From: a virus
IMG/VR virus record: IMGVR_UViG_3300032116_000291
Location: 1 to 52,040 of that record
Strand: one strand, 5' to 3'
Length of the DNA stretch: 52,040 nucleotides
Numbering within the stretch: the stretch's first letter is position 1; every line of letters starts with the position of its first letter. The position numbers were made by a program, and so were the translations under genes. The notes under the pieces are model-generated. The model had not been told where the DNA came from, made no database searches, and saw nothing but the letters and a program-made list of their open reading frames with translations. This document shows, piece by piece, positions 1 through 52,040 of the stretch.

Positions 1-55
1 CTAATAATCTTTCTAAAGGTTGTTCAACCCAACGAGTAATCTCATCGTTTTATAA

Positions 56-126
56 GCGGAGTTAGTGTAACGATAGCACATCGGACTTCCAGTTCGAAGG
101 ATGTGGTTTAATTCCATGGCCCCGCT
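56..126 (+). tRNA. tRNA-Gly (anticodon TCC), first copy
   Basis: Acceptor GCGGAGT (56-62) pairs with GCCCCGC (119-125) with one A-C mismatch and one wobble. The anticodon stem TCGGA/TTCGA encloses the loop CTTCCAG, giving TCC. The T loop is TTTAATT, unlike the usual TTCGAAT, so this copy is somewhat degenerate. CCA is not encoded. A second tRNA-Gly(TCC) lies at 7430-7501. Confidence 0.85.
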
Positions 127-301
127 CACATAGTCAGTTTGCAGTAAAAGCTCGAATGGTGAGGTTAAAAAAGCAGTTGTGACTTTAAATAAACAAAAAA
201 ATTTGTAACTATTCACATTCATCGTGGTCAATTTAGCAATGTGTTCTGATAACCGAACCTACAAGCAGTTTATGACCCAAAATAAAAAACTAAAAAGTGT
301 G

Positions 302-413
302 GAGTTATTAGTTTTCGGGGAGGTTTTATACCTTTAAAAACGTAATCTTTAACGATAGGATTGCCGGTTAAGTAGTAGGCCACTGCATAGAGTTACCGCT
401 CCCCATTTAACTC
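302..413 (+). ncRNA. Candidate structured RNA in a gene-free stretch
   Basis: About 410 nt between tRNA-Gly and the terminator at 537-568 hold no convincing gene. Inside it, GAGTTA (302-307) pairs with TAACTC (408-413) and GGGGAG (317-322) pairs with CTCCCC (399-404). This nested long-range stem encloses smaller hairpins. A separate pairing, AGTCA (132-136) with TGACT (180-184), lies upstream. The family is not recognised. Pairing alone does not prove an RNA gene, but two nested 6-bp stems closing a 112-nt domain are more than expected in AT-rich spacer. Confidence 0.3.
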
Positions 414-536
414 TAAATTTTTAAAACATATACTTATTATAAATGAAATCTTTAACAACACATACAACGATTTGTAACCCGATTATTTGGGAAATTTCTG
501 TGCCCTGTTAAGGATGATTTATTTATTAAAATAATT

Positions 537-568
537 AAAACCCCTTAACGATTGTTTAGGGGTTTTTT
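537..568 (+). terminator. Rho-independent terminator
   Basis: AACCCCT and AGGGGTT form a G/C-rich stem around a short A/T loop, followed by a run of six T at 563-568. It ends transcription of the tRNA-Gly/structured RNA segment just ahead of tRNA-Ile. Confidence 0.75.
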
Positions 569-580
569 ATTTTATACATT

Positions 581-652
581 GGAATATAGCTCAATTGGTT
601 AGAGCATCCGTCTGATACGCGGAAGGTTGTAGGTTCGATTCCCACTATTCCA
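581..652 (+). tRNA. tRNA-Ile (anticodon GAT)
   Basis: Acceptor GGAATAT pairs with CTATTCC (645-651) with one mismatch. The D stem is GCTC/GAGC. The anticodon stem TCCGT/GCGGA encloses loop CTGATAC, giving GAT. The T arm carries the canonical GTTCGATTC. CCA is not encoded. Confidence 0.92.
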
Positions 653-712
653 ACTATGTTTTGTAGTAAAGGTGTCAGGTTAAAACTGACATATAAACTA
701 TAAAACATAAAA

Positions 713-785
713 CATCCGCATGGTGAAATGGTATCATAACGGTCTCCAAAACCGCTGTTCCGAGTTCGAATCTTGGTGTGGGTGC
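713..785 (+). tRNA. tRNA-Trp (anticodon CCA)
   Basis: Acceptor CATCCGC (713-719) pairs with GTGGGTG (778-784), using wobble pairs. The loop CTCCAAA gives anticodon CCA. The T arm contains GAGTTCGAATC. The 5' base is C, unusual for a bacterial tRNA. A hairpin (TGTCAG/CTGACA) precedes the gene. Confidence 0.85.
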
Positions 786-797
786 AAATGGAAAAAT

Positions 798-1079
798 ATG
801 CTAAACGAATTAAAACAATTGTGGAAAGAAACCGATACCATTCAAAAAATAATGATGGTTGTATTTTTACCTATTGGAATAGTTGTTGGCATAATATATG
901 GTTTATGGTTGATATTTTGGAACGTATATGGCATTACGTTTATATGTGGAATGGTACTACTCCAATCAACCGATACACCCGAAGAAGGGTGGCAACGAGG
1001 GCAGGCAGTGGGAACATTGGTAGGATTAATTCTCTTAATAATAAGAGCTGTAAAATCAAATAATAAAAAAGAAAATTAA
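798..1079 (+). CDS. Small membrane protein (93 aa)
   Basis: Function unknown. The N-terminus is short and charged, followed by a strongly hydrophobic stretch at about residues 19-55, which could be one long or two short helices, and a further helix at about 68-85 before a lysine/asparagine-rich tail. The start at 798 was chosen because the upstream in-frame ATG at 720 lies inside tRNA-Trp. It sits directly between that tRNA and the gene at 1081. Confidence 0.6.
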   Translation: MLNELKQLWKETDTIQKIMMVVFLPIGIVVGIIYGLWLIFWNVYGITFICGMVLLQSTDTPEEGWQRGQAVGTLVGLILLIIRAVKSNNKKEN

Positions 1080-1080
1080 A

Positions 1081-1344
1081 ATGAAAACATTCAAAGATTT
1101 AGTATTTAAACCACATCCTATACATTCGGATGGGATTGTATCTCGATTGGAATTTGATAACGGATATGGGGTTTCAGTAGTTAGACATTCATCATCTTAT
1201 GGGTATGATAGGGGTTTATACGAAATGGCAGTATTAAAGGATAATCAGATTCATTACGATAATCCGATAGCAAAGGGCGATGTAGTGGGTTGGTTACGGG
1301 ATGAAGATGTAACCGATGCAATGTTAATTATTCAAAGTTGGTAA
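1081..1344 (+). CDS. Conserved phage hypothetical protein (87 aa)
   Basis: No function can be assigned. The central part (NGYGVSVVR near residues 27-35, then a YG..GLYE.AVL block and a GDVVGWL block) resembles a small soluble protein common in phage genomes and of unknown role; this is from memory of the family. The gene starts one base after the preceding stop and ends one base before the next start, so it is probably co-translated with its neighbours. Confidence 0.75.
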   Translation: MKTFKDLVFKPHPIHSDGIVSRLEFDNGYGVSVVRHSSSYGYDRGLYEMAVLKDNQIHYDNPIAKGDVVGWLRDEDVTDAMLIIQSW

Positions 1345-1345
1345 A

Positions 1346-1870
1346 ATGAGACGTAAGATTATATTCATAGATATTGATGGACCTTTAGCATGGGGAACAT
1401 GGGGTGATGGTAGAGTTCAAATGCACAACGATGGTATGGAATATAATATACCATATCCATGGGTGCATGAAGATTGTGATGCATTACAAAAGATAACTGA
1501 TGAAACAAATGCATCACTAGTGGTTAGTTCTGATTGGAGAAAGCATTTTGGTTTTCTTCAATTAAGACGTATCTTCCAATACTATGGTATCTACGCACCT
1601 ATTGTGGATATAACAACACATCAGGACTTATGGAATAGAATGAGTAGACCTTCTGCAGAATGGGAAAGAGCATCTGAAATTGTAAAGTGGGCTAAAGATA
1701 ATAAAGTATCTAATTGGATTTCAATTGATGATATGAAGTTAGACCACCAATACAAATGGATGAAACCCAGAATACCAATGTGGAGACATGTACAGGTTGA
1801 TGGTGATTGGGGAGTTGGTGGTAGATTGAGAGATAAAGTAGATGAATGCATTGAAAAATTAAATAGGTAG
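1346..1870 (+). CDS. HAD-superfamily protein, Swiss-Army-Knife (SAK) RNA-repair type
   Basis: A HAD-fold phosphatase-like protein of 174 aa. Motif I is IFIDIDGPL with catalytic aspartates D9 and D11. Motif II is SSDWR (61-65), and a late ISIDD (D128/D129) provides the metal-binding acidic pair. This motif set, with W and R after the motif II serine, matches the HAD domains found in SAK RNA-repair proteins, which are predicted to remove phosphates from damaged RNA ends. Here the domain is stand-alone. Its position inside a tRNA array makes tRNA end repair an attractive but unproven role. tRNA-Cys begins one base after its stop codon. Confidence 0.75.
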   Translation: MRRKIIFIDIDGPLAWGTWGDGRVQMHNDGMEYNIPYPWVHEDCDALQKITDETNASLVVSSDWRKHFGFLQLRRIFQYYGIYAPIVDITTHQDLWNRMSRPSAEWERASEIVKWAKDNKVSNWISIDDMKLDHQYKWMKPRIPMWRHVQVDGDWGVGGRLRDKVDECIEKLNR

Positions 1871-1871
1871 T

Positions 1872-1942
1872 GGTGGGTTGGCCGAGCGATTAGGCGGAGG
1901 TCTGCAAAACCTTCCACACAGGTTTGAACCCTGTACCCACCT
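1872..1942 (+). tRNA. tRNA-Cys (anticodon GCA)
   Basis: Acceptor GGTGGGT (1872-1878) pairs perfectly with ACCCACC (1935-1941). The loop CTGCAAA gives GCA. The T arm is CAGGTTTGAACCCTG. CCA is not encoded. Confidence 0.92.
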
Positions 1943-1953
1943 CTACTTGATAT

Positions 1954-2025
1954 GGTGACTGTAGCCTAATGGTAGGGCGAAAGTTTGTGGCACTTTATGT
2001 GAGAGTTCGATTCTCTCCGGTCACA
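1954..2025 (+). tRNA. tRNA-His (anticodon GTG)
   Basis: GTGACTG (1955-1961) pairs with CGGTCAC (2018-2024). An extra 5' G at 1954 fits the G-1 identity element of tRNA-His. The loop TTGTGGC gives anticodon GTG. The T arm is GAGAGTTCGATTCTCTC. Confidence 0.9.
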
Positions 2026-2060
2026 CAAAAGTAAAAATTTTAATATTTAAAAAAAACAAA

Positions 2061-2468
2061 ATGAAAAAAACGTTACTAACAATTATCTTATCTCTGATTC
2101 TATTGATAGGTTCTGCACAAACCAACGAAGCTTACTATAAGGCAGTTTCGACTGAACTTTATGTGAAGAATGAATACACTAATGCTTGGGATATATACCA
2201 AAAAAATGCAACTACAAATATAACGGTTGTCATTGAAGAAAACTTTGTATCAATACAGGCACAAAAACCAACTATATATAGAATTTATAAAGATGAGATT
2301 CAACAAATCAACACCGATAAACTAATTGGATCCAGATACACCGCAAAGGATTTAAAAACAAATGAGTGGTGTACAATTGATGTGGTTAGAAGTAAATCGG
2401 AAGATAATGGATTTTATTTGATAAGTATAATTGTTGGTAAAATCAATTTAAGATATTTTGTACAATAA
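2061..2468 (+). CDS. Secreted or periplasmic protein (135 aa)
   Basis: The protein has a clear Sec signal peptide: MKK, a hydrophobic core to about residue 17, then a small-residue cleavage region before QTNEAYY. The mature part is about 115 aa, mostly beta-prone with alternating lysine and acidic residues. No family was recognised. It opens a run of three exported proteins (2061-3205) in separate frames with short spacers, suggesting a co-expressed envelope cassette. Confidence 0.65.
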   Translation: MKKTLLTIILSLILLIGSAQTNEAYYKAVSTELYVKNEYTNAWDIYQKNATTNITVVIEENFVSIQAQKPTIYRIYKDEIQQINTDKLIGSRYTAKDLKTNEWCTIDVVRSKSEDNGFYLISIIVGKINLRYFVQ

Positions 2469-2485
2469 AAATTAAAAATTAAGTT

Positions 2486-3031
2486 ATGAAAAAATTAATC
2501 CTGTCCCTATCGTTTATTTTAGTAACCCTTTTTGGTCAATCACAAAGTTCTGCAGAGAATGCACTATTTAGAATAGAAGCAATGGGTTGGTCCGGCACAA
2601 ACTATGTAGTGAAGTTAACAAACAAAGTTAATTGTGAAACAACATTTAGATTTAATTATACGGGTGGAGTAAAAGATACAACACTTTCTGCAAATGTAAC
2701 TAGTATGATTTTGTTACCGAACATGAGTACAAATGCCGTAAGTATAAAAGTTAAAAGACAAAGTGGAGCGGTGTGTTTGAATGGAGTTAGTAATGATTGG
2801 ACAGAAATAAGTGTCCTACAAATAGCATTACCGATTAAGTTCAAATCCATATCAGTTAGAAGAATAAGTAGTAAGTCGGTTCGATTGGATTTTGAATCGG
2901 AAGAAGATAATACAATTGAAAAGTATCACATCAAAATTAGTACAGATGGAAAGCTTTGGAAAGATGTAATGGTTATATTCCCAAATGGGGTACAAGGAAG
3001 TAAAAAATATTCAGTAACAATTAATTTATAA
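2486..3031 (+). CDS. Secreted protein with Fn3-like C-terminal domain (181 aa)
   Basis: There is a signal peptide (MKKLILSLSFILVTLFG, then SQS) and two beta-rich parts. Residues 25-110 carry two cysteines that could form a disulfide. Residues 115-181 resemble the Fn3/Big-type fold seen in Bacteroidota surface proteins (pattern VRLDFESEED..IEKYHIKIS.DG..W). No catalytic motif is visible. The lipoprotein at 3035 starts four bases after its stop. A phage gene encoding a host-style exported protein may have been captured from a host. Confidence 0.6.
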   Translation: MKKLILSLSFILVTLFGQSQSSAENALFRIEAMGWSGTNYVVKLTNKVNCETTFRFNYTGGVKDTTLSANVTSMILLPNMSTNAVSIKVKRQSGAVCLNGVSNDWTEISVLQIALPIKFKSISVRRISSKSVRLDFESEEDNTIEKYHIKISTDGKLWKDVMVIFPNGVQGSKKYSVTINL

Positions 3032-3034
3032 GGT

Positions 3035-3205
3035 ATGAAAAAGTTTTTATTTATAATGTGTTTATTATTGGTGGTGTTGGCAGCATGTCTCAAACCAAAA
3101 GAAGATGTACAAGTGACAAATACAAATCAGCAAATACTTATAAAAGTGGATGCGGAGCATAATGATGGTGGTATAGTAAGTTCTCCTATTGTAGTTGTTC
3201 GTTAA
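3035..3205 (+). CDS. Small lipoprotein (56 aa)
   Basis: This short gene encodes a lipoprotein. A hydrophobic leader (MKKFLFIMCLLLVVL) is followed by the lipobox LAAC with the acylated cysteine at residue 18. The mature peptide is only about 38 residues, polar and without recognisable domain. It lies four bases after the secreted protein at 2486-3031. The leader architecture supports the call; the role is unknown. Confidence 0.6.
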   Translation: MKKFLFIMCLLLVVLAACLKPKEDVQVTNTNQQILIKVDAEHNDGGIVSSPIVVVR

Positions 3206-3216
3206 AATAATGTCAT

Positions 3217-3672
3217 ATGGTATATAAGAAATTGTATTCCGCAGAAGAGGTGGATTTAGTAGAATATGTTAATCACTATCTATCAGCAAATGAGAATGTT
3301 CAAATCCTAATAGGTTGTGATTCGCAAAATTTTGTAGATAAGACTGTGTATGCCATAGTAGTCGCTTTGTATAAAAATGGTAAAGGTGCACACGTACTAT
3401 ACAATCGTTGGAAAACTCCTGTAGAACCGACAAGGAATATTAGATTATTAAATGAAGTGTGGTATGCGGTAGAAGTTGCAGAACATTTAAAAAAAGCAGG
3501 ATTACCCAAAGTGAAATGGATTGATATTGATATTAATCCTGACCCTAAATACAAATCCAATGAGGTTCTACGGCAAGCAGTTGGTATGGTTGAGGGTATG
3601 GGATATTCGGTTAGGTATAAAACACTTGGTCCAATCGCAACTTATGCGGCAGACCATTTGGTAAAAATATAA
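3217..3672 (+). CDS. RNase H-like YkuK-family protein (DUF458)
   Basis: This 151-aa protein matches the predicted RNase H-like YkuK/DUF458 family. The pattern IGCDSQ with D35 begins the first strand, followed by a YAIVVAL strand and GKGA turn as in RNase H folds, and by a later acidic WIDIDINPD block. In bacterial YkuK these acidic residues are presumed metal ligands, but the activity is not well established. The ATG at 3217 was used because the ATG at 3210 is followed by an early stop. A promoter and the second tRNA block follow. Confidence 0.7.
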   Translation: MVYKKLYSAEEVDLVEYVNHYLSANENVQILIGCDSQNFVDKTVYAIVVALYKNGKGAHVLYNRWKTPVEPTRNIRLLNEVWYAVEVAEHLKKAGLPKVKWIDIDINPDPKYKSNEVLRQAVGMVEGMGYSVRYKTLGPIATYAADHLVKI

Positions 3673-3704
3673 TTTGGTATTGTAACAAATTTTGTATATA
3701 TTGG
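3673..3704 (+). promoter_or_regulatory. Bacteroidota-type promoter ahead of the second tRNA block
   Basis: TTTG at 3673-3676 and TATATTGG at 3697-3704 are separated by 20 nt, close to the Bacteroidota -33/-7 pattern (TTTG, 19-21 nt, TAnnTTTG). tRNA-Glu starts 11 nt downstream. Confidence 0.45.
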
Positions 3705-3714
3705 TTACAATTAT

Positions 3715-3786
3715 GGCCTCGTCGTCTAATGGTTAGGACGTCACCCTTTCACGGTGAAGATTTCGGTTCGACTCCGTGCGAGGCTA
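3715..3786 (+). tRNA. tRNA-Glu (anticodon TTC)
   Basis: Acceptor GGCCTCG pairs with CGAGGCT (3779-3785). The loop CTTTCAC gives TTC. The T arm is CGGTTCGACTCCG. Its acceptor is identical in sequence to that of tRNA-Arg at 4079. Confidence 0.92.
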
Positions 3787-3792
3787 CAAAAT

Positions 3793-3865
3793 GCCCGAGT
3801 AGCTCAGTTGGTAGAGCTTCTGATTTGTAATCAGATGGTCGCAGGTTCGAGTCCTGTCTCTGGCT
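3793..3865 (+). tRNA. tRNA-Thr (anticodon TGT)
   Basis: Acceptor GCCCGAG pairs with CTCTGGC (3858-3864) with one C-T mismatch. The anticodon stem CTGAT/ATCAG encloses TTTGTAA, giving TGT. D and T arms are standard. CCA is not encoded. Confidence 0.92.
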
Positions 3866-3924
3866 CAAAAGGACTTTAATGGATGGTGTACACATCTGAA
3901 GCAGGTTAGTCCCACCTGTAAAAA

Positions 3925-3998
3925 GGATTGGTAGTTCAGTTGGTTAGAATGCCGCCCTGTCACGGCGGAGGTCGCGAGTTCGAGTCTCGTCCATTCCG
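3925..3998 (+). tRNA. tRNA-Asp (anticodon GTC)
   Basis: Acceptor GGATTGG pairs with CCATTCC (3991-3997) with one T-T mismatch. The anticodon stem GCCGC/GCGGC encloses CTGTCAC, giving GTC. The T arm is standard. A short hairpin CAGGT/ACCTG lies in the spacer before it. Confidence 0.92.
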
Positions 3999-4078
3999 CA
4001 AAACACAATTCGGTTGTATATGCAATTAGCTCGGCAACCGCTCGCACTTGAAGATGTAAAGTGATTGTGTTCACATAT

Positions 4079-4153
4079 GGCCTCGTAGTTCAATGGATAG
4101 AACGGGTGACTTCTAATCTCCAGATCCAAGTTCGATTCTTGGCGAGGCTACCA
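4079..4153 (+). tRNA. tRNA-Arg (anticodon TCT), CCA encoded
   Basis: Acceptor GGCCTCG pairs with CGAGGCT (4143-4149), then A and an encoded CCA (4151-4153), unlike most tRNAs in this window. The loop CTTCTAA gives TCT, reading AGA/AGG, the arginine codons common in AT-rich phage genes. Confidence 0.92.
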
Positions 4154-4154
4154 T

Positions 4155-4228
4155 CGGGGAATAGTACAGTCCGGTAGTATGCATGGTTTGGGACCATGAG
4201 GTCGTAGGTTCGAATCCTGCTTCCCCGA
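4155..4228 (+). tRNA. tRNA-Pro (anticodon TGG)
   Basis: Acceptor CGGGGAA pairs perfectly with TTCCCCG (4221-4227). The anticodon stem CATGG/CCATG encloses TTTGGGA, giving TGG. It begins one base after the CCA of tRNA-Arg. Confidence 0.92.
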
Positions 4229-4237
4229 CAAAAAAGA

Positions 4238-4269
4238 TTTGGAAATGTTGAAAAATATTTCTATCTTAC
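4238..4269 (+). promoter_or_regulatory. Bacteroidota-type promoter ahead of tRNA-Leu
   Basis: TTTG at 4238-4241 and TATCTTAC at 4262-4269 are spaced by 20 nt. The -7 core resembles that of the operon promoters at 18038 and 37634. tRNA-Leu starts 19 nt downstream. Confidence 0.5.
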
Positions 4270-4288
4270 ATTTAGTTCTTTAAGAAAT

Positions 4289-4375
4289 GCCCTTGTGGTG
4301 GAATAGGTAGACACGCAGGACTTAAAATCCTGTTCGCCGAAAAAGCGAGTACGAGTTCGATTCTCGTTGGGGGCA
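4289..4375 (+). tRNA. tRNA-Leu (anticodon TAA)
   Basis: Class II tRNA with a long variable arm (TTCGC...GCGAG region). Acceptor GCCCTTG pairs with TGGGGGC (4368-4374). The anticodon stem CAGGA/TCCTG encloses CTTAAAA, giving TAA. The T arm is ACGAGTTCGATTCTCGT. Confidence 0.9.
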
Positions 4376-4413
4376 CACATTATCGTTCTTTGACATATAA
4401 GGAGAAACAAATT

Positions 4414-4734
4414 ATGGAAATACTATCATTCATTTTAGGGATAGCGTTGGTGGTGGTTATTGCACTTGCAATAGTTGCTATTTACACTTTCGTTAAGGTA
4501 GGAAAATTAGCAAATGCTGTGAGAGATTTTGATATTAGAGAATCATCTATATATCAGAATATGCAATCAGAAGTAGGAGCATTACATAGAAGAGTAGATG
4601 AATTGGATAATAATATCGGTAGAAGAATTGATGATTTTGAAAGAGATATTTACTCCCAATTAGATTCTAGATTAGACAAGTTAGAAAACAAATTAACTGG
4701 CAATGTTGCCACAAAACAAAATTTAAAAGCATAA
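4414..4734 (+). CDS. Membrane-anchored coiled-coil protein (106 aa)
   Basis: There is one N-terminal transmembrane helix (about residues 4-28) followed by a heptad-rich, strongly charged segment (about 40-95) typical of a coiled coil. The topology suggests a membrane-tethered oligomer; the role is unknown. The ATG at 4414 was chosen over an upstream TTG at 4390 because it starts the hydrophobic helix and is preceded by AAGGAG about 17 nt upstream. It sits between tRNA-Leu and tRNA-Ala. Confidence 0.65.
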   Translation: MEILSFILGIALVVVIALAIVAIYTFVKVGKLANAVRDFDIRESSIYQNMQSEVGALHRRVDELDNNIGRRIDDFERDIYSQLDSRLDKLENKLTGNVATKQNLKA

Positions 4735-4759
4735 AATAGTTAAAGAACGATAATGTAAT

Positions 4760-4833
4760 GGGGAAGTAGCTCAGTTGGCTAGAGCACTTGATTTGCATTC
4801 AAGGGGTCATGGGTTCGACTCCCTTCTTCTCCA
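4760..4833 (+). tRNA. tRNA-Ala (anticodon TGC)
   Basis: Acceptor GGGGAAG pairs with CTTCTCC (4826-4832) with one wobble. The anticodon stem CTTGA/TCAAG encloses TTTGCAT, giving TGC. The T arm is GGGTTCGACTCCC. Confidence 0.93.
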
Positions 4834-4838
4834 CATTT

Positions 4839-4912
4839 GGACCTATAGCTCAGTCGGTTAGAGCAAATGACTCATAATCATTAGGTCCCTGGTTCGAGCC
4901 CAGGTGGGTCCA
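4839..4912 (+). tRNA. tRNA-Met, elongator type (anticodon CAT)
   Basis: Acceptor GGACCTA pairs with TGGGTCC (4905-4911). The loop CTCATAA gives CAT. A G-C first pair argues against initiator tRNA. It could in principle be a lysidine-modified tRNA-Ile2, but the window has a separate tRNA-Ile(TAT) at 39804. It starts five bases after tRNA-Ala. Confidence 0.88.
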
Positions 4913-5004
4913 CATAAAAAAATAATATAAAATTAATAATATTTTTTATTATAATCCGTATATATGAATGATTACCTTTATTTATTAAAATTCATAATCA
5001 TTTT

Positions 5005-6063
5005 ATGGCCGGAAAAAAGATATTATTCATTCTCCGAAGGAGAGTTGACTATAACGTACAAAAACATGGAACTAATAAAAGTTTAAGTACGGGATTGTAT
5101 AATTCGGCAACATATATGCACGAGATGTTATTGAATGCAGGTATTGATAGTAAAATGTGTGTTGTTGAAGATAATAATAAAATCGATAAAGAGGTATCGG
5201 AGTATAAACCAACGCATGTTATTATAGAGGCGTTATGGGTTGTACCATCGAAGTTTAGTGTTTTATGTAAACTACATCCAAACGTAAAATGGATAATACG
5301 TTTACATAGTGAGATACCATTTTTGGGTAACGAAGGAATAGCTTTTGATTGGATTGGTGATTATATAGAATTTCCTAACGTAATCATCGCACCAAATTCC
5401 AAAAGAGCATTGAAAGATGTTCGGAATTTTGTTAAAACTAAAACATATTGGGGTGATGAATACCTTAAAGAAAAGGTTATACTTTTACCAAATTCATATC
5501 CTATTGTTTGGAAAAGAAAAACCTACTCCCAAAAAGATGAATATATAGATATCGCTTGTTTTGGAGCAGTGAGGCCTATGAAAAATCATGTGATACAGGC
5601 ATTAGCAGCAATTGAATTTGCAGAATCAATAGGAAAAAAACTTCGATTCCATATAAATTCTGGAAGAGTTGAACAGAGAGGTGAATCGGTTATAAATAAT
5701 TTAATTGGTATTTTTAGTCATATTTACGATTCTGGTCACAGATTGATAAATCACGATTGGTTACCGAGAGAAAAATTTATTGAACTATGTTCGACAATTG
5801 ATATTGGAATGCAAGTTTCATTTTCAGAAACATTTAATATAGTGGCGGCTGATATGTTGAGTCAGGGAGTTCCAATAGTTGTTTCCGATGAAATTCCATG
5901 GAGTAATCCAATGTTCGAAGCATCTCCAACCGATAGTGGTGATATGGTTAGAAAACTTAAATTGACAAATAAATTTAATTGGATTAATGTTTATACAAAT
6001 CAAAAATTATTAAATATATATACTAACAAAACACGTAAAATCTGGCTAAAACATTTTAAATGA
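5005..6063 (+). CDS. GT4-type glycosyltransferase (GT-B fold)
   Basis: This 352-aa protein resembles glycosyltransferase group 1 (GT4) enzymes, which use a nucleotide-sugar donor. The C-terminal half has the donor-site signature: FGAVRPMKNH (about residue 190), then IGMQVSFSETFNIVAADML with E275, then QGVPIVVSDEIPW. The N-terminal acceptor domain carries a KWIIRLHSE strand near residues 94-102. The glycan target cannot be read from sequence; virion, teichoic-like or host-surface glycan decoration are all possible. An AT-rich spacer of about 90 nt precedes it. The next gene overlaps its stop codon by four bases (ATGA). Confidence 0.75.
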   Translation: MAGKKILFILRRRVDYNVQKHGTNKSLSTGLYNSATYMHEMLLNAGIDSKMCVVEDNNKIDKEVSEYKPTHVIIEALWVVPSKFSVLCKLHPNVKWIIRLHSEIPFLGNEGIAFDWIGDYIEFPNVIIAPNSKRALKDVRNFVKTKTYWGDEYLKEKVILLPNSYPIVWKRKTYSQKDEYIDIACFGAVRPMKNHVIQALAAIEFAESIGKKLRFHINSGRVEQRGESVINNLIGIFSHIYDSGHRLINHDWLPREKFIELCSTIDIGMQVSFSETFNIVAADMLSQGVPIVVSDEIPWSNPMFEASPTDSGDMVRKLKLTNKFNWINVYTNQKLLNIYTNKTRKIWLKHFK

Positions 6064-6353
6064 AAAAGAGAGAAAGTAATAAGTACATTTTAAAAAACCC
6101 AATAGCATTGAAAGATTATCAACCAAATGATAATATGACTTTTAATGTGGTTTTGAAACTAATAAAGAAAGAAAATAACATACTATATGTTGAAGAAATA
6201 GAATGCGAATCTATACAAGATGCTCATAAAAAAATAAAGCAGATAAAAGAATCAGGTGTTAGAGTTAAAATATATAATGAGCATAGACATTTAGTACATA
6301 GTGAAACTGTGAACTATATTGTAGAACATGGAAATACACCAGATTACGCTTAA
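6060..6353 (+). CDS. Hypothetical protein (97 aa)
   Basis: A small, lysine- and glutamate-rich soluble protein with a beta-alpha pattern in residues 25-80; no family was recognised. It overlaps the stop of the glycosyltransferase by four bases, so translational coupling is likely. Confidence 0.65.
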   Translation: MKKRESNKYILKNPIALKDYQPNDNMTFNVVLKLIKKENNILYVEEIECESIQDAHKKIKQIKESGVRVKIYNEHRHLVHSETVNYIVEHGNTPDYA

Positions 6354-6362
6354 TTAAATTTT

Positions 6363-6899
6363 ATGAAAAAATTCTTATTATATTCATCAATATTTGTATT
6401 GATTATAATTTCAATGTTTATTGGGTGTAATGCATTTTCAAATGAAGATAAACCATTCAATCAGGTTGTATTAAGTGAAGATAATATGGTAATAAATTAC
6501 ACTAGTATTAATTACTATGATACCGTTTTGAGTGTTGGATTGGATATGGCCGGAGTTGATGGTGTGTTAGTTAGAATGGAATCATTAAGTGATGCTGCAA
6601 AATCTAACTTTGATGGAGAACTAAAGGCACATATTAGATATTATAATGGTGTTTATTATTTGTTTGTTGATGAATTGGATAGAGAGGATGCTATAACCAT
6701 CATAGCACATGAAATAATTCACATATTACAATATAATTCAGGTCAGTTGCAATATGATTTAGCAAACGGATATGTTATATGGGAAAACGAAACGATTGAT
6801 CCAACGCGAGTATCATATGATGATAGACCTTGGGAGCAGGATGCACACCAAAGAGATGGGCAGTTAAGTGTTAAAATTAGAGATATATTATACAATTAA
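6363..6899 (+). CDS. Lipoprotein with zinc-peptidase motif HEIIH
   Basis: A 178-aa exported lipoprotein. The hydrophobic leader ends in a lipobox FIGC with the lipidated cysteine at residue 22. The mature part contains ITIIAHEIIHILQY (H116, E117, H120), the HExxH zinc signature on a hydrophobic helix. A downstream acidic residue would serve as third ligand (E139 in WENE or E152 in PWEQD are candidates). It is small for a peptidase and could bind zinc without catalysis. It would act on the periplasmic face of the outer membrane or on the cell surface. Confidence 0.65.
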   Translation: MKKFLLYSSIFVLIIISMFIGCNAFSNEDKPFNQVVLSEDNMVINYTSINYYDTVLSVGLDMAGVDGVLVRMESLSDAAKSNFDGELKAHIRYYNGVYYLFVDELDREDAITIIAHEIIHILQYNSGQLQYDLANGYVIWENETIDPTRVSYDDRPWEQDAHQRDGQLSVKIRDILYN

Positions 6900-6915
6900 A
6901 AAAAAAGAAAAAGTT

Positions 6916-7158
6916 ATGCAAGTATTTATTTGTTATTATGCAATCACATTTTTGTATTGCATAGTTATGGCTTCCAGAAGATGGAATAAAGATGTTAGAG
7001 CGGGTGGATTAGGAATTACTCCTGCTATGGACACTATGGCAATCGCAATCATGTGTTGGGCATTGGCACCTGTAGATATATTCTTAACGTGGGTTAGGGT
7101 ATATAAAGAGGCAGAAGAGGCAAAACGTAGGATAGACAAAGAACACAATATTTTCTAA
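6916..7158 (+). CDS. Small two-helix membrane protein (80 aa)
   Basis: Two hydrophobic helices (about residues 3-18 and 35-57) are separated by a polar [11 protein letters not shown] loop and followed by a charged tail [12 protein letters not shown]. The start at 6916 follows a purine-rich stretch; the upstream in-frame ATG at 6868 lies inside the preceding gene. Function unknown. tRNA-Ser follows by eight bases. Confidence 0.65.
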
Positions 7159-7166
7159 ATCCAACA

Positions 7167-7251
7167 GGAGAGATGGCAGAGTGGTTGAATGCACCGGTCT
7201 TGAAAACCGGCATACTGAAAGGTATCTGGGGTTCGAATCCCTGTCTCTCCG
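7167..7251 (+). tRNA. tRNA-Ser (anticodon TGA)
   Basis: Class II tRNA. Acceptor GGAGAGA pairs perfectly with TCTCTCC (7244-7250). The anticodon stem CCGGT/ACCGG encloses CTTGAAA, giving TGA. The variable arm ATACTGAAAGGTAT forms a hairpin. The T arm is GGGGTTCGAATCCC. Confidence 0.93.
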
Positions 7252-7256
7252 CAGAT

Positions 7257-7424
7257 TGTAAGGTGGTGAAATTAAATAACAGACGCGTTGTTTATGGCAG
7301 ACACTCCCACTCGTCTCGTGGGTGCAGATATAGAAATAGATAAAAGGTATGGGTTGACCACAAGCTGCAGCAAATGTGCCTTTTGTTGAATCTCTGCGTG
7401 AAGGTTCGAATCCTTCCCTTACAG
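7257..7424 (+). ncRNA. tRNA-like RNA with a large internal insertion
   Basis: TGTAAGG (7257-7263) pairs perfectly with CCTTACA (7417-7423). A perfect 5-bp T arm (GAAGG, TTCGAAT, CCTTC at 7400-7416) abuts the acceptor 3' strand exactly as in tRNA. After the acceptor, TGGTG...AGACGC resembles a class II (Leu-like) D arm. The element is 168 nt long and no ordinary anticodon arm is evident. Instead there is a hairpin CCCAC/GTGGG with a 7-nt loop (7307-7323) and a domain closed by GCAGA (7324-7328) and TCTGC (7391-7396 region). It lies in line with tRNA-Ser and tRNA-Gly. It could be a tRNA with an intron or expanded variable region, or a tRNA-like regulatory RNA. Confidence 0.6.
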
Positions 7425-7429
7425 CACAA

Positions 7430-7501
7430 GCGGATATCGTATAATGGTTATTACTCCTTCCTTCCAAGTAGGAGATGTCGGTTCGATTCCGGCTATCCGC
7501 T
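7430..7501 (+). tRNA. tRNA-Gly (anticodon TCC), second copy
   Basis: Acceptor GCGGATA pairs perfectly with TATCCGC (7494-7500). The anticodon stem CCTTC/GTAGG has one mismatch and encloses CTTCCAA, giving TCC. The T arm is GTCGGTTCGATTCCGGC. It has a better T loop than the copy at 56-126. Confidence 0.88.
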
Positions 7502-7585
7502 CATGGGCCTGTTAGTATTAGGCCGAAAGAGAAATAGGTGTTTTTCAATTACTAACCTTCCAAACACCATTTTTGGAGGGTATAT

Positions 7586-7656
7586 TGCCCTTTAGTATAA
7601 CGGTAGTACGACAGATTTTGATTCTGTTTGTTGTGGTTCGAATCCATGAGGGGCAA
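7586..7656 (+). tRNA. tRNA-Gln (anticodon TTG)
   Basis: Acceptor TGCCCTT pairs with AGGGGCA (7649-7655). The anticodon stem ACAGA/TCTGT encloses TTTTGAT, giving TTG. The T arm is GTGGTTCGAATCCAT. It is the last tRNA of the main array. A small hairpin GGCCT/AGGCC lies at 7505-7523 upstream. Confidence 0.92.
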
Positions 7657-7657
7657 C

Positions 7658-7690
7658 AAAAAAGCCGGTATAAAACCGGCCTTTTCTTTG
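7658..7690 (+). terminator. Bidirectional terminator between convergent units
   Basis: AAAAGCCGGT (stem 7664-7669) and ACCGGC (7675-7680) form a G/C hairpin flanked by A-run on the left and T-run on the right. It can therefore end both the plus-strand tRNA transcript and the minus-strand holin-like gene. Confidence 0.8.
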
Positions 7691-7704
7691 GTTAAGAAAT
7701 CAAA

Positions 7705-7866
7705 TTACTTTTTTGAAACGATTGACCAAACTGTTCCAACTAATGTTGCAACACCACCCGCTAACTCTGTGTAGAGTGATTCATCGATTAAACCTTTGGC
7801 GATTACAATACCACCAACAAATGTCAATACATGTCTTAAAATACCTAATACTTGATCTTTGTTCAT
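7705..7866 (-). CDS. Holin candidate (Pam3-gp28-like small membrane protein)
   Basis: This short gene encodes 53 aa: a charged N-terminus MNKDQVLGILRHVLT, a glycine-rich hydrophobic helix (about 15-24), a short polar hairpin KGLIDES, then a second hydrophobic helix (about 33-50) ending in SKK. The layout resembles small phage holins of the Pam3-gp28 type, which form lesions in the inner membrane for lysis. It is the only gene I support on the minus strand and faces the tRNA array across a shared terminator. Its own promoter would lie in the AT-rich 7867-8100 region. The NlpC/P60 hydrolase that could partner with it is 24 kb away. Confidence 0.6.
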   Translation of the reverse strand: MNKDQVLGILRHVLTFVGGIVIAKGLIDESLYTELAGGVATLVGTVWSIVSKK

Positions 7867-8079
7867 TTTTACTTTTTTTAGTTTAAAAATAAGTAGTAAC
7901 CCTTAAGTAATAATATATATTCTTCTTTATTATCAATAATCAACACATATTTCTAATATAGAAAAATATTATAAAACTAAAAAAATAATAGATAATATTT
8001 ATATTATTTTGCAGAATATTGTTCTGATAATCTATATATTTTTAGAATAAATTTCTACAAAACAACTGAAAAAAAATAT

Positions 8080-8110
8080 TTTGTATTTTATTGTTTTTTA
8101 CTTATATTTG
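8080..8110 (+). promoter_or_regulatory. Consensus Bacteroidota promoter, probably leaderless
   Basis: TTTG (8080-8083) and TATATTTG (8103-8110) are spaced by 19 nt, a near-perfect match to the Bacteroidota consensus. The ATG at 8114 lies only four nt after the -7 core, so transcription is expected to begin at or beside the start codon. The 210 nt upstream is very AT-rich and holds no other gene. Confidence 0.7.
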
Positions 8111-8113
8111 ATT

Positions 8114-8329
8114 ATGGAAAAAATAGAAATTAATGCTGGTCACTATTTAGAATTAATGGATAGATTGCATGTTATAGCGTGTACATTAAATGACCATTGT
8201 GTAGAACATCCTTTGTCAAAAGCTGATAAAGAAATTGAATTTAGAATAAAATATGCTTTGGGGCAAATATGGGATGCCTATCAGTATGTAGGAAAAAAAG
8301 ATTATGAAAATGAGAATAACACATATTAG
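8114..8329 (+). CDS. Hypothetical protein (71 aa)
   Basis: A small, acidic, mostly helical protein with several His and Cys residues (CTLNDHCVEH near 23-32) but no clear zinc site. The ATG at 8114 follows the promoter core directly; the longer reading starting at 8081 would run through that promoter and was rejected. Its 3' end overlaps the phosphoesterase gene by 26 nt. Confidence 0.65.
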   Translation: MEKIEINAGHYLELMDRLHVIACTLNDHCVEHPLSKADKEIEFRIKYALGQIWDAYQYVGKKDYENENNTY

Positions 8330-9059
8330 CGATACACACAATAAGCACAACCAACTTAATGGTAAATTGCCGGGTGGTGATTTACTGATACATAGTGGTG
8401 ATATTTCATCTATTGGTAGAGAGAGTGAAGTTGAACGTTTTATAAAGTGGTTCAATGGAATTGATAACTATACCAATAAAGTATTTATAGCAGGAAACCA
8501 TGACTTGAGTTTTGAATCCGAAGAACTATTTCAAAGAAAATCTAGCTTTTTTGATAGAAAAATCTATGAAGGAATTCCATCTATGGGAAAACCACAATGG
8601 TTGGAAGTATTATTGGGTTCAGAATTAGCATCTAATGTTTTTTATTTAGAAAATAATTACATAACAATAGATGATATTAAAATTTGGGGATCCCCATACT
8701 CACCAACATTTGGATATGATTGGGCATTTAATGTTGATAGAGGACACGATGCTATTAAGATTTGGAATAAGATACCGAAGGATGCTGATATTGTAATAAC
8801 CCATACACCAATATATGGGTATTGTGATAGAGCATCAAACACAAATGAAAATGTAGGATGTGCAAATTTATATCAAAGATTGAATGAATTGAATGTTCAA
8901 CTACATTTTAGCGGTCATATTCACGAAGCGTATGGTTATAAACCAACAAAATGGGGATATGCTTTTAATGGGTGTAATTGTAATTTGAGTTATGAAGTTT
9001 ATAATAACCCAATAACATTTGATTACGATTTTATTTCAAAAGAAATAAACTTTTTATGA
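8304..9059 (+). CDS. Calcineurin-like metallophosphoesterase
   Basis: The canonical metallophosphoesterase motif series is present across 251 aa. These are ISDTHNKH (about 6-13), SGDIS (about 31-35), AGNHD (GNHD near 59-62), VITHTP (near 160) and HFSGHIHEAYG (GHIH near 206-209). They bind two metal ions and hydrolyse phosphate mono- or diesters. Substrate is unknown; phage homologues range from nucleotide phosphatases to RNA 2',3'-cyclic phosphodiesterases. The gene overlaps the previous one by 26 nt and the next by four (ATGA). It is therefore coupled to the cyclic-phosphate receiver-like gene, making RNA-end processing a reasonable guess. Confidence 0.85.
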   Translation: MKMRITHISDTHNKHNQLNGKLPGGDLLIHSGDISSIGRESEVERFIKWFNGIDNYTNKVFIAGNHDLSFESEELFQRKSSFFDRKIYEGIPSMGKPQWLEVLLGSELASNVFYLENNYITIDDIKIWGSPYSPTFGYDWAFNVDRGHDAIKIWNKIPKDADIVITHTPIYGYCDRASNTNENVGCANLYQRLNELNVQLHFSGHIHEAYGYKPTKWGYAFNGCNCNLSYEVYNNPITFDYDFISKEINFL

Positions 9060-9547
9060 TGAAGAAAGAAAAAATATGGTTGTATTTAGATGATGTTCGA
9101 ATACCGACCGAAGGAAATTGGCAAGTGGTTAGAAATTATGATGAGTTTATTTTGCATATAAAAATGCATGGGTTGGAGAACTACGAAGTAATAAGTTTGG
9201 ATCACGATTTGGGTGAAGGTGCAATGGTAGAATATTATACCAACGTAAAACCTAATTATGAATTAAATTATGAAAGGATACCTGAAAAGACGGGTATGGA
9301 TTGTGCTAGATTTTTGGTAACGGAAGCAATGAACAAAAATATTCAGTTACCAACTATCTATGTACATTCTGCCAATCCAATCGGAGCAGCAAATATAATA
9401 GGTTATATTAACAACTATTTTAGAAATCACAAATTGCCTGAAGTTTGTGTGAAAGTTAATATAGAACACACATACTCACCTGACCAAATTTTGAGTGAGG
9501 AAGAAAGACATCGTAGATACAATATTGTAAAAAAATATAAAAAATAA
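9056..9547 (+). CDS. Cyclic-phosphate processing receiver-like (cREC) protein
   Basis: This 163-aa protein shows the signature of the cREC receiver-fold family: LYLDDVR at residues 9-15, SLDHDLG at about 48-54, and HSANPIGAANI at about 103-113. cREC domains were described in the context of RNA repair and conflict systems and are predicted, not proven, to process cyclic phosphates. Its start overlaps the stop of the metallophosphoesterase gene, so the two are translated together. With the SAK-type HAD at 1346 it makes a small RNA-end-processing set. Confidence 0.7.
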   Translation: MMKKEKIWLYLDDVRIPTEGNWQVVRNYDEFILHIKMHGLENYEVISLDHDLGEGAMVEYYTNVKPNYELNYERIPEKTGMDCARFLVTEAMNKNIQLPTIYVHSANPIGAANIIGYINNYFRNHKLPEVCVKVNIEHTYSPDQILSEEERHRRYNIVKKYKK

Positions 9548-9550
9548 GTT

Positions 9551-9691
9551 ATGATTGGATTTGTAATTGGATTCGTATTAACATCAGTTTGGATTGGCTT
9601 CGAAATGTGGCGAGCACCAACGATGGATGAAAGAACAGGAAAAATAATAAAAGAAGGAAAAAAACTTTCAGATTTATTCAGTAAAAAATAA
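9551..9691 (+). CDS. Small single-pass membrane protein (46 aa)
   Basis: One hydrophobic helix (MIGFVIGFVLTSVWIGFEMW, residues 1-20) is followed by a charged tail with several lysines. It lies three bases after the cREC gene. Function unknown. Confidence 0.55.
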   Translation: MIGFVIGFVLTSVWIGFEMWRAPTMDERTGKIIKEGKKLSDLFSKK

Positions 9692-9704
9692 AAAACAAAT
9701 AGTT

Positions 9705-10271
9705 ATGGACATCCGATTCACAGACAGCTTTAGTAAAAGTTTGAAAAGGTTAATTTGGCATCAGCATTGGTTATATAAAACCTATGCGTTATTCCGTTAT
9801 GATATTCCATTGTTCTTAAAAAACATTTGGAGATTCAGAAAGGAATTGTGGCAACACCAATGGTGGGATTACCGATTCACACTTGATATGTTTCAACGTT
9901 CTTTAACAATAATGGAAAAGGGAATGAGTGAGAAGGGGTTTGAAGTTACGGAAACAAGAGAACCAAAGATTAAATCTATGAGACGTGCTTTGGAATTGAT
10001 TCGTAACAATAGAGAAGATAATTATGTTGAACGTGCGGAGGCTGAATTGGGAGAATTGAGTAGATGGGATTGGGAAATAGATGAGAATGGTTTTATGATT
10101 GATAGAGATACTCCAGAACAAAAAGAACACAATCGTAAAGTATTTGAAAGAGCACGGGAAATAGAAGATGCGGAGTGGACTGAATTGTGGGAGATTTTTA
10201 AAGGTACTAAATATTCAAAGAAATTTGGAAAAAAGTACGATGGGACGGATATGAGAGGGTGGTGGGATTAA
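9705..10271 (+). CDS. Hypothetical protein rich in aromatic residues (188 aa)
   Basis: Function unknown. The N-terminal 65 residues are unusually rich in Trp, His, Phe and Tyr and look helical and amphipathic. Residues 65-170 are charged and helical with repeated Arg/Glu. The protein ends in MRGWWD. Similar proteins occur in other large phages as far as I recall, without assigned role. Gene order suggests co-transcription from 8114 onward. Confidence 0.7.
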   Translation: MDIRFTDSFSKSLKRLIWHQHWLYKTYALFRYDIPLFLKNIWRFRKELWQHQWWDYRFTLDMFQRSLTIMEKGMSEKGFEVTETREPKIKSMRRALELIRNNREDNYVERAEAELGELSRWDWEIDENGFMIDRDTPEQKEHNRKVFERAREIEDAEWTELWEIFKGTKYSKKFGKKYDGTDMRGWWD

Positions 10272-10302
10272 TAGGATTACTAACCATTTAATATATGTTT
10301 TT

Positions 10303-10497
10303 ATGTTTGCTATTTTGTTTTCCATTGCTATTGCAGCTATCATTGCCATCCTTTGGGTAAGGGGTATTGATAATATGAAAAAAAATCATCCCGATTATAA
10401 AGGTGAAGATTTCCTAAACTGGGATAAGGATATAACTAAATCCGCCGGAAGAGATGGATGGGATGATAACCGAGTCCACACCGAAGGTGACTTCTAA
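10303..10497 (+). CDS. Small membrane protein (64 aa)
   Basis: A single N-terminal transmembrane helix (about residues 2-19) with the remainder acidic and polar, likely cytoplasmic. Unknown function; one of several tiny anchored proteins between 9.5 and 11 kb. Confidence 0.6.
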   Translation: MFAILFSIAIAAIIAILWVRGIDNMKKNHPDYKGEDFLNWDKDITKSAGRDGWDDNRVHTEGDF

Positions 10498-10521
10498 TTA
10501 ATATTTAAAATTTAAAAAGTT

Positions 10522-10863
10522 ATGAAAGAGTTTATTAAAAAGTATCAGAAATTAATTGTAGGGTTGGGTGCAGTATCTGCATTGACGATATGTTACCTAC
10601 AACAAAAAGAATTAACAAAATTGCGTAGTGAAAGAGATAATCTAATCCATCATATGGTAGATGCACATGCTATGTCAGGTGGTGATATTGCAAAAGCACA
10701 AACAATTGATTCTCTACAAAAGAGATGTGATTCTCTTTATGATGAATTATTCCCTGCTCAAATTGAATTGGGTAGATATCAAGTTGCGTATGAAATCTTT
10801 ATGGAAAGAAATCCAAAAGCAGCGCAACAATATGGTACAATTATTTCAGAAGAAACAGAATAA
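10522..10863 (+). CDS. Membrane-anchored coiled-coil protein (113 aa)
   Basis: A hydrophobic helix at about residues 11-27 is followed by a KLRSERDNL-type heptad segment and a second helical region rich in Gln and Asp. The architecture resembles i-spanin-like or scaffold-type anchored proteins, but nothing in the sequence proves a lysis role. It is followed three bases later by another coiled-coil gene. Confidence 0.6.
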   Translation: MKEFIKKYQKLIVGLGAVSALTICYLQQKELTKLRSERDNLIHHMVDAHAMSGGDIAKAQTIDSLQKRCDSLYDELFPAQIELGRYQVAYEIFMERNPKAAQQYGTIISEETE

Positions 10864-10866
10864 GTT

Positions 10867-11028
10867 ATGGCAGTAGAAACAAAGTTGGATATGATATTAA
10901 AAGTTCTCGAAGATATAAGAGAAATTTTGAAAGAACAAAAACAACAAACACAAACAAAAATTACCGTCGTAGGTAATAAAACACAAAGTACAAAAGGACT
11001 TAAAAGTAGTGAAGATTTTACCCTATAA
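10867..11028 (+). CDS. Short coiled-coil protein (53 aa)
   Basis: A short gene encoding a helical heptad segment (LDMILKVLEDIREILKEQKQ, about residues 7-26), then a polar tail. Unknown function. It is the last gene before the operon A terminator and control region. Confidence 0.55.
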   Translation: MAVETKLDMILKVLEDIREILKEQKQQTQTKITVVGNKTQSTKGLKSSEDFTL

Positions 11029-11046
11029 ATGGGGTTTTATAACTCA

Positions 11047-11107
11047 TTGATAATCAAAGACTTACATATGTAGGTCTTTTTTTATGCGTAACTAATTGAT
11101 TGTCAAT
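11047..11107 (+). promoter_or_regulatory. Operator cluster A (TTGA-N3-TCAA palindromes)
   Basis: Two copies of the palindrome TTGA-N3-TCAA, at 11047-11057 (spacer TAA) and 11096-11106 (spacer TTG). The second is embedded in the longer context GTAAC...GTTA seen at the other clusters. They flank the terminator at 11058-11083 and end 26 nt before the operon A promoter. Likely binding sites for a dimeric phage regulator. Confidence 0.6.
11058..11083 (+). terminator. Rho-independent terminator before operon A
   Basis: AGACTTACA and TGTAGGTCT form a nearly continuous stem around 11058-11076, followed by an eight-base T run. It separates the 8.1-11.0 kb unit from operon A. Confidence 0.8.
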
Positions 11108-11132
11108 GGGTTAAAAAATAGTTTAAAATTTT

Positions 11133-11164
11133 TTTGGCCATTTGAAAAAAAAGTCGTATATTTA
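11133..11164 (+). promoter_or_regulatory. Operon A promoter
   Basis: TTTG (11133-11136) and TATATTTA (11157-11164) are spaced by exactly 20 nt. The flanks TTTGGCCA and AAGTCGTATATTTAC match those of the promoters at 18014 and 37610. The start codon of the VWA gene is 36 nt downstream. Confidence 0.75.
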
Positions 11165-11200
11165 CATATATTCAAAAATTAATCACACAAATTTATTGTT

Positions 11201-13462
11201 ATGAGTTGGTACAAATCCGCAGTTGGTAAGGTGAAGAATTATGCTTCATCTTTTTGGTATGATGACTATGATACATCATTTGACTATCTTGAAGAATACG
11301 GGTCGTTCCAAAAGAAAGATTTGGATGCGTATAAAAAAACCCATAACCTTTACAAATTGGCATCGGTTCGTAGGGCTATTTCAAATTTCGTTCAAATCGT
11401 AACGAACAAATCTATTCCCGTTTCATTCGCAACAAAGAGTGATAGTAAAACGGATGGTAAGCGTGTTATCCTTTCCGCTGATGTGGATGATAACTTTGAC
11501 GTTTCGGTTGGGTTGGCATTACACGAAGGTTCACACATTGTACTTTCCGATTTTGAAATGTTGGCAGCACTATCCAACGTTAAAGGTGGTATAGAATCTC
11601 TGATTAGAAACATTCAATACCAAAAACAAAAAGCAGAACTTGAAGGAGCCGTTGATATCTACGATGAGAACTATGTTGCAAAATCAATATCGGATTTCAT
11701 TGATGGTAGATACCCAAAGTATTCATCTCAAATGAAAGATATTTATCTTACCACAGGTAAAGTTGGTAAGTATGGAAATCTAACGGATGAAGTACACAAT
11801 GTTATTCAGGGATTGACCAATTGGATTGAAGATAGACGTATTGATCATTACATATATAATTCCGCTCCTGGTTATAGAGATTATTATCTTTCTATGTATG
11901 AACATTATTTCAATGATAAATCTGTAACCAAAGGTATCAAATCCGATGAGTTTACGGAAGAAACGATTGATAGTTATATGTTCCGAATTATCAACCTATT
12001 GAATAGTGAAACAAATCTATCCAAACTGAAAGGACTTCGTACTATATATCGTATGTTGGATTTGAAGAACATCAGTAGATTGAAAACATCGCAAGATTCT
12101 CTAGAACTATCTATCAATATTGTTTCCGAAATACTGAAGCATGTTACGGAAAACCAACAACAAACCGGCGCAGGTAAGGGTAATGGTAACAACCCTGATG
12201 GACAACCACAAAATGGTGATGCGGATGTAAACGAAATGGGTGATGGTAATAACGATGATATGGGTGGTGCAAATGGTGATGCGAATGTGCAAGGTCAGAA
12301 TAGTTCGCAATCAACATCGACGCCCGATAGTGATGGTGAAGGAAAGGATATGTTATCTAAATCCGCTCTTCAATCTTTACTTAAAAAGTTCCAAAAGCAA
12401 AAAGACTTTCTTAATGGTAATCTGAAGAAGAAAACGATAACAAAGCAGGAGAGTGAGAAGTTGGAAGATATTCAGGAATCTGGTACGGAGTTGGTACGTG
12501 TTGGTTCTGATTATACACGTGATAATGGTACACCGATTGGTAAGGGTGTTGATTGTATCGTAGTGAAGAACCTTACACCCAAACTATTAGAGAGTTCGGA
12601 CTTTCCATTCACCAATAGACGTTGGTCAGAAGATGGAGTACATACACCATATATTGATGAAGTGAAGCGTGGTACTATGTTGGGTACTTTGTTGGGTAAG
12701 AAACTACAAATTCGTAATGAGAGTCGTGAAACAATATTCAGTAGATTGAAGAAGGGTAAGATTGATGGACGTATGGTTGCATCGCTTGGATTTGATAACG
12801 ATAATGTATTTTATCAACGTGATGTTGACCAATACAAAAAAGCAAACCTACATATCTCAATAGATTACTCCGGCTCAATGAGTGGTAGTAAGTTGAGAAA
12901 AGCGATTGTATCTACCGTCGCTATTGTTAAGGCTTGTGAAATGGCACGTAACATCAATACGCAAGTATCAATTCGTTCAACCGATAGTGGTAGTAGACCA
13001 TTGCCATACGTTGTATTAGTACACGATAGTCGTAAGAGTACATTCAAACAATTTGCTCACTATATGAGTGCACTTGAATGTACAAATACAACACCTGAAG
13101 GTTTGTGTTTTGAAGCAATTATGAAGGAACTTATCCCATCTACAAATGATACGGATAGTTATTTCTTAAACTTTTCGGATGGACAACCAACATACTCAAT
13201 TCACACAGGTAGTGATGAAATTAGTTATGGTGGTACAACTGCTGCAAAACATACCCGTAAGCAAGTGAAGAAGATGCAATCAAATGGTATGAGTATTCTT
13301 TCTTACTTTATTACGGAGTATAGTGAAGAACGTTTCCAACATTCATCCGATTGGGAAATATTCAGAGAGAGTTATGGACCCGATGCAAAATACATAAACG
13401 TAGAAAATATGTTTGAGGTTGCAAAAACGATGAACGAATTGTTCCTTAAAAAAGAGAGATAA
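11201..13462 (+). CDS. VWA-domain protein with HExxH site (CobT-like partner of AAA+ ATPase)
   Basis: A 753-aa protein in three parts. The N-terminal part has LALHEGSHIVLSD (H108, E109, H112), a zinc-peptidase-type motif. A Gly/Asn/Asp-rich low-complexity linker spans roughly residues 315-385. The C-terminal von Willebrand A domain has a full MIDAS: DYSGSMS (D555, S557, S559), the threonine near 630 in TNTTPEG, and D660 in SDGQPT. Pairing with the AAA+ ATPase just downstream matches CobS/CobT- and MoxR/VWA-type partnerships, in which the ATPase remodels a target and the VWA protein acts as adaptor. Such pairs occur in several large phages with unknown function. First gene of operon A. Confidence 0.85.
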   Translation: MSWYKSAVGKVKNYASSFWYDDYDTSFDYLEEYGSFQKKDLDAYKKTHNLYKLASVRRAISNFVQIVTNKSIPVSFATKSDSKTDGKRVILSADVDDNFDVSVGLALHEGSHIVLSDFEMLAALSNVKGGIESLIRNIQYQKQKAELEGAVDIYDENYVAKSISDFIDGRYPKYSSQMKDIYLTTGKVGKYGNLTDEVHNVIQGLTNWIEDRRIDHYIYNSAPGYRDYYLSMYEHYFNDKSVTKGIKSDEFTEETIDSYMFRIINLLNSETNLSKLKGLRTIYRMLDLKNISRLKTSQDSLELSINIVSEILKHVTENQQQTGAGKGNGNNPDGQPQNGDADVNEMGDGNNDDMGGANGDANVQGQNSSQSTSTPDSDGEGKDMLSKSALQSLLKKFQKQKDFLNGNLKKKTITKQESEKLEDIQESGTELVRVGSDYTRDNGTPIGKGVDCIVVKNLTPKLLESSDFPFTNRRWSEDGVHTPYIDEVKRGTMLGTLLGKKLQIRNESRETIFSRLKKGKIDGRMVASLGFDNDNVFYQRDVDQYKKANLHISIDYSGSMSGSKLRKAIVSTVAIVKACEMARNINTQVSIRSTDSGSRPLPYVVLVHDSRKSTFKQFAHYMSALECTNTTPEGLCFEAIMKELIPSTNDTDSYFLNFSDGQPTYSIHTGSDEISYGGTTAAKHTRKQVKKMQSNGMSILSYFITEYSEERFQHSSDWEIFRESYGPDAKYINVENMFEVAKTMNELFLKKER

Positions 13463-13464
13463 TC

Positions 13465-13492
13465 AAAAGGGGAGTTTGACTCCCCTTTTTTA
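13465..13492 (+). terminator. Intra-operon terminator/attenuator
   Basis: AAAAGGGGAGT and ACTCCCCTTTTTT form a strong hairpin with a T run between the VWA gene and the ATPase gene. No consensus promoter is visible between it and 13532, so it probably attenuates rather than fully ends operon A transcription. Confidence 0.75.
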
Positions 13493-13531
13493 ATAAAAAT
13501 AGTTTAATAATAAATCACCAAAAATTAAAAC

Positions 13532-14836
13532 ATGAAAAAGAAAATTGTCAGCAAAACTACTAAAACAAAAACTATGGCTCGTAAAACTGCAAAGCGTGTG
13601 AGTACACGTAAAAGTACTCGTAAGACAGTGGATACAAACATTGGATTCACAGATGAGTGTTACAAAAGTATTCAGATTGGACGTTCGTTTGCATTGATGA
13701 ATACCGCAGGTGATGTTACTCAAAAGGTTGCCGGTATCAGTAAGGCTAAAATGAAAGAAGCTCATACTGAAAACAAAGCACTTCGTGGATATGTGGGTAA
13801 GACTGGTAACGTAACCTACAAATTGGTTGAGATGGATGAATTCAAAAAGTTGGCTAATGTAATTGATGATAATGCGTGTGATAGTGTAAGTGAAGCATTT
13901 GAAACACATGATGCGTTGAAGCAGTTTATCCATGAGAAAGGTGCTGAACTGAAACCTGAAGGTTTGTTCATTGAATCATTGAAGTGGAAATATCTTCTTC
14001 GTTCAGCAGTACGTGGTAAGAACATTATGATGTTAGGCCCCACCGGTTGTGGTAAGACACTTGCCGCTCAATCATTGGTTAAATCCCTAAAGCGTCCTGA
14101 TTTCTATTTCAACTTGGGTGCTACGCAAGATGCCCGTGCTACCCTTATTGGTAACACACACTTTAACAAAGAGACCGGTACATTCTTTAGTGAATCGGCT
14201 TTCGTTAAAGCAATCAAAACTCCTAACGCAATCATTTTGCTTGACGAGTTGAGCCGTGCACATCCAGAAGCTGCAAATATCCTTATGACTGTGTTGGACC
14301 AGGGACAAAGGTATCTCCGTTTGGACGAGGCTATTGATTCACCTATCGTAAAAGTTGCAAGTGGTGTTACATTCATCGCAACCGCAAACGTAGGTAATGA
14401 GTACACCGCAACCCGTGTTATGGACCGAGCCCTTCTCGATCGTTTCGTAACTATTGAGATGGACCTGTTGGATAAGCAAAGTGAATATGAGTTGTTGAAA
14501 TTCAAATTCCCTGAAGCGGATGATTATTCATTGAACGCTCTCGCTGAAATCGCTGAAACAACCCGTCAACTTATCAAAACGGATATGAGTAAGGTTTCTA
14601 CCATTATCTCTACCCGTGTGAATGTTGAGGCTGCCGGACTCATCTATGATGGTTTCACATTGATGGAAGCAGCAGAGATTGCAATCCTTCCTTATTTCAG
14701 TAATGATGGTGGATTGGATAGTGAGCGTGTGTTTGTGAAACAACTTGTTCAGAAATATATTAAAACCGAAGACGGTTCTCAACTCTTCAATGAAGTGAAT
14801 GATGACCAATCCGCAGACGAAACTATTGTTTGGTAG
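13532..14836 (+). CDS. AAA+ ATPase, CobS/MoxR type
   Basis: A 434-aa AAA+ ATPase. A very basic N-terminus (residues 1-32, Lys/Arg/Thr-rich) may bind nucleic acid or a partner. Walker A is GPTGCGKT at 169-176 with K175. Walker B is AIILLDEL with D238 and E239. Sensor 1 is FIATANVGNEY, followed by the arginine region RVMDRALLDRF. The spacing and ATAN sensor fit the CobS/MoxR clade, which works with VWA proteins such as the preceding gene product. Role in the phage is unknown; protein remodelling or assembly is inferred. A shorter start at 13574 (MARKTAK) is possible. Confidence 0.9.
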   Translation: MKKKIVSKTTKTKTMARKTAKRVSTRKSTRKTVDTNIGFTDECYKSIQIGRSFALMNTAGDVTQKVAGISKAKMKEAHTENKALRGYVGKTGNVTYKLVEMDEFKKLANVIDDNACDSVSEAFETHDALKQFIHEKGAELKPEGLFIESLKWKYLLRSAVRGKNIMMLGPTGCGKTLAAQSLVKSLKRPDFYFNLGATQDARATLIGNTHFNKETGTFFSESAFVKAIKTPNAIILLDELSRAHPEAANILMTVLDQGQRYLRLDEAIDSPIVKVASGVTFIATANVGNEYTATRVMDRALLDRFVTIEMDLLDKQSEYELLKFKFPEADDYSLNALAEIAETTRQLIKTDMSKVSTIISTRVNVEAAGLIYDGFTLMEAAEIAILPYFSNDGGLDSERVFVKQLVQKYIKTEDGSQLFNEVNDDQSADETIVW

Positions 14837-14857
14837 TAGTTAATGGTGATTTGAAAA

Positions 14858-14890
14858 TTGGGGTGGCATTTGTCACCCCTTTTTCTTTTT
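14858..14890 (+). terminator. Rho-independent terminator after the ATPase gene
   Basis: GGGGTG (14860-14865) and CACCCC (14874-14879) form the stem, followed by a T-rich run. Readthrough must feed the following genes because no clear promoter is seen before 14906. Confidence 0.78.
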
Positions 14891-14905
14891 TTAAAATATG
14901 AAGAT

Positions 14906-15556
14906 ATGAATATAGATTACAAAATAACCGAAGTGAAACCAAATGTGTTTGCCGTTATTATAGAAAATAATTACGATAGAGCAATGATGTTTTGTAGAGT
15001 TCAGGAGTTTTATGAGTCACCTAATCCTAATTTTTGTGGAAAGCATTTTAGTATGTGGGATTATATGAAATGGTATAGTGAAGAATATGGTAGAGGTTTT
15101 AGTTATGGTAGTGATTGGAGTGGATTTAATATTCCGTTTGATGTGTTACACAATTGCTATGATAATATTGATAAATTTGAAACGCCATATGATGCCATTA
15201 TGTATAAAATATATTGGGAAATTCGTACAATGAAAGGTGATGGTAAAGCATATGTAATTGGTGCTGCAAATACGGAAGGTGATACATTCAAACATGAAAT
15301 ATGTCATGGATTATACTCAACGAATAAAAACTATAAATCATTCGTCAATGAGATAACCGATACAATACCATTGAAGGAATACACTACATTCAGAAACAAC
15401 CTTATTCAAATGGGATATACCGATAAAGTTATTGCTGATGAAATACAGGCGTATCTAACATTCGGACATGATTACCAAAAGTTCAATAATGGTGTAGATA
15501 AAAAACTTTGTAAAAACTTAAACAAAGAGTATATAAAAGTATTTAATAATTTTTAA
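14906..15556 (+). CDS. Putative zinc metallopeptidase (HEICH)
   Basis: A 216-aa soluble protein carrying TFKHEICHGLY (H130, E131, H134), the HExxH zinc motif, and a downstream ADEIQAY with E179 as plausible third ligand in a gluzincin-like arrangement. The N-terminal half is beta-rich and aromatic with no known domain. No signal peptide, so it would act in the host cytoplasm or virion. The longer reading from 14858 would overlap the terminator and was rejected. It follows the AAA+ gene, making a second HExxH protein in this operon. Confidence 0.7.
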   Translation: MNIDYKITEVKPNVFAVIIENNYDRAMMFCRVQEFYESPNPNFCGKHFSMWDYMKWYSEEYGRGFSYGSDWSGFNIPFDVLHNCYDNIDKFETPYDAIMYKIYWEIRTMKGDGKAYVIGAANTEGDTFKHEICHGLYSTNKNYKSFVNEITDTIPLKEYTTFRNNLIQMGYTDKVIADEIQAYLTFGHDYQKFNNGVDKKLCKNLNKEYIKVFNNF

Positions 15557-15567
15557 ATTTAAATGAT

Positions 15568-15732
15568 ATGCAAATAACAGATGAACAAAAGCAGGACATT
15601 CAAATGATTCTTTCAGATGCAAAGGATTGGGGAGTAGAAAAGCAAGTTGAGAAAAAAGCAAAAGAGTATATCAAAGAAGGACATGGTATAATTGATGCAT
15701 ACCATTACGCATTTGAAGATTGTATAAACTAA
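15568..15732 (+). CDS. Small helical protein (54 aa)
   Basis: Short gene encoding an acidic and lysine-rich helical peptide ending in AYHYAFEDCIN. Unknown. It fills the gap between the metallopeptidase and the next gene with tight spacing on both sides. Confidence 0.6.
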   Translation: MQITDEQKQDIQMILSDAKDWGVEKQVEKKAKEYIKEGHGIIDAYHYAFEDCIN

Positions 15733-15738
15733 TTTTTT

Positions 15739-16050
15739 ATGTTAAAAATTAAAAACAAAGAAAAAGTAATTGGTCACACATTTGTGAACGATAGATTTGT
15801 TTGTAAGAGTGTTCATGACGATGATGTATCATCTATAAGATTTCAGTTTGAAGATTTGGGTGCACCCACAAAGAGTTTTACTTGGATTGAAATGAGTAAG
15901 CACAAAGAGTGGGATAATCACGATAAAGATTGGTATTATAAATTAAGATATAGAAATGCTCCTGAACATAGAGTTACTTTGGATTATTTCAATCACATTC
16001 AAAATGTATTATCAACCTTTGAAGATGCACTAAAAACAACTATAAAATGA
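15739..16050 (+). CDS. Hypothetical protein (103 aa)
   Basis: Unrecognised soluble protein; beta-strand-rich N-terminus, charged His/Trp-rich middle (HKEWDNHDKDWYYKLRY near 55-71). Its last four bases overlap the start of the next gene. Confidence 0.65.
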   Translation: MLKIKNKEKVIGHTFVNDRFVCKSVHDDDVSSIRFQFEDLGAPTKSFTWIEMSKHKEWDNHDKDWYYKLRYRNAPEHRVTLDYFNHIQNVLSTFEDALKTTIK

Positions 16051-16370
16051 AATTAACAATTGAAAATATTGAAACGATTGAAGGTATCAGGGATCCAGTA
16101 GGATTGATACAAATCAGAAATGTTCACGTTAAACCAACAGAGTACCAAATCCTATTTTATAATGAACACTATTCGGGTAATTGGGAAGTTGTGATTTATA
16201 GATATAAAGAAAATGTTGGAGATAGTTACGATGTTGATTTTACCAATATTGATACATCTGGGAATTGGGAAAAATATACAATAGTAAACTATCAGATGAA
16301 GGATGTTGAAACATTCTTTGATTACCTTAATAATACTTGTCACGATTTTGATATTATACACAATAAATAA
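16047..16370 (+). CDS. Hypothetical protein (107 aa)
   Basis: Unrecognised soluble beta-rich protein, coupled by an ATGA overlap to the preceding gene. The pattern of alternating Tyr/Val/Ile strands and an acidic tail suggests a small globular fold. Confidence 0.65.
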   Translation: MKLTIENIETIEGIRDPVGLIQIRNVHVKPTEYQILFYNEHYSGNWEVVIYRYKENVGDSYDVDFTNIDTSGNWEKYTIVNYQMKDVETFFDYLNNTCHDFDIIHNK

Positions 16371-16378
16371 AAAAACAT

Positions 16379-16786
16379 ATGGGATTCGCAGGAACAACAA
16401 GAGCAATTTATACGCAGGGTAGAATACAAAAAATGCGTAGTGAAAGAAAAACAAAAAAAGCAAAGGTTGATGGAGTACCGGATGATAAATACATTCGGAG
16501 TATGGGTGACCTAATTGGTGCCGGACATTTGAGATTCAATTCTATCAGTAATGTTAATATAAAGACTGAACAGATTGTATTACCACATCAGCAAAAAATG
16601 ATTAAGAAAACGGTTGAATTACAAAAGTTAAATAGAGAGGATGCAGGACTAGGTGAAGGACCTGATATGGTTGGGTATTTGGCAAGTGGACATCCTAAAG
16701 ATCCTACCTTTCAAATAAAGGGTTGGATTAATGAAGATGGTTCCATACGATTGGAGTTAGTAACAAATCATACAATGATACCATAA
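16379..16786 (+). CDS. Hypothetical protein (135 aa)
   Basis: Unrecognised. The N-terminus is basic (GRIQKMRSERKTKKAK, about 14-29), possibly nucleic-acid-binding. The middle has a helix-rich Lys/Glu segment and the C-terminus two short strands. The stop overlaps the start of the next gene by one base. Confidence 0.65.
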   Translation: MGFAGTTRAIYTQGRIQKMRSERKTKKAKVDGVPDDKYIRSMGDLIGAGHLRFNSISNVNIKTEQIVLPHQQKMIKKTVELQKLNREDAGLGEGPDMVGYLASGHPKDPTFQIKGWINEDGSIRLELVTNHTMIP

Positions 16787-17151
16787 TGATAAAGAACTTT
16801 AAAGAAAAAACAGAACATCGTTACATTAATGTTTGTATTTATCCACAAACCATAGCAATGTATGAAATTGTTGAGTCTTGGACCGAAGAATTTGTTAATG
16901 GAGATTGGGCTGGGTTGGTTAGATTACGATACAATGGTTCTGATTTCGTAGATAAAGTTCCCAAAGAGTTTATCATCGAAACAAGAATTACAGAACCAAA
17001 AAATCTATTTTACGATGTAATGTATTTACGAAAGGATGGTAGTTTTAAAAATGAAATGGTATTACATCATGCCGAATTAAAAAGTTACGATAATTGGGTT
17101 AATGCAGTAAGTAGGTGTACATTGCAGGCCGGAGATTCTATATTACCTTAA
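16786..17151 (+). CDS. Hypothetical protein (121 aa)
   Basis: Unrecognised soluble, beta-rich protein with two cysteines (residues 17 and 112). It overlaps the preceding stop by one base, consistent with translational coupling within operon A. Confidence 0.65.
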   Translation: MIKNFKEKTEHRYINVCIYPQTIAMYEIVESWTEEFVNGDWAGLVRLRYNGSDFVDKVPKEFIIETRITEPKNLFYDVMYLRKDGSFKNEMVLHHAELKSYDNWVNAVSRCTLQAGDSILP

Positions 17152-17169
17152 AAATTAAAAACAAATAAC

Positions 17170-17817
17170 ATGCCAAATTGGTGTTCAAACAGTCTAATCG
17201 TTGATGGGGACCAAAAATCAATTGATGACTTTAAAAGTAAGACGGTCGTAGTGAATGAAAATGGAAATGAAGATTTCACAATGCGGATTCTACTACCAAC
17301 CCCAAAAGAATTGGAAGAAATGACTTCCCCTGTAATGTGGAGAGGTGATGAAACCGATACAGAAGGTAAAGAGGCACATGAAAAGTATGTTGCTGAATTG
17401 GTTGATAAGTATGGGCATAGTGATTGGTATAATTGGAGATTGGAAAATTGGGGTACAAAGTGGGATGTTGCAGAAAGTTATATACCGGATGAAGAAGAAG
17501 GAATGTTTTTGGTTCATTATGATACTGCATGGTCACCAAACATAAATTGGGTAAACTATGTTTCAACTTTATATCCAACACTTTCGTTTAAACTAACATA
17601 CGAAGAACCGGGCTGTGGATTTTGCGGTTGTTACGAAGTGAAAAATGGTGGTGAAGATTTTGAATCGTTGCTTGAGGGTGATTTGGAATGGCAGGATGAT
17701 GATGGTCGTGAAGTTTATTATGATAGTGATAAAAGTTTATATCGTTATTGTGATACGGATGAATTGATTGAAGATGAAGATTTTTGGGCGCAACCATATA
17801 ACCCATACATTCAATAA
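17170..17817 (+). CDS. Api92/YubB-like ferredoxin-fold protein (DUF1281)
   Basis: A 215-aa protein beginning MPNWCSNSLIVDG and containing WGTKWDV (near 98-104) and a GCGFCGCYE cysteine cluster (near 148-156). These are hallmarks of the phage/plasmid Api92-like ferredoxin-fold family. In that family the fold is structural; no iron-sulfur cluster or activity is established. The acidic C-terminus is extended. It is the last gene of operon A before control region B. Confidence 0.75.
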   Translation: MPNWCSNSLIVDGDQKSIDDFKSKTVVVNENGNEDFTMRILLPTPKELEEMTSPVMWRGDETDTEGKEAHEKYVAELVDKYGHSDWYNWRLENWGTKWDVAESYIPDEEEGMFLVHYDTAWSPNINWVNYVSTLYPTLSFKLTYEEPGCGFCGCYEVKNGGEDFESLLEGDLEWQDDDGREVYYDSDKSLYRYCDTDELIEDEDFWAQPYNPYIQ

Positions 17818-17865
17818 CATAGTATCATATTATAAAAATTAATAATATGATGAAATAGTGGATAT

Positions 17866-17993
17866 GCCTAACTCGTTGATTTTCAATGGGTTAGGCATAA
17901 CTCGTTGATTGTCAATGGAAAAAAAGTTTATTGACAATCAATGACTTACGCATTTAGGTTATAGGGGCAATTTCATAACTCGTTGATTGTCAA
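17866..17993 (+). promoter_or_regulatory. Operator cluster B (four TTGA-N3-TCAA palindromes)
   Basis: Four sites: 17876-17886 (spacer TTT), 17905-17915 (TTG), 17931-17941 (CAA, reverse orientation of TTG) and 17983-17993 (TTG). The first is extended by GCCTAAC (17866-17872) and GTTAGGC (17890-17896) into a 31-bp palindrome. Sites recur every 20-50 bp and stop 21 bp before the promoter. The region between 17818 and 18098 contains no gene. Confidence 0.65.
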
Positions 17994-18013
17994 TAAACTT
18001 TTTTTGATAAACA

Positions 18014-18045
18014 TTTGGCCAGTAACAAAAAAAGTCGTATCTTTA
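18014..18045 (+). promoter_or_regulatory. Operon B promoter
   Basis: TTTG (18014-18017) and TATCTTTA (18038-18045) are spaced by 20 nt within TTTGGCCAGTAAC and AAAAGTCGTATCTTTAC. The predicted 5' leader begins GAAGTAAAGTT, the same as at operon C, and includes a GGGG/CCCC hairpin (18074-18091) just before the start codon. Confidence 0.75.
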
Positions 18046-18098
18046 CGAAGTAAAGTTCAAATCAATTTTATAGAGGGGTGAATATTGCCCCATTTTTT

Positions 18099-18560
18099 AT
18101 GTCTAAAATGTATGTTATGAGTAAATTACACAAAATTACACCCAATCATTTGAGTAACCTATTTAATACTGATGGTAAAAAATTGAATGGTGCTCCGTTC
18201 ACAATTAAGAGTATGAAAACGGGCAAAGATTATACCTTCAAAATTTCACAGGTACCTTTCAAAGAAAAAAGTTTCATTCACATTAAAGTTGAAAAGGGTT
18301 ATTTGAACTTTGGGTATATTGGTTACTTTAAAGATGGTAACATTGTTCGTAGGCACAAAGTAACAAATCAATTGGAAACAATATCAACTCCCGCCGCAAC
18401 CGCAGTTGCTTGGTTGTTGAGACAATTGAGAGATATGAAATACGAATTACTCTCAAATAGTGTTGAAATATATCATTTGGGCAAATGTTTGAAATGTGGT
18501 AAAACACTTACCGATTCGGATAGTATTGAATATGGATTGGGACCTGTATGTAGGAACTAA
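18099..18560 (+). CDS. Protein with C-terminal zinc ribbon (DUF6011-like)
   Basis: A 153-aa protein whose C-terminus reads CLKCGKTLTDSDSIEYGLGP ending VC, a CxxC...C pattern (C130, C133, C151) typical of the DUF6011-type phage zinc ribbon. The fourth ligand is likely a histidine just upstream (H126 in IYHLGKC). The N-terminal 110 residues are beta-rich with basic patches, consistent with nucleic-acid binding, though not proven. The ATG at 18099 lies 12-18 nt before two other in-frame ATGs (18108, 18117), so the exact start is uncertain. First gene of operon B. Confidence 0.75.
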   Translation: MSKMYVMSKLHKITPNHLSNLFNTDGKKLNGAPFTIKSMKTGKDYTFKISQVPFKEKSFIHIKVEKGYLNFGYIGYFKDGNIVRRHKVTNQLETISTPAATAVAWLLRQLRDMKYELLSNSVEIYHLGKCLKCGKTLTDSDSIEYGLGPVCRN

Positions 18561-18608
18561 TTCAATGAATAATCAGTTAATAATAATCATCATTAAAAAT
18601 TTAAGTAT

Positions 18609-19424
18609 ATGAGTACAATGAAATTTACAACAATCGGTAATGCTAAAAAACAAACCGGTCTTTCTTATTTAGGTAGTGTGGCATCTTCATCTAAAATCGC
18701 TAAAGGTTTAAAGTATAATGAAGCTACATACATTTTGTATTTGGCACCGGCTTCAATGAGTGGTTACAATGTGTGTCCTATGAGTACCGAAGAATGTAGA
18801 ACGGCTTGTTTGAGTGAAAGTGGACACAATCGTATTGATGTTAAGAAGAACGCAATCAATAAAGCACGTATCGCTAAAACAAAGTTATTCTTTGAACATA
18901 GAGAATTCTTTATGGGTTGGTTAGTTACCGAAATTGAGAAAGCTAAATATCAAGCAGAAACAAATGGTATGAGATTTTCAGTTCGTATCAATGGTACATC
19001 TGATATTGAACCCACCCGTTTCCAACACAATGGTAAAGTATTGTTTGAATTGTTTGATGATGTTCAGTTCTATGATTATACGAAAGTAGCTAAACGATTT
19101 GGTTTATTACAATTCTATCCTAACTATGACTTAACATATTCATTCAGCGGGCACAATATGTTTCAATGTTTGGATTTGTTGAATAAAGGTAACGGACGTG
19201 TGGCTATGGTATTTGAAGGTAAAGTATTACCAACATCATTTATGGGTTACAAAGTAATTGATGGTGATGAATACGATATGAGATATTTGGATGAGCAAGG
19301 TGTTATCGTAGGTTTGAAGTTTAAGAAAGTTCGTAACAAAATTGATACAGCAAATAACGCATTCATCATTCCAATGGATTCTAAATTTAGTGTTTATGAA
19401 AAACAAAGTGAAAAGATTAAGTAA
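18609..19424 (+). CDS. Gp88-like phage protein
   Basis: A 271-aa protein resembling the mycobacteriophage Gp88 family. It has LAPASMSGYNVCPMS followed by ECRTACLSESG (near 46-75), a conserved three-cysteine region, and the later VRINGTSDIEP block (near 123-133). Those residues are characteristic of the family; the biochemical function is unknown. Second gene of operon B. Its 3' end overlaps the small ArfA-like gene, and a terminator-type hairpin follows 16 nt after its stop. Confidence 0.75.
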   Translation: MSTMKFTTIGNAKKQTGLSYLGSVASSSKIAKGLKYNEATYILYLAPASMSGYNVCPMSTEECRTACLSESGHNRIDVKKNAINKARIAKTKLFFEHREFFMGWLVTEIEKAKYQAETNGMRFSVRINGTSDIEPTRFQHNGKVLFELFDDVQFYDYTKVAKRFGLLQFYPNYDLTYSFSGHNMFQCLDLLNKGNGRVAMVFEGKVLPTSFMGYKVIDGDEYDMRYLDEQGVIVGLKFKKVRNKIDTANNAFIIPMDSKFSVYEKQSEKIK

Positions 19425-19542
19425 TAGTTCAAAAAGAAAGGACCAGCTTGAGGCTGGTCTTTTTGATGGTAGATTCCGTCAAAGAGTAGTTGTTGATAAA
19501 AAGAAAAAACAGAGTCGTAATTGGGCTCGCAAAAATAAATAA
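19396..19542 (+). CDS. ArfA-like ribosome-rescue peptide (candidate)
   Basis: A 48-aa, very basic protein. Its C-terminal half reads LFDGRFRQRVVVDKKKKQS, close to the functional core of bacterial alternative ribosome-rescue factor A (LxxDPLFRQRVxxxKKGK, recalled from the E. coli protein). ArfA recruits release factor 2 to ribosomes stalled on mRNA without a stop codon. The start overlaps the Gp88-like gene by 29 nt. Notably, a terminator-like hairpin (19441-19464) lies inside this reading frame at codons 16-23. Basic phage peptides of other families can look similar, so the call is tentative. Confidence 0.45.
   Translation: MKNKVKRLSNSSKRKDQLEAGLFDGRFRQRVVVDKKKKQSRNWARKNK
19441..19464 (+). 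terminator. Terminator-type hairpin inside a coding sequence
   Basis: GACCAGC (19441-19447) and GCTGGTC (19453-19459) pair perfectly with a 5-nt loop and are followed by five T. It would end the two-gene promoter-proximal transcript, yet lies within the ArfA-like frame, so full expression of that peptide needs readthrough. Confidence 0.7.
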
Positions 19543-19543
19543 T

Positions 19544-19900
19544 ATGAATAAGTTTAATGAGTATTTCAGTAATGACCCGAACAATGACACGGATGTGTAT
19601 AATGAAAATAGTATGTTGAATGAGTATTTTGATATGATTAAGAAGCACGATTACTCACATATGTTTTCAGATGATAATCGTCATTGGTTGAGTGGTGAAC
19701 GAAGTGAAAAACAAATCAAATCATTGATACATTCTCTTTGTACGATTGTTCGTATGGATGCTGAACGATTATTGGAAGATAGTTTGTATGAGGTTGATGA
19801 ACAATATAGAGATGGATTAACTCACAAAACTATTCGTGGTTGGTTCGTACCTTATGTAGAGAATGTTAATAATATATTTACCAAACCCAATTTTGAATAA
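19544..19900 (+). CDS. Hypothetical protein (118 aa)
   Basis: Unrecognised acidic, helical protein. An NEYF motif appears twice near the N-terminus (residues 4-7 and 27-30). The ATG at 19544 is preceded by TAA-TAAT typical of starts in this operon; the upstream in-frame ATG at 19490 lies inside the preceding gene. Confidence 0.65.
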   Translation: MNKFNEYFSNDPNNDTDVYNENSMLNEYFDMIKKHDYSHMFSDDNRHWLSGERSEKQIKSLIHSLCTIVRMDAERLLEDSLYEVDEQYRDGLTHKTIRGWFVPYVENVNNIFTKPNFE

Positions 19901-19901
19901 T

Positions 19902-20159
19902 ATGAAGAAAGTAAAAGTTAAATTAGAAATGACACAATGTATTAAGTGTGGTGGTGATATGCCCGTTTTGAGAGTAGTGAAGTATGGTTACAAACATTGT
20001 GTTAATTGTAGTTCAGTACAACGTGTTGGTGGTGTACAAATAGCTAACCACAAAACAGGTAACGAAATACAAGTCCTTCCTATGGAGGTAGCTGATAATC
20101 TTAACCGGCTTGCCGCACGTAGTGGTTATGGTGTGTGTAAAGGTATGAAACATAATTAA
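19902..20159 (+). CDS. Small zinc-ribbon protein (85 aa)
   Basis: The protein has CIKCGGDMP (CxxC at 11-14) and HCVNCSS (CxxC at 30-33) separated by 15 residues, a compact four-cysteine zinc ribbon. The remainder is a helical tail. Nucleic-acid or protein binding is likely; function unknown. It starts one base after the preceding stop. Confidence 0.7.
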   Translation: MKKVKVKLEMTQCIKCGGDMPVLRVVKYGYKHCVNCSSVQRVGGVQIANHKTGNEIQVLPMEVADNLNRLAARSGYGVCKGMKHN

Positions 20160-20176
20160 TAACTAAAACAAAGTAT

Positions 20177-20404
20177 ATGTCAAACGGAATTAAACCCTGT
20201 GTAATTGAGGAAGGTAATCTTGCCGCTGTAAAATCTACCGATGATTTCGGTGGACCTAATAAATGGCATCTACACGTAAAAACGACTAGGGGTTATTGGG
20301 AAAGTGTACAATGGATGGATGTATATAACATACAAATGTTTTTCAAAACAAAATTACCCATCTACAAAGAAAATGAACCCGAATATTATTTAGAGCAAGT
20401 ATAA
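20177..20404 (+). CDS. Hypothetical protein (75 aa)
   Basis: Unrecognised small soluble protein with beta-rich pattern (WHLHVKTTRGYWESVQWMDV near 29-48). Part of the operon B small-gene run. Confidence 0.6.
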   Translation: MSNGIKPCVIEEGNLAAVKSTDDFGGPNKWHLHVKTTRGYWESVQWMDVYNIQMFFKTKLPIYKENEPEYYLEQV

Positions 20405-20414
20405 AATAAATAAT

Positions 20415-20831
20415 ATGTTTGTAAAACAAATGAGAGAATTAGAAAGACAACACACAATAGTAAGTTATAAAAAAACAAATATGAGTAAAGAAAAATTAAT
20501 TGAAATCGTAGATGGCATTCGTATCACAAAACCATGGAATAAGGAAATGTACGAACATAATGATAGGGTGGCGTATGAAATGAAAAAGAATATCTTTAAT
20601 GCTATGAATGATGCGTACAAATCAGATAATGAAACATTGTTGAGGGTGTTGGGTAAATTTGTATGTTCGTATGGATTTGGACAGGGGTATGAATTGGATG
20701 AAATGTATGAAGAGATTTGTAGAGAGTTGGATAATGTACAAAACTTTTGGTTGAATGACATTTACCCTGATATGGTAAAAGATGGATTAGTACCGGCAAC
20801 CAAACACAATTTCGTAGGATATAAAAAATAA
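20415..20831 (+). CDS. Hypothetical helical protein (138 aa)
   Basis: Unrecognised; largely alpha-helical and acidic. A second in-frame ATG at 20481 (MSKEKLIEIV) is an alternative start. The next gene begins three bases after the stop. Confidence 0.62.
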   Translation: MFVKQMRELERQHTIVSYKKTNMSKEKLIEIVDGIRITKPWNKEMYEHNDRVAYEMKKNIFNAMNDAYKSDNETLLRVLGKFVCSYGFGQGYELDEMYEEICRELDNVQNFWLNDIYPDMVKDGLVPATKHNFVGYKK

Positions 20832-20833
20832 TA

Positions 20834-21532
20834 ATGAAACCACAATATAAAAGTATTATGAAAAGAACATCAACATACATAGCCACTATTCCAATGAAGA
20901 ATATTGAGCAAGTTATCGAAGTGAAAAAAACATTAGAACAAATATTCGGATGGGTTGTATTGAGAGGCCGTCATAGTGATAGGAAAAAAGTATTGGGTGA
21001 CCGATATTATAGAGGTTCTCAAAATGACATTCCTTGGCGTAAGGCCGAACGAATTGATATATACCTTCACCCACAAAATCCTAACTACAAATCAGCAGGA
21101 CAGGGTAAGGGTATTCAAAGAAAGAATCTACAAACATTTAATGTACATGCTATGGCATTGGGTATGCAGGGTTTGGGATTTTATGATTTACATCTTAAAC
21201 AATTAAAGGAAAAAGCATTGCGTAGTGCTAAATTGCAACGAAAGTTGATGAAAGAAAAATATGATAACAAACAACAACGATTGGTTAGGGGTGATTGGGG
21301 ATATGTAGCACAATCTATTTTGGATTTTGTTGAAAATAATAATCCAGCTACGTTTACTGAAATCAAAGAATTTTATGATGTGGTATTGAGAGGCAAATCT
21401 AAAAGAGAAAATGGTGGTTCATTTATTCATCACTTACAATCATTAAGTAATGTGAGAAAATCTAAAAACCGCCGATGTGGTAGAATGTTGGTAAAAGATA
21501 ATGGTAAATGGATAATATCAAAAGTGAAATAA
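20834..21532 (+). CDS. Basic protein with possible winged-helix C-terminus (232 aa)
   Basis: Function unknown. The N-terminal part (1-90) is beta-alpha with a basic RGRHSDRKK loop. A lysine/arginine-rich helix spans about 115-145. Residues 155-232 follow a helix-turn-helix-like order (AQSILDFVENNN, FTEIKEFYDVV, then GRMLVKDNGKWIIS as a wing), compatible with DNA binding. This is inferred from pattern only. It could be a regulator for the TTGA-N3-TCAA sites, but nothing links them directly. Confidence 0.6.
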   Translation: MKPQYKSIMKRTSTYIATIPMKNIEQVIEVKKTLEQIFGWVVLRGRHSDRKKVLGDRYYRGSQNDIPWRKAERIDIYLHPQNPNYKSAGQGKGIQRKNLQTFNVHAMALGMQGLGFYDLHLKQLKEKALRSAKLQRKLMKEKYDNKQQRLVRGDWGYVAQSILDFVENNNPATFTEIKEFYDVVLRGKSKRENGGSFIHHLQSLSNVRKSKNRRCGRMLVKDNGKWIISKVK

Positions 21533-21533
21533 T

Positions 21534-21740
21534 ATGATAATAACAATTTTATTAGTATGGATATTGTTGACGTATCCAATGGTTAAGGAAACATTACGAT
21601 TGATGGAAATGGAAGATAGACCGGAAAGACATAGTTTATCTTTCCAATTCATATTGGTAATCCAATGTATGGTTCATGTTCCGTTATATTATCCGTTGGT
21701 TATTATGGGAGGTATTGGTAAATTTTTTAAAAAGAAGTAA
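21534..21740 (+). CDS. Small two-helix membrane protein (68 aa)
   Basis: Hydrophobic helices at about residues 1-18 and 37-62 are joined by a charged loop MEMEDRPERHS; the tail is KFFKKK. Unknown function. Spacing to both neighbours is one base. Confidence 0.6.
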   Translation: MIITILLVWILLTYPMVKETLRLMEMEDRPERHSLSFQFILVIQCMVHVPLYYPLVIMGGIGKFFKKK

Positions 21741-21741
21741 T

Positions 21742-22101
21742 ATGTTTAATGAAATCAGAAGCAAAATTGAAAAAACAAATGACCAAAGAATTGCAATGGC
21801 ACTTACTTTGATTAATGTTATGAAACAAACCGAAAAGGTTAGTATTGAAATCAGAACCGCAGTTGCGGCCGCAATGATTGATATGTTGGATACTCATATG
21901 ATTGATGAGGATAGGGATTTGATTAAAGTTATCAATGATGGAATTGATTCCGTTTGTAACGATGCGGAGAAAAATCACGGAGTGAAAAATCTTCGTCAAT
22001 CATTGAGAGGAATTATAGCGACATCCAAAGAGGTGATAGCACAACAAATCAATCGTGTTAATGAAGGAGAATCAATTTTAAAATCAATAAACTTAAATTA
22101 A
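21742..22101 (+). CDS. Hypothetical helical protein (119 aa)
   Basis: Unrecognised all-helical protein with mixed charge and no cysteine-rich or catalytic motif. Start 21742 was chosen because upstream ATG 21676 lies inside the preceding membrane-protein gene. Confidence 0.62.
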   Translation: MFNEIRSKIEKTNDQRIAMALTLINVMKQTEKVSIEIRTAVAAAMIDMLDTHMIDEDRDLIKVINDGIDSVCNDAEKNHGVKNLRQSLRGIIATSKEVIAQQINRVNEGESILKSINLN

Positions 22102-22106
22102 TAATT

Positions 22107-22487
22107 ATGGGATTAGATATGTACGCAATTGCAACAAAAGCAAAGTTTGAAACGGAAGTGGATATGGATTTCACAAATGTAAAGATTAGTGAATCGGATG
22201 ATTTACATTATTGGAGAAAACATCCAAACCTGCATGGATGGATGCAAGACCTTTATGTTAGTAAAGGTGGTAAATCAACGGACTTCAATGGAGATTGTGT
22301 AGTTTTAACATCAAAGGATTTGGATAATCTATATCAGGATATCATTGATGATGAATTACCAAATACAGCAGGATTCTTTTTCGGACAAACGGATGGTAGT
22401 GAAAAGGAAGATGATTTGAAATTCGTAGCGGATGCACGTAACGCAATCCGTAATGGACTCACAGTTTATTATACATCAAGTTGGTAA
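22107..22487 (+). CDS. Conserved phage protein, MGLDMY family (126 aa)
   Basis: The protein begins MGLDMYAIA and contains YWRKHPNLHGWMQ (about 35-47) and AGFFFGQTDG (about 88-97), the marks of a widespread phage family sometimes misannotated as a kinase. No ATP-binding loop is seen here. Function unknown. Confidence 0.72.
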   Translation: MGLDMYAIATKAKFETEVDMDFTNVKISESDDLHYWRKHPNLHGWMQDLYVSKGGKSTDFNGDCVVLTSKDLDNLYQDIIDDELPNTAGFFFGQTDGSEKEDDLKFVADARNAIRNGLTVYYTSSW

Positions 22488-22490
22488 AAT

Positions 22491-22700
22491 ATGAATTACA
22501 AAAATGTTATTTGTTGTAGTGGAAATGATTGTTCCAAAACAACGCAAGATGAAAACGCTTATGTAGAGTTGAGGTATGATGCGTATGGTATTCCGACACG
22601 ATATTATTGTGATGATTGTTATGAAAACAATTATCCATATCGTAAGGATGCATACTACGATTATCTAAACGCTGGTGAGTATTTAAATGATGATTATTAA
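22491..22700 (+). CDS. Small cysteine-rich protein (69 aa)
   Basis: Cysteines at CCSGNDC (8-14) and YYCDDCYE (residues 39-44) could form a zinc site. The C-terminus is rich in Tyr and Asp. Unknown function. Its 3' end is 10 nt before the chosen start of the SWIM gene. Confidence 0.6.
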   Translation: MNYKNVICCSGNDCSKTTQDENAYVELRYDAYGIPTRYYCDDCYENNYPYRKDAYYDYLNAGEYLNDDY

Positions 22701-22710
22701 AAATGAAAGT

Positions 22711-23046
22711 ATGAGATTCAAATCGTTCTATCCACCCATATCCTATAAAGGTGATATAAGTGGCAAGTGGTATGTTATATGTAGTTCTGATGGTGATGGT
22801 TGGGTTGAAGTTGATAGGAAGTATCAATGGAGTGAGTTGGAAAAGCTTTGGGATAAGATTCAGTATGGTTCACCAAAAACAATGGCAAAAACCAAAGTGA
22901 AAAAAGAATACAAAGTTGATGGTAGTAAAGGAAATGTGTATAGTGTAGTGAACGATGATGGGTTTTGGAGTTGTAGTTGTCCTGCACATGGATTCGGACG
23001 TGGTAAAGATTGTAAACATATTAAACAAATTAAAAATGAAATATAG
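22711..23046 (+). CDS. SWIM zinc-finger protein (111 aa)
   Basis: The C-terminus is a SWIM-type zinc finger: WSCSCPAHGFGRGKDCKHIK (CxC, then CxH). SWIM domains bind DNA or proteins. The N-terminal 60 residues are beta-rich with aromatic residues. A second SWIM protein with nearly the same C-terminal pattern is at 26475. An upstream ATG at 22687 would overlap the previous gene; 22711 keeps a normal spacing. The next gene starts inside its last codons. Confidence 0.75.
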   Translation: MRFKSFYPPISYKGDISGKWYVICSSDGDGWVEVDRKYQWSELEKLWDKIQYGSPKTMAKTKVKKEYKVDGSKGNVYSVVNDDGFWSCSCPAHGFGRGKDCKHIKQIKNEI

Positions 23047-23287
23047 TAAACATCAAAATGAAAAAACCTATAAGGTTAATGAATACGAAAGACGTTCTTT
23101 ATTCGCAGAACTTAAACAATGGTGTTTTGGTTATGGTAGTGAACATGATTACATTGAAATAACCGAATGGGAAAATGGTGAGGGATTTGATGTTGATATT
23201 GAAACCAACCAAAGACAAAGATTCCAATTGACGTGGGGTCAATGGGAAGCGGTTAAACATTTAGTAAACAAAATTGAAAATAATTAA
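23036..23287 (+). CDS. Hypothetical protein (83 aa)
   Basis: Unrecognised. Residues 10-30 are helical and residues 30-60 acidic and beta-like. The start at 23036 overlaps the SWIM gene by 11 nt. Confidence 0.6.
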   Translation: MKYSKHQNEKTYKVNEYERRSLFAELKQWCFGYGSEHDYIEITEWENGEGFDVDIETNQRQRFQLTWGQWEAVKHLVNKIENN

Positions 23288-23297
23288 AAACAAAACT

Positions 23298-23735
23298 ATG
23301 GGATTTTTTAGTTGGAGAACAATGGACACTGATAAAAGTATTTCAAACAATTATTCAAACAGAGGCACTTTCAAAGTGGACATGTTAGATGATAAAGGTA
23401 ATGTATGGACTGAAACCTATTATGAAGGTTATGGTACATTCGGTGGTAAGGATTACTATGAGTTACTTGCAGAGATGAATGGAGTGACTTCGGATTTGGA
23501 AGGTGAAGCTTATACCGATTATATGAGAGGTGAAGGTATTAGTATCGCTTTCAAAGATAATGGAAGTGGTGACCATACGGCCGGCGTACTATATCCGAAT
23601 TTGGTTGAAATGGCAGATGGATGGACATATCAATCAATAGGACCTGATAGTTGTCCTGACCAGGGTTACTTTTATGATGATGAAGAAGATGAAGATACAT
23701 CCTTCAAACCAATATTGAGCATGTATGGCAATTAA
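23298..23735 (+). CDS. Conserved phage protein, MGFFSW family (145 aa)
   Basis: The protein begins MGFFSWRTMDTDKSI and has YEGYGTFGGKDYYELLAEMN (about 46-65), a combination I recall from uncharacterised phage proteins. It ends in an acidic tail (DDEEDEDTS). No catalytic motif. Function unknown. Confidence 0.7.
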   Translation: MGFFSWRTMDTDKSISNNYSNRGTFKVDMLDDKGNVWTETYYEGYGTFGGKDYYELLAEMNGVTSDLEGEAYTDYMRGEGISIAFKDNGSGDHTAGVLYPNLVEMADGWTYQSIGPDSCPDQGYFYDDEEDEDTSFKPILSMYGN

Positions 23736-23754
23736 ACCGATTAAATAAAGTGAA

Positions 23755-24099
23755 ATGAAACGAATAGTAAATTTTGAAAATCTGAATGAAAGTGAAATAA
23801 CTACATCAAAAAGAAATCCGCTTCGGTTTGAAACAGCACATTCGGAACCTGACAATCTTTGGGTTTTTGATAACGTAGAGCCTGGCATACAAGGAAGGTA
23901 TTGTACCCTAATAACAATGAATTGGAATAGAGATACGTTTGATATACGCAAGTGTTTTTTGGGTGAGGGAACTGCCGGTGAGGATTTGGAAACCGGATTA
24001 CCTTTACCAAAAAATCAAATGAAATCAATGGCTGATTTTTCATTCTTTGTTGGTGATTTAATAGAACATCACTCCCTTATAGGATCTTATAAAAATTAA
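23755..24099 (+). CDS. Hypothetical protein (114 aa)
   Basis: Unrecognised soluble protein with a glycine-rich FLGEGTAGEDLETGLP loop near residues 68-83. Part of the operon B small-gene run. Confidence 0.62.
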   Translation: MKRIVNFENLNESEITTSKRNPLRFETAHSEPDNLWVFDNVEPGIQGRYCTLITMNWNRDTFDIRKCFLGEGTAGEDLETGLPLPKNQMKSMADFSFFVGDLIEHHSLIGSYKN

Positions 24100-24103
24100 A
24101 CAT

Positions 24104-24412
24104 ATGGCAATTTACGGAGACGGGAAACATAACGAAAATATGGAGCATGTTCCCAAAAAACAATTTCAATTTTACATTGATAAAAAAGTATCACATTGGG
24201 TAAGAGAACATCATATTGTTGAAGCTGAAACCGAAGAGGAAGCTAAAAAAGAAATGATTGAAGTATTACAAAGAAATTTGTGGGTAGATACTTTTGATTA
24301 TCAAGAATCACTCGATGATACCGAAGTGTATTTGGAACCGGGTGATAATGGTGGACAACCTACGGCTGAATTATTTTACAATGATGAATTATTAACAACA
24401 AATATAGAATAA
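24104..24412 (+). CDS. Hypothetical protein (102 aa)
   Basis: Unrecognised. Residues 15-60 have a beta-helix pattern, HHIVEAETEEEAKKEMIEVL, seen in small phage proteins with an internal alpha-beta module. Acidic C-terminus. Confidence 0.62.
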   Translation: MAIYGDGKHNENMEHVPKKQFQFYIDKKVSHWVREHHIVEAETEEEAKKEMIEVLQRNLWVDTFDYQESLDDTEVYLEPGDNGGQPTAELFYNDELLTTNIE

Positions 24413-24413
24413 A

Positions 24414-24632
24414 ATGGAACAAAACACATTTAAAAGAATCGATGAAAACAGAATCAACGCAGACGGATTGGTTTGGGATAACAGAGCTGATAAAGCAATC
24501 AGAGTGAAAAATCTGAATAGTGGACATATGGTACATTCAATCAAAATGGATGAAGTTAGTTACTATCCTACGTCAATTAACAAAGGAAACAAAAACTACA
24601 TTCAAATTGTAGAAAAGGAGAAGGTATCATGA
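24414..24632 (+). CDS. Hypothetical protein (72 aa)
   Basis: Unrecognised small beta-rich protein. Its stop codon overlaps the start of the next gene (ATGA), so the pair is coupled. Confidence 0.6.
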   Translation: MEQNTFKRIDENRINADGLVWDNRADKAIRVKNLNSGHMVHSIKMDEVSYYPTSINKGNKNYIQIVEKEKVS

Positions 24633-24772
24633 AAACTTTAACAATAGTTGAACTCATTGAACTATTGTCGAATGAGATTAAAAGTGGTGCTTCCATCGTT
24701 CAGGTGGATGGCACCATTCTTATTCCCGATAATGGAAACAAAATTGTAATAACAACGGAAAAGCAAATGTAA
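24629..24772 (+). CDS. Short hypothetical protein (47 aa)
   Basis: Short helical N-terminus (LTIVELIELLSNEIKS) followed by two beta-prone segments. Unknown. It is coupled to its upstream neighbour by a four-base overlap. Confidence 0.55.
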   Translation: MKTLTIVELIELLSNEIKSGASIVQVDGTILIPDNGNKIVITTEKQM

Positions 24773-24773
24773 T

Positions 24774-25133
24774 ATGAAAGCGATATTAATTGATTCTATC
24801 AACAAAGAAGTAAAAGAAGTTGAAATAGGTAAGGGTATTGATGAAATGTATAAGTTTCTCAATTGTGAATGTTTTACAATCGCAACCTATCTTCCAAAAG
24901 AGGATGCTATCTTTGTAGATGATGAAGGATTGATGAATGGTACTGATTCATTTTTTACATATGAAGGTGCACATCAACCTTTCGCCGGAAACGGATTGAT
25001 TATGGGGTGCGATGATATGGGTGAGAGTGTGGATTGTAAAGTGAGTTTAGATGAAGTGAAAAACAAAGTCAATTTCTATACTCGTTATGAATTGGCATTA
25101 GGTATTGCAATGGGTGCTATAAAAACATTTTAA
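24774..25133 (+). CDS. DUF3846-like phage protein (119 aa)
   Basis: The order of segments matches what I recall of the DUF3846 family: a leading beta-strand MKAILIDS, a helix with a cysteine pair near 30-32 (NCECFTIA), DAIFVDDEGL, and a FAGNGLIMGCDD loop. These are small phage proteins of unknown function. It sits directly before the DNA ligase. Confidence 0.55.
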   Translation: MKAILIDSINKEVKEVEIGKGIDEMYKFLNCECFTIATYLPKEDAIFVDDEGLMNGTDSFFTYEGAHQPFAGNGLIMGCDDMGESVDCKVSLDEVKNKVNFYTRYELALGIAMGAIKTF

Positions 25134-25134
25134 T

Positions 25135-26235
25135 ATGAAATTAGATACAATATACAAATCCACTAAAGGTGGTAAGGTGCAGGAGTGGACAATCGAAGTA
25201 GTGGGTAATAAATACCGAACTATATCAGGTCAAACGGATGGTAAGAAAGTTACTAACGAATGGACGGTGGTGTATGGTAAGAATGAAGGTAGGGCAAACG
25301 CAACTACCGATAATGAACAATGTATGAAAGAAGCAGTGGCTAAACGTACAAAGAAATTGGAAAGTGGTTACTTTGAGAATATCAAACATATACACAAACA
25401 GCAATACTTTGAACCAATGCTTGCAGCAAAGTGGGAAGATAGAAAGGATAAAATAGAATATCCTATCTTCTCTCAACCAAAGTTAGATGGTATTCGTTGT
25501 ATTGTAACAAAGGATGGAATGTTCTCTCGTAATGGTAAAGAGATTATTTCAGCACCACATATTCGTAAAGCATTGGATAAATTGTTTAAGCACGAACCCC
25601 ATACTATATTGGATGGTGAGTTGTACGCTGATAAATTCGCAAATGATTTCAATGCCATCGTTTCGTTAGTGAAGAAAACTAAACCAACAACGGATGACCT
25701 AAAACAAAGTGAAAAAAACATTGAGTATCACGTTTACGATATACCTTCAGTTGATGGTACATTCAAACATAGATGTATTGAGTTGGATGAAATCGCATTG
25801 GACTTTCCTAAATGTGTTAAGTTAGTTGAAACGAACATTGTAAAGAATGAAGATGAAGTTACTGAATGGTATGAGGATTATGTAGATCGTGGATACGAAG
25901 GTCAGATGTTACGTTTGGATGGTTTGTATGAAAACAAACGTAGTAAAAACTTATTGAAACATAAATCCTTTCTTGATGAAGAATTCACAATCATTGATAT
26001 TGTCGAAGGTGAAGGTAACAGAACAGGTACTGCGGGCTACTTTGTGTTTGAAACGGCAGAGGGTAAACCTTTCAAATCAAATGTAAAGGGAACGTGGGAA
26101 CAAACAGCCGATATGTTAAAGAATAAAAAGAAACTAATCGGTAAGGAAGCGACGGTAAAGTATTTCAATTTAACACCCGATGGAATACCACGTTTTCCGT
26201 ATGTAATTAAAATTGATAGGGTGAGTTACGAATAG
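25135..26235 (+). CDS. ATP-dependent DNA ligase with WGR-like N-terminus
   Basis: The ligase seals nicks via an enzyme-AMP intermediate. Motif I QPKLDGIR has the catalytic lysine K116. Motif III is LDGELY (near 160), motif IV YEGQMLR (E255 region) and motif V LLKHK (273-277). An OB-fold domain follows with GEGNRTGTAGYF. Residues 1-75 look like a WGR-type domain (IEVVGNKYRTISGQ...), found on several phage ligases. Length (366 aa) is normal for a compact viral enzyme. This is the clearest replication gene in the window; the small genes around it have no recognisable replication role. Confidence 0.92.
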   Translation: MKLDTIYKSTKGGKVQEWTIEVVGNKYRTISGQTDGKKVTNEWTVVYGKNEGRANATTDNEQCMKEAVAKRTKKLESGYFENIKHIHKQQYFEPMLAAKWEDRKDKIEYPIFSQPKLDGIRCIVTKDGMFSRNGKEIISAPHIRKALDKLFKHEPHTILDGELYADKFANDFNAIVSLVKKTKPTTDDLKQSEKNIEYHVYDIPSVDGTFKHRCIELDEIALDFPKCVKLVETNIVKNEDEVTEWYEDYVDRGYEGQMLRLDGLYENKRSKNLLKHKSFLDEEFTIIDIVEGEGNRTGTAGYFVFETAEGKPFKSNVKGTWEQTADMLKNKKKLIGKEATVKYFNLTPDGIPRFPYVIKIDRVSYE

Positions 26236-26236
26236 T

Positions 26237-26500
26237 ATGGAAACAATAGGTTATTTAGGTGGATTGTTATTAGCAATTTGTGGAATACCCGAAGTTATAC
26301 GAACAATCAAAGATAAGAGATGCCATTTAGGATGGGCATTTTTATTGTTATGGTTTTTCGGTGAAGTGTTTATGGAAATATACGCATTCGCACTTTGGGA
26401 TTTTCCACTATTGTTTAATTATACATTCAATTTGGTATTGGTTGGAATTATGTTATTTTATAAATTAAAAAATTATGGGACAGTATTACAAAATCGTTAA
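26237..26500 (+). CDS. PQ-loop/SemiSWEET-like membrane protein (87 aa)
   Basis: Three hydrophobic helices (about 3-20, 30-54, 58-80). A GIPEVIRTIKDKRCHLGW segment after the first helix fits the PQ-loop signature position. The size matches bacterial SemiSWEETs, which dimerise to carry sugars, but transport is only an inference from layout. Its 3' end overlaps the next gene by 26 nt. Confidence 0.55.
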   Translation: METIGYLGGLLLAICGIPEVIRTIKDKRCHLGWAFLLLWFFGEVFMEIYAFALWDFPLLFNYTFNLVLVGIMLFYKLKNYGTVLQNR

Positions 26501-27071
26501 TGTAAAGAAAAAAGAATACATCACACCACATATATTTGGTGATGGTGCAAAGTTGATGGAGTTCAGTATGTCGGCAAGTGGTGTGTTGGCTGGATTAGCA
26601 ATACTACTTGCAGATGGAAATGGTAGAGGTGGTGGTGACCTTAATAGTGATAATGAAATTGTAGGTAGTTGGGCAGGTGATAATATTGTTATTGCCGGTG
26701 ATTACGCTGATCATGGTAAGTTTGTGAAAATACCTGAACAAAATTTGTACGAAGTTTGTCAGGCGGAAGGTGAGGATATTTCATTGAAAGTATTAGAAGC
26801 ACTTTTTGATGACAGATATTTCTTTGAAGAGTTTAGAAAAAATAGAACAGGTTGGGCAGATGATGAAGTGAAACAATTGGTTGATAAAAAACTAAAAGAG
26901 AAAGGTTTGAAAAATCCACAAGGATGGAGTGTACCATCATCAAAAGACCCAAATGTAAGATACAAAGTAACTGAAGATAATGGGACATGGGAATGCGATT
27001 GTCCATCATTCACATATACAGGTGGTAAAGAGTGTAAACATATTAAAGAAATAAAATCATCAAACATATGA
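26475..27071 (+). CDS. SWIM zinc-finger protein with conserved N-terminal domain (198 aa)
   Basis: The N-terminal domain (1-90) begins MGQYYKIVN and includes HIFGDGAKLMEF and SWAGDNIVIAGDYAD, a module of unknown function that I have seen in other phages. The C-terminus is a SWIM finger: WECDCPSFTYTGGKECKHIK. The same C-terminal arrangement ends the protein at 22711. DNA or protein binding is likely. Confidence 0.72.
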   Translation: MGQYYKIVNVKKKEYITPHIFGDGAKLMEFSMSASGVLAGLAILLADGNGRGGGDLNSDNEIVGSWAGDNIVIAGDYADHGKFVKIPEQNLYEVCQAEGEDISLKVLEALFDDRYFFEEFRKNRTGWADDEVKQLVDKKLKEKGLKNPQGWSVPSSKDPNVRYKVTEDNGTWECDCPSFTYTGGKECKHIKEIKSSNI

Positions 27072-27322
27072 TAGATATAAGAGAACAATATAGAGAACGA
27101 GCAATTCAATTCGCTAAAGAATGGAGAGAAGATGTAAGTGAACACATCGTTGATATTATGGTTTCCATTATGGCAACGAGAGATAAAACACTTTATCCCG
27201 GTGGTAGTTTTGTACAATCAATCATTGATAACGATTTGTATAATGCGATTGTTAGAGCAGATTCTGATTGTAGAAATCATTTAAAATTATTAGTAATGTG
27301 TAAATATAATTGTTTCGTATGA
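27068..27322 (+). CDS. Hypothetical protein (84 aa)
   Basis: Unrecognised helical protein with a QYRERAIQFAKEWRED amphipathic N-terminus. It overlaps both neighbours by four bases (ATGA), so it is in a coupled chain. Confidence 0.62.
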   Translation: MIDIREQYRERAIQFAKEWREDVSEHIVDIMVSIMATRDKTLYPGGSFVQSIIDNDLYNAIVRADSDCRNHLKLLVMCKYNCFV

Positions 27323-27537
27323 TAAAGTATAAGAAAATGAAAACAGGTCCCGTTGAAATCGATTTGACCGGACCAGATGGTAACGCATTCAATATGATTG
27401 CAATTGCAGGTAATCTCGCAAAGCAATTGGATTTGGATAAAAAGAAAATTCAAAGTGAAATGATGGGTGGAGATTATGAAAATCTACTGAAAGTATTTGA
27501 TAAATATTTCGGAGAATTTGTTACATTGTATCGTTAA
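27319..27537 (+). CDS. Conserved phage protein, IDLTGPDGNAF family (72 aa)
   Basis: The IDLTGPDGNAFNMIAIAGNL block (residues 13-32) and the DYE.LL.VFD.YFG tail fit a small protein family found in T4-like and other large phages, function unknown. Translational coupling with the preceding gene. Confidence 0.68.
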   Translation: MIKYKKMKTGPVEIDLTGPDGNAFNMIAIAGNLAKQLDLDKKKIQSEMMGGDYENLLKVFDKYFGEFVTLYR

Positions 27538-27540
27538 TAT

Positions 27541-27571
27541 TTTGAAAATACAAAAACTTTCAGTATATTTG
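27541..27571 (+). promoter_or_regulatory. Bacteroidota-type promoter inside the small-gene run
   Basis: TTTG (27541-27544) and TATATTTG (27564-27571) are spaced by 19 nt, with the next start codon 21 nt downstream. It lacks the TTGA-N3-TCAA operators, so it may give constitutive or differently timed expression of the 27.6-31.1 kb genes. Confidence 0.65.
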
Positions 27572-27591
27572 AATTACAAAAAAATATATCT

Positions 27592-27819
27592 ATGGGCAAA
27601 ATGAAAGAGTTATTTATAGAACAACAATTGAGTGGTAGTATTGGTGGAGATGAAGATTACTTATACGAACAATATTTAAAAGAAAAAGAATATTGGGATT
27701 CGATACATAGTGGATCAATTTTTCCGCCGGACTTTGAATACGATGATGAATACTATAAATCAACCTATACACCAACATCCGATGAGGAAGAAGAAAACTT
27801 TAAACAATTAAAAAAATAA
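27592..27819 (+). CDS. Hypothetical acidic protein (75 aa)
   Basis: Unrecognised; rich in Glu, Asp and Tyr, likely helical at the start and disordered at the end. First gene after the promoter at 27541. Confidence 0.6.
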   Translation: MGKMKELFIEQQLSGSIGGDEDYLYEQYLKEKEYWDSIHSGSIFPPDFEYDDEYYKSTYTPTSDEEEENFKQLKK

Positions 27820-27820
27820 A

Positions 27821-28147
27821 ATGGAAATATTACCTGAAATCATAGAGTTATCAAACGAAATGATTGATACTTTAGATGAAGCTGGATTTTTTGAAAACAA
27901 TCCATTCATTGAAAGATTACCCCTTAAACGAAAACTACAATCTGCAATGCAGAGAAAGTGGGAAGAGCAATTTGAAATGTATTTGACGGAAGAGGAATGT
28001 GAAAACGTAATGAAAGAAACGTTATCCGATTCAGTTGCAAATACTATTGAAGATTTGGTAGTGAAAGGTGCACTAAATATGAGTATTGATTCGGATGGAG
28101 TGATAAACTATTCTGCAAACAAAAACTTTAATTTCGATGAACTTTGA
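27821..28147 (+). CDS. Hypothetical protein (108 aa)
   Basis: Unrecognised all-helical acidic protein; beta-like C-terminus. It overlaps the next gene by 11 nt. Confidence 0.62.
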   Translation: MEILPEIIELSNEMIDTLDEAGFFENNPFIERLPLKRKLQSAMQRKWEEQFEMYLTEEECENVMKETLSDSVANTIEDLVVKGALNMSIDSDGVINYSANKNFNFDEL

Positions 28148-28400
28148 TAAAACCGATGAAGAACTTAAAATGATGTCAGATGATGAATTGTTCGAGTATC
28201 TCGATGCAAAGGCAGAACATTTGGCAAAACATAGTTCACCACTATCGGCATATCACACAAAAAGATTTGCAAGTGTAGCATCATCAATATCAAATGTAGA
28301 ATTTGATTATGATAAAGTGAAGCAGATTGCAAAAGAAAATGATAGATTAGGATTTGAAAAATTTATAAACGATAAAAATAAAAAAAATGAGTTACAATAA
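28137..28400 (+). CDS. Hypothetical protein (87 aa)
   Basis: Unrecognised helical protein with acidic and lysine-rich segments. Overlaps neighbours by 11 and 14 nt, suggesting coupling. Confidence 0.6.
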   Translation: MNFDKTDEELKMMSDDELFEYLDAKAEHLAKHSSPLSAYHTKRFASVASSISNVEFDYDKVKQIAKENDRLGFEKFINDKNKKNELQ

Positions 28401-28782
28401 AAGTATTGCAGATTTTGTAAAACCAACAATTCTCACAGGACAAAACTATGGTACGAAAGTGAGTGTTGAAATTGACCATAGTGATATATCATTGGATGAA
28501 CTATTTGATGCATTTGAAACTATTGTCGTTGGTATGGGATTTCATCGTGAAACTTGGAAACAGCAAATATTGGATATGGCCGATGAATTCAGAGAAGAAG
28601 ATTCTGAAAATGAATTTGAAGATTTAGAAAGAGCATCGCTTACCGATTTCCAAAATTGGAGTGAGAATGATAAAAGTATTTTTTTCGATGGATTAACTAA
28701 CGCAAAAGAACCAAATGATGAATTGAGAAACGCTGTAAGTAAATTCAACCTTAAATTGAGAAACAAAAACAATGGGATTTAA
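28387..28782 (+). CDS. Hypothetical acidic protein (131 aa)
   Basis: Unrecognised. A beta-rich start (KVSVEIDHSDISLDELFDAF) is followed by an acidic helical middle and a basic tail. A small phage protein of similar pattern is known to me only as uncharacterised. Confidence 0.62.
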   Translation: MSYNKSIADFVKPTILTGQNYGTKVSVEIDHSDISLDELFDAFETIVVGMGFHRETWKQQILDMADEFREEDSENEFEDLERASLTDFQNWSENDKSIFFDGLTNAKEPNDELRNAVSKFNLKLRNKNNGI

Positions 28783-28990
28783 TCACTGCTACATATCTTC
28801 AGTTGAAAATCTACAATCCGAATTGGATAATGTAGGGTTAGAACAATTTGTAAAAAGATATAGAAAATACGATGCAATAACCGGTCCGAGTGAATCATTT
28901 AGATTTTTAGAAGAAAAACAAAAAGAATATGAGTTACAATCCATACAGGTGGTGGACGAAGGGGAGAAAAAAGAAACCACTAAAAGCTGA
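28772..28990 (+). CDS. Hypothetical protein (72 aa)
   Basis: Unrecognised helical protein. It overlaps the preceding gene by 11 nt, and its last 62 nt overlap the gene that starts at 28929, one of the longest overlaps in the window. Confidence 0.55.
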   Translation: MGFNHCYISSVENLQSELDNVGLEQFVKRYRKYDAITGPSESFRFLEEKQKEYELQSIQVVDEGEKKETTKS

Positions 28991-29420
28991 TGCACCTTTG
29001 TTATTGAAAATTCGTAATGGTGATTTCGATTATTCATATATGTTTGGTGAGGCAACTGAAATGAAATTGAATGCACAATCCGCATACGAACAAACATACA
29101 AAAACTATGGTGGTACGGACGAAAGAAATAGAATAGATGCTGCATTGGAAGCAAGTAGAATGAAACGTGTTAAGGCAATTAAGTTGGAATTAGAGGCGGC
29201 GATGGATGAAGAAAAGATATTGTGGAAATTGAGAAAAGAGTTAGCAACTGAATTTGGAAAGGATTTGTGGGATAAAGCAATGGAACGTCAAAGAGGTAAA
29301 GGTACATTAGAAGATTTATATGAATGGTATCGTAAGAATTCCAAAGTGAAAAATCCACAATCAATTCAGGATATTCAATTAAGACGCCCGAATACCAAAG
29401 GTTTAGAATACTTATTCTAA
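28929..29420 (+). CDS. Hypothetical basic helical protein (163 aa)
   Basis: Unrecognised. Residues 1-20 are basic (KGRKKKPLK), while 65-125 form a charged helix with many Arg, Lys and Glu. The ATG at 28929 fits local start context but gives a 62-nt overlap with the previous gene; a later start cannot be excluded. Confidence 0.58.
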   Translation: MSYNPYRWWTKGRKKKPLKADAPLLLKIRNGDFDYSYMFGEATEMKLNAQSAYEQTYKNYGGTDERNRIDAALEASRMKRVKAIKLELEAAMDEEKILWKLRKELATEFGKDLWDKAMERQRGKGTLEDLYEWYRKNSKVKNPQSIQDIQLRRPNTKGLEYLF

Positions 29421-29436
29421 AGGTTACTTATTGTTA

Positions 29437-29688
29437 ATGAAACCAATACACATGGACGACGGTGATAAACAAATTAAAGCAATCAATATCACAAAAAAGC
29501 AAAAGGATAATGTTGTTGAAGGATTTGAGTTTATTCCTAGCACTATTTTTCAATCCTTTTGGATTCGATGCCGTACAATATTCCCTGATATTACTAACGG
29601 GAAGTTTATGGAGAGCGAACTTCGTTTTGTATTGCGTTGCGGTATCTTTTTTTGGATGTTATATTTACTTTTCGAAGCAACTAAATAA
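29437..29688 (+). CDS. Overlapping reading frame, N-terminal part plausible (83 aa)
   Basis: The first 30 codons look like genuine coding sequence (polar start MKPIHMDDGDKQIKAINITKK). From about 29540 the frame becomes Cys/Trp/Arg-rich and unlikely. The frame +1 from it encodes a convincing membrane protein from 29510. The two frames may be fused by a frameshift in the organism or in the assembly, or this may be two overlapping genes. Confidence 0.35.
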   Translation: MKPIHMDDGDKQIKAINITKKQKDNVVEGFEFIPSTIFQSFWIRCRTIFPDITNGKFMESELRFVLRCGIFFWMLYLLFEATK

Positions 29689-29725
29689 AGAGTATGCAAG
29701 AAAAACCGATAGTGATACACATTGA
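29510..29725 (+). CDS. Small two-helix membrane protein (71 aa)
   Basis: Two hydrophobic helices (about 5-30 and 33-55) contain LFFNPFGFDAVQYSLILLTG and are followed by a lysine-rich tail. The NPFG/D turn with a GS-W element recalls a small phage membrane protein known to me from other large phages. The frame overlaps 29437-29688 almost entirely and the next gene by 32 nt. The start is uncertain (GTG at 29462 would extend it). Confidence 0.55.
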   Translation: MLLKDLSLFLALFFNPFGFDAVQYSLILLTGSLWRANFVLYCVAVSFFGCYIYFSKQLNKEYARKTDSDTH

Positions 29726-30059
29726 TATTGGAAACCAATCCCTAACAACTTGGGTTAAAGAGAATAAATACATTCTACATTCAGAGTTGGTGAGGTATTC
29801 TGAAAAAATGATAAAGGAAAACATCGATGTACTTCAGGCAGTTATGGTATCCAATTTGGTTGATAATGTAGTGTTCATTTTAAAAAAAGATTCTTTGTCA
29901 TTAACATTGGAAAAAGCAATGGAGTATTTTATGTCTATTGAGGAATATGAAAAGTGCGCAAAAATTAGAGATTTAGAATACTTATTGAAAAACCAAAAGA
30001 ATGAAGCAAAAAATATTAAAGATAGTAAACGAGATAAAAGACCATCTCAAGGATATTGA
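29694..30059 (+). CDS. Protein with UVR-like helical motif (121 aa)
   Basis: Residues 70-98 read LEKAMEYFMSIEEYEKCAKIRD, matching the UVR (UvrB/UvrC) interaction helix-hairpin pattern. The N-terminal part is beta-alpha with no recognised domain. It could bind partner proteins through this motif; no excision-repair genes are in the window. It overlaps the next gene by 59 nt. Confidence 0.62.
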   Translation: MQEKPIVIHIDIGNQSLTTWVKENKYILHSELVRYSEKMIKENIDVLQAVMVSNLVDNVVFILKKDSLSLTLEKAMEYFMSIEEYEKCAKIRDLEYLLKNQKNEAKNIKDSKRDKRPSQGY

Positions 30060-30183
30060 TGATGATGGTGTTTATCATTCTCGTCTCGATGATATTTACG
30101 ATTCATTATCTTTGATTGAAGATGAACTTTATGCAGAAGATGATGTGGACGTGAATGATTTCGGATCAGAGGATGATTTTTAA
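30001..30183 (+). CDS. Small acidic helical protein (60 aa)
   Basis: Unrecognised. An amphipathic helix at 1-20 is followed by an extremely acidic tail (DDDGVYHSRLDD... EDELYAEDDVDVND). It overlaps the UVR-like gene by 59 nt in a different frame, so the call rests on the intact frame and start context. Confidence 0.5.
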   Translation: MKQKILKIVNEIKDHLKDIDDDGVYHSRLDDIYDSLSLIEDELYAEDDVDVNDFGSEDDF

Positions 30184-30192
30184 AAACAATTT

Positions 30193-30531
30193 ATGAATTT
30201 ATTTTATGGAGTCCTATGGGGTATTGTAGGACAGATATTAACATTTTTGCAATTGCAAGGAAATATTAAATGGAATTGGTTAGAAAGATACCCGATTACT
30301 ACATTGGCAGTGTCAGTACCTATGGCATATTGCTATATAAAATCGGTGGAATATTTAGTAAAAGCATACAATGGTGAACTTTGGCCATCCCGTTTGATAG
30401 GATTTGGTGTAGGTATCATTATATTTTATATATTGAGTTTACTTTTATTTGGAGAAACCCTATCTACCAAAACATTAGTTTGTTTATTGTTAGCAGTTAG
30501 TATTATTATGGTTCAAATATTTTGGAAATGA
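30193..30531 (+). CDS. Four-helix membrane protein, SMR/EamA-like (112 aa)
   Basis: Four hydrophobic helices (about 2-20, 31-50, 66-86, 90-110). The last part, FGETLSTKTLVCLLLAVSII, resembles the FGE...L motif region of small multidrug-resistance/EamA transporters. At 112 aa it is close to SMR size. Substrate unknown; possibly a phage membrane factor of a different kind. Its stop overlaps the next start. Confidence 0.55.
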   Translation: MNLFYGVLWGIVGQILTFLQLQGNIKWNWLERYPITTLAVSVPMAYCYIKSVEYLVKAYNGELWPSRLIGFGVGIIIFYILSLLLFGETLSTKTLVCLLLAVSIIMVQIFWK

Positions 30532-30719
30532 TAGTTAAAGAGTTTATACGATTCAATGATGGGTTATACATCTTAAAAAGAAAGTTTCAGGAATTATCAA
30601 TCAAAACCGATAAAGTTCAAGAACTGAAAGAACTTTTAGGATGCCACATTGTGTTGAGAAAAGACGGATGGTTATTATATTGTGAACAAATACAAGAAGC
30701 AGAGTTAGTAAATGAATAA
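30528..30719 (+). CDS. Hypothetical protein (63 aa)
   Basis: Unrecognised small protein; basic N-terminal half, then LGCHIVLRKDGWLLYCEQIQ with two cysteines. The ATG at 30528 overlaps the preceding stop (ATGATAG); an upstream TTG at 30522 was rejected. It overlaps the next gene by eight bases. Confidence 0.6.
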   Translation: MIVKEFIRFNDGLYILKRKFQELSIKTDKVQELKELLGCHIVLRKDGWLLYCEQIQEAELVNE

Positions 30720-31056
30720 ACGAATTAAAATACTTTCGGATTTACATTATCCACTTTGGTTATTAAAAGATTTTATGTGGATGGCGAAGTTGCCTATTAT
30801 TAGTTTTCTGCTTGCAGTACCTACGATACTTATTTCAATTTATATGTGTCGGAATACTATTGGAAAATCTAAATTAGAAAACCTAATGGTGTTAGCTTGG
30901 TTATGTGCAAATACGAGTTGGATGTGTAGTGAACAATTTGAAATGCCTACACTGCCTATTGCTTATTTCTTTTTTGGTATGGGAATATTTACGTTAATGT
31001 TTTATATTCCATATTTATTTCTGAAAAATAATCAGAATGACGAACAGAGAACGTAA
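30712..31056 (+). CDS. Three- to four-helix membrane protein (114 aa)
   Basis: Hydrophobic helices at about 25-45, 55-72 and 78-105, with a basic N-terminus. Contains several cysteines and tryptophans near the membrane (WLCANTSWMCSEQ). Unknown function. Confidence 0.6.
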   Translation: MNKRIKILSDLHYPLWLLKDFMWMAKLPIISFLLAVPTILISIYMCRNTIGKSKLENLMVLAWLCANTSWMCSEQFEMPTLPIAYFFFGMGIFTLMFYIPYLFLKNNQNDEQRT

Positions 31057-31135
31057 ATACAAAAATAGAAAAAGAATACAAAAGCAATCCAGAAAATTGA
31101 ATATAAAAAAGGGATTGCACAGAAAGCATACATAA
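31037..31135 (+). CDS. Very small basic peptide (32 aa)
   Basis: Thirteen of 32 residues are Lys or Arg (MTNRERKYKNRKRIQKQSRK...). It overlaps the membrane-protein gene by 20 nt and ends just before a strong terminator. Small basic phage peptides may bind nucleic acid; the short length makes this call weak. Confidence 0.4.
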   Translation: MTNRERKYKNRKRIQKQSRKLNIKKGLHRKHT

Positions 31136-31139
31136 AAAT

Positions 31140-31168
31140 GAGGGGATAAAATATATCCCCTTTTTTTA
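31140..31168 (+). terminator. Rho-independent terminator
   Basis: GGGGATA (31142-31148) and TATCCCC (31154-31160) form the stem, followed by seven T. It ends the 27.6-31.1 kb unit. Confidence 0.85.
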
Positions 31169-31200
31169 TTTGGTACATCCAAATTTTTTTTGTATATTTA
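31169..31200 (+). promoter_or_regulatory. Bacteroidota-type promoter, short leader
   Basis: TTTG (31169-31172) and TATATTTA (31193-31200) are spaced by 20 nt. The next ATG at 31207 is only six nt after the -7 core, so the transcript would have almost no leader. The core lies directly after the terminator T run. Confidence 0.65.
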
Positions 31201-31206
31201 ATTCAT

Positions 31207-31383
31207 ATGAAGATGGCACTCTACAAAGAATTGAAGGAAGTTAGAGAACAAATACTATACTGGGAAAATTACCAAGGAGTAAATTGGCTTGGTAAATGGG
31301 CAAGAAGTATTCGTTTAGAAAAATTACATAAAAGATACGCAACAATAGAACGTAAAATACAAAAACTAAAAACTAAAAACTAA
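31207..31383 (+). CDS. Small basic helical protein (58 aa)
   Basis: Short gene for a basic helical peptide (KELKEVREQILYWENYQGVN then RYATIERKIQKLKTKN). Unknown. It is followed three bases later by the NlpC/P60 gene and may be co-expressed for that reason. Confidence 0.58.
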   Translation: MKMALYKELKEVREQILYWENYQGVNWLGKWARSIRLEKLHKRYATIERKIQKLKTKN

Positions 31384-31386
31384 AAA

Positions 31387-31818
31387 ATGAAAAAGATTAT
31401 TTTAATTTTATTTTTGGTAGTATCAGTACCATTTTCTTTATTTTCTCAAACACAATCATTGGATTCATTCATAAATGAATGGATAGGTAAACCTTATAAA
31501 TTTGGTGGTAGAACAAAAAATGGTATTGATTGTTCGCAATTCGCAAAAAGATTGTATAACGATGTTTACGGATTGGATTTAAAAGGAACATGTTCAAGGC
31601 AATGGAATCAAACAAAAAGAATTCTAAAATCCGCTTTGGAAATCGGTGATATCGTATTTTTTAGAAGTAGATTATCACCAAGTGGATGGCATTGTGGAAT
31701 TTATATTGGTGAAAATAAATTTGTACATTCTGCTAATAAACTTGAAGGAGTTAAGATTAGTAGTTTAAGTGAAGATGTTTATAGAAAAAACTATAAAGGT
31801 GCGGGTAGGTTACTCTAA
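31387..31818 (+). CDS. NlpC/P60-family cell-wall hydrolase with signal peptide
   Basis: This 143-aa protein has an N-terminal Sec signal (MKKIILILFLVVSVPFSLFS) and then one NlpC/P60 domain. The catalytic residues are C49 in GIDCSQF, H102 in SGWHCGIYIG, and H114 in KFVHSA. NlpC/P60 enzymes cut gamma-D-Glu-diaminopimelate bonds in peptidoglycan stems. A Sec-exported hydrolase would reach the periplasm without a holin, so it may be a lysin or an envelope-modifying enzyme. It follows a small basic gene and its own promoter. Confidence 0.85.
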   Translation: MKKIILILFLVVSVPFSLFSQTQSLDSFINEWIGKPYKFGGRTKNGIDCSQFAKRLYNDVYGLDLKGTCSRQWNQTKRILKSALEIGDIVFFRSRLSPSGWHCGIYIGENKFVHSANKLEGVKISSLSEDVYRKNYKGAGRLL

Positions 31819-31834
31819 TAAATAAATTGGTTTT

Positions 31835-32065
31835 ATGATACAGGATATTTTTGGTTACATTGGAATGGCAGTAGTTTTATTTTCATTCACAATGAATGAT
31901 GTCGCTAAATTAAGATTAACCAACTTAATTGGATCTATATTTTGGATATTGTACGGATGGGGAATTGATTCAACACCCACAATAATAGTAAACACCGCAG
32001 TAGTAATGATTCATTCCTATTGGTTTTATAAAAATACAGATTGCTTTGATAAATTTAAAATATAA
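31835..32065 (+). CDS. YgjV-like small membrane protein (76 aa)
   Basis: Three predicted helices (about 3-20, 25-48, 50-68). Sequence features LFSFTMNDVAKLRLTNLIG and WILYGWGI match the YgjV-type inner-membrane family, related in fold to PQ-loop proteins. Function unknown. Another three-helix PQ-loop-like protein is at 26237. Confidence 0.62.
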   Translation: MIQDIFGYIGMAVVLFSFTMNDVAKLRLTNLIGSIFWILYGWGIDSTPTIIVNTAVVMIHSYWFYKNTDCFDKFKI

Positions 32066-32070
32066 ATAAT

Positions 32071-32385
32071 ATGGAATACAGGTATGACGTTGGAAATTTT
32101 TATTGGAATAAAGAACTTAACACATTTTTTAGTGAGGCTTGGAATTTGAGTTGTTTCAATACGGATGGTTCAATTCACCCCGAATCATTTCCAAATGGTA
32201 AAAAAGAATTCTTTATTGATAATCCAAATACAGGAGGATTTAGACGATTCCGATTTGTAAAAGAAGAAAGTAGTTTTTTTCATCAAGTCGATGAAACAGG
32301 AAACGGATTCGACTATGAATGTACTGATTGGGTATTTGAAAGTGAAGATGGAATTAAATGTAGTATTCTCGTTAGTGAAAGTTAA
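32071..32385 (+). CDS. Hypothetical protein (104 aa)
   Basis: Unrecognised; aromatic and acidic residues are abundant (WNLSCFNTDG, DYECTDWVFESEDG) and the fold is likely all-beta. No catalytic motif. Confidence 0.62.
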   Translation: MEYRYDVGNFYWNKELNTFFSEAWNLSCFNTDGSIHPESFPNGKKEFFIDNPNTGGFRRFRFVKEESSFFHQVDETGNGFDYECTDWVFESEDGIKCSILVSES

Positions 32386-32396
32386 ATTTATATCAA

Positions 32397-32609
32397 ATGA
32401 ATATGACTTACGATTGCCACGGAAAAACGCACTCTGAAGTTAAAGAGGATTTTGAAAATTGGATTTTAATGAATCAAACGGAATTACCAATACAGGTAAT
32501 AACAGGCAATTCCGAACATATGAAACGGATTGTAATGGGTATTTTGGATTTTTATGACTTCACATATTCGGAATCATTTACAAATTCCGGAGTAATTAAA
32601 ATATATTGA
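32397..32609 (+). CDS. Smr-like small protein (70 aa)
   Basis: Contains DCHGKTHSEVKEDFENW (residues 6-22) followed by IQVITGNSEHMKR, resembling the DLHG...TG order of Smr domains that nick DNA or bind RNA. The domain is shorter than usual and lacks a complete HGKG turn, so the assignment is tentative. ATG 32397 or 32403. Confidence 0.5.
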   Translation: MNMTYDCHGKTHSEVKEDFENWILMNQTELPIQVITGNSEHMKRIVMGILDFYDFTYSESFTNSGVIKIY

Positions 32610-32610
32610 T

Positions 32611-32808
32611 ATGACACCATTGGAAAAATTTATTGAGTATTTAGGACCTGAAATATTGAAAGCACATAACATTAAATACTTTTTAGAGTTAGAGGAAAAA
32701 ACAATTAAGGATGCGATTATGTATTCGTTGGATGAAGATGGGCATACGGGTGATTGGAAAATAGGATTCGCAAATGAATACTATAATAAATTAAAAGTAA
32801 AAGAATAA
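32611..32808 (+). CDS. Hypothetical helical protein (65 aa)
   Basis: Unrecognised small acidic helical protein. Spacing of one base before and three after implies co-translation with the stomatin-like gene. Confidence 0.6.
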   Translation: MTPLEKFIEYLGPEILKAHNIKYFLELEEKTIKDAIMYSLDEDGHTGDWKIGFANEYYNKLKVKE

Positions 32809-32811
32809 GTT

Positions 32812-33342
32812 ATGTTTGATAAACTAATACAAATGATTCAGCAATTTGGAAAGGATATGTTACCTTTCGTTATTGTTGAGGAATGGAATGAAGCAGTTCT
32901 ATTAAGATTTGGAAAATATAAATGTGTACTAAAAGCCGGAATCCATTTTAAGATTCCGTTTTTTGATTCAGTAATTGAGCACGCAGTAATTACACAATCG
33001 GTTAATCTACCTGCACAGACACTAACTACATTGGATGAAAAGGAAATTGTACTCAAAGCAATAATCCGATACAAAGTATTTGATGTGAAAAAATTCTTAT
33101 TGAGTGTAATGCATGCAAATGATGTTCTAATTGATACTACGCAGGGAATGATTAGAGATATTGTTGAAGTAACTAATTGGGAAGATTTAGTTGATGTTAA
33201 TTATCGAATAACAAATGAGGTATTGGAGTTTGTAGAAAAATGGGGAATAGAAATTGAGGCAATAACCATAACTGATTTGGGTATTGTAAAAACATATCGT
33301 ATATTGGGTGAAGATACAAAACAAATTTTACCAATTGAATAA
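32812..33342 (+). CDS. SPFH/band-7 (stomatin/prohibitin-like) domain protein (176 aa)
   Basis: The domain runs from EEWNEAVLLRFGKYKCVLKAGIHFKIPFFDSV (segmented) through a beta-strand array to the conserved RDIVEVTNWEDLVDVN and the later GIEIEAITITDLGIVKTYRI. This is the SPFH fold found on membrane-associated oligomers. There is no obvious long transmembrane helix at the N-terminus, unlike host stomatins, so it may be soluble or peripherally bound. In phages SPFH proteins are rare and of unknown role. Confidence 0.75.
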   Translation: MFDKLIQMIQQFGKDMLPFVIVEEWNEAVLLRFGKYKCVLKAGIHFKIPFFDSVIEHAVITQSVNLPAQTLTTLDEKEIVLKAIIRYKVFDVKKFLLSVMHANDVLIDTTQGMIRDIVEVTNWEDLVDVNYRITNEVLEFVEKWGIEIEAITITDLGIVKTYRILGEDTKQILPIE

Positions 33343-33353
33343 ACCGAATTTAA

Positions 33354-33659
33354 ATGATTACGATAAAAAACTATGGCAAGTTATTTCGTAAAGATGTGGG
33401 GCAATGGAGGGTAAGTAGAATTGAGGAAGAAAAATCATTTTATCAAATAACCTTAATCAAAGTTGATGGTGAAAAGGTATCTGTAAATTTAGAAAGGAGT
33501 GGAATAAATACTACATCAAACAAAGAATACGAAATGTGGTATTGGAAGGGAATGACTAACAATCCTAATTATGCATTACCTGAAAGGTTATTGTTAAAAG
33601 CGGAACAATTGAATACAATAGATAAATTCACTAACGCACTCAATTCTTTATTGAAGTAA
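33354..33659 (+). CDS. Hypothetical protein (101 aa)
   Basis: Unrecognised basic protein; beta-rich first half and a helical second half ending FTNALNSLLK. It is followed by an unusual G/C-rich spacer. Confidence 0.6.
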   Translation: MITIKNYGKLFRKDVGQWRVSRIEEEKSFYQITLIKVDGEKVSVNLERSGINTTSNKEYEMWYWKGMTNNPNYALPERLLLKAEQLNTIDKFTNALNSLLK

Positions 33660-33666
33660 AAATCAG

Positions 33667-33703
33667 AGGGGGGCTCGGGGGGAACAACCCGTCGTTCCGC
33701 CCA
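33667..33703 (+). other. G/C-rich inverted repeat in spacer
   Basis: The 119-nt spacer holds two runs of five or more G, and GGGGGGAAC pairs with GTTCCGCCC around the loop AACCCGTC. This is much richer in G/C than surrounding sequence. It could form a hairpin or G-rich structure; no known family. Confidence 0.4.
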
Positions 33704-33715
33704 AATTTTTTGATA

Positions 33716-33746
33716 GTGGGGAATAACTTATTCCCCATTTTTATTT
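33716..33746 (+). terminator. Rho-independent terminator
   Basis: GGGGAATAA (33718-33726) and TTATTCCCC (33728-33736) form a near-perfect stem followed by a T-rich stretch (ATTTTTATTTT). Confidence 0.8.
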
Positions 33747-33775
33747 TGTAAAGTGAAAAAAAAATCCTATATTAG
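33745..33775 (+). promoter_or_regulatory. Bacteroidota-type promoter, probably leaderless
   Basis: TTTG (33745-33748) and TATATTAG (33768-33775) are spaced by 19 nt; the -7 core has one mismatch. The ATG of the next gene is at 33780, four nt after the core, so the mRNA likely begins at the start codon. Confidence 0.5.
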
Positions 33776-33779
33776 AGGT

Positions 33780-34664
33780 ATGATAGAAACAAATGAAAAT
33801 TGGAGGGATTACTTAAAACCTATAGCATCTTATTTGATGGATAGAGTTAGGAGTAGTGCAAAACCTTCAACTAAAAAAAATAATAATGATTGGGGCAGAG
33901 ATTTTGCGTGGGATATCGATATTGATGAGGAGTACCTTATTGAGTTATTAATTGAATCAGAATTTAAGTGCGCATTGACAGGAATGAAATTTCCTATTTC
34001 AAACAATTACAAAAAATGTAAAAGTAGATTATGGATGCCATCAGTAGATAGGGTAGAACCATTGATACCTTATTTAAGAGGAAACATTCAAATAGTTTGT
34101 CTTGGAATTAACTTAATGAAGTCCAGATACGATAATGAACTTACAAAAGAATTTTTGAGTGAAATGAATGAAATAGCAAATGGAAATGAAGTACAAAGGA
34201 GAATAGAAATATTTGAAAATAAAAAAACAACAAAAACAAAAACAATGAATAAGAGTACAATTAACAATGAAATGCTGAAGTATCTTTTGGACAATTCCGA
34301 ATTTGGAATAGAGTATGCTGAAAAATACTTTGAAGAGAAGGTAGGAAACACCAAAAAGAAAAACAAAGAGGTAACAAAAGGGGATTCAGTTTCTAAAAGT
34401 GAAAAAACACCGGCGGATGTTAGAAAAGAATGGTTAATAAATAATTCTATTGATATTGAACAACCAACTGAATCAATGGTAGAATTGAGATATGTAATTA
34501 GCCCAGTACCAAAAGACAATGATGCTCTTTACAGAAAGAAAGAATTGGATGCCGTAATCAATCAAGGATTAAGTATATATAAGATGCGAAGTAAACGTGG
34601 GTATAAATACTATACCGATGAATCGCAAATCAAAAAAGGGGTTGGGGAAAATAGTGTCGAATAA
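33780..34664 (+). CDS. HNH-like endonuclease with basic/acidic C-terminal extension (294 aa)
   Basis: Residues 50-125 resemble an HNH/treble-clef nuclease domain: FKCALTGM, then LWMPSVDRVEP and YLRGNIQIVCLGINLMKS. The D-R...GNI...N..K order is that of HNH enzymes in which zinc-binding cysteines are reduced. Residues 150-294 form a lysine/glutamate-rich extension with an ordered end. The first cysteine pair seems incomplete, so cleavage activity is not certain. It starts at a leaderless-type promoter. Confidence 0.65.
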   Translation: MIETNENWRDYLKPIASYLMDRVRSSAKPSTKKNNNDWGRDFAWDIDIDEEYLIELLIESEFKCALTGMKFPISNNYKKCKSRLWMPSVDRVEPLIPYLRGNIQIVCLGINLMKSRYDNELTKEFLSEMNEIANGNEVQRRIEIFENKKTTKTKTMNKSTINNEMLKYLLDNSEFGIEYAEKYFEEKVGNTKKKNKEVTKGDSVSKSEKTPADVRKEWLINNSIDIEQPTESMVELRYVISPVPKDNDALYRKKELDAVINQGLSIYKMRSKRGYKYYTDESQIKKGVGENSVE

Positions 34665-34682
34665 GGAAAATTTTTTGATAGT

Positions 34683-34790
34683 ATGAAAGAGATATTTATT
34701 TTTATAGGAATGTGGATAGGAATTCTATTCATTGGATTAATAGTAAGTAAATTTGATAAAGGAAAAACAAAAATGGATTGGTATGAATAA
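34683..34790 (+). CDS. Tiny membrane peptide (35 aa)
   Basis: One hydrophobic helix (about 4-22, IFIFIGMWIGILFIGLIV) with a lysine-rich tail. It overlaps the next gene by eight nt. Confidence 0.48.
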   Translation: MKEIFIFIGMWIGILFIGLIVSKFDKGKTKMDWYE

Positions 34791-35007
34791 CGAAATCAAA
34801 AACACCGTGTTTGGATCTTACAAAGAGTTTGTAATTATTGAAAGGGAATCATTGAGGGAGTTAGAGGAAAAGGGAAAAGCAATATTAGCAGAGGGGCAAG
34901 ATGAACATGATAAATTTCAAATACAAAAAGGTAAAACAATATTGGAATGTGTTGAATGGATGAAGCAATGGAATATTTATAATAACGAATTCAAAATAAA
35001 AGGATAA
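34783..35007 (+). CDS. Hypothetical helical protein (74 aa)
   Basis: Unrecognised; helical with charged residues and a C/W-containing C-terminus (ILECVEWMKQWNIY). The start 34783 was chosen over an upstream ATG at 34753 that is buried in the preceding gene. Confidence 0.6.
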   Translation: MNNEIKNTVFGSYKEFVIIERESLRELEEKGKAILAEGQDEHDKFQIQKGKTILECVEWMKQWNIYNNEFKIKG

Positions 35008-35011
35008 TAAA

Positions 35012-35113
35012 ATGGAAACACTAATAGAAGTGACCACCTATATATTCTATACAATAGCAGCAAGTATTGTATTTATAGGATTGGCAGATTTGTATAAGAA
35101 AAGAAAAAAGTAA
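35012..35113 (+). CDS. Tiny membrane peptide (33 aa)
   Basis: Single hydrophobic helix (about 8-26) and a Lys/Arg tail (YKKRKK). Spacing of four nt on both sides is consistent with a real gene. Confidence 0.48.
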   Translation: METLIEVTTYIFYTIAASIVFIGLADLYKKRKK

Positions 35114-35116
35114 GTT

Positions 35117-35458
35117 ATGAATCATTCAAAGAAAATACAAATCCTAAATCCAGGATGTATAAATAGTTACAATCAATTACCCAATGGAAAGCATGTGAGT
35201 ATTTTACATCTTAATACTACGGGTGATTGGTTTAAATTTGAAATGAGTAATGGAGAGGTACTATACGATATTTTTGTTTTCAGATGGATACAGAATAGTG
35301 GGGTTATGAAGTGTGAAGCATTTGATAAAAGTTCAACCGCAAGATCTCCAAAGTATATGTTTAACGTACCTTATAATACATTTCGTAAAAAGAGTTCGTT
35401 TCAGGATCACTTAATCGATTGGTTTGAGAATACCGTTTCAAATGGTGCATTAATTTGA
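35117..35458 (+). CDS. Hypothetical protein (113 aa)
   Basis: Unrecognised beta-rich soluble protein with basic segments. It ends four bases before the GT-A-like gene start. Confidence 0.62.
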   Translation: MNHSKKIQILNPGCINSYNQLPNGKHVSILHLNTTGDWFKFEMSNGEVLYDIFVFRWIQNSGVMKCEAFDKSSTARSPKYMFNVPYNTFRKKSSFQDHLIDWFENTVSNGALI

Positions 35459-35462
35459 TAGC

Positions 35463-36170
35463 ATGAATAAATGGGCGTTTACGTTTCTTGCGATGGGTGA
35501 TGAACATATCCGAGAGTTTAATATAGTTGCAAAAACCATATTGAATATCCATCCCGACCATAAAATAATTGTAGGCACGGATAATCCAAACGGATTAATA
35601 GATGGGTTGTATAAAGTGATCCCTATTTCGGAAGGGTTTAATTATAATTTAAAACGAATACCTATTCAACATGCTCTAAAAGAATTCAATACAATATTTC
35701 ACTTGGACACGGATGTGCACATTAGGGATGGGATAGATTTTTCGATAATGGACTCCGTTGCGGAAGGTCCGGAAGGTTTGTGGGTTGAAGATATTGTACC
35801 ACCGGAAAGTCAGCATAGGAATGGTTCAATAGAATGGATAAGGGATTATTTAGATAAGTTGAAAGTATGGGTAGGGGATGAAAACTTTTATCTTATACCC
35901 GAAGGTCGTTTCATCCTAAAATCCAATCCCGAAAATGTAAATACGATAATCGAAATGTGGGAAACTATTGATAGGGATACGAGAGAGGTACAACCCGAAC
36001 AATACGAATTGAATGGAGCAATGGAAGGTTTTATAATATGGATTAGTGTAACAAAAGCCGGAATACCAATAAAAAAAGTTTGGAGTGTAGGTGGGGATTT
36101 TACTAAATTGTTTCACACCACAGTGCACTTTGCAAGAGATAATAGAAAACTAATAGCAACAATGCTATAA
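35463..36170 (+). CDS. GT-A-type glycosyltransferase-like protein (235 aa)
   Basis: Begins with a Rossmann-like KWAFTFLAMGD segment, followed by HKIIVGTDNP, then FHLDTDVHI with the DxD metal/nucleotide-sugar motif (DTD near residue 81), then WVEDIVPP. This is the pattern of GT-A transferases of uncharacterised family. The acceptor is unknown. It precedes a putative esterase, forming a small glycan-modification pair before the 850-nt spacer. Confidence 0.68.
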   Translation: MNKWAFTFLAMGDEHIREFNIVAKTILNIHPDHKIIVGTDNPNGLIDGLYKVIPISEGFNYNLKRIPIQHALKEFNTIFHLDTDVHIRDGIDFSIMDSVAEGPEGLWVEDIVPPESQHRNGSIEWIRDYLDKLKVWVGDENFYLIPEGRFILKSNPENVNTIIEMWETIDRDTREVQPEQYELNGAMEGFIIWISVTKAGIPIKKVWSVGGDFTKLFHTTVHFARDNRKLIATML

Positions 36171-36208
36171 TCAAATCGGAAAACCCAGATAAAATAAATT
36201 CAGCAAAG

Positions 36209-36838
36209 ATGAAAATAAGAACTTGGGGATGTTCAATTACTACAGGGTATGGAATGAACACTACATATACAAACGTATTAAGCGATACACTACAATGTGA
36301 AGGTATAAACACAAGTAAAGATGGAATAGGGAACGATTGGATATTTCATAACATAGTAGAATATCTGAATAGTGTAGAAACCGAAACCGAAGATTGGCAT
36401 ATAGTACAATGGAGTGGACCAATGAGAAGGTTACATCAAAGTATTAGTGGAAAGGAATGGACGGTGTATCCTGATGTAGGGGATTCGAATGGATTAGGTC
36501 CGAAATGGGAACCAATGGGATCCAAACACACACTACACTACATGTACTGCGTTCAAGAATTATTCCAAACGAAAGGAATACGGAACTGGATATTTTGGAA
36601 TTACTTCCCGTTAGATGAATCCGTAAAAGGATTAAATACATACAACGGAATCGAATGGAATAATTTTGTAGATATTGATAGGGCGTGGATGATAAAAAAT
36701 AATTACGTTTGGGATGGAGAAGATGGAGGGCATCCGAATATAGAAGGCATATATTGGATAGCAAATACATTATTAAATAAAATGGGTTACAATATTAAAT
36801 TAGAATATAAGGATTACAAATACAGAGGGGTTATATAG
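36209..36838 (+). CDS. SGNH/GDSL-type hydrolase-like protein (209 aa)
   Basis: MKIRTWGCSITTG places a catalytic-type serine in the GCS(I/F)T.G block I motif (S9). GIGNDW is near 39-44 and DGGHPNIEG, near residue 180, supplies the D/H pair of block V. These are the marks of SGNH hydrolases that remove acyl groups from sugars or lipids. No signal peptide. Neighbouring GT-A-like gene suggests glycan O-acyl editing, but the substrate is unknown. It has a leader ATAAATTCAGCAAAG also found before 41827. Confidence 0.68.
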   Translation: MKIRTWGCSITTGYGMNTTYTNVLSDTLQCEGINTSKDGIGNDWIFHNIVEYLNSVETETEDWHIVQWSGPMRRLHQSISGKEWTVYPDVGDSNGLGPKWEPMGSKHTLHYMYCVQELFQTKGIRNWIFWNYFPLDESVKGLNTYNGIEWNNFVDIDRAWMIKNNYVWDGEDGGHPNIEGIYWIANTLLNKMGYNIKLEYKDYKYRGVI

Positions 36839-37320
36839 TAAGTATATCAATCAATACTATATCAAAATAAAAAACGAAATGGTAAATAGTGGTAAAAAGT
36901 GGGGAATTGTGTTAAAGAGTGGTAACTAAAAGTATCTGTCAAAATCTATTCATTACATACTAACATACTACAATAAAAACATAACACTATAAAAGTATAT
37001 CATTATAAGTTCAAAAGTCCCACCTGCGTTCACACTGCGCAACAAATTCCGGCAAAGGGGAAAACGAGATTAGTGGATTGCGCAGAGGTGAGTGCGGTGA
37101 GTGGTGCGCAGTGGTGTGAATTGAAGTAATAAATTTTCACTTTGGATCCGGCGCAAGGAAACGCAATACTGGTCTACGTTTCCTGAAGATACGAAAAATA
37201 AATGTAATTGCCAAATCTCCGGCAATATAGACCTGGTCCACGCTACATGGGTATTCTTTAGAAAATATTTATTTCACGACGTGTCCGAAATAGAAAACAT
37301 CTAATAAAAGCATTGCGTAA
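36839..37320 (+). other. Non-coding region with GC-rich inverted repeat
   Basis: From 36839 to 37688 no gene is evident. The first 180 nt are AT-rich with repeated AGTGG(T/G) units (36885-36930). TTCACAC-TGCGCA (37029-37041) and TGCGCA-GTG-GTGTGAA (37105-37120) form a long inverted repeat within a GC-rich block (37015-37260). Beyond it the sequence is patchy, with GATCCGGC and CCGGC segments. It could be a structured RNA, a replication origin region or a mobile regulatory segment; none is established. Confidence 0.4.
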
Positions 37321-37324
37321 TTGA

Positions 37325-37589
37325 TTGATTTTCAATGGGTTGTATAAACGATTGATTATCAGCGTGTTATGAGTGGAATATATAATATATTATGTTAAGT
37401 AGGGAACGTGTTGAGTATCAATGCGTTATGCAAGAAAAACCCGCATTTTACCGATAATTGATATTATGTTAAATAAAAAACGGGCAACGAGTTGACAATC
37501 AACGAGTTATGTTTTTAAAAATTCTTTATTGACAATCAATTAGTTACGCAACCCAGTCCGGCCCCATTTCATAACTCGTTGATTGTCAA
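37325..37589 (+). promoter_or_regulatory. Operator cluster C (TTGA-N3-TCAA palindromes)
   Basis: Sites at 37325-37335 (TTT), 37411-37421 (GTA), 37492-37502 (CAA), 37529-37539 (CAA) and 37579-37589 (TTG) are perfect TTGA-N3-TCAA palindromes; 37352-37362 is the same with the last base changed to G. They share the longer context (ATAACTCGTTGATTGTCAAT) with cluster B. This is the densest cluster and ends 21 bp before the operon C promoter. Confidence 0.65.
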
Positions 37590-37653
37590 TAAACTTTTTT
37601 TTCAAAATGTTTGGCCAGTAACTTAAAAAGTCGTATCTTTACGAAGTAAAGTT
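37525..37653 (+). repeat. Near-duplicate of the operon B control region
   Basis: This 129-nt block aligns with 17927-18057 through TTTATTGACAATCAAT, then TTTCATAACTCGTTGATTG, then the promoter and a GAAGTAAAGTT leader. Differences are few outside a 20-nt internal stretch. The two copies drive different genes 19.6 kb apart. Confidence 0.8.
37610..37641 (+). promoter_or_regulatory. Operon C promoter
   Basis: TTTG (37610-37613) and TATCTTTA (37634-37641), spacing 20 nt, within TTTGGCCAGTAAC and AAAAGTCGTATCTTTAC, the same block as at 18014. The first gene starts 47 nt after the -7 core. Confidence 0.75.
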
Positions 37654-37688
37654 TCCAATATTGGAGTTATATATAAAATTTTTGTAAT

Positions 37689-38063
37689 ATGAGTAAGTTT
37701 CACATTGAGTTTAAAGAATCGGTAAAATCGGGTTCAAATCGTTTAGGTAATCTTATTGAAAATCCTTATAAGGTTTTCTCTGCTAGTAAATTGAGTAATT
37801 CAGTAAAACCTATGACGGTTGTTGAATATACCGACCTTATGGGTAAAAAGCACGTTATAAAATGTGCGAACAAAACCAAAATGAAAGAAGCTATGGCTTT
37901 CCTTTCTATCTTTAAGAAAGAAGCCGCTACTGTTAAAAGTATCATTTCGGAATATCCGGTTTCTTATGGTCGTATCCCTAAAAAGTTTATGAGTGAACTT
38001 CGCAATGAGTTAGTTCATTATGGGTTTAGTTCATCCTTTGTAAACAAATTGGCTGGTTATTAA
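37689..38063 (+). CDS. Hypothetical basic protein, first gene of operon C (124 aa)
   Basis: Unrecognised. Alpha-beta protein rich in lysine and serine; a KANKTKMKEAMAFLSIF-like stretch lies near residues 58-75. The gene is under promoter C and is followed by a terminator-type hairpin that starts at its stop codon. Confidence 0.65.
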   Translation: MSKFHIEFKESVKSGSNRLGNLIENPYKVFSASKLSNSVKPMTVVEYTDLMGKKHVIKCANKTKMKEAMAFLSIFKKEAATVKSIISEYPVSYGRIPKKFMSELRNELVHYGFSSSFVNKLAGY

Positions 38064-38081
38064 TACCGGCCTTTTCCTTTT
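38051..38081 (+). terminator. Attenuator-type terminator after first operon C gene
   Basis: GGCTGG (38051-38056) pairs with CCGGCC (38066-38071), a T-rich run follows, and the stem overlaps the last codons of the first gene. Similar terminators follow the first or second gene in operons A and B. Confidence 0.65.
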
Positions 38082-38103
38082 AATCACCTTTAAAAAAATG
38101 TAT

Positions 38104-38334
38104 ATGAGTAAGAAAAATAAATATAGTGTTAAGAAAGTCCGTAGAGTATTGAGAACGGCAAGTGAAAAGTTTGAACCGGCAACCTATGAAGTGTGGAAAG
38201 TATCCGGTCCTCGTAAGTTTGTGAAATACTTTGTTACAAAGAAAGATGCACAGGCGTACATCCACAAAATGAATGATACCACTATGACTATGGATATTGT
38301 TCGCAACATTATGAACGAAATTAAAAATAAATAA
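38104..38334 (+). CDS. Small basic protein, paralogue of 39382 gene (76 aa)
   Basis: A lysine-rich protein with a YEVWKVSGPRKFVKYFV block (near residues 28-44) and a helical C-terminus ending in NEIKNK. The same order (YEVFEVTGP, FFV, FVN) recurs in the gene at 39382-39750, indicating tandem duplication. Function unknown. Start 38104 was preferred to 38098 because ATATG contexts are common in this operon. Confidence 0.65.
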   Translation: MSKKNKYSVKKVRRVLRTASEKFEPATYEVWKVSGPRKFVKYFVTKKDAQAYIHKMNDTTMTMDIVRNIMNEIKNK

Positions 38335-38335
38335 T

Positions 38336-38440
38336 ATGGGTACACACATTACCATTTTGGAATTCCTTATAGTTTCAGTTGTTTCTATAATTGGATGGGT
38401 TTTGATTAAAACAACATATGAGTATTGGTTTAAAAAGTAA
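38336..38440 (+). CDS. Tiny single-pass membrane peptide (34 aa)
   Basis: A hydrophobic helix covers about residues 5-25, followed by a short TYEYWFKK tail. Spacing of one base after the preceding stop supports the gene. Confidence 0.5.
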   Translation: MGTHITILEFLIVSVVSIIGWVLIKTTYEYWFKK

Positions 38441-38452
38441 AAAGTAAAGTAT

Positions 38453-38821
38453 ATGAATAAAGTAAGTAGTTTTATGGTTGAGGAAAAAATCGGTTACGAT
38501 TGGGCTAATAAGAAAATGATTATCCGTGTTTATGACGCACTGAAGTTTATGATGGATAACTATTCTGATTTGAAAAAGACTTGGACCAACACTATCCGCA
38601 CTATGTTTGTGTTGGAAAGTAAAGAGAGTGAATTAAATAAAATTGTGTTGAATGGTTACTATTCCACTATTCGTAAAATCCTTAAAGATATTGACGTTAT
38701 ACGTTATGATGGCAAAACGTTAGTGAAAGGTAGTAATTGGGACCGATTCTATTCAGATGAAGATTGGAGTTGGTTTACAACATCGACCTGGTGTGGCGGA
38801 CGTGGTAAAATTGTTAAGTAA
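38453..38821 (+). CDS. Hypothetical protein (122 aa)
   Basis: Unrecognised. Residues 20-90 are basic and helical; the C-terminal 30 residues are aromatic and glycine-rich (WDRFYSDEDWSWFTTSTWCG). Confidence 0.62.
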   Translation: MNKVSSFMVEEKIGYDWANKKMIIRVYDALKFMMDNYSDLKKTWTNTIRTMFVLESKESELNKIVLNGYYSTIRKILKDIDVIRYDGKTLVKGSNWDRFYSDEDWSWFTTSTWCGGRGKIVK

Positions 38822-38835
38822 TTAAAATATAGTAT

Positions 38836-39060
38836 ATGAATTTGAGTTTAAATCTGATGGAATTGAATTCCCTCTATGTAGCAGTAAGTAATCAACTGAA
38901 GCAAGCAAAGCAGGATGCAATCGAATATCCATCTGAATTCTTTCAGCGTGAACTTGAAACCGCTGAAGAGTTAGTTGAGAAAGTACAAGAAGCACTTTGG
39001 GCAGAATGTAAAATCGTTGACGATATAGTTGCCGAAGCCCGTTTGAAAACAATAAAGTAA
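38836..39060 (+). CDS. Hypothetical helical protein (74 aa)
   Basis: Unrecognised; helical with many acidic residues (AEELVEKVQEALWAE) and no transmembrane segment. Confidence 0.6.
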   Translation: MNLSLNLMELNSLYVAVSNQLKQAKQDAIEYPSEFFQRELETAEELVEKVQEALWAECKIVDDIVAEARLKTIK

Positions 39061-39065
39061 TTAAT

Positions 39066-39380
39066 ATGAGAAAGAAGCGTTCAGATAGAAACCACGTTAT
39101 CTACGAAATAGTGAATACCGCAAATGGTAAATCGTATATCGGTATCACTGCCGCAATAGGACGTAGGTTTCACTATTCCGCTCACTTACGATTCCTTAAA
39201 CATCAGAGTAGAGCAAGAAAAGAAAATAAGCAATGGGCACTCTATATTGATATGCGAGAGAACGATCCGGAAGTTTATGAGTTGTTTATCGTAGACGTAG
39301 TGAGGGGAAAGGCTCTGGCGCATAAGATAGAAACCGAATTGTTAAAAGAATTTGAATACGAATTAAATAGCACACATTAA
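39066..39380 (+). CDS. GIY-YIG nuclease-like protein (104 aa)
   Basis: The N-terminus has VIYEIVNTANGKSYIGIT (residues 11-28), the two-strand GIY-YIG hallmark, followed by an RRFHYSAH block with the conserved arginine and by a HKIETELLKEF helix that would carry the metal-binding glutamate. It is short and stand-alone, without a DNA-binding extension. GIY-YIG enzymes cut DNA; phage versions can be homing or defence-related. Function here is unknown. Confidence 0.68.
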   Translation: MRKKRSDRNHVIYEIVNTANGKSYIGITAAIGRRFHYSAHLRFLKHQSRARKENKQWALYIDMRENDPEVYELFIVDVVRGKALAHKIETELLKEFEYELNSTH

Positions 39381-39381
39381 T

Positions 39382-39750
39382 ATGAGTAAGAAAGTAAAAA
39401 CATTGAAAGGACTGAAGCGTGGTTATAACGCAGTATTGAAAACAAAGGTATATGACTTCGGTACTGGCCGGCACAAATATGAAGTGTTTGAGGTAACCGG
39501 TCCCACTATTGAGAAACCCCGTTTCTTTGTTGATGAAGAGTCGGTCCGTATGTTCGTTAATGCTCAAGCAACTGAAGAGTCATTGGTAAAAGCATTCACT
39601 AACGCTGTTAAACGTGCCGCAACTAAATCTGAACGTAAAGAGTTACAAGCCGCAAAAGAGATAAGTGAATTGGTGCCTGATTTGGAAACCATTGTGGATG
39701 CAAACATCCGTGATGCGAAAGCAAAGAGGCCCGAGGACACTGATAAATAA
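39382..39750 (+). CDS. Small basic protein, paralogue of 38104 gene (122 aa)
   Basis: YEVFEVTGPTIEKPRFFV (residues 33-50) and a following FVNAQATEESLVKAF helix match the layout of the protein at 38104-38334. The N-terminus is strongly basic (SKKVKTLKGLKRG), and the C-terminal tail after residue 80 is lysine/glutamate-rich and extra. Function unknown. Five genes lie in the interval, suggesting an ancient tandem duplication. Confidence 0.65.
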   Translation: MSKKVKTLKGLKRGYNAVLKTKVYDFGTGRHKYEVFEVTGPTIEKPRFFVDEESVRMFVNAQATEESLVKAFTNAVKRAATKSERKELQAAKEISELVPDLETIVDANIRDAKAKRPEDTDK

Positions 39751-39803
39751 TTATTTACTCATATACTAACGACCCACTATGTTTCTACATCCGGGTCCCT
39801 TTC

Positions 39804-39877
39804 GGTCAGATGGCGCAATTGGTTAGCGCAAGATGCTTATACCATCGAGGCTACGGGTTCGAGTCCCGTTCTGACCA
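39804..39877 (+). tRNA. tRNA-Ile (anticodon TAT)
   Basis: Acceptor GGTCAGA pairs perfectly with TCTGACC (39870-39876). The D stem GCGC/GCGC is perfect. The anticodon stem AGATG/CATCG encloses loop CTTATAC, giving TAT, reading AUA directly. It lies 32 kb from the main tRNA array, in operon C. Most bacteria read AUA with a lysidine-modified CAT anticodon, so an unmodified TAT anticodon is noteworthy. Confidence 0.88.
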
Positions 39878-39901
39878 CTAAACAATTTTAAAATTTGAAT
39901 T

Positions 39902-40201
39902 ATGAACAAAGAGCAAGCAATCAAAAAAGTATGGGATTCAATTGGTAGTATCTTTACAAAGGAAGATGTCGTTGCATTGATTGAGCAAATAGAAACCGAA
40001 GGTACGGACATTGATGTGTCAGAACTTATCGAACATGTTCAGGAATCAATCAGCAATATCGATTCATCTGACATTGTAGATACATCAAGCGCTGAGTTTT
40101 ATTTGGAGGGTAACCAAATCCAATTGGAAACGATTGATATTGATACAAACTACATTGAAAGTGAAATCGCTGACTCCATTAACGGATTCTTTAACAAATA
40201 A
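39902..40201 (+). CDS. Hypothetical acidic protein (99 aa)
   Basis: Unrecognised helical, very acidic protein (MNKEQAIKKVWDSIGSIF, then many Asp/Glu). It follows tRNA-Ile by 24 nt. Confidence 0.62.
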   Translation: MNKEQAIKKVWDSIGSIFTKEDVVALIEQIETEGTDIDVSELIEHVQESISNIDSSDIVDTSSAEFYLEGNQIQLETIDIDTNYIESEIADSINGFFNK

Positions 40202-40207
40202 CCGTCA

Positions 40208-40270
40208 GATGCGGGCTCCTTATCTGGAGTTAAATAGGGGATTTAACGTAGAACCACCCGCATCATTTTT
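40208..40270 (+). ncRNA. Three-way-junction RNA element
   Basis: GATGCGGG (40208-40215) pairs with CCCGCATC (40257-40264). Inside it, CTCC/GGAG (40216-40229) and TTAAAT/ATTTAA (40230-40246) form two further hairpins, closing a compact three-way junction, followed by ATTTTT. It may act as a terminator with unusual architecture or as a regulatory RNA switch at the end of the preceding gene. No known riboswitch family was recognised. Confidence 0.5.
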
Positions 40271-40279
40271 AAAAAACAT

Positions 40280-40310
40280 TTTGCAATATCGAAAAGTTTT
40301 CGTATATTGT
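40280..40310 (+). promoter_or_regulatory. Bacteroidota-type promoter
   Basis: TTTG (40280-40283) and TATATTGT (40303-40310) are spaced by 19 nt. An ATG follows immediately at 40311. Confidence 0.5.
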
Positions 40311-40319
40311 ATGTACAAT

Positions 40320-40370
40320 ATGAAAGAAACCATAGTAAACGACCCCACTATGGCGGACTTCAATAATTAA
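40320..40370 (+). CDS. Very short peptide ORF (16 aa), uncertain
   Basis: A reading frame from ATG 40320 (or ATG 40311, 19 aa) ends at TAA 40370 and encodes MKETIVNDPTMADFNN. It starts right after a promoter and would be a leaderless or leader peptide. Coding is uncertain. Confidence 0.22.
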   Translation: MKETIVNDPTMADFNN

Positions 40371-40397
40371 TAATCAAGCGGGTCAAAACAGTTTTTT

Positions 40398-40751
40398 ATG
40401 GCTAAGACAATTAAGTCAAAAGTTGAGTATCAGGTAACAGAATTGGTGAACAACCTTAACAACGCAGCAACCACTACGAGTGAGCAAAAGCGTGATTTTT
40501 TCACCACTAAAGCTCTTTACAACGCAAAGCGTTTGAGCACTATCGTTAACAAAGCTAAAATCGGTGCAATGGCAATCGCTATTACATTCGGTATGGTAGC
40601 TTGTGGCAACCCATCTTCTGGTGAGCAAGTGAAAACCGATTCAGTTGTAGTTAAAGCTGATTCAGTTTCAGTTGGTGGCGGTAGTATCGCACAGGACACT
40701 ACGACTACTTCAAAAGACAATGAGTCTTTGAAGGCTGAGCAGTCCCATTAA
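40398..40751 (+). CDS. Protein with internal lipobox-like segment (117 aa)
   Basis: Residues 1-55 are soluble, basic and helical. A hydrophobic stretch (IGAMAIAITFGMVACGNPSS, residues about 54-73) contains a lipobox-like VAC with Cys70, followed by a polar Ser/Thr/Asp-rich tail. The layout is unusual: a lipoprotein signal normally sits at the N-terminus. An alternative ATG at 40569 would give a lipoprotein with a very short leader. Whether the first 56 residues are translated is the open question. Confidence 0.55.
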   Translation: MAKTIKSKVEYQVTELVNNLNNAATTTSEQKRDFFTTKALYNAKRLSTIVNKAKIGAMAIAITFGMVACGNPSSGEQVKTDSVVVKADSVSVGGGSIAQDTTTTSKDNESLKAEQSH

Positions 40752-40757
40752 TCCAAT

Positions 40758-40930
40758 AACTGGTAACCAATAGGTGCCGGTTAATCCTATAGCGTAGGGT
40801 GGGCTCGATACCCTACCTACGCTCCATGTTGGAATTGCATCTCGACTTACTCAAAGGGTTATTCTCCGATTTACTTTACACTAAAGCATCCAACCAATGG
40901 ACCAGTGCACGAGAGCGCTGGTCCTTTTTA
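40758..40930 (+). ncRNA. Candidate structured RNA ending in a terminator
   Basis: The gap 40752-40950 has no gene but four stems in series: AACTGG/CCGGTT (40758-40763 and 40778-40783), AGCGTAGG/CCTACGCT (40791-40798 and 40816-40823), CCATGTTGGA with TCCAACCAATGG (40824-40833 and 40889-40900), and a terminator GGACCAG/CTGGTCC (40899-40924) with T run. This looks like a stand-alone small RNA of about 170 nt with an intrinsic terminator. No family recognised. Confidence 0.45.
40899..40930 (+). terminator. Rho-independent terminator
   Basis: GGACCAG (40899-40905) pairs with CTGGTCC (40918-40924), followed by five T. It ends either the lipoprotein-like gene transcript or the candidate RNA upstream. 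Confidence 0.8.
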
Positions 40931-40950
40931 TTTAACGAAATGAGTAGAAA

Positions 40951-41400
40951 ATGATTTATCTAAACACCCCGATAGCACATTTGGGACGTGAACCCTCTGT
41001 GCGTATCGCTAATATGGCATTGCGCTGGTGTAAGAGAGAGTTTGGTATCAATAACCGAAAGAAGTATCTCGCACAATGGTATGTACGCAAAGGACATACG
41101 CCGGATATATGCGGTGAGTATGACGATACCGATAATGAAGTCCTAATCTATTGGGACCAATGTGAGGACGTGAGGGAGTTGATATCCACCTGTATACATG
41201 AGTGGACGCATCAACTACAACCGATAACAACCAAATACTACAAATACCCCGGTTCGTATAGTCGTAATCCATACGAGCGACAGGCCAGATATAGAGAAAA
41301 AAAGTACACCCCGATATTGTGGGATTCAATTAAAAACAAAGTAAATGATAATAAGATTAACAGACGTACAAAAGCAAACACCTGTTCTAATAGGTACTGA
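40951..41400 (+). CDS. SprT-like zinc metallopeptidase (149 aa)
   Basis: HEWTH (H83, E84, H87) is the HExxH zinc site on a helix STCIHEWTHQLQP, and E109 in NPYERQAR is a plausible third ligand. This spacing and the NPYERQA motif fit SprT/minigluzincin-type phage peptidases. The N-terminal half has a basic W..KREFGINNRKKY region. No signal peptide, so it would act in the cytoplasm or virion. The next gene overlaps its 3' end by 56 nt. Confidence 0.75.
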   Translation: MIYLNTPIAHLGREPSVRIANMALRWCKREFGINNRKKYLAQWYVRKGHTPDICGEYDDTDNEVLIYWDQCEDVRELISTCIHEWTHQLQPITTKYYKYPGSYSRNPYERQARYREKKYTPILWDSIKNKVNDNKINRRTKANTCSNRY

Positions 41401-41554
41401 AAACGTTATTGACATGAAACGTATGATATTAACAAACTCAAATGCTGCAAGATACGAATGTACACAGATTCAAAGTAGGGGAGCAATGGTTGCAACTAAT
41501 TGGGTTGCTGAAACTATTGATGAAATTTGGGAAATGATAAATAAAACAAAGTAA
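41345..41554 (+). CDS. FlbD-like small phage protein (69 aa)
   Basis: The pattern MIIRLTDVQ.....VLIGTENVI...TQIQSRGAMVATNWVAETIDEIWEMI resembles the FlbD-like family of small phage proteins of unknown role; the shared parts are IRLT at the start and TNWV.ET at the end. The frame overlaps the SprT-like gene by 56 nt. Confidence 0.6.
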   Translation: MIIRLTDVQKQTPVLIGTENVIDMKRMILTNSNAARYECTQIQSRGAMVATNWVAETIDEIWEMINKTK

Positions 41555-41555
41555 T

Positions 41556-41786
41556 ATGGAACACGCATTAGAAATACTAGGACACGCTGAAGTGGTCCTA
41601 ATGAAGAAGATTAAAGGGATGAAGGATGGCAAACCCAAATATGCGGCAAGTGAAAAGTTGAATGAGTTACGTCACGCTATGGCTATACTCAAAGCACATG
41701 ATGAAATGGATGAGATGCTTGCAGCAAATGAAGATGAGATACTTGCAGAGCAATTCAGTCGTAATCCCCCGAAGGCCAAAGCATAA
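41556..41786 (+). CDS. Hypothetical helical protein (76 aa)
   Basis: Unrecognised; helical with lysine-rich and acidic halves (MEHALEILGHAEVVLMKKIKG). One base after the preceding stop. Confidence 0.6.
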   Translation: MEHALEILGHAEVVLMKKIKGMKDGKPKYAASEKLNELRHAMAILKAHDEMDEMLAANEDEILAEQFSRNPPKAKA

Positions 41787-41826
41787 CCCTGCCGGACAAA
41801 TGAAGTAAAATAAAATCAGCAAAGAG

Positions 41827-42045
41827 ATGGACAACATATCAATAGACAGATTACTCCAGATAGAGAGAGAAAGAGAAAACACAATGAGTGATAAGAGATT
41901 CCAAAAGTGGTGCAAGGAAATGAAGATAGGTATCATGTATACTAATAGAGAAGGAATCAATAGAGCAAATGATATGATGAGTGGCTGGAGTGAACCAACG
42001 GAAGAGATGGAATGGATGCCGGAGTTTATCCGGAGAATGTATTAA
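41827..42045 (+). CDS. Hypothetical protein (72 aa)
   Basis: Unrecognised helical basic N-terminus, then acidic WMPEFIRRMY. The leader AAAATCAGCAAAGAG before ATG is nearly identical to the one before the SGNH-like gene at 36209. Confidence 0.6.
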   Translation: MDNISIDRLLQIERERENTMSDKRFQKWCKEMKIGIMYTNREGINRANDMMSGWSEPTEEMEWMPEFIRRMY

Positions 42046-42109
42046 TCGATGGATTGCTACACCGATTGATACCTAACATATAAAGAGATATAGTATGAAG
42101 CCGTACTAA

Positions 42110-42345
42110 TAGTATAACAACAACGCATTGCATGCCGTGCGAGTAGCCCCAACTAATGGGTGAACCCGTTGCCGCCGTGAGGTGAGCAACGGGATTCGTA
42201 TGCTCTCCCGTTTCCGCACACACATTACACACTACACTACTGCGCACTGAATTTCGTGTAACTGCAAAAAAGGGGTTGCGCCATAAGCGGGTCGGATACG
42301 TGCGAATACCGGGGCCAAGTTTTTTCCCTATGGAGCGCAATTTTG
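42110..42345 (+). ncRNA. GC-rich candidate structured RNA
   Basis: The gap 42046-42426 has no gene. It is strikingly GC-richer than its flanks. CCCGTTGC (42165-42172) pairs perfectly with GCAACGGG (42186-42193). TTGCGC (42276-42281) pairs with GCGCAA (42335-42340) and CATA with TATG inside, followed by TTTT. The second stem looks like a terminator hairpin of an RNA about 230 nt long. A minus-strand reading frame of 111 codons over this region was rejected as coding because of these structures. The motif TGCGCA also occurs in the 37.0 kb inverted repeat. Confidence 0.42.
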
Positions 42346-42401
42346 ATATATGAGTTGACACTCACATTTCGGAATGAACTGAATATAAATCTCCTAATGA
42401 G

Positions 42402-42410
42402 ATATTTATA
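42402..42410 (+). promoter_or_regulatory. ATATTTATA box upstream of structural-type genes
   Basis: The nonamer ATATTTATA lies 16 nt before the start at 42427; the same nonamer occurs at 44460-44468 upstream of 44529. It might be a late-type phage promoter box, but only two copies were seen and AT-rich DNA gives such words by chance. Confidence 0.2.
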
Positions 42411-42426
42411 CTAAACGATTCGGAAT

Positions 42427-42792
42427 ATGATAAAGTTAAAACATCTATTGGAACAGGAGGTATCAGAAGTACCAAAGGAAAATAGAAAGGAGTTTCTTGA
42501 TTTCGCTAAAAAGAGATTAGAAGGAGCAACGAAGATAGCAAACAACGCAAAAGAGAAAGGTGGGGTAGCAATGTTAACACATTACCACTTTGTAGTTAAA
42601 CTACCATACTACGATGACGCATCGAAAGGTATGTTTGATCCAAATTTAGCAAAAACCGAATTGAAGAACTATACTCAAACCTTTTGTTCATTGGATGAGA
42701 AGGTAGAGATAGACCAAATAGAATTTCAGAAGTTAGTTGGAATAATAGAGGTATTGGGAGAATTAATTATTAAACATAGAGAAATAAAATGA
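42427..42792 (+). CDS. Hypothetical protein (121 aa)
   Basis: Unrecognised. Helical, starting MIKLKHLLEQEVSEVP, with a central MLTHYHFVVKLPYYDD segment (about 50-65) and a lysine-rich C-terminus. It opens the last module in the window. The N-terminus recalls small phage proteins that start MIKLK..L, without known function. Confidence 0.62.
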   Translation: MIKLKHLLEQEVSEVPKENRKEFLDFAKKRLEGATKIANNAKEKGGVAMLTHYHFVVKLPYYDDASKGMFDPNLAKTELKNYTQTFCSLDEKVEIDQIEFQKLVGIIEVLGELIIKHREIK

Positions 42793-42881
42793 AAAGCAAA
42801 TTATTAGAGATATTAGTGCCAGTACTATTATTCGGAACACTATTTATATTCAACCTATATATGTGGGGTAAACTTAAATAA
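42789..42881 (+). CDS. Tiny membrane peptide (30 aa)
   Basis: Almost entirely one hydrophobic helix (ILVPVLLFGTLFIFNLYMW) with a short basic tail. Start overlaps the preceding stop by four bases (ATGA). Confidence 0.48.
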   Translation: MKSKLLEILVPVLLFGTLFIFNLYMWGKLK

Positions 42882-42892
42882 AACAAATCAAT

Positions 42893-43000
42893 ATGGCAAA
42901 CGCAGCACCAAAGAAAAAACCAATGAAGAGTAGAAAATCTGGAGTGAAAACTATGAAGAGAATTCAGAAAAACATTGAGATTCTAAAAAAATATCAATAA
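42893..43000 (+). CDS. Small basic peptide (35 aa)
   Basis: Rich in lysine (APKKKPMKSRKSG, then MKRIQKNIEILKKYQ). Likely helical at the end. Its stop TAA shares the A with the ATG of the next gene. Confidence 0.48.
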   Translation: MANAAPKKKPMKSRKSGVKTMKRIQKNIEILKKYQ

Positions 43001-43104
43001 TGATAATAGTAGCAATAACAGCAGGAATAGTATTCGGTTGGTTAATTGGTAATCGTATTTTGGACAAGTGGGTTAATGAAGGTAACGATGAAGTAAATGA
43101 TTAA
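43000..43104 (+). CDS. Tiny membrane peptide (34 aa)
   Basis: One hydrophobic helix (about residues 1-18) and an acidic tail (NEGNDEVND). The start overlaps the preceding stop by one base (TAATG). Confidence 0.48.
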   Translation: MIIVAITAGIVFGWLIGNRILDKWVNEGNDEVND

Positions 43105-43110
43105 TAATAA

Positions 43111-43422
43111 ATGTTAAAGCAGGAAACATACCAATCATATTCAGAATTCTTCGGTTGTTCTATCGGAGTTGCAACGGTTATGAAGTACAATGAAACATCA
43201 GGATTAGATTCAGCAGCATATAAGAAGTTATCGGCGAACATCCAAACCAATCGTACTATATGTAAGGCGATTGATACGGGTCTATACCAAAAGTTACAAA
43301 GAGAGATATTTAAATTGGAAGGGAGTGATAAGAGGTTAAAGGAAAACGGAATCGTTAAAAGAGCATGGGATAATATAAATGGCAAAAAAAGAATTAATAC
43401 AAAATCCACAAAGGTACTCTAA
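43111..43422 (+). CDS. Hypothetical protein (103 aa)
   Basis: Unrecognised. Mixed helix; residues 45-75 contain basic and acidic helices; the last part overlaps the next gene by 44 nt. Function unknown. Confidence 0.6.
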   Translation: MLKQETYQSYSEFFGCSIGVATVMKYNETSGLDSAAYKKLSANIQTNRTICKAIDTGLYQKLQREIFKLEGSDKRLKENGIVKRAWDNINGKKRINTKSTKVL

Positions 43423-44206
43423 AACCGCAGATAATTGGGTGATATCGGCTTCTCCGAATATCGCACCCCTTCTCTTACCTATTGGTGTAGAGATAGAGAA
43501 TCTTAAACCCCTTTTGGTTGCGGATGGAATTATAGTAAGGGTTAAAACAATTGATCCCGTTTCGGACGTGTACCTAATCTCTCCCCAAACCCTACAGGAT
43601 ATAAGGGATTCAAATCATCCCCACTATTCATCAGCAGACAACGGTAAGGTTCTGGGTGCTCAAATAGGTAAAACGATTCCTATTGTATCTATTGATGTTA
43701 CTAAATTAGAAGATATAGCAGGGGCACAGGACGAAGGTAATCGTAAAGCAGGGGTAAAGGAAGCACTATACATATTTGAGGGTGATACTATTGAGGGTTT
43801 ACCTGTAGGGTTAGTAAAACAAATTAACTGGACCTTACTTTCGGATTTTCCAAAGCCATCCGATACATTCCAAGTATGGGATTTGGACCTGAAGGCAGAT
43901 TACTCCATCGATGCTCTCATTATCGAAACTTCTCAATTGGGCGGTAAGATAGATACGGAAAAACTACAAAAATTAATTGAGGGTGTCAACGAAAGGTTAA
44001 AAGGCCTCCGTTCCGATTTCAATATGATTGTAGATGTGTACGAAAACGGAAAGCAACCGGCCGCATTAGGGTATTCCGAAATAACAAAGGTAGCACTCCC
44101 TCCTACGGAAACGGGCACTACCGAAGATGACGTTAAAACACAAGTCGTTATTAAATACTCCGAGTTAGGAGAGATTCTTCCAACACCACTCACTACGGGT
44201 GGATAA
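43379..44206 (+). CDS. Hypothetical protein, possibly structural (275 aa)
   Basis: Unrecognised; extended beta-rich protein with few cysteines, regular hydrophobic spacing, and a Thr/Pro-rich C-terminus. The size, composition and position upstream of surface-related genes are compatible with a virion or assembly component, but no family motif supports this. It overlaps the preceding gene by 44 nt. Confidence 0.6.
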   Translation: MAKKELIQNPQRYSKTADNWVISASPNIAPLLLPIGVEIENLKPLLVADGIIVRVKTIDPVSDVYLISPQTLQDIRDSNHPHYSSADNGKVLGAQIGKTIPIVSIDVTKLEDIAGAQDEGNRKAGVKEALYIFEGDTIEGLPVGLVKQINWTLLSDFPKPSDTFQVWDLDLKADYSIDALIIETSQLGGKIDTEKLQKLIEGVNERLKGLRSDFNMIVDVYENGKQPAALGYSEITKVALPPTETGTTEDDVKTQVVIKYSELGEILPTPLTTGG

Positions 44207-44216
44207 ACTGTATGGT

Positions 44217-44381
44217 ATGAGATTGATACATTGGCTATATAACTTTTTTGCTTCTCTACTAATCGTTCCAATTCTTGCCCTGGTCTCCATTTGTGTCGGT
44301 TTGGGAATGGGTGTAGGGTTTTTCATATGGTGGGTAAAAAGATATGGTATACGCAATAAGTGTTGCTGTGGCGGCAAGTGA
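44217..44381 (+). CDS. Small membrane protein with Cys-rich tail (54 aa)
   Basis: Two hydrophobic segments (about 4-26 and 27-40) then a NKCCCGGK tail with three adjacent cysteines. An upstream GTG at 44199 would overlap the prior gene; ATG 44217 was chosen. Unknown function. Confidence 0.5.
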   Translation: MRLIHWLYNFFASLLIVPILALVSICVGLGMGVGFFIWWVKRYGIRNKCCCGGK

Positions 44382-44427
44382 AAGGATACTATCAAATCCT
44401 AATCCAAAAAATTTCTTCTAAAAACGA

Positions 44428-44445
44428 CCCCCTTCCCCCCGCCCC
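44428..44445 (+). other. C-rich tract in AT-rich spacer
   Basis: CCCCC, CCCCCC and CCCC runs are separated by TT and G; the minus strand reads as G-rich. It lies in the 147-nt spacer 44382-44528, which otherwise has a CGGATAT/ATATCCG hairpin (44448-44473) and ATATTTATA but no gene. Composition is very unlike the phage average. Confidence 0.5.
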
Positions 44446-44528
44446 TTCGGATATTTTTTATATTTATATCCGTAAGTACCCTCCCCTATAATTGGTTATG
44501 TAATTCAACACAATAAATAACCAATAAG

Positions 44529-45437
44529 ATGAAAAACTTAATTCTTCCCGTTTTGGGAGTTCTTACTCTATTCATTGCTACATGCAAAAGAGAAACCTAT
44601 CCAGTTAAAACAATTAGACCTGAAGTTTGTGATTTCGGTCCTATAAACTCTAATGAATTTCAAAACCGTGAGGAATTTGAGATGGCAAGAGTTGGTAGTG
44701 GACCTCGTCCAAAAGATTCAGATAGAGATGGTATTTTAGATACACAAGATAATTGTCCTAAAACTAAAAATCCGGATCAAAAAGATTCAGATGGTGATGG
44801 TATAGGTGATGTATGTGACCCATATCCATACGGAAATGAACCAACCGTTTCTTCTGTTATCCTATTGGATTTTGATGGATACTATGTTAATAGTCCGATG
44901 TGGAATAGTGGTGTACCAAAACAGGTATTACCAAGTGGATTATACCCTGCGGATATACAAACTATATTGGATAGTGTAAGTAAAGATTTTTCCAGATTCA
45001 ATATTATCGTAACAACTGATGAGAATGTTTACTTAAATTCAAATCGTTTGAAAAGAATGAGAGTGGTAGTAACAACATCAAGTGAAATATATCCAGGTGT
45101 TGCCGGTATTGCTTATGTAGGTTCTATGTTTTGGGGAGATGATACACCATGTTTTGTTTTCTCAAATACAATGTCATACAATGCATTGAGAATAAGAGTT
45201 GCGACATCACACGAGTCCGGCCATACTGTCGGATTGTATCACCAATCACAATACGATACAAATTGTAATCTTTTATATACATACAAACCATGTGATTATA
45301 CAACGAATAGTGGACCTATAATGGGTTCGATTGGTTCTAATTGTAGAGCAATGTGGTGGAACGGACCTACACCAAATGGATGTACATATATACAAAACGA
45401 TACATTGGTTCTAAAAACGAATTTAGGTGTTAGGTAA
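44529..45437 (+). CDS. Lipoprotein metzincin with thrombospondin type-3 repeats
   Basis: A 302-aa exported lipoprotein: hydrophobic leader ending LFIATC (lipid-anchored C19). Residues 63-97 are two thrombospondin type-3-like calcium-binding repeats (DSDRDGILDTQDNCP, then DSDGDGIGDVCD). Then comes a zinc-protease domain with HESGHTVGLYH (H228, E229, H232, H238), the HExxHxxGxxH metzincin consensus. A methionine near 268 in GPIMGS is in the expected Met-turn position. Such proteases cut proteins outside the cell. In a phage it could degrade host surface proteins or act in lysis. It resembles host-type secreted proteases and may have been acquired. Confidence 0.82.
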   Translation: MKNLILPVLGVLTLFIATCKRETYPVKTIRPEVCDFGPINSNEFQNREEFEMARVGSGPRPKDSDRDGILDTQDNCPKTKNPDQKDSDGDGIGDVCDPYPYGNEPTVSSVILLDFDGYYVNSPMWNSGVPKQVLPSGLYPADIQTILDSVSKDFSRFNIIVTTDENVYLNSNRLKRMRVVVTTSSEIYPGVAGIAYVGSMFWGDDTPCFVFSNTMSYNALRIRVATSHESGHTVGLYHQSQYDTNCNLLYTYKPCDYTTNSGPIMGSIGSNCRAMWWNGPTPNGCTYIQNDTLVLKTNLGVR

Positions 45438-45488
45438 ACTTTTTCGTTTAGGAACAAATACTTATAGGAAGTAAGTAAATTGTACCTA

Positions 45489-45875
45489 ATGAAAAAAGTT
45501 TATCTAATACTGTTATGTTTATCATTAACAGGTTTTAATGCATTCTCTCAAGAAAAGTGGAGAGCTCTAACATTCAATTCCGTAAGCGGAACGGATTTTA
45601 AAGGACAGAAGTTTAATCAGATTACATCCGGTCTACACTATGACTTGAAAAATCGTATGTACATTTCCAATTGGAATGGTATTCAGTTTAACTATGGAAA
45701 ACAAAAAAGTAGTTGGTTTAGTTCACAAACAACAATCAATAGTTATATTGGTAAGTGGACATTTGGTGTAGGAGTTCAATACGGAATGGTATCTATTCCA
45801 AATTTTACTCCATACTTTTCGAACAATACTACATGGTTTATATCAACGGCATCGTACAGATTTAAATTGAAATAA
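45489..45875 (+). CDS. Secreted beta-rich protein (128 aa)
   Basis: Signal peptide MKKVYLILLCLSLTGFNAFS, then a tyrosine/asparagine/serine-rich beta-strand pattern (NWNGIQFNYG, GVQYGMVS) ending in FKLK, like small outer-membrane beta-barrel proteins of Bacteroidota. Function unknown. An upstream ATG at 45480 was rejected in favour of 45489, which begins MKK. Confidence 0.62.
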   Translation: MKKVYLILLCLSLTGFNAFSQEKWRALTFNSVSGTDFKGQKFNQITSGLHYDLKNRMYISNWNGIQFNYGKQKSSWFSSQTTINSYIGKWTFGVGVQYGMVSIPNFTPYFSNNTTWFISTASYRFKLK

Positions 45876-45877
45876 GT

Positions 45878-47185
45878 ATGGATGCGTTGTTACAAAACAT
45901 AACATACCTTGCAGCCGGTATGTATATATTCTATTCTCTTATTATATTAGGTGTATACTTTATCACATCTATTAGATTGTGGTTTACATATAAAAAATCT
46001 GAAATCATAAATGGTTCCGATTATAAACCAATGGTATCTATAATAGTACCAGCATACAATGAAGAAGTATCTGTTGTGGAATGTATTCGTTCTCTTTGTT
46101 TGCAAGATTATCCAAACAGAGAAATAATAATTGTAAATGATGGTTCTACGGATAATACACTACAGGAAATAGTTGATACATTCAATCTGCGTGAGGTTGG
46201 AAATATTCATAGAGGATGGGATATAAAGGTAGTAACTACCGAAAATAGAGGTAAATGGTCAGCTCTAAACACCGGCCTTAAATTTGCTGAAGGTGAGTGG
46301 GTATTAAATGTAGATGCAGATACTATATTAGTTTCTAATGCAATAAGTAGAACTGTCGAATTATTAAGACCCGATACCGATGCCATATCATGTTTTATTG
46401 GTGTAGTTAATCAAAATAAGATTGAAGATGGGAATATTACAACAAATAGAATTCCAAAAAATTGGTTAGCAAGAATACAATGGTTAGAATACATACGATG
46501 TTTTCTATTATGGAGAACTGCAAACGATAAACACAATGCAACATTGGTTTTGCCCGGCGCGTATTCATTTATGAAACGTGATTTAGTTTTGGAACTGGGT
46601 GGATATAAAGAAGGATTTTTAAGTGAAGATATGGAACTGACAATGAATATAATTAAGAATGGTGGAAAGATACAATTCATATCCGAATTTTTAGCATGGA
46701 CAGAAGTGCCCGAAAACCTTCGTGATTTAACAAAACAAAGATTGAGATGGTACAGAGGAGGTTTACAGAATCTAATAAAATATTGGAGAATGTTATTTAG
46801 TAGAAAACGTAGTAAGTTTGTTGGATTCTATATGTTACCTTTTTTATGGTTTGCTGATGTGTTTGGTATATGGGTTGAATTATTTGGATTACTACAATTA
46901 TTTATTTATTACTATATGGGTATTCCGATTGAATGGAATTTAGTATGGTTATCGGTTATGATAATAGTATCCTTATACTACCTATCAATGCTTTCTTTGG
47001 TGTGGTTTGCGAAACGTAAAATATTCAACGGAAAACATATAGGATTAATCAGAATTATACCTGTGATATTATTAGAACCAATATCATACCATTTTATAAA
47101 TCTGTATTGGATGTTGCATTCCCATACAAATCAATACTTAAATAGAGCTAAAAATTGGAATAAATTTAAACGTAAAGGATTTTAA
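45878..47185 (+). CDS. GT2 polysaccharide synthase-like glycosyltransferase
   Basis: A 435-aa processive-type GT2 enzyme. N-terminal membrane helix (about 10-33); then SIIVPAYNEE and IVNDGSTDN (first Asp), DAD at 148-150, SEDMELT (SED near 247) and QRLRW (near 287) as D,D,D,QxxRW. C-terminal helices about 320-400. This motif set is that of cellulose/chitin/poly-GlcNAc synthases (IcaA/HasA type), which extend a sugar chain while moving it across the inner membrane. Product in a phage is unknown; it may change the host surface or attach glycans to lipid carriers. It starts two bases after the preceding stop. Confidence 0.85.
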   Translation: MDALLQNITYLAAGMYIFYSLIILGVYFITSIRLWFTYKKSEIINGSDYKPMVSIIVPAYNEEVSVVECIRSLCLQDYPNREIIIVNDGSTDNTLQEIVDTFNLREVGNIHRGWDIKVVTTENRGKWSALNTGLKFAEGEWVLNVDADTILVSNAISRTVELLRPDTDAISCFIGVVNQNKIEDGNITTNRIPKNWLARIQWLEYIRCFLLWRTANDKHNATLVLPGAYSFMKRDLVLELGGYKEGFLSEDMELTMNIIKNGGKIQFISEFLAWTEVPENLRDLTKQRLRWYRGGLQNLIKYWRMLFSRKRSKFVGFYMLPFLWFADVFGIWVELFGLLQLFIYYYMGIPIEWNLVWLSVMIIVSLYYLSMLSLVWFAKRKIFNGKHIGLIRIIPVILLEPISYHFINLYWMLHSHTNQYLNRAKNWNKFKRKGF

Positions 47186-47219
47186 AATTTATAATAATTA
47201 TTTGTATAAGCAATAAGTT

Positions 47220-47519
47220 ATGAATATTAAAGTACTCGATAAAATAGAGAGTGGCTACGTTAAATTAGACTGGAAGGACCATATACATAAAGTATCTGTT
47301 AAAGATTTAGAAAAGATACTAGATACCATCGATAATTTCAAAGGAAACAAATCAGTGAAGGAAATAATTCTATTTAGATTCAAAAAAATCAAAGCATATG
47401 TTACTATAAAAAGGGATGAATACAAACCCCTAATGAACTATATTTATAGTAAGTTTATAGAATTAGAAATGTATGAAAATTGTAAAAAAACTCTACTTAT
47501 ACTAAACAAATTAAAATAA
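47220..47519 (+). CDS. Hypothetical protein with UVR-like end (99 aa)
   Basis: Unrecognised. The last 25 residues, MYENCKKTLLILNKL, resemble the UVR-type helix in 29694-30059. The middle is lysine-rich. Stop and next start share no overlap (next gene begins at the next base). Confidence 0.58.
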   Translation: MNIKVLDKIESGYVKLDWKDHIHKVSVKDLEKILDTIDNFKGNKSVKEIILFRFKKIKAYVTIKRDEYKPLMNYIYSKFIELEMYENCKKTLLILNKLK

Positions 47520-49511
47520 ATGAGAGCAGTAATATTAGGAACGGATTTTGTAAAAGATACCGATGGTTCTTTCAAAACAATTGAAACAAATACCAACGTA
47601 GGACTTCAAGTTGATGCAACAAAATACTTTAATATAAATGAATTTGATACATTTCTAACGGAAAATAATCTAAATGAAGTAGTTGTTGTATACAACTTAT
47701 CAAATATGCAAATAAATAGAGTTACTACAGAATTACAAGAAAATAATCCAACTTATTCCAAATCTGATAAAGTTTTTTATCAACTATTAAAAGAATATTA
47801 TAGTGGGAGTTCTGTATCAATTTCCCAACAAGTTGTAAATGATACATCGGTAACTATCCCAAATGTCACAGACTCACCAAATAAGTTGATATTAAGAGTT
47901 GCATATGATACAACATCTTTAATAGATGATGTATATGCAAGAGATAACTGGGAGTTTTTAAAATTAATGAACGATAGTAATCCGAATTCAATTCCTAAAA
48001 CCTACATCGATGATGTAGAATTGGGGTTTGATAGTATAGGTAATACATTGAGAGATAATGGAAATCATCCAAATTACTGTATTAAAAAAAGAATAACACC
48101 AACAAACAATAATTTATATCCGAAGTTACTCAAAATAACATCTGTTGAACAATTGCAAACTATAAAACAAAATTTAGATGCAGATGAGTATTTACAAGAA
48201 TACATTTTTAATGGTAATGATTTACTTTATAACAAAACAAAAGTTTATAGAAGCATTGATTTAGTATATGGTGGTGCACTGGATGTATTGAATTTGTGGG
48301 TAATGGAACATACTAATATATTGGATACAATTACAATTCCCGATTATGATGATAATAACTCTGTTCAAATTTGGGATAGAAATAGATATGTTACAAAATA
48401 TAATTCCAAAACAAATGATATTGCAGTGAAATTGTCTGCGGATGAAGGTACAAAAATTTTAGATATAAATGGTAATATTATCCTTGCAGAAAATTTAGCA
48501 ATAAGTGATTTAGTAAAAACAATTGATTTTCCAAATATACAATACGATATTCCTGAATTTACTGCATTAGAATGGACCGGTAGTGTATCTGATATTCTTA
48601 ATCAATCATACACTACATCATCAACGGTTCAGAGTATTATCCAATCATCGTATTTTGGTGAAATAGTAGAAATAGAATTAAATAATGGATCAACGTTTTC
48701 CGATGTACCACACGCATTGATATTAATGGAAGTTGATGAATCAGGATCAAACTTTGCACAATTTTGCTCCTATGATAGTTTAAAAACTGGATCAAATGTA
48801 TTTGTTTGGGATACACAAACCAATCAGATGATTACTACATCAATAGTAAATAAATACTATTCATATCAGCAACTGAATGCATATACAATAAACTTAAACG
48901 ATTTTGATTTATTTTTAACATTGGAAGAAAGTAGTACAAATAGATATGGATTAGTTACGCATAATTTTGATTTTGATTGTATTGCTTATACCTGTCCAGG
49001 ATATAGTACAGCACAATACCTACCAGCAAATACTTGTTATGATTGTGCTACCGGAACATTTGGTGGAACTCCACCAGCAAGTGGATTAAACCGACCTGCT
49101 AATAGTTGTTCATCTGTAGGAGAATGTTGTAGAGTGGGTGGTCAATATATTGGACAAAATCCGGGCACATATCAGTGTCAATATTGGGGAGCATGGGGTT
49201 GTGCGGTTGGTAATACGATTGTTGAAACCGGAGGATATTGCAATCAAAGTAAACCATCTGATGTTGGTCTAAAAACAAATATCAATTATTTGGATGTTAC
49301 TACAGATGGATTAAAACTATATTCATTCGAATACAAAGATAAAATTAAAACTTTATGGAAAGATGAGACAAACGAAAGTTTGGATGGAGTGTGGATTGGA
49401 GTTATGGCTCAAGATTTAATTGGCACAAAATATGAATCGGCCCTTTGGAAACATAAAGAAGGATTTTATGTTATAGATTATACAAAATTACCAAATATAC
49501 AAAAAATATAA
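47520..49511 (+). CDS. Tail-fibre-type protein: ATP-grasp-like N-terminus and S74 chaperone C-terminus
   Basis: A 663-aa protein. Residues 1-220 recall ATP-grasp enzymes: TDGSFKTIETNTNVGLQ (near 15-31), KLILRVAYDTT (near 121), YCIKKRITP (near 180) and EYLQEYIFN (near 215). The middle is variable and includes a Cys-rich stretch (about 482-575). Residues 575-663 match the S74 intramolecular chaperone: SDVGLKTNINYLDV and IGVMAQDLIGT, ending in a YVIDYTKLP strand. S74 domains fold trimeric fibres then autocleave. The combination suggests a receptor-binding fibre whose N-terminal part retains an enzyme-like fold; whether it is active is unknown. Confidence 0.78.
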   Translation: MRAVILGTDFVKDTDGSFKTIETNTNVGLQVDATKYFNINEFDTFLTENNLNEVVVVYNLSNMQINRVTTELQENNPTYSKSDKVFYQLLKEYYSGSSVSISQQVVNDTSVTIPNVTDSPNKLILRVAYDTTSLIDDVYARDNWEFLKLMNDSNPNSIPKTYIDDVELGFDSIGNTLRDNGNHPNYCIKKRITPTNNNLYPKLLKITSVEQLQTIKQNLDADEYLQEYIFNGNDLLYNKTKVYRSIDLVYGGALDVLNLWVMEHTNILDTITIPDYDDNNSVQIWDRNRYVTKYNSKTNDIAVKLSADEGTKILDINGNIILAENLAISDLVKTIDFPNIQYDIPEFTALEWTGSVSDILNQSYTTSSTVQSIIQSSYFGEIVEIELNNGSTFSDVPHALILMEVDESGSNFAQFCSYDSLKTGSNVFVWDTQTNQMITTSIVNKYYSYQQLNAYTINLNDFDLFLTLEESSTNRYGLVTHNFDFDCIAYTCPGYSTAQYLPANTCYDCATGTFGGTPPASGLNRPANSCSSVGECCRVGGQYIGQNPGTYQCQYWGAWGCAVGNTIVETGGYCNQSKPSDVGLKTNINYLDVTTDGLKLYSFEYKDKIKTLWKDETNESLDGVWIGVMAQDLIGTKYESALWKHKEGFYVIDYTKLPNIQKI

Positions 49512-49523
49512 ATTTATAATAAT

Positions 49524-49673
49524 ATGGCGACTGAAAATAATAAAAATATAAAATATTCATCAAAACAAAGTGTAAACCCCGTTAGAAAAAAGGTAACAGA
49601 TACTACACAAATTAATTTGATAAAAAATATATTCAATCAATTTATAAATGCCGTAAAAGTTAAACATTTATAA
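49524..49673 (+). CDS. Short basic protein (49 aa)
   Basis: Polar, lysine- and asparagine-rich peptide with a short C-terminal helix (NLIKNIFNQFINAVKVKHL). Unknown. It follows the fibre gene by 12 nt. Confidence 0.5.
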   Translation: MATENNKNIKYSSKQSVNPVRKKVTDTTQINLIKNIFNQFINAVKVKHL

Positions 49674-49693
49674 TAAGAATAAAAATTAGTTAT

Positions 49694-50020
49694 ATGGATA
49701 TTGGTTTTAAAAAGATAGTGGGTTCTTTATTAAAAGACCCTACAAAAATAGTTACCATTGCAGATGCATGGATTACCGCTGCAACCCCGACGGAAGAACA
49801 AAAAAAATTAGCAGAAGCTAGATGGAATATTTGCAGACAGTGCCCGGAGTTTAGAGAAAAACGGGATGTGATTGGTGATCCTTATTGTAACGATTGTGGA
49901 TGTCCTCTTAAAAAGAAAATATTTACAAAAACTTACAATGAATGTCCTTTAAAAAAGTGGGAAGAGGTGGATAATATATTTTGGAAAGATACACAAAAGA
50001 TAAAAAAATCTATTTTATAA
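49694..50020 (+). CDS. Zinc-ribbon phage protein (108 aa)
   Basis: Four Cys pairs: CRQC (47-50 region), then CNDCGC and NECPLKKW, in the order R..iC..C...C..CGC.l..K.....CP..KW. This is a recurring phage zinc-binding family of unknown function, often near tail fibre genes. It stops immediately before the next gene. Confidence 0.68.
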   Translation: MDIGFKKIVGSLLKDPTKIVTIADAWITAATPTEEQKKLAEARWNICRQCPEFREKRDVIGDPYCNDCGCPLKKKIFTKTYNECPLKKWEEVDNIFWKDTQKIKKSIL

Positions 50021-51304
50021 ATGTTACAAAAAATATATGTACACCACTATTATTCGATATCATTATTTTATAAATTAGCCCACAATACAACTGAACGAGT
50101 ATATTCCCTAAATAATGACATCGGAAGTGTTTTCTGTTTATATAATGGAAAAAAATTTGAATTTATTTTTAATCCTGAATTAAACGATAATAATGATGGA
50201 ATCCATCTTATTGATTTTTTATCAATAAATTATCAATTATATAAAAATGCAGAATATTCCGAAATAGACTGTGTGAATTTTCAAAAAGATCAAACAGCAC
50301 ATAGGGCCGGTGGTCCTTTTGGTACGAATGATATTCCAATAATGAAATGGATTGCAGACAAATTGCAAAATAAAAAAAAATGGATAATATTACTATTGAG
50401 GACCGAAAAATCGTTTATAAAATACGATTGGCCTCAATATTATCAAATAATGGATTTGGAAAATCAAATAGCAAGATGTAAGAACCATTACATAGTATCT
50501 GATAATCTTTTTTTAAATGATACCGTTGAATCTAACTATCCAAATCATTATTTTGTATTAACAAATACAATACATCAATGGAATGAACTACTATCAATAC
50601 GATGGTATTATGAGTTCAAAAATATTTACGAAAAATTAAATCCTCCATATGATTTATGCTTCTCAATGCGTTATCATAAAAAAAATAGAACGGCTTTGAT
50701 AAAAGAATTGGCAAATTTAAAAAATAATCGTATCTTCTTATCAAGAACAGACAACTGTAAAAATAAAGAATTTTATAAAGAAGAAATTGATTTAAAAAAA
50801 TTTAAAAATATAAATTTAAACGAATGGGAAGGTAGAGATTTTGCTGATATCAGCTGGGTTGAAAACGTAGAACATTATTTAGATTATATTATGAGAATAT
50901 TACCAATGTCTAAATTACATATACTTTCAGAAACTTGGGATTGGTTTGATGGTGAACTTACATCAAATTATTTATCAGAAAAAACGTATGGATTAATTTT
51001 AGCTAAAATACCATTCATATCTACGCACACATATCCACTAAAAATTGTTGAAAAAGCTTTGGGTGTCGAACAACACCCATTCTACAAAGAAATATCCGAA
51101 TGTGGAGTTGATGTAAAAAAATTTGTAAATTTTGTAAAAAAATTTTTAGATAATTTTGATGAAAATCATAAATTGTGCGAAAATTGGAGTAATGAATGTC
51201 ATACTCAACTTACCAATAAAATTAATAGTGAAAATTCTTTATTAGATATTATTCTAAATGATTTTAAAAAAAATAATAAAATTTTTAAAAAAAATATAAT
51301 CTAA
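50021..51304 (+). CDS. Glycosyltransferase-like protein (427 aa)
   Basis: A 427-aa soluble protein rich in Lys/Asn. The late block LHILSETWDWFDGEL...LSEKTYGLILAKIPFIST...VEKALGVEQHP (about 305-360) matches the ETw...TEKT...aKPFI...LG core of uncharacterised glycosyltransferases related to fucosyl/capsule enzymes. The N-terminal 200 residues are unrecognised. It overlaps the next gene by one base and likely acts with it on the same glycan. Strongly AT-rich codon use. Confidence 0.6.
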   Translation: MLQKIYVHHYYSISLFYKLAHNTTERVYSLNNDIGSVFCLYNGKKFEFIFNPELNDNNDGIHLIDFLSINYQLYKNAEYSEIDCVNFQKDQTAHRAGGPFGTNDIPIMKWIADKLQNKKKWIILLLRTEKSFIKYDWPQYYQIMDLENQIARCKNHYIVSDNLFLNDTVESNYPNHYFVLTNTIHQWNELLSIRWYYEFKNIYEKLNPPYDLCFSMRYHKKNRTALIKELANLKNNRIFLSRTDNCKNKEFYKEEIDLKKFKNINLNEWEGRDFADISWVENVEHYLDYIMRILPMSKLHILSETWDWFDGELTSNYLSEKTYGLILAKIPFISTHTYPLKIVEKALGVEQHPFYKEISECGVDVKKFVNFVKKFLDNFDENHKLCENWSNECHTQLTNKINSENSLLDIILNDFKKNNKIFKKNII

Positions 51305-52038
51305 TGTTAATTGATAATAAGTTTTTTTATATTCCATTACCAAGATGCGCATCAACTTCTTTTTTTGCAACTTGTGTTAAAGAAAATATAAAAATAGAAA
51401 CCGTAAGAGATTGGCTTAGTGTGGATACGCAAATAAAAAAATTTAATATAGATATAAACAATCTAAACTACGATACGTTTCCACAACAATTCAGACATGC
51501 ACATGAACCATTAAATCTTATGATTGAAAAATTTGGAAACCATGAAACAATATCTGTAAAAAGAAACAAATACGATAGATTTATATCGACTTGGAATCAT
51601 ATTTTGCATGAAATGCATTTACACGAACACCCATATATTTTTAGAAAATGTTTATCTCTTAAATTGGATGATATACTGTTTTATAAATCAGAAAATATTG
51701 TTGATAGTAGCTCAACTCAAAATACAATAAATGAATTCATATCTAGAAATTCTTTAGAAAAAATTGGAGAGTATGGTATAAATATGATTATGATATTACT
51801 GAAGCCGGCATCCGATTATCATCATCATAATAAAGATATAATTTGGTTTGATTTTGAAAAATTATGGGAGTTAGAAAATTGGGTATCTAATAAATTAAAT
51901 CGTAACTTCAAACTACTTAAAATAAATTCTAGTAGCCACTACTCCGGTTGCCTAAAATTAGATGCCAATTTTATGAATAAATATGATTCTATATATGAGG
52001 TATATGATGTACCTAAAACACAAAAAAGTTTAATATAA
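51304..52038 (+). CDS. Sulfotransferase-like protein (244 aa)
   Basis: Residues 7-17, FFYIPLPRCAST, correspond to the 5'-phosphosulfate-binding loop (PxxAST type) of PAPS-dependent sulfotransferases. ISVKRNKYDRFISTWNH near residues 82-98 fits the 3'-phosphate-binding motif (R..DR..S..H). The family transfers sulfate from PAPS to sugars or lipids. A histidine in the H-L/E-H-P region could be catalytic. In context with three glycosyltransferases it suggests sulfated glycan decoration. The gene ends at the edge of the window, complete with TAA. Confidence 0.68.
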   Translation: MLIDNKFFYIPLPRCASTSFFATCVKENIKIETVRDWLSVDTQIKKFNIDINNLNYDTFPQQFRHAHEPLNLMIEKFGNHETISVKRNKYDRFISTWNHILHEMHLHEHPYIFRKCLSLKLDDILFYKSENIVDSSSTQNTINEFISRNSLEKIGEYGINMIMILLKPASDYHHHNKDIIWFDFEKLWELENWVSNKLNRNFKLLKINSSSHYSGCLKLDANFMNKYDSIYEVYDVPKTQKSLI

Positions 52039-52040
52039 TG

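What the first reader, a model, noticed from the sequence alone, without database searches (positions are those of the whole stretch)
11047..37653. Palindromic TTGA-N3-TCAA operator family controlling three operons
Seen in sequence: palindromes occur in clusters of two, four and six (one of the six imperfect) just upstream of three promoters that share TTTGGCC...AAGTCGTATmTTTAC with identical 20-nt spacing. Between clusters I saw no comparable groups. Spacer triplets TTG/CAA/TTT/TAA/GTA are free, as expected for a dimeric binding site. Inference: a phage-encoded regulator coordinates the ATPase/VWA operon, the Gp88/zinc-ribbon operon and the 37.7-kb operon, probably one early regulon. Iterons of an origin are the alternative.
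Basis: partly seen in the sequence, partly recalled or inferred. Interest (0 to 1): 0.85.

Follow-up and report, generated by a model that had tools for sequence, protein, structure and literature searches.

The report
Phage terminator-palindrome-promoter boundary cassettes
Three operons of this Bacteroidota phage each begin with the same little cassette (an end-of-transcript signal, several copies of a 25-letter mirror-image DNA site, then a host-type promoter), and the same mirror-image site recurs in unrelated phages and, in a few bacteria, in most gaps between genes, so an unidentified but widespread DNA-binding protein probably reads it.

Summary
All three clusters (2, 4 and 6 sites) are present, far beyond chance, and sit just upstream of three promoters with identical 20-nt spacing. 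The unit is longer than reported: a 25-bp palindrome, TAACTCRTTGATWNTCAAYGAGTTA. The three other TTGAN3TCAA matches lie inside genes and lack the outer arms.

Relatives keep clusters at the orthologous operons: Gp88 29/29 close loci, VWA/ATPase 14/15, the 37.7-kb gene 4/4. Across eight phages 67 of 70 sites near matching promoters lie upstream of the -33 box and none lies on the promoter, which has the Bacteroidota sigma-ABfr form. At the first cluster a covarying intrinsic terminator overlaps one site. The palindrome itself does not covary, so it looks like a double-stranded protein site, not a hairpin. The unit is therefore a terminator-operator-promoter cassette, most like T4-type PeSLs.

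The same palindrome, often paired 50 bp apart around a hairpin, occurs in many unrelated viral contigs and at tens to thousands of intergenic copies in some Cytophagales genomes. That, with no recognisable regulator among 42 conserved phage proteins, weakens "phage-encoded regulator"; a host-encoded binder is at least as likely. The iteron reading is not supported. The direction of regulation and the protein are unknown.

The parts
11040..11064 (.). palindrome site 1a (cluster 1, upstream of the VWA/ATPase operon)
   Evidence: orthologous site in 14/15 close loci
11056..11079 (+). intrinsic terminator hairpin (AAAGACTTACATATGTAGGTCTTT then T-run); its 5' arm is the right arm of site 1a
   Evidence: 5 of 10 pairs with compensatory changes, 0/500 shuffles; RNA fold z -5.2
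11089..11113 (.). palindrome site 1b
11133..11165 (+). Bacteroidota-type promoter TTTGGCC..TCGTATATTTAC
   Evidence: consensus TTTG/TAnnTTTG from PMC7366714
11201..13462 (+). 753-aa VWA-like protein, first gene of operon 1
   Evidence: (weak PHROG matches), DYSGSMS
13532..14836 (+). MoxR/CbbQ-type AAA ATPase
   Evidence: AAA_5 E 2.7e-18
17869..17893 (.). palindrome site 2a (extends to GCCTAAC..GTTAGGC)
17898..17922 (.). palindrome site 2b
17919..18005 (.). 30-bp inverted repeat formed by sites 2c and 2d with A-tract and T-tract flanks; terminator-like
   Evidence: z -7.1 (76-nt fragment); weak covariation (4 of 30 pairs, 97/500 shuffles)
17924..17948 (.). palindrome site 2c
17976..18000 (.). 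palindrome site 2d, nearest the promoter
18014..18046 (+). promoter 2 TTTGGCC..TCGTATCTTTAC
18078..18560 (+). DUF6011 zinc-ribbon-like protein (start codon uncertain)
   Evidence: PF19474 E 1.2e-9
18609..19424 (+). GP88 family protein
   Evidence: PF17338 E 1.4e-35; cluster upstream in 29/29 loci at >=77% identity
37318..37342 (.). palindrome site 3a
37345..37369 (.). palindrome site 3b (the imperfect one)
37404..37428 (.). palindrome site 3c
37485..37509 (.). palindrome site 3d
37522..37546 (.). palindrome site 3e
37572..37596 (.). palindrome site 3f, nearest the promoter
37610..37642 (+). promoter 3 TTTGGCC..TCGTATCTTTAC; its ~140-bp cassette is 83% identical to that of cluster 2
37689..38063 (+). 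124-aa protein of unknown function, first gene of operon 3
   Evidence: orthologues in G002, G007, G038 also follow a cluster

Best explanation
Each cluster is a composite transcription-boundary cassette: terminator of the preceding operon, several copies of a 25-bp double-stranded DNA-binding palindrome, then a host sigma-ABfr-type promoter for the next operon. A homodimeric DNA-binding protein, more probably host-encoded (or shared by host and phage) than unique to this phage, binds each palindrome through two half-sites (TAACY..TTGA) and acts from upstream of the promoter (most site centres about 17-100 bp upstream of the -33 box), as an activator or as an insulating roadblock that works together with the terminator. 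Because the cassettes are similar to each other they may also exchange or duplicate by recombination, as PeSLs do in T4-type phages. Shown: sites, promoters, the first terminator, conservation, upstream position, lack of hairpin covariation in the window's clade. Inferred: that a protein binds, that it is host-encoded, upstream action and its sign, insulation, cassette exchange.
For: 25-bp motif and leave-one-out test. Clusters conserved at orthologous operons. Thirty of 70 clusters have a strict TTTG-N18-21-TAnnTTT promoter within 120 bp downstream on the + strand against 2% expected; 67 of 70 sites near such promoters are upstream, none at 0 to +50. Terminator hairpin covaries while the palindrome in the same alignment has no compensatory change; half-sites vary independently in 211 low-GC sites. 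In a 245-kb relative the 14 sites fall in 7 clusters within one ~50-kb stretch if the contig is circular, all intergenic apart from one unassigned at a piece end. Three relatives with the same ATPase family but 0-1 site have 22 such promoters and none with sites. Pairs ~50 bp apart in other contigs enclose hairpin-forming spacers (mean z -1.6 against -0.3 in controls). Chromosomal copies in Cytophagales. No known regulator among 42 conserved phage proteins.
Against: No binding or expression data. In GC-richer contigs half-sites covary mildly (z 2.3-3.7) and in genome G439 two positions covary, so a structural role there is not excluded. 67 of 101 matching promoters have no sites. The phage's host is unknown and most Bacteroidota lack the motif. 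A clear T-run terminator was shown only at cluster 1; clusters 2 and 3 show terminator-like inverted repeats, with weak covariation where tested. Pfam cannot see unknown regulator folds.
Confidence: 0.6

Rival explanations
1. Classical phage-encoded regulon: a phage repressor or activator, not seen because it lies outside the 52-kb window or in an unknown family, binds the palindromes and times the three operons together.
For: Clusters restricted to one region of large relatives and to a subclade; position at promoters; 386 of 395 Bacteroidota genomes have no strict copy.
Against: No recognisable DNA-binding regulator among 42 proteins restricted to site-bearing relatives; the same palindrome in unrelated viral contigs and Cytophagales chromosomes; sites never overlap the promoter, which is unusual for a repressor.
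Confidence: 0.25
2. Dispersed repeat (REP- or MITE-like palindrome) with no regulatory role, tolerated in intergenic gaps.
For: Similar density in tandem, divergent and convergent gaps of genome G042, ~1 site per kb; tandem 25-bp arrays in viral contigs.
Against: In the window's phages, tight placement upstream of promoters and presence at orthologous operons while individual sites turn over; a high-copy genome has no Y1_Tnp match (G439: 153 copies, none).
Confidence: 0.1
3. RNA-level element: palindromes act as transcribed hairpins (terminators, processing sites).
For: Terminator overlaps site 1a; strong folds of paired sites; mild covariation in GC-richer contigs.
Against: No covariation of the palindrome itself in the window's clade; mismatched arm positions kept in 11-12 of 12 orthologues; in chromosomes also found in divergent gaps that carry no transcript end.
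Confidence: 0.12
4. Iterons of a replication origin.
For: Repeated sites; a single site lies in the gap before a RepL-like gene in crAssphage.
Against: Three to seven clusters spread over about 25-50 kb, most at operon starts; G-C skew keeps one sign across the window; site number and spacing turn over.
Confidence: 0.03

Closest known systems
PeSL (promoter-early stem-loop) mobile regulatory cassettes of T4-type phages (Arbiol 2010; Comeau 2014; both cited in PMC4503421; details from memory, the papers are not held)
   Same: Terminator stem-loop directly followed by a host-type promoter, repeated in a variable region; similar cassettes before unrelated genes; cassette present or absent between the same two genes in relatives.
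   Different: Here a conserved 25-bp double-stranded binding palindrome recurs in 2-6 copies, the promoter is sigma-ABfr type, and the palindrome is shared with unrelated phages and some bacterial chromosomes.
REP / BIME repeats with RAYT transposases
   Same: Palindromic, intergenic, high copy in some genomes, sometimes paired.
   Different: No Y1_Tnp in a genome with 153 copies; half-sites vary independently in the phage clade; also in divergent gaps; promoter-linked in phages.
Mycobacteriophage L5-type stoperators (from memory)
   Same: Many copies of a regulator site in short intergenic gaps of a phage.
   Different: Stoperators are asymmetric and bound by a phage repressor; these are palindromic and sit upstream of promoters.
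Restriction-modification C-protein boxes, GACT-N3-AGTC (from memory)
   Same: Two tetramers around a 3-bp centre, often in tandem pairs.
   Different: Sequence differs and there are additional outer TAAC/GTTA contacts; no C-protein gene found.

Membership tests
PeSL-type cassette | stem-loop terminator upstream of the promoter | tested here: met
   cluster 1 clearly; clusters 2-3 only terminator-like inverted repeats
PeSL-type cassette | host-type early promoter | tested here: inconclusive
   Bacteroidota consensus promoter present; early timing not testable
PeSL-type cassette | recombination between cassettes shuffles genes | tested here: inconclusive
   cassettes 2 and 3 83% identical before unrelated genes; gene or cassette gain/loss next to them in relatives; no direct recombinants shown
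Phage operator regulon (phage-encoded regulator) | regulator gene in the phage | tested here: inconclusive
   none found in window or among 42 restricted proteins; the whole genome of this phage is not available
Phage operator regulon (phage-encoded regulator) | sites at promoters, conserved at orthologous operons | tested here: met
REP/RAYT | associated Y1 transposase | tested here: not met
   G439, 153 copies, no PF01797 match
REP/RAYT | imperfect hairpin with conserved 5' tetranucleotide tag | tested here: not met
   sites are symmetric, no tag; no hairpin covariation in phage clade
Replication iterons | single local array at an origin | tested here: not met
   three clusters spread over 26 kb here, up to 7 clusters in relatives, tied to promoters
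Bacteroidota sigma-ABfr promoter | TTTG at -33 and TAnnTTTG at -7 | tested here: met
   TTTG-N20-TAnnTTTAC in all three; last base A rather than G
any DNA-binding site | bound by a protein in vitro or in vivo | not testable with these tools
   needs EMSA or DNA pull-down

The most novel reading that the evidence does not exclude
The 25-bp palindrome TAA-N4-TTGA-N3-TCAA-N4-TTA is the site of an undescribed, widely distributed bacterial chromosome-boundary or insulator protein (about 1 site per kb, in intergenic gaps of every orientation, in one Cytophagales genome), and large phages have built it into terminator-promoter cassettes to insulate or activate their operons with a host protein.
Probability: 0.25. 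Interest if true: 0.82.

Novelty: new variant of a known kind. Interest (0 to 1): 0.58.

Why it matters
Little seems to be known of how large uncultured Bacteroidota phages control transcription. This gives a testable cis-element, its exact sequence, its position relative to promoter and terminator, and conservation at three operons. It also links a phage element to a chromosomal palindrome present at up to thousands of copies in some Cytophagales, which the literature searches here did not turn up; finding its binding protein would explain both.

Tried and rejected
RAYT/REP association: rejected by G439. Phage-encoded regulator by presence/absence across 16 relatives and other site-bearing contigs plus Pfam/PHROGs: nothing DNA-binding. 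Named phages: no similar DNA over 7.4 kb; the palindrome alone gives single sites in crAss-like phages and about three weaker sites in Bacteroides phage BT638P6; most Vibrio, cyanophage and plasmid hits look like chance. Literature searches for the sequence or for Bacteroidota phage palindromic promoters found nothing relevant; the PeSL papers themselves are not held. Helical phasing of the site-to-promoter distance: no single phase. Simple repression by promoter occlusion is disfavoured because no site overlaps a promoter. Integron attC and serine/tyrosine recombinase sites were considered and dropped from general knowledge: 3-bp centre, no matching R boxes, no cassette-array logic in the window.
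Full report
WHAT WAS CLAIMED AND WHAT IS THERE. The exact core occurs 14 times in the window against 2.65 expected, and no shuffle reached 14. Eleven occurrences form the three clusters, and the sixth member of the last cluster is the imperfect 37352. The remaining three exact matches (14495, 16529, 24294) are isolated, inside genes, and lack the features described next. With one mismatch allowed the core alone is no longer enriched (63 against 56 expected), so the specificity lies in a longer unit.

THE REAL UNIT IS 25 BP. Aligning the 12 cluster sites shows conserved outer arms: TAACTCRTTGATWNTCAAYGAGTTA. With a matrix built without the tested site, each site scores 16.0-28.0 bits and nothing else in the window exceeds 11.0; among 50 mononucleotide shuffles the best chance hit reached 18.3, so the two weakest sites (37352, 37529) also rely on their position. 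A matrix from 283 distinct sites of other viral contigs is the same: TAA/TTA and TTGA/TCAA nearly invariant, the linker TCR/YGA variable, the central base A or T in 92%.

PROMOTERS AND TERMINATORS. The three promoters TTTGGCC..TCGTATmTTTAC (TTTG at 11133, 18014, 37610; 20 nt to the TA) fit the Bacteroidota sigma-ABfr consensus TTTG at -33 and TAnnTTTG at -7 (PMC7366714), except that the last base is A. In the window and ten other site-bearing contigs, 30 of 70 clusters have a strict match downstream within 120 bp on the + strand, against 2% expected. In the window and seven of those relatives, 67 of 70 sites near such promoters lie upstream of the -33 box, with groups near -26 to -42 and -65 to -86, and none lies at 0 to +50. 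At cluster 1 an intrinsic terminator (11056-11079 plus T-run) uses the right arm of the first site as its own 5' arm. Across 12 orthologues this hairpin shows compensatory changes at 5 of 10 pairs, 0/500 shuffles, whereas the palindrome itself in the same alignment shows none and keeps mismatched arm positions. In relatives that carry an extra cassette between the VWA and ATPase genes, the order is again gene end, site, T-run hairpin, site, promoter. Clusters 2 and 3 contain long inverted repeats with A- and T-tract flanks; at cluster 2 their covariation is weak, so a terminator there is likely but not shown.

DOUBLE-STRANDED SITE, NOT HAIRPIN. If the palindrome were needed as a hairpin, its variable linker positions should covary between arms. 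In 211 distinct sites from low-GC contigs they do not (z about 0 at the linker positions); in 192 sites from GC-richer contigs there is mild covariation (z 2.3-3.7). The window's clade therefore behaves like two independent half-sites of a dimeric protein; a structural role elsewhere is not excluded.

CONSERVATION. They do not lack them. All 29 GP88 loci at 77% identity or more (some from near-identical contigs) have sites within 900 bp upstream, against 0 of 11 at 56% or less. For the VWA/ATPase operon the figures are 14 of 15 loci at 70% or more and 4 of 37 below. All four loci with the 37.7-kb gene have them. Site number and spacing turn over while the cluster stays. In a 245-kb relative there are only 14 sites, in 7 clusters confined to about 50 kb if the contig is circular, none found inside a gene; three relatives of the same ATPase family have 0-1 site. 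The cassettes of clusters 2 and 3 are 83% identical over 139 bp although the genes behind them are unrelated.

WIDER DISTRIBUTION. The palindrome is in many other viral contigs (the scan stopped at its 120-stretch limit), with spacing peaks at exactly 25 bp (abutting sites) and 50 bp. Pairs about 50 bp apart enclose a spacer that folds better than shuffles (mean z -1.6, controls -0.3) and is on average 14 points richer in GC than its contig, which is the same site-hairpin-site order as at cluster 1. crAssphage and the related phage cr8_1 have single sites in the gap between late and early gene blocks. In bacteria, 386 of 395 sampled Bacteroidota genomes have no strict copy. A relaxed form occurs at tens to thousands of copies in a number of Cytophagales genomes (2128 in G042, 153 in G439, 113 in G602; reversed-pattern control 0-2) and at most 6 in the 295 other genomes of a phylum-wide sample. 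In a 198-kb sample of G042 the density is similar in tandem, divergent and convergent gaps and 30-fold lower in genes. G439 has no Y1 transposase match, so REP/RAYT is not a sufficient account.

MECHANISM. Best reading: transcription-boundary cassettes of terminator, dimer-bound sites and promoter. Because sites lie upstream of, never on, the promoter, activation or insulation from upstream is favoured over simple repression, at roughly two to one (a judgement, not a measurement). The binder is more likely host-encoded or shared than private to this phage: the site exists in chromosomes and unrelated phages, and 42 proteins restricted to site-bearing relatives include no recognisable DNA-binding regulator. 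This remains inference; the host of this phage is unknown and Pfam cannot recognise unknown folds.

COMPARISON AND NOVELTY. The architecture resembles PeSL cassettes of T4-type phages (cited in PMC4503421; the primary papers are not held). It works like them in part, but the recombination hallmark was not shown directly, and the conserved multi-copy 25-bp binding palindrome is an addition for which I know of no precedent. I therefore call it a new variant of a known kind. The most novel reading still open is an undescribed intergenic boundary protein of Cytophagales that phages exploit.

Noticed in passing
Microscillaceae MAG (L250, L253, L257, L259; sample loci L395-L414): About one relaxed palindrome per kb, intergenic, in every gene orientation: 2128 relaxed and 503 strict exact copies in 6.8 Mb.
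   Followed up: partly
L020, L060, L067, L072, L073, L075: Viral contigs with arrays of palindrome pairs about 50 bp apart around GC-rich hairpins, repeated roughly every 0.5-1.5 kb between small genes, in L020 often followed by sigma-70-like promoters.
   Followed up: partly
BK010471 (crAssphage) about 95982-96006; MT774384 about 64098-64122: Single copies of the palindrome in the non-coding gap between late and early gene blocks, next to a RepL-like gene in crAssphage.
   Followed up: partly
window 1-8000 and 39804: Sixteen tRNA genes, together with a HAD_SAK_2 protein (1346-1870) and a cyclic-phosphate-processing receiver protein (9056-9547) that suggest RNA repair.
   Followed up: no
window 36840-37310: About 470 bp of apparently non-coding sequence with a GC-richer block directly before cluster 3; no Rfam match.
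   Followed up: no
window 22687-23046 and 26475-27071: Two proteins with similar SWIM-like zinc finger C-terminal ends, possibly paralogues.
   Followed up: no
window 17866-17896: Site 2a extends to a longer near-perfect palindrome, GCCTAACTCGTTGATTTTCAATGGGTTAGGC, than the other sites.
   Followed up: no
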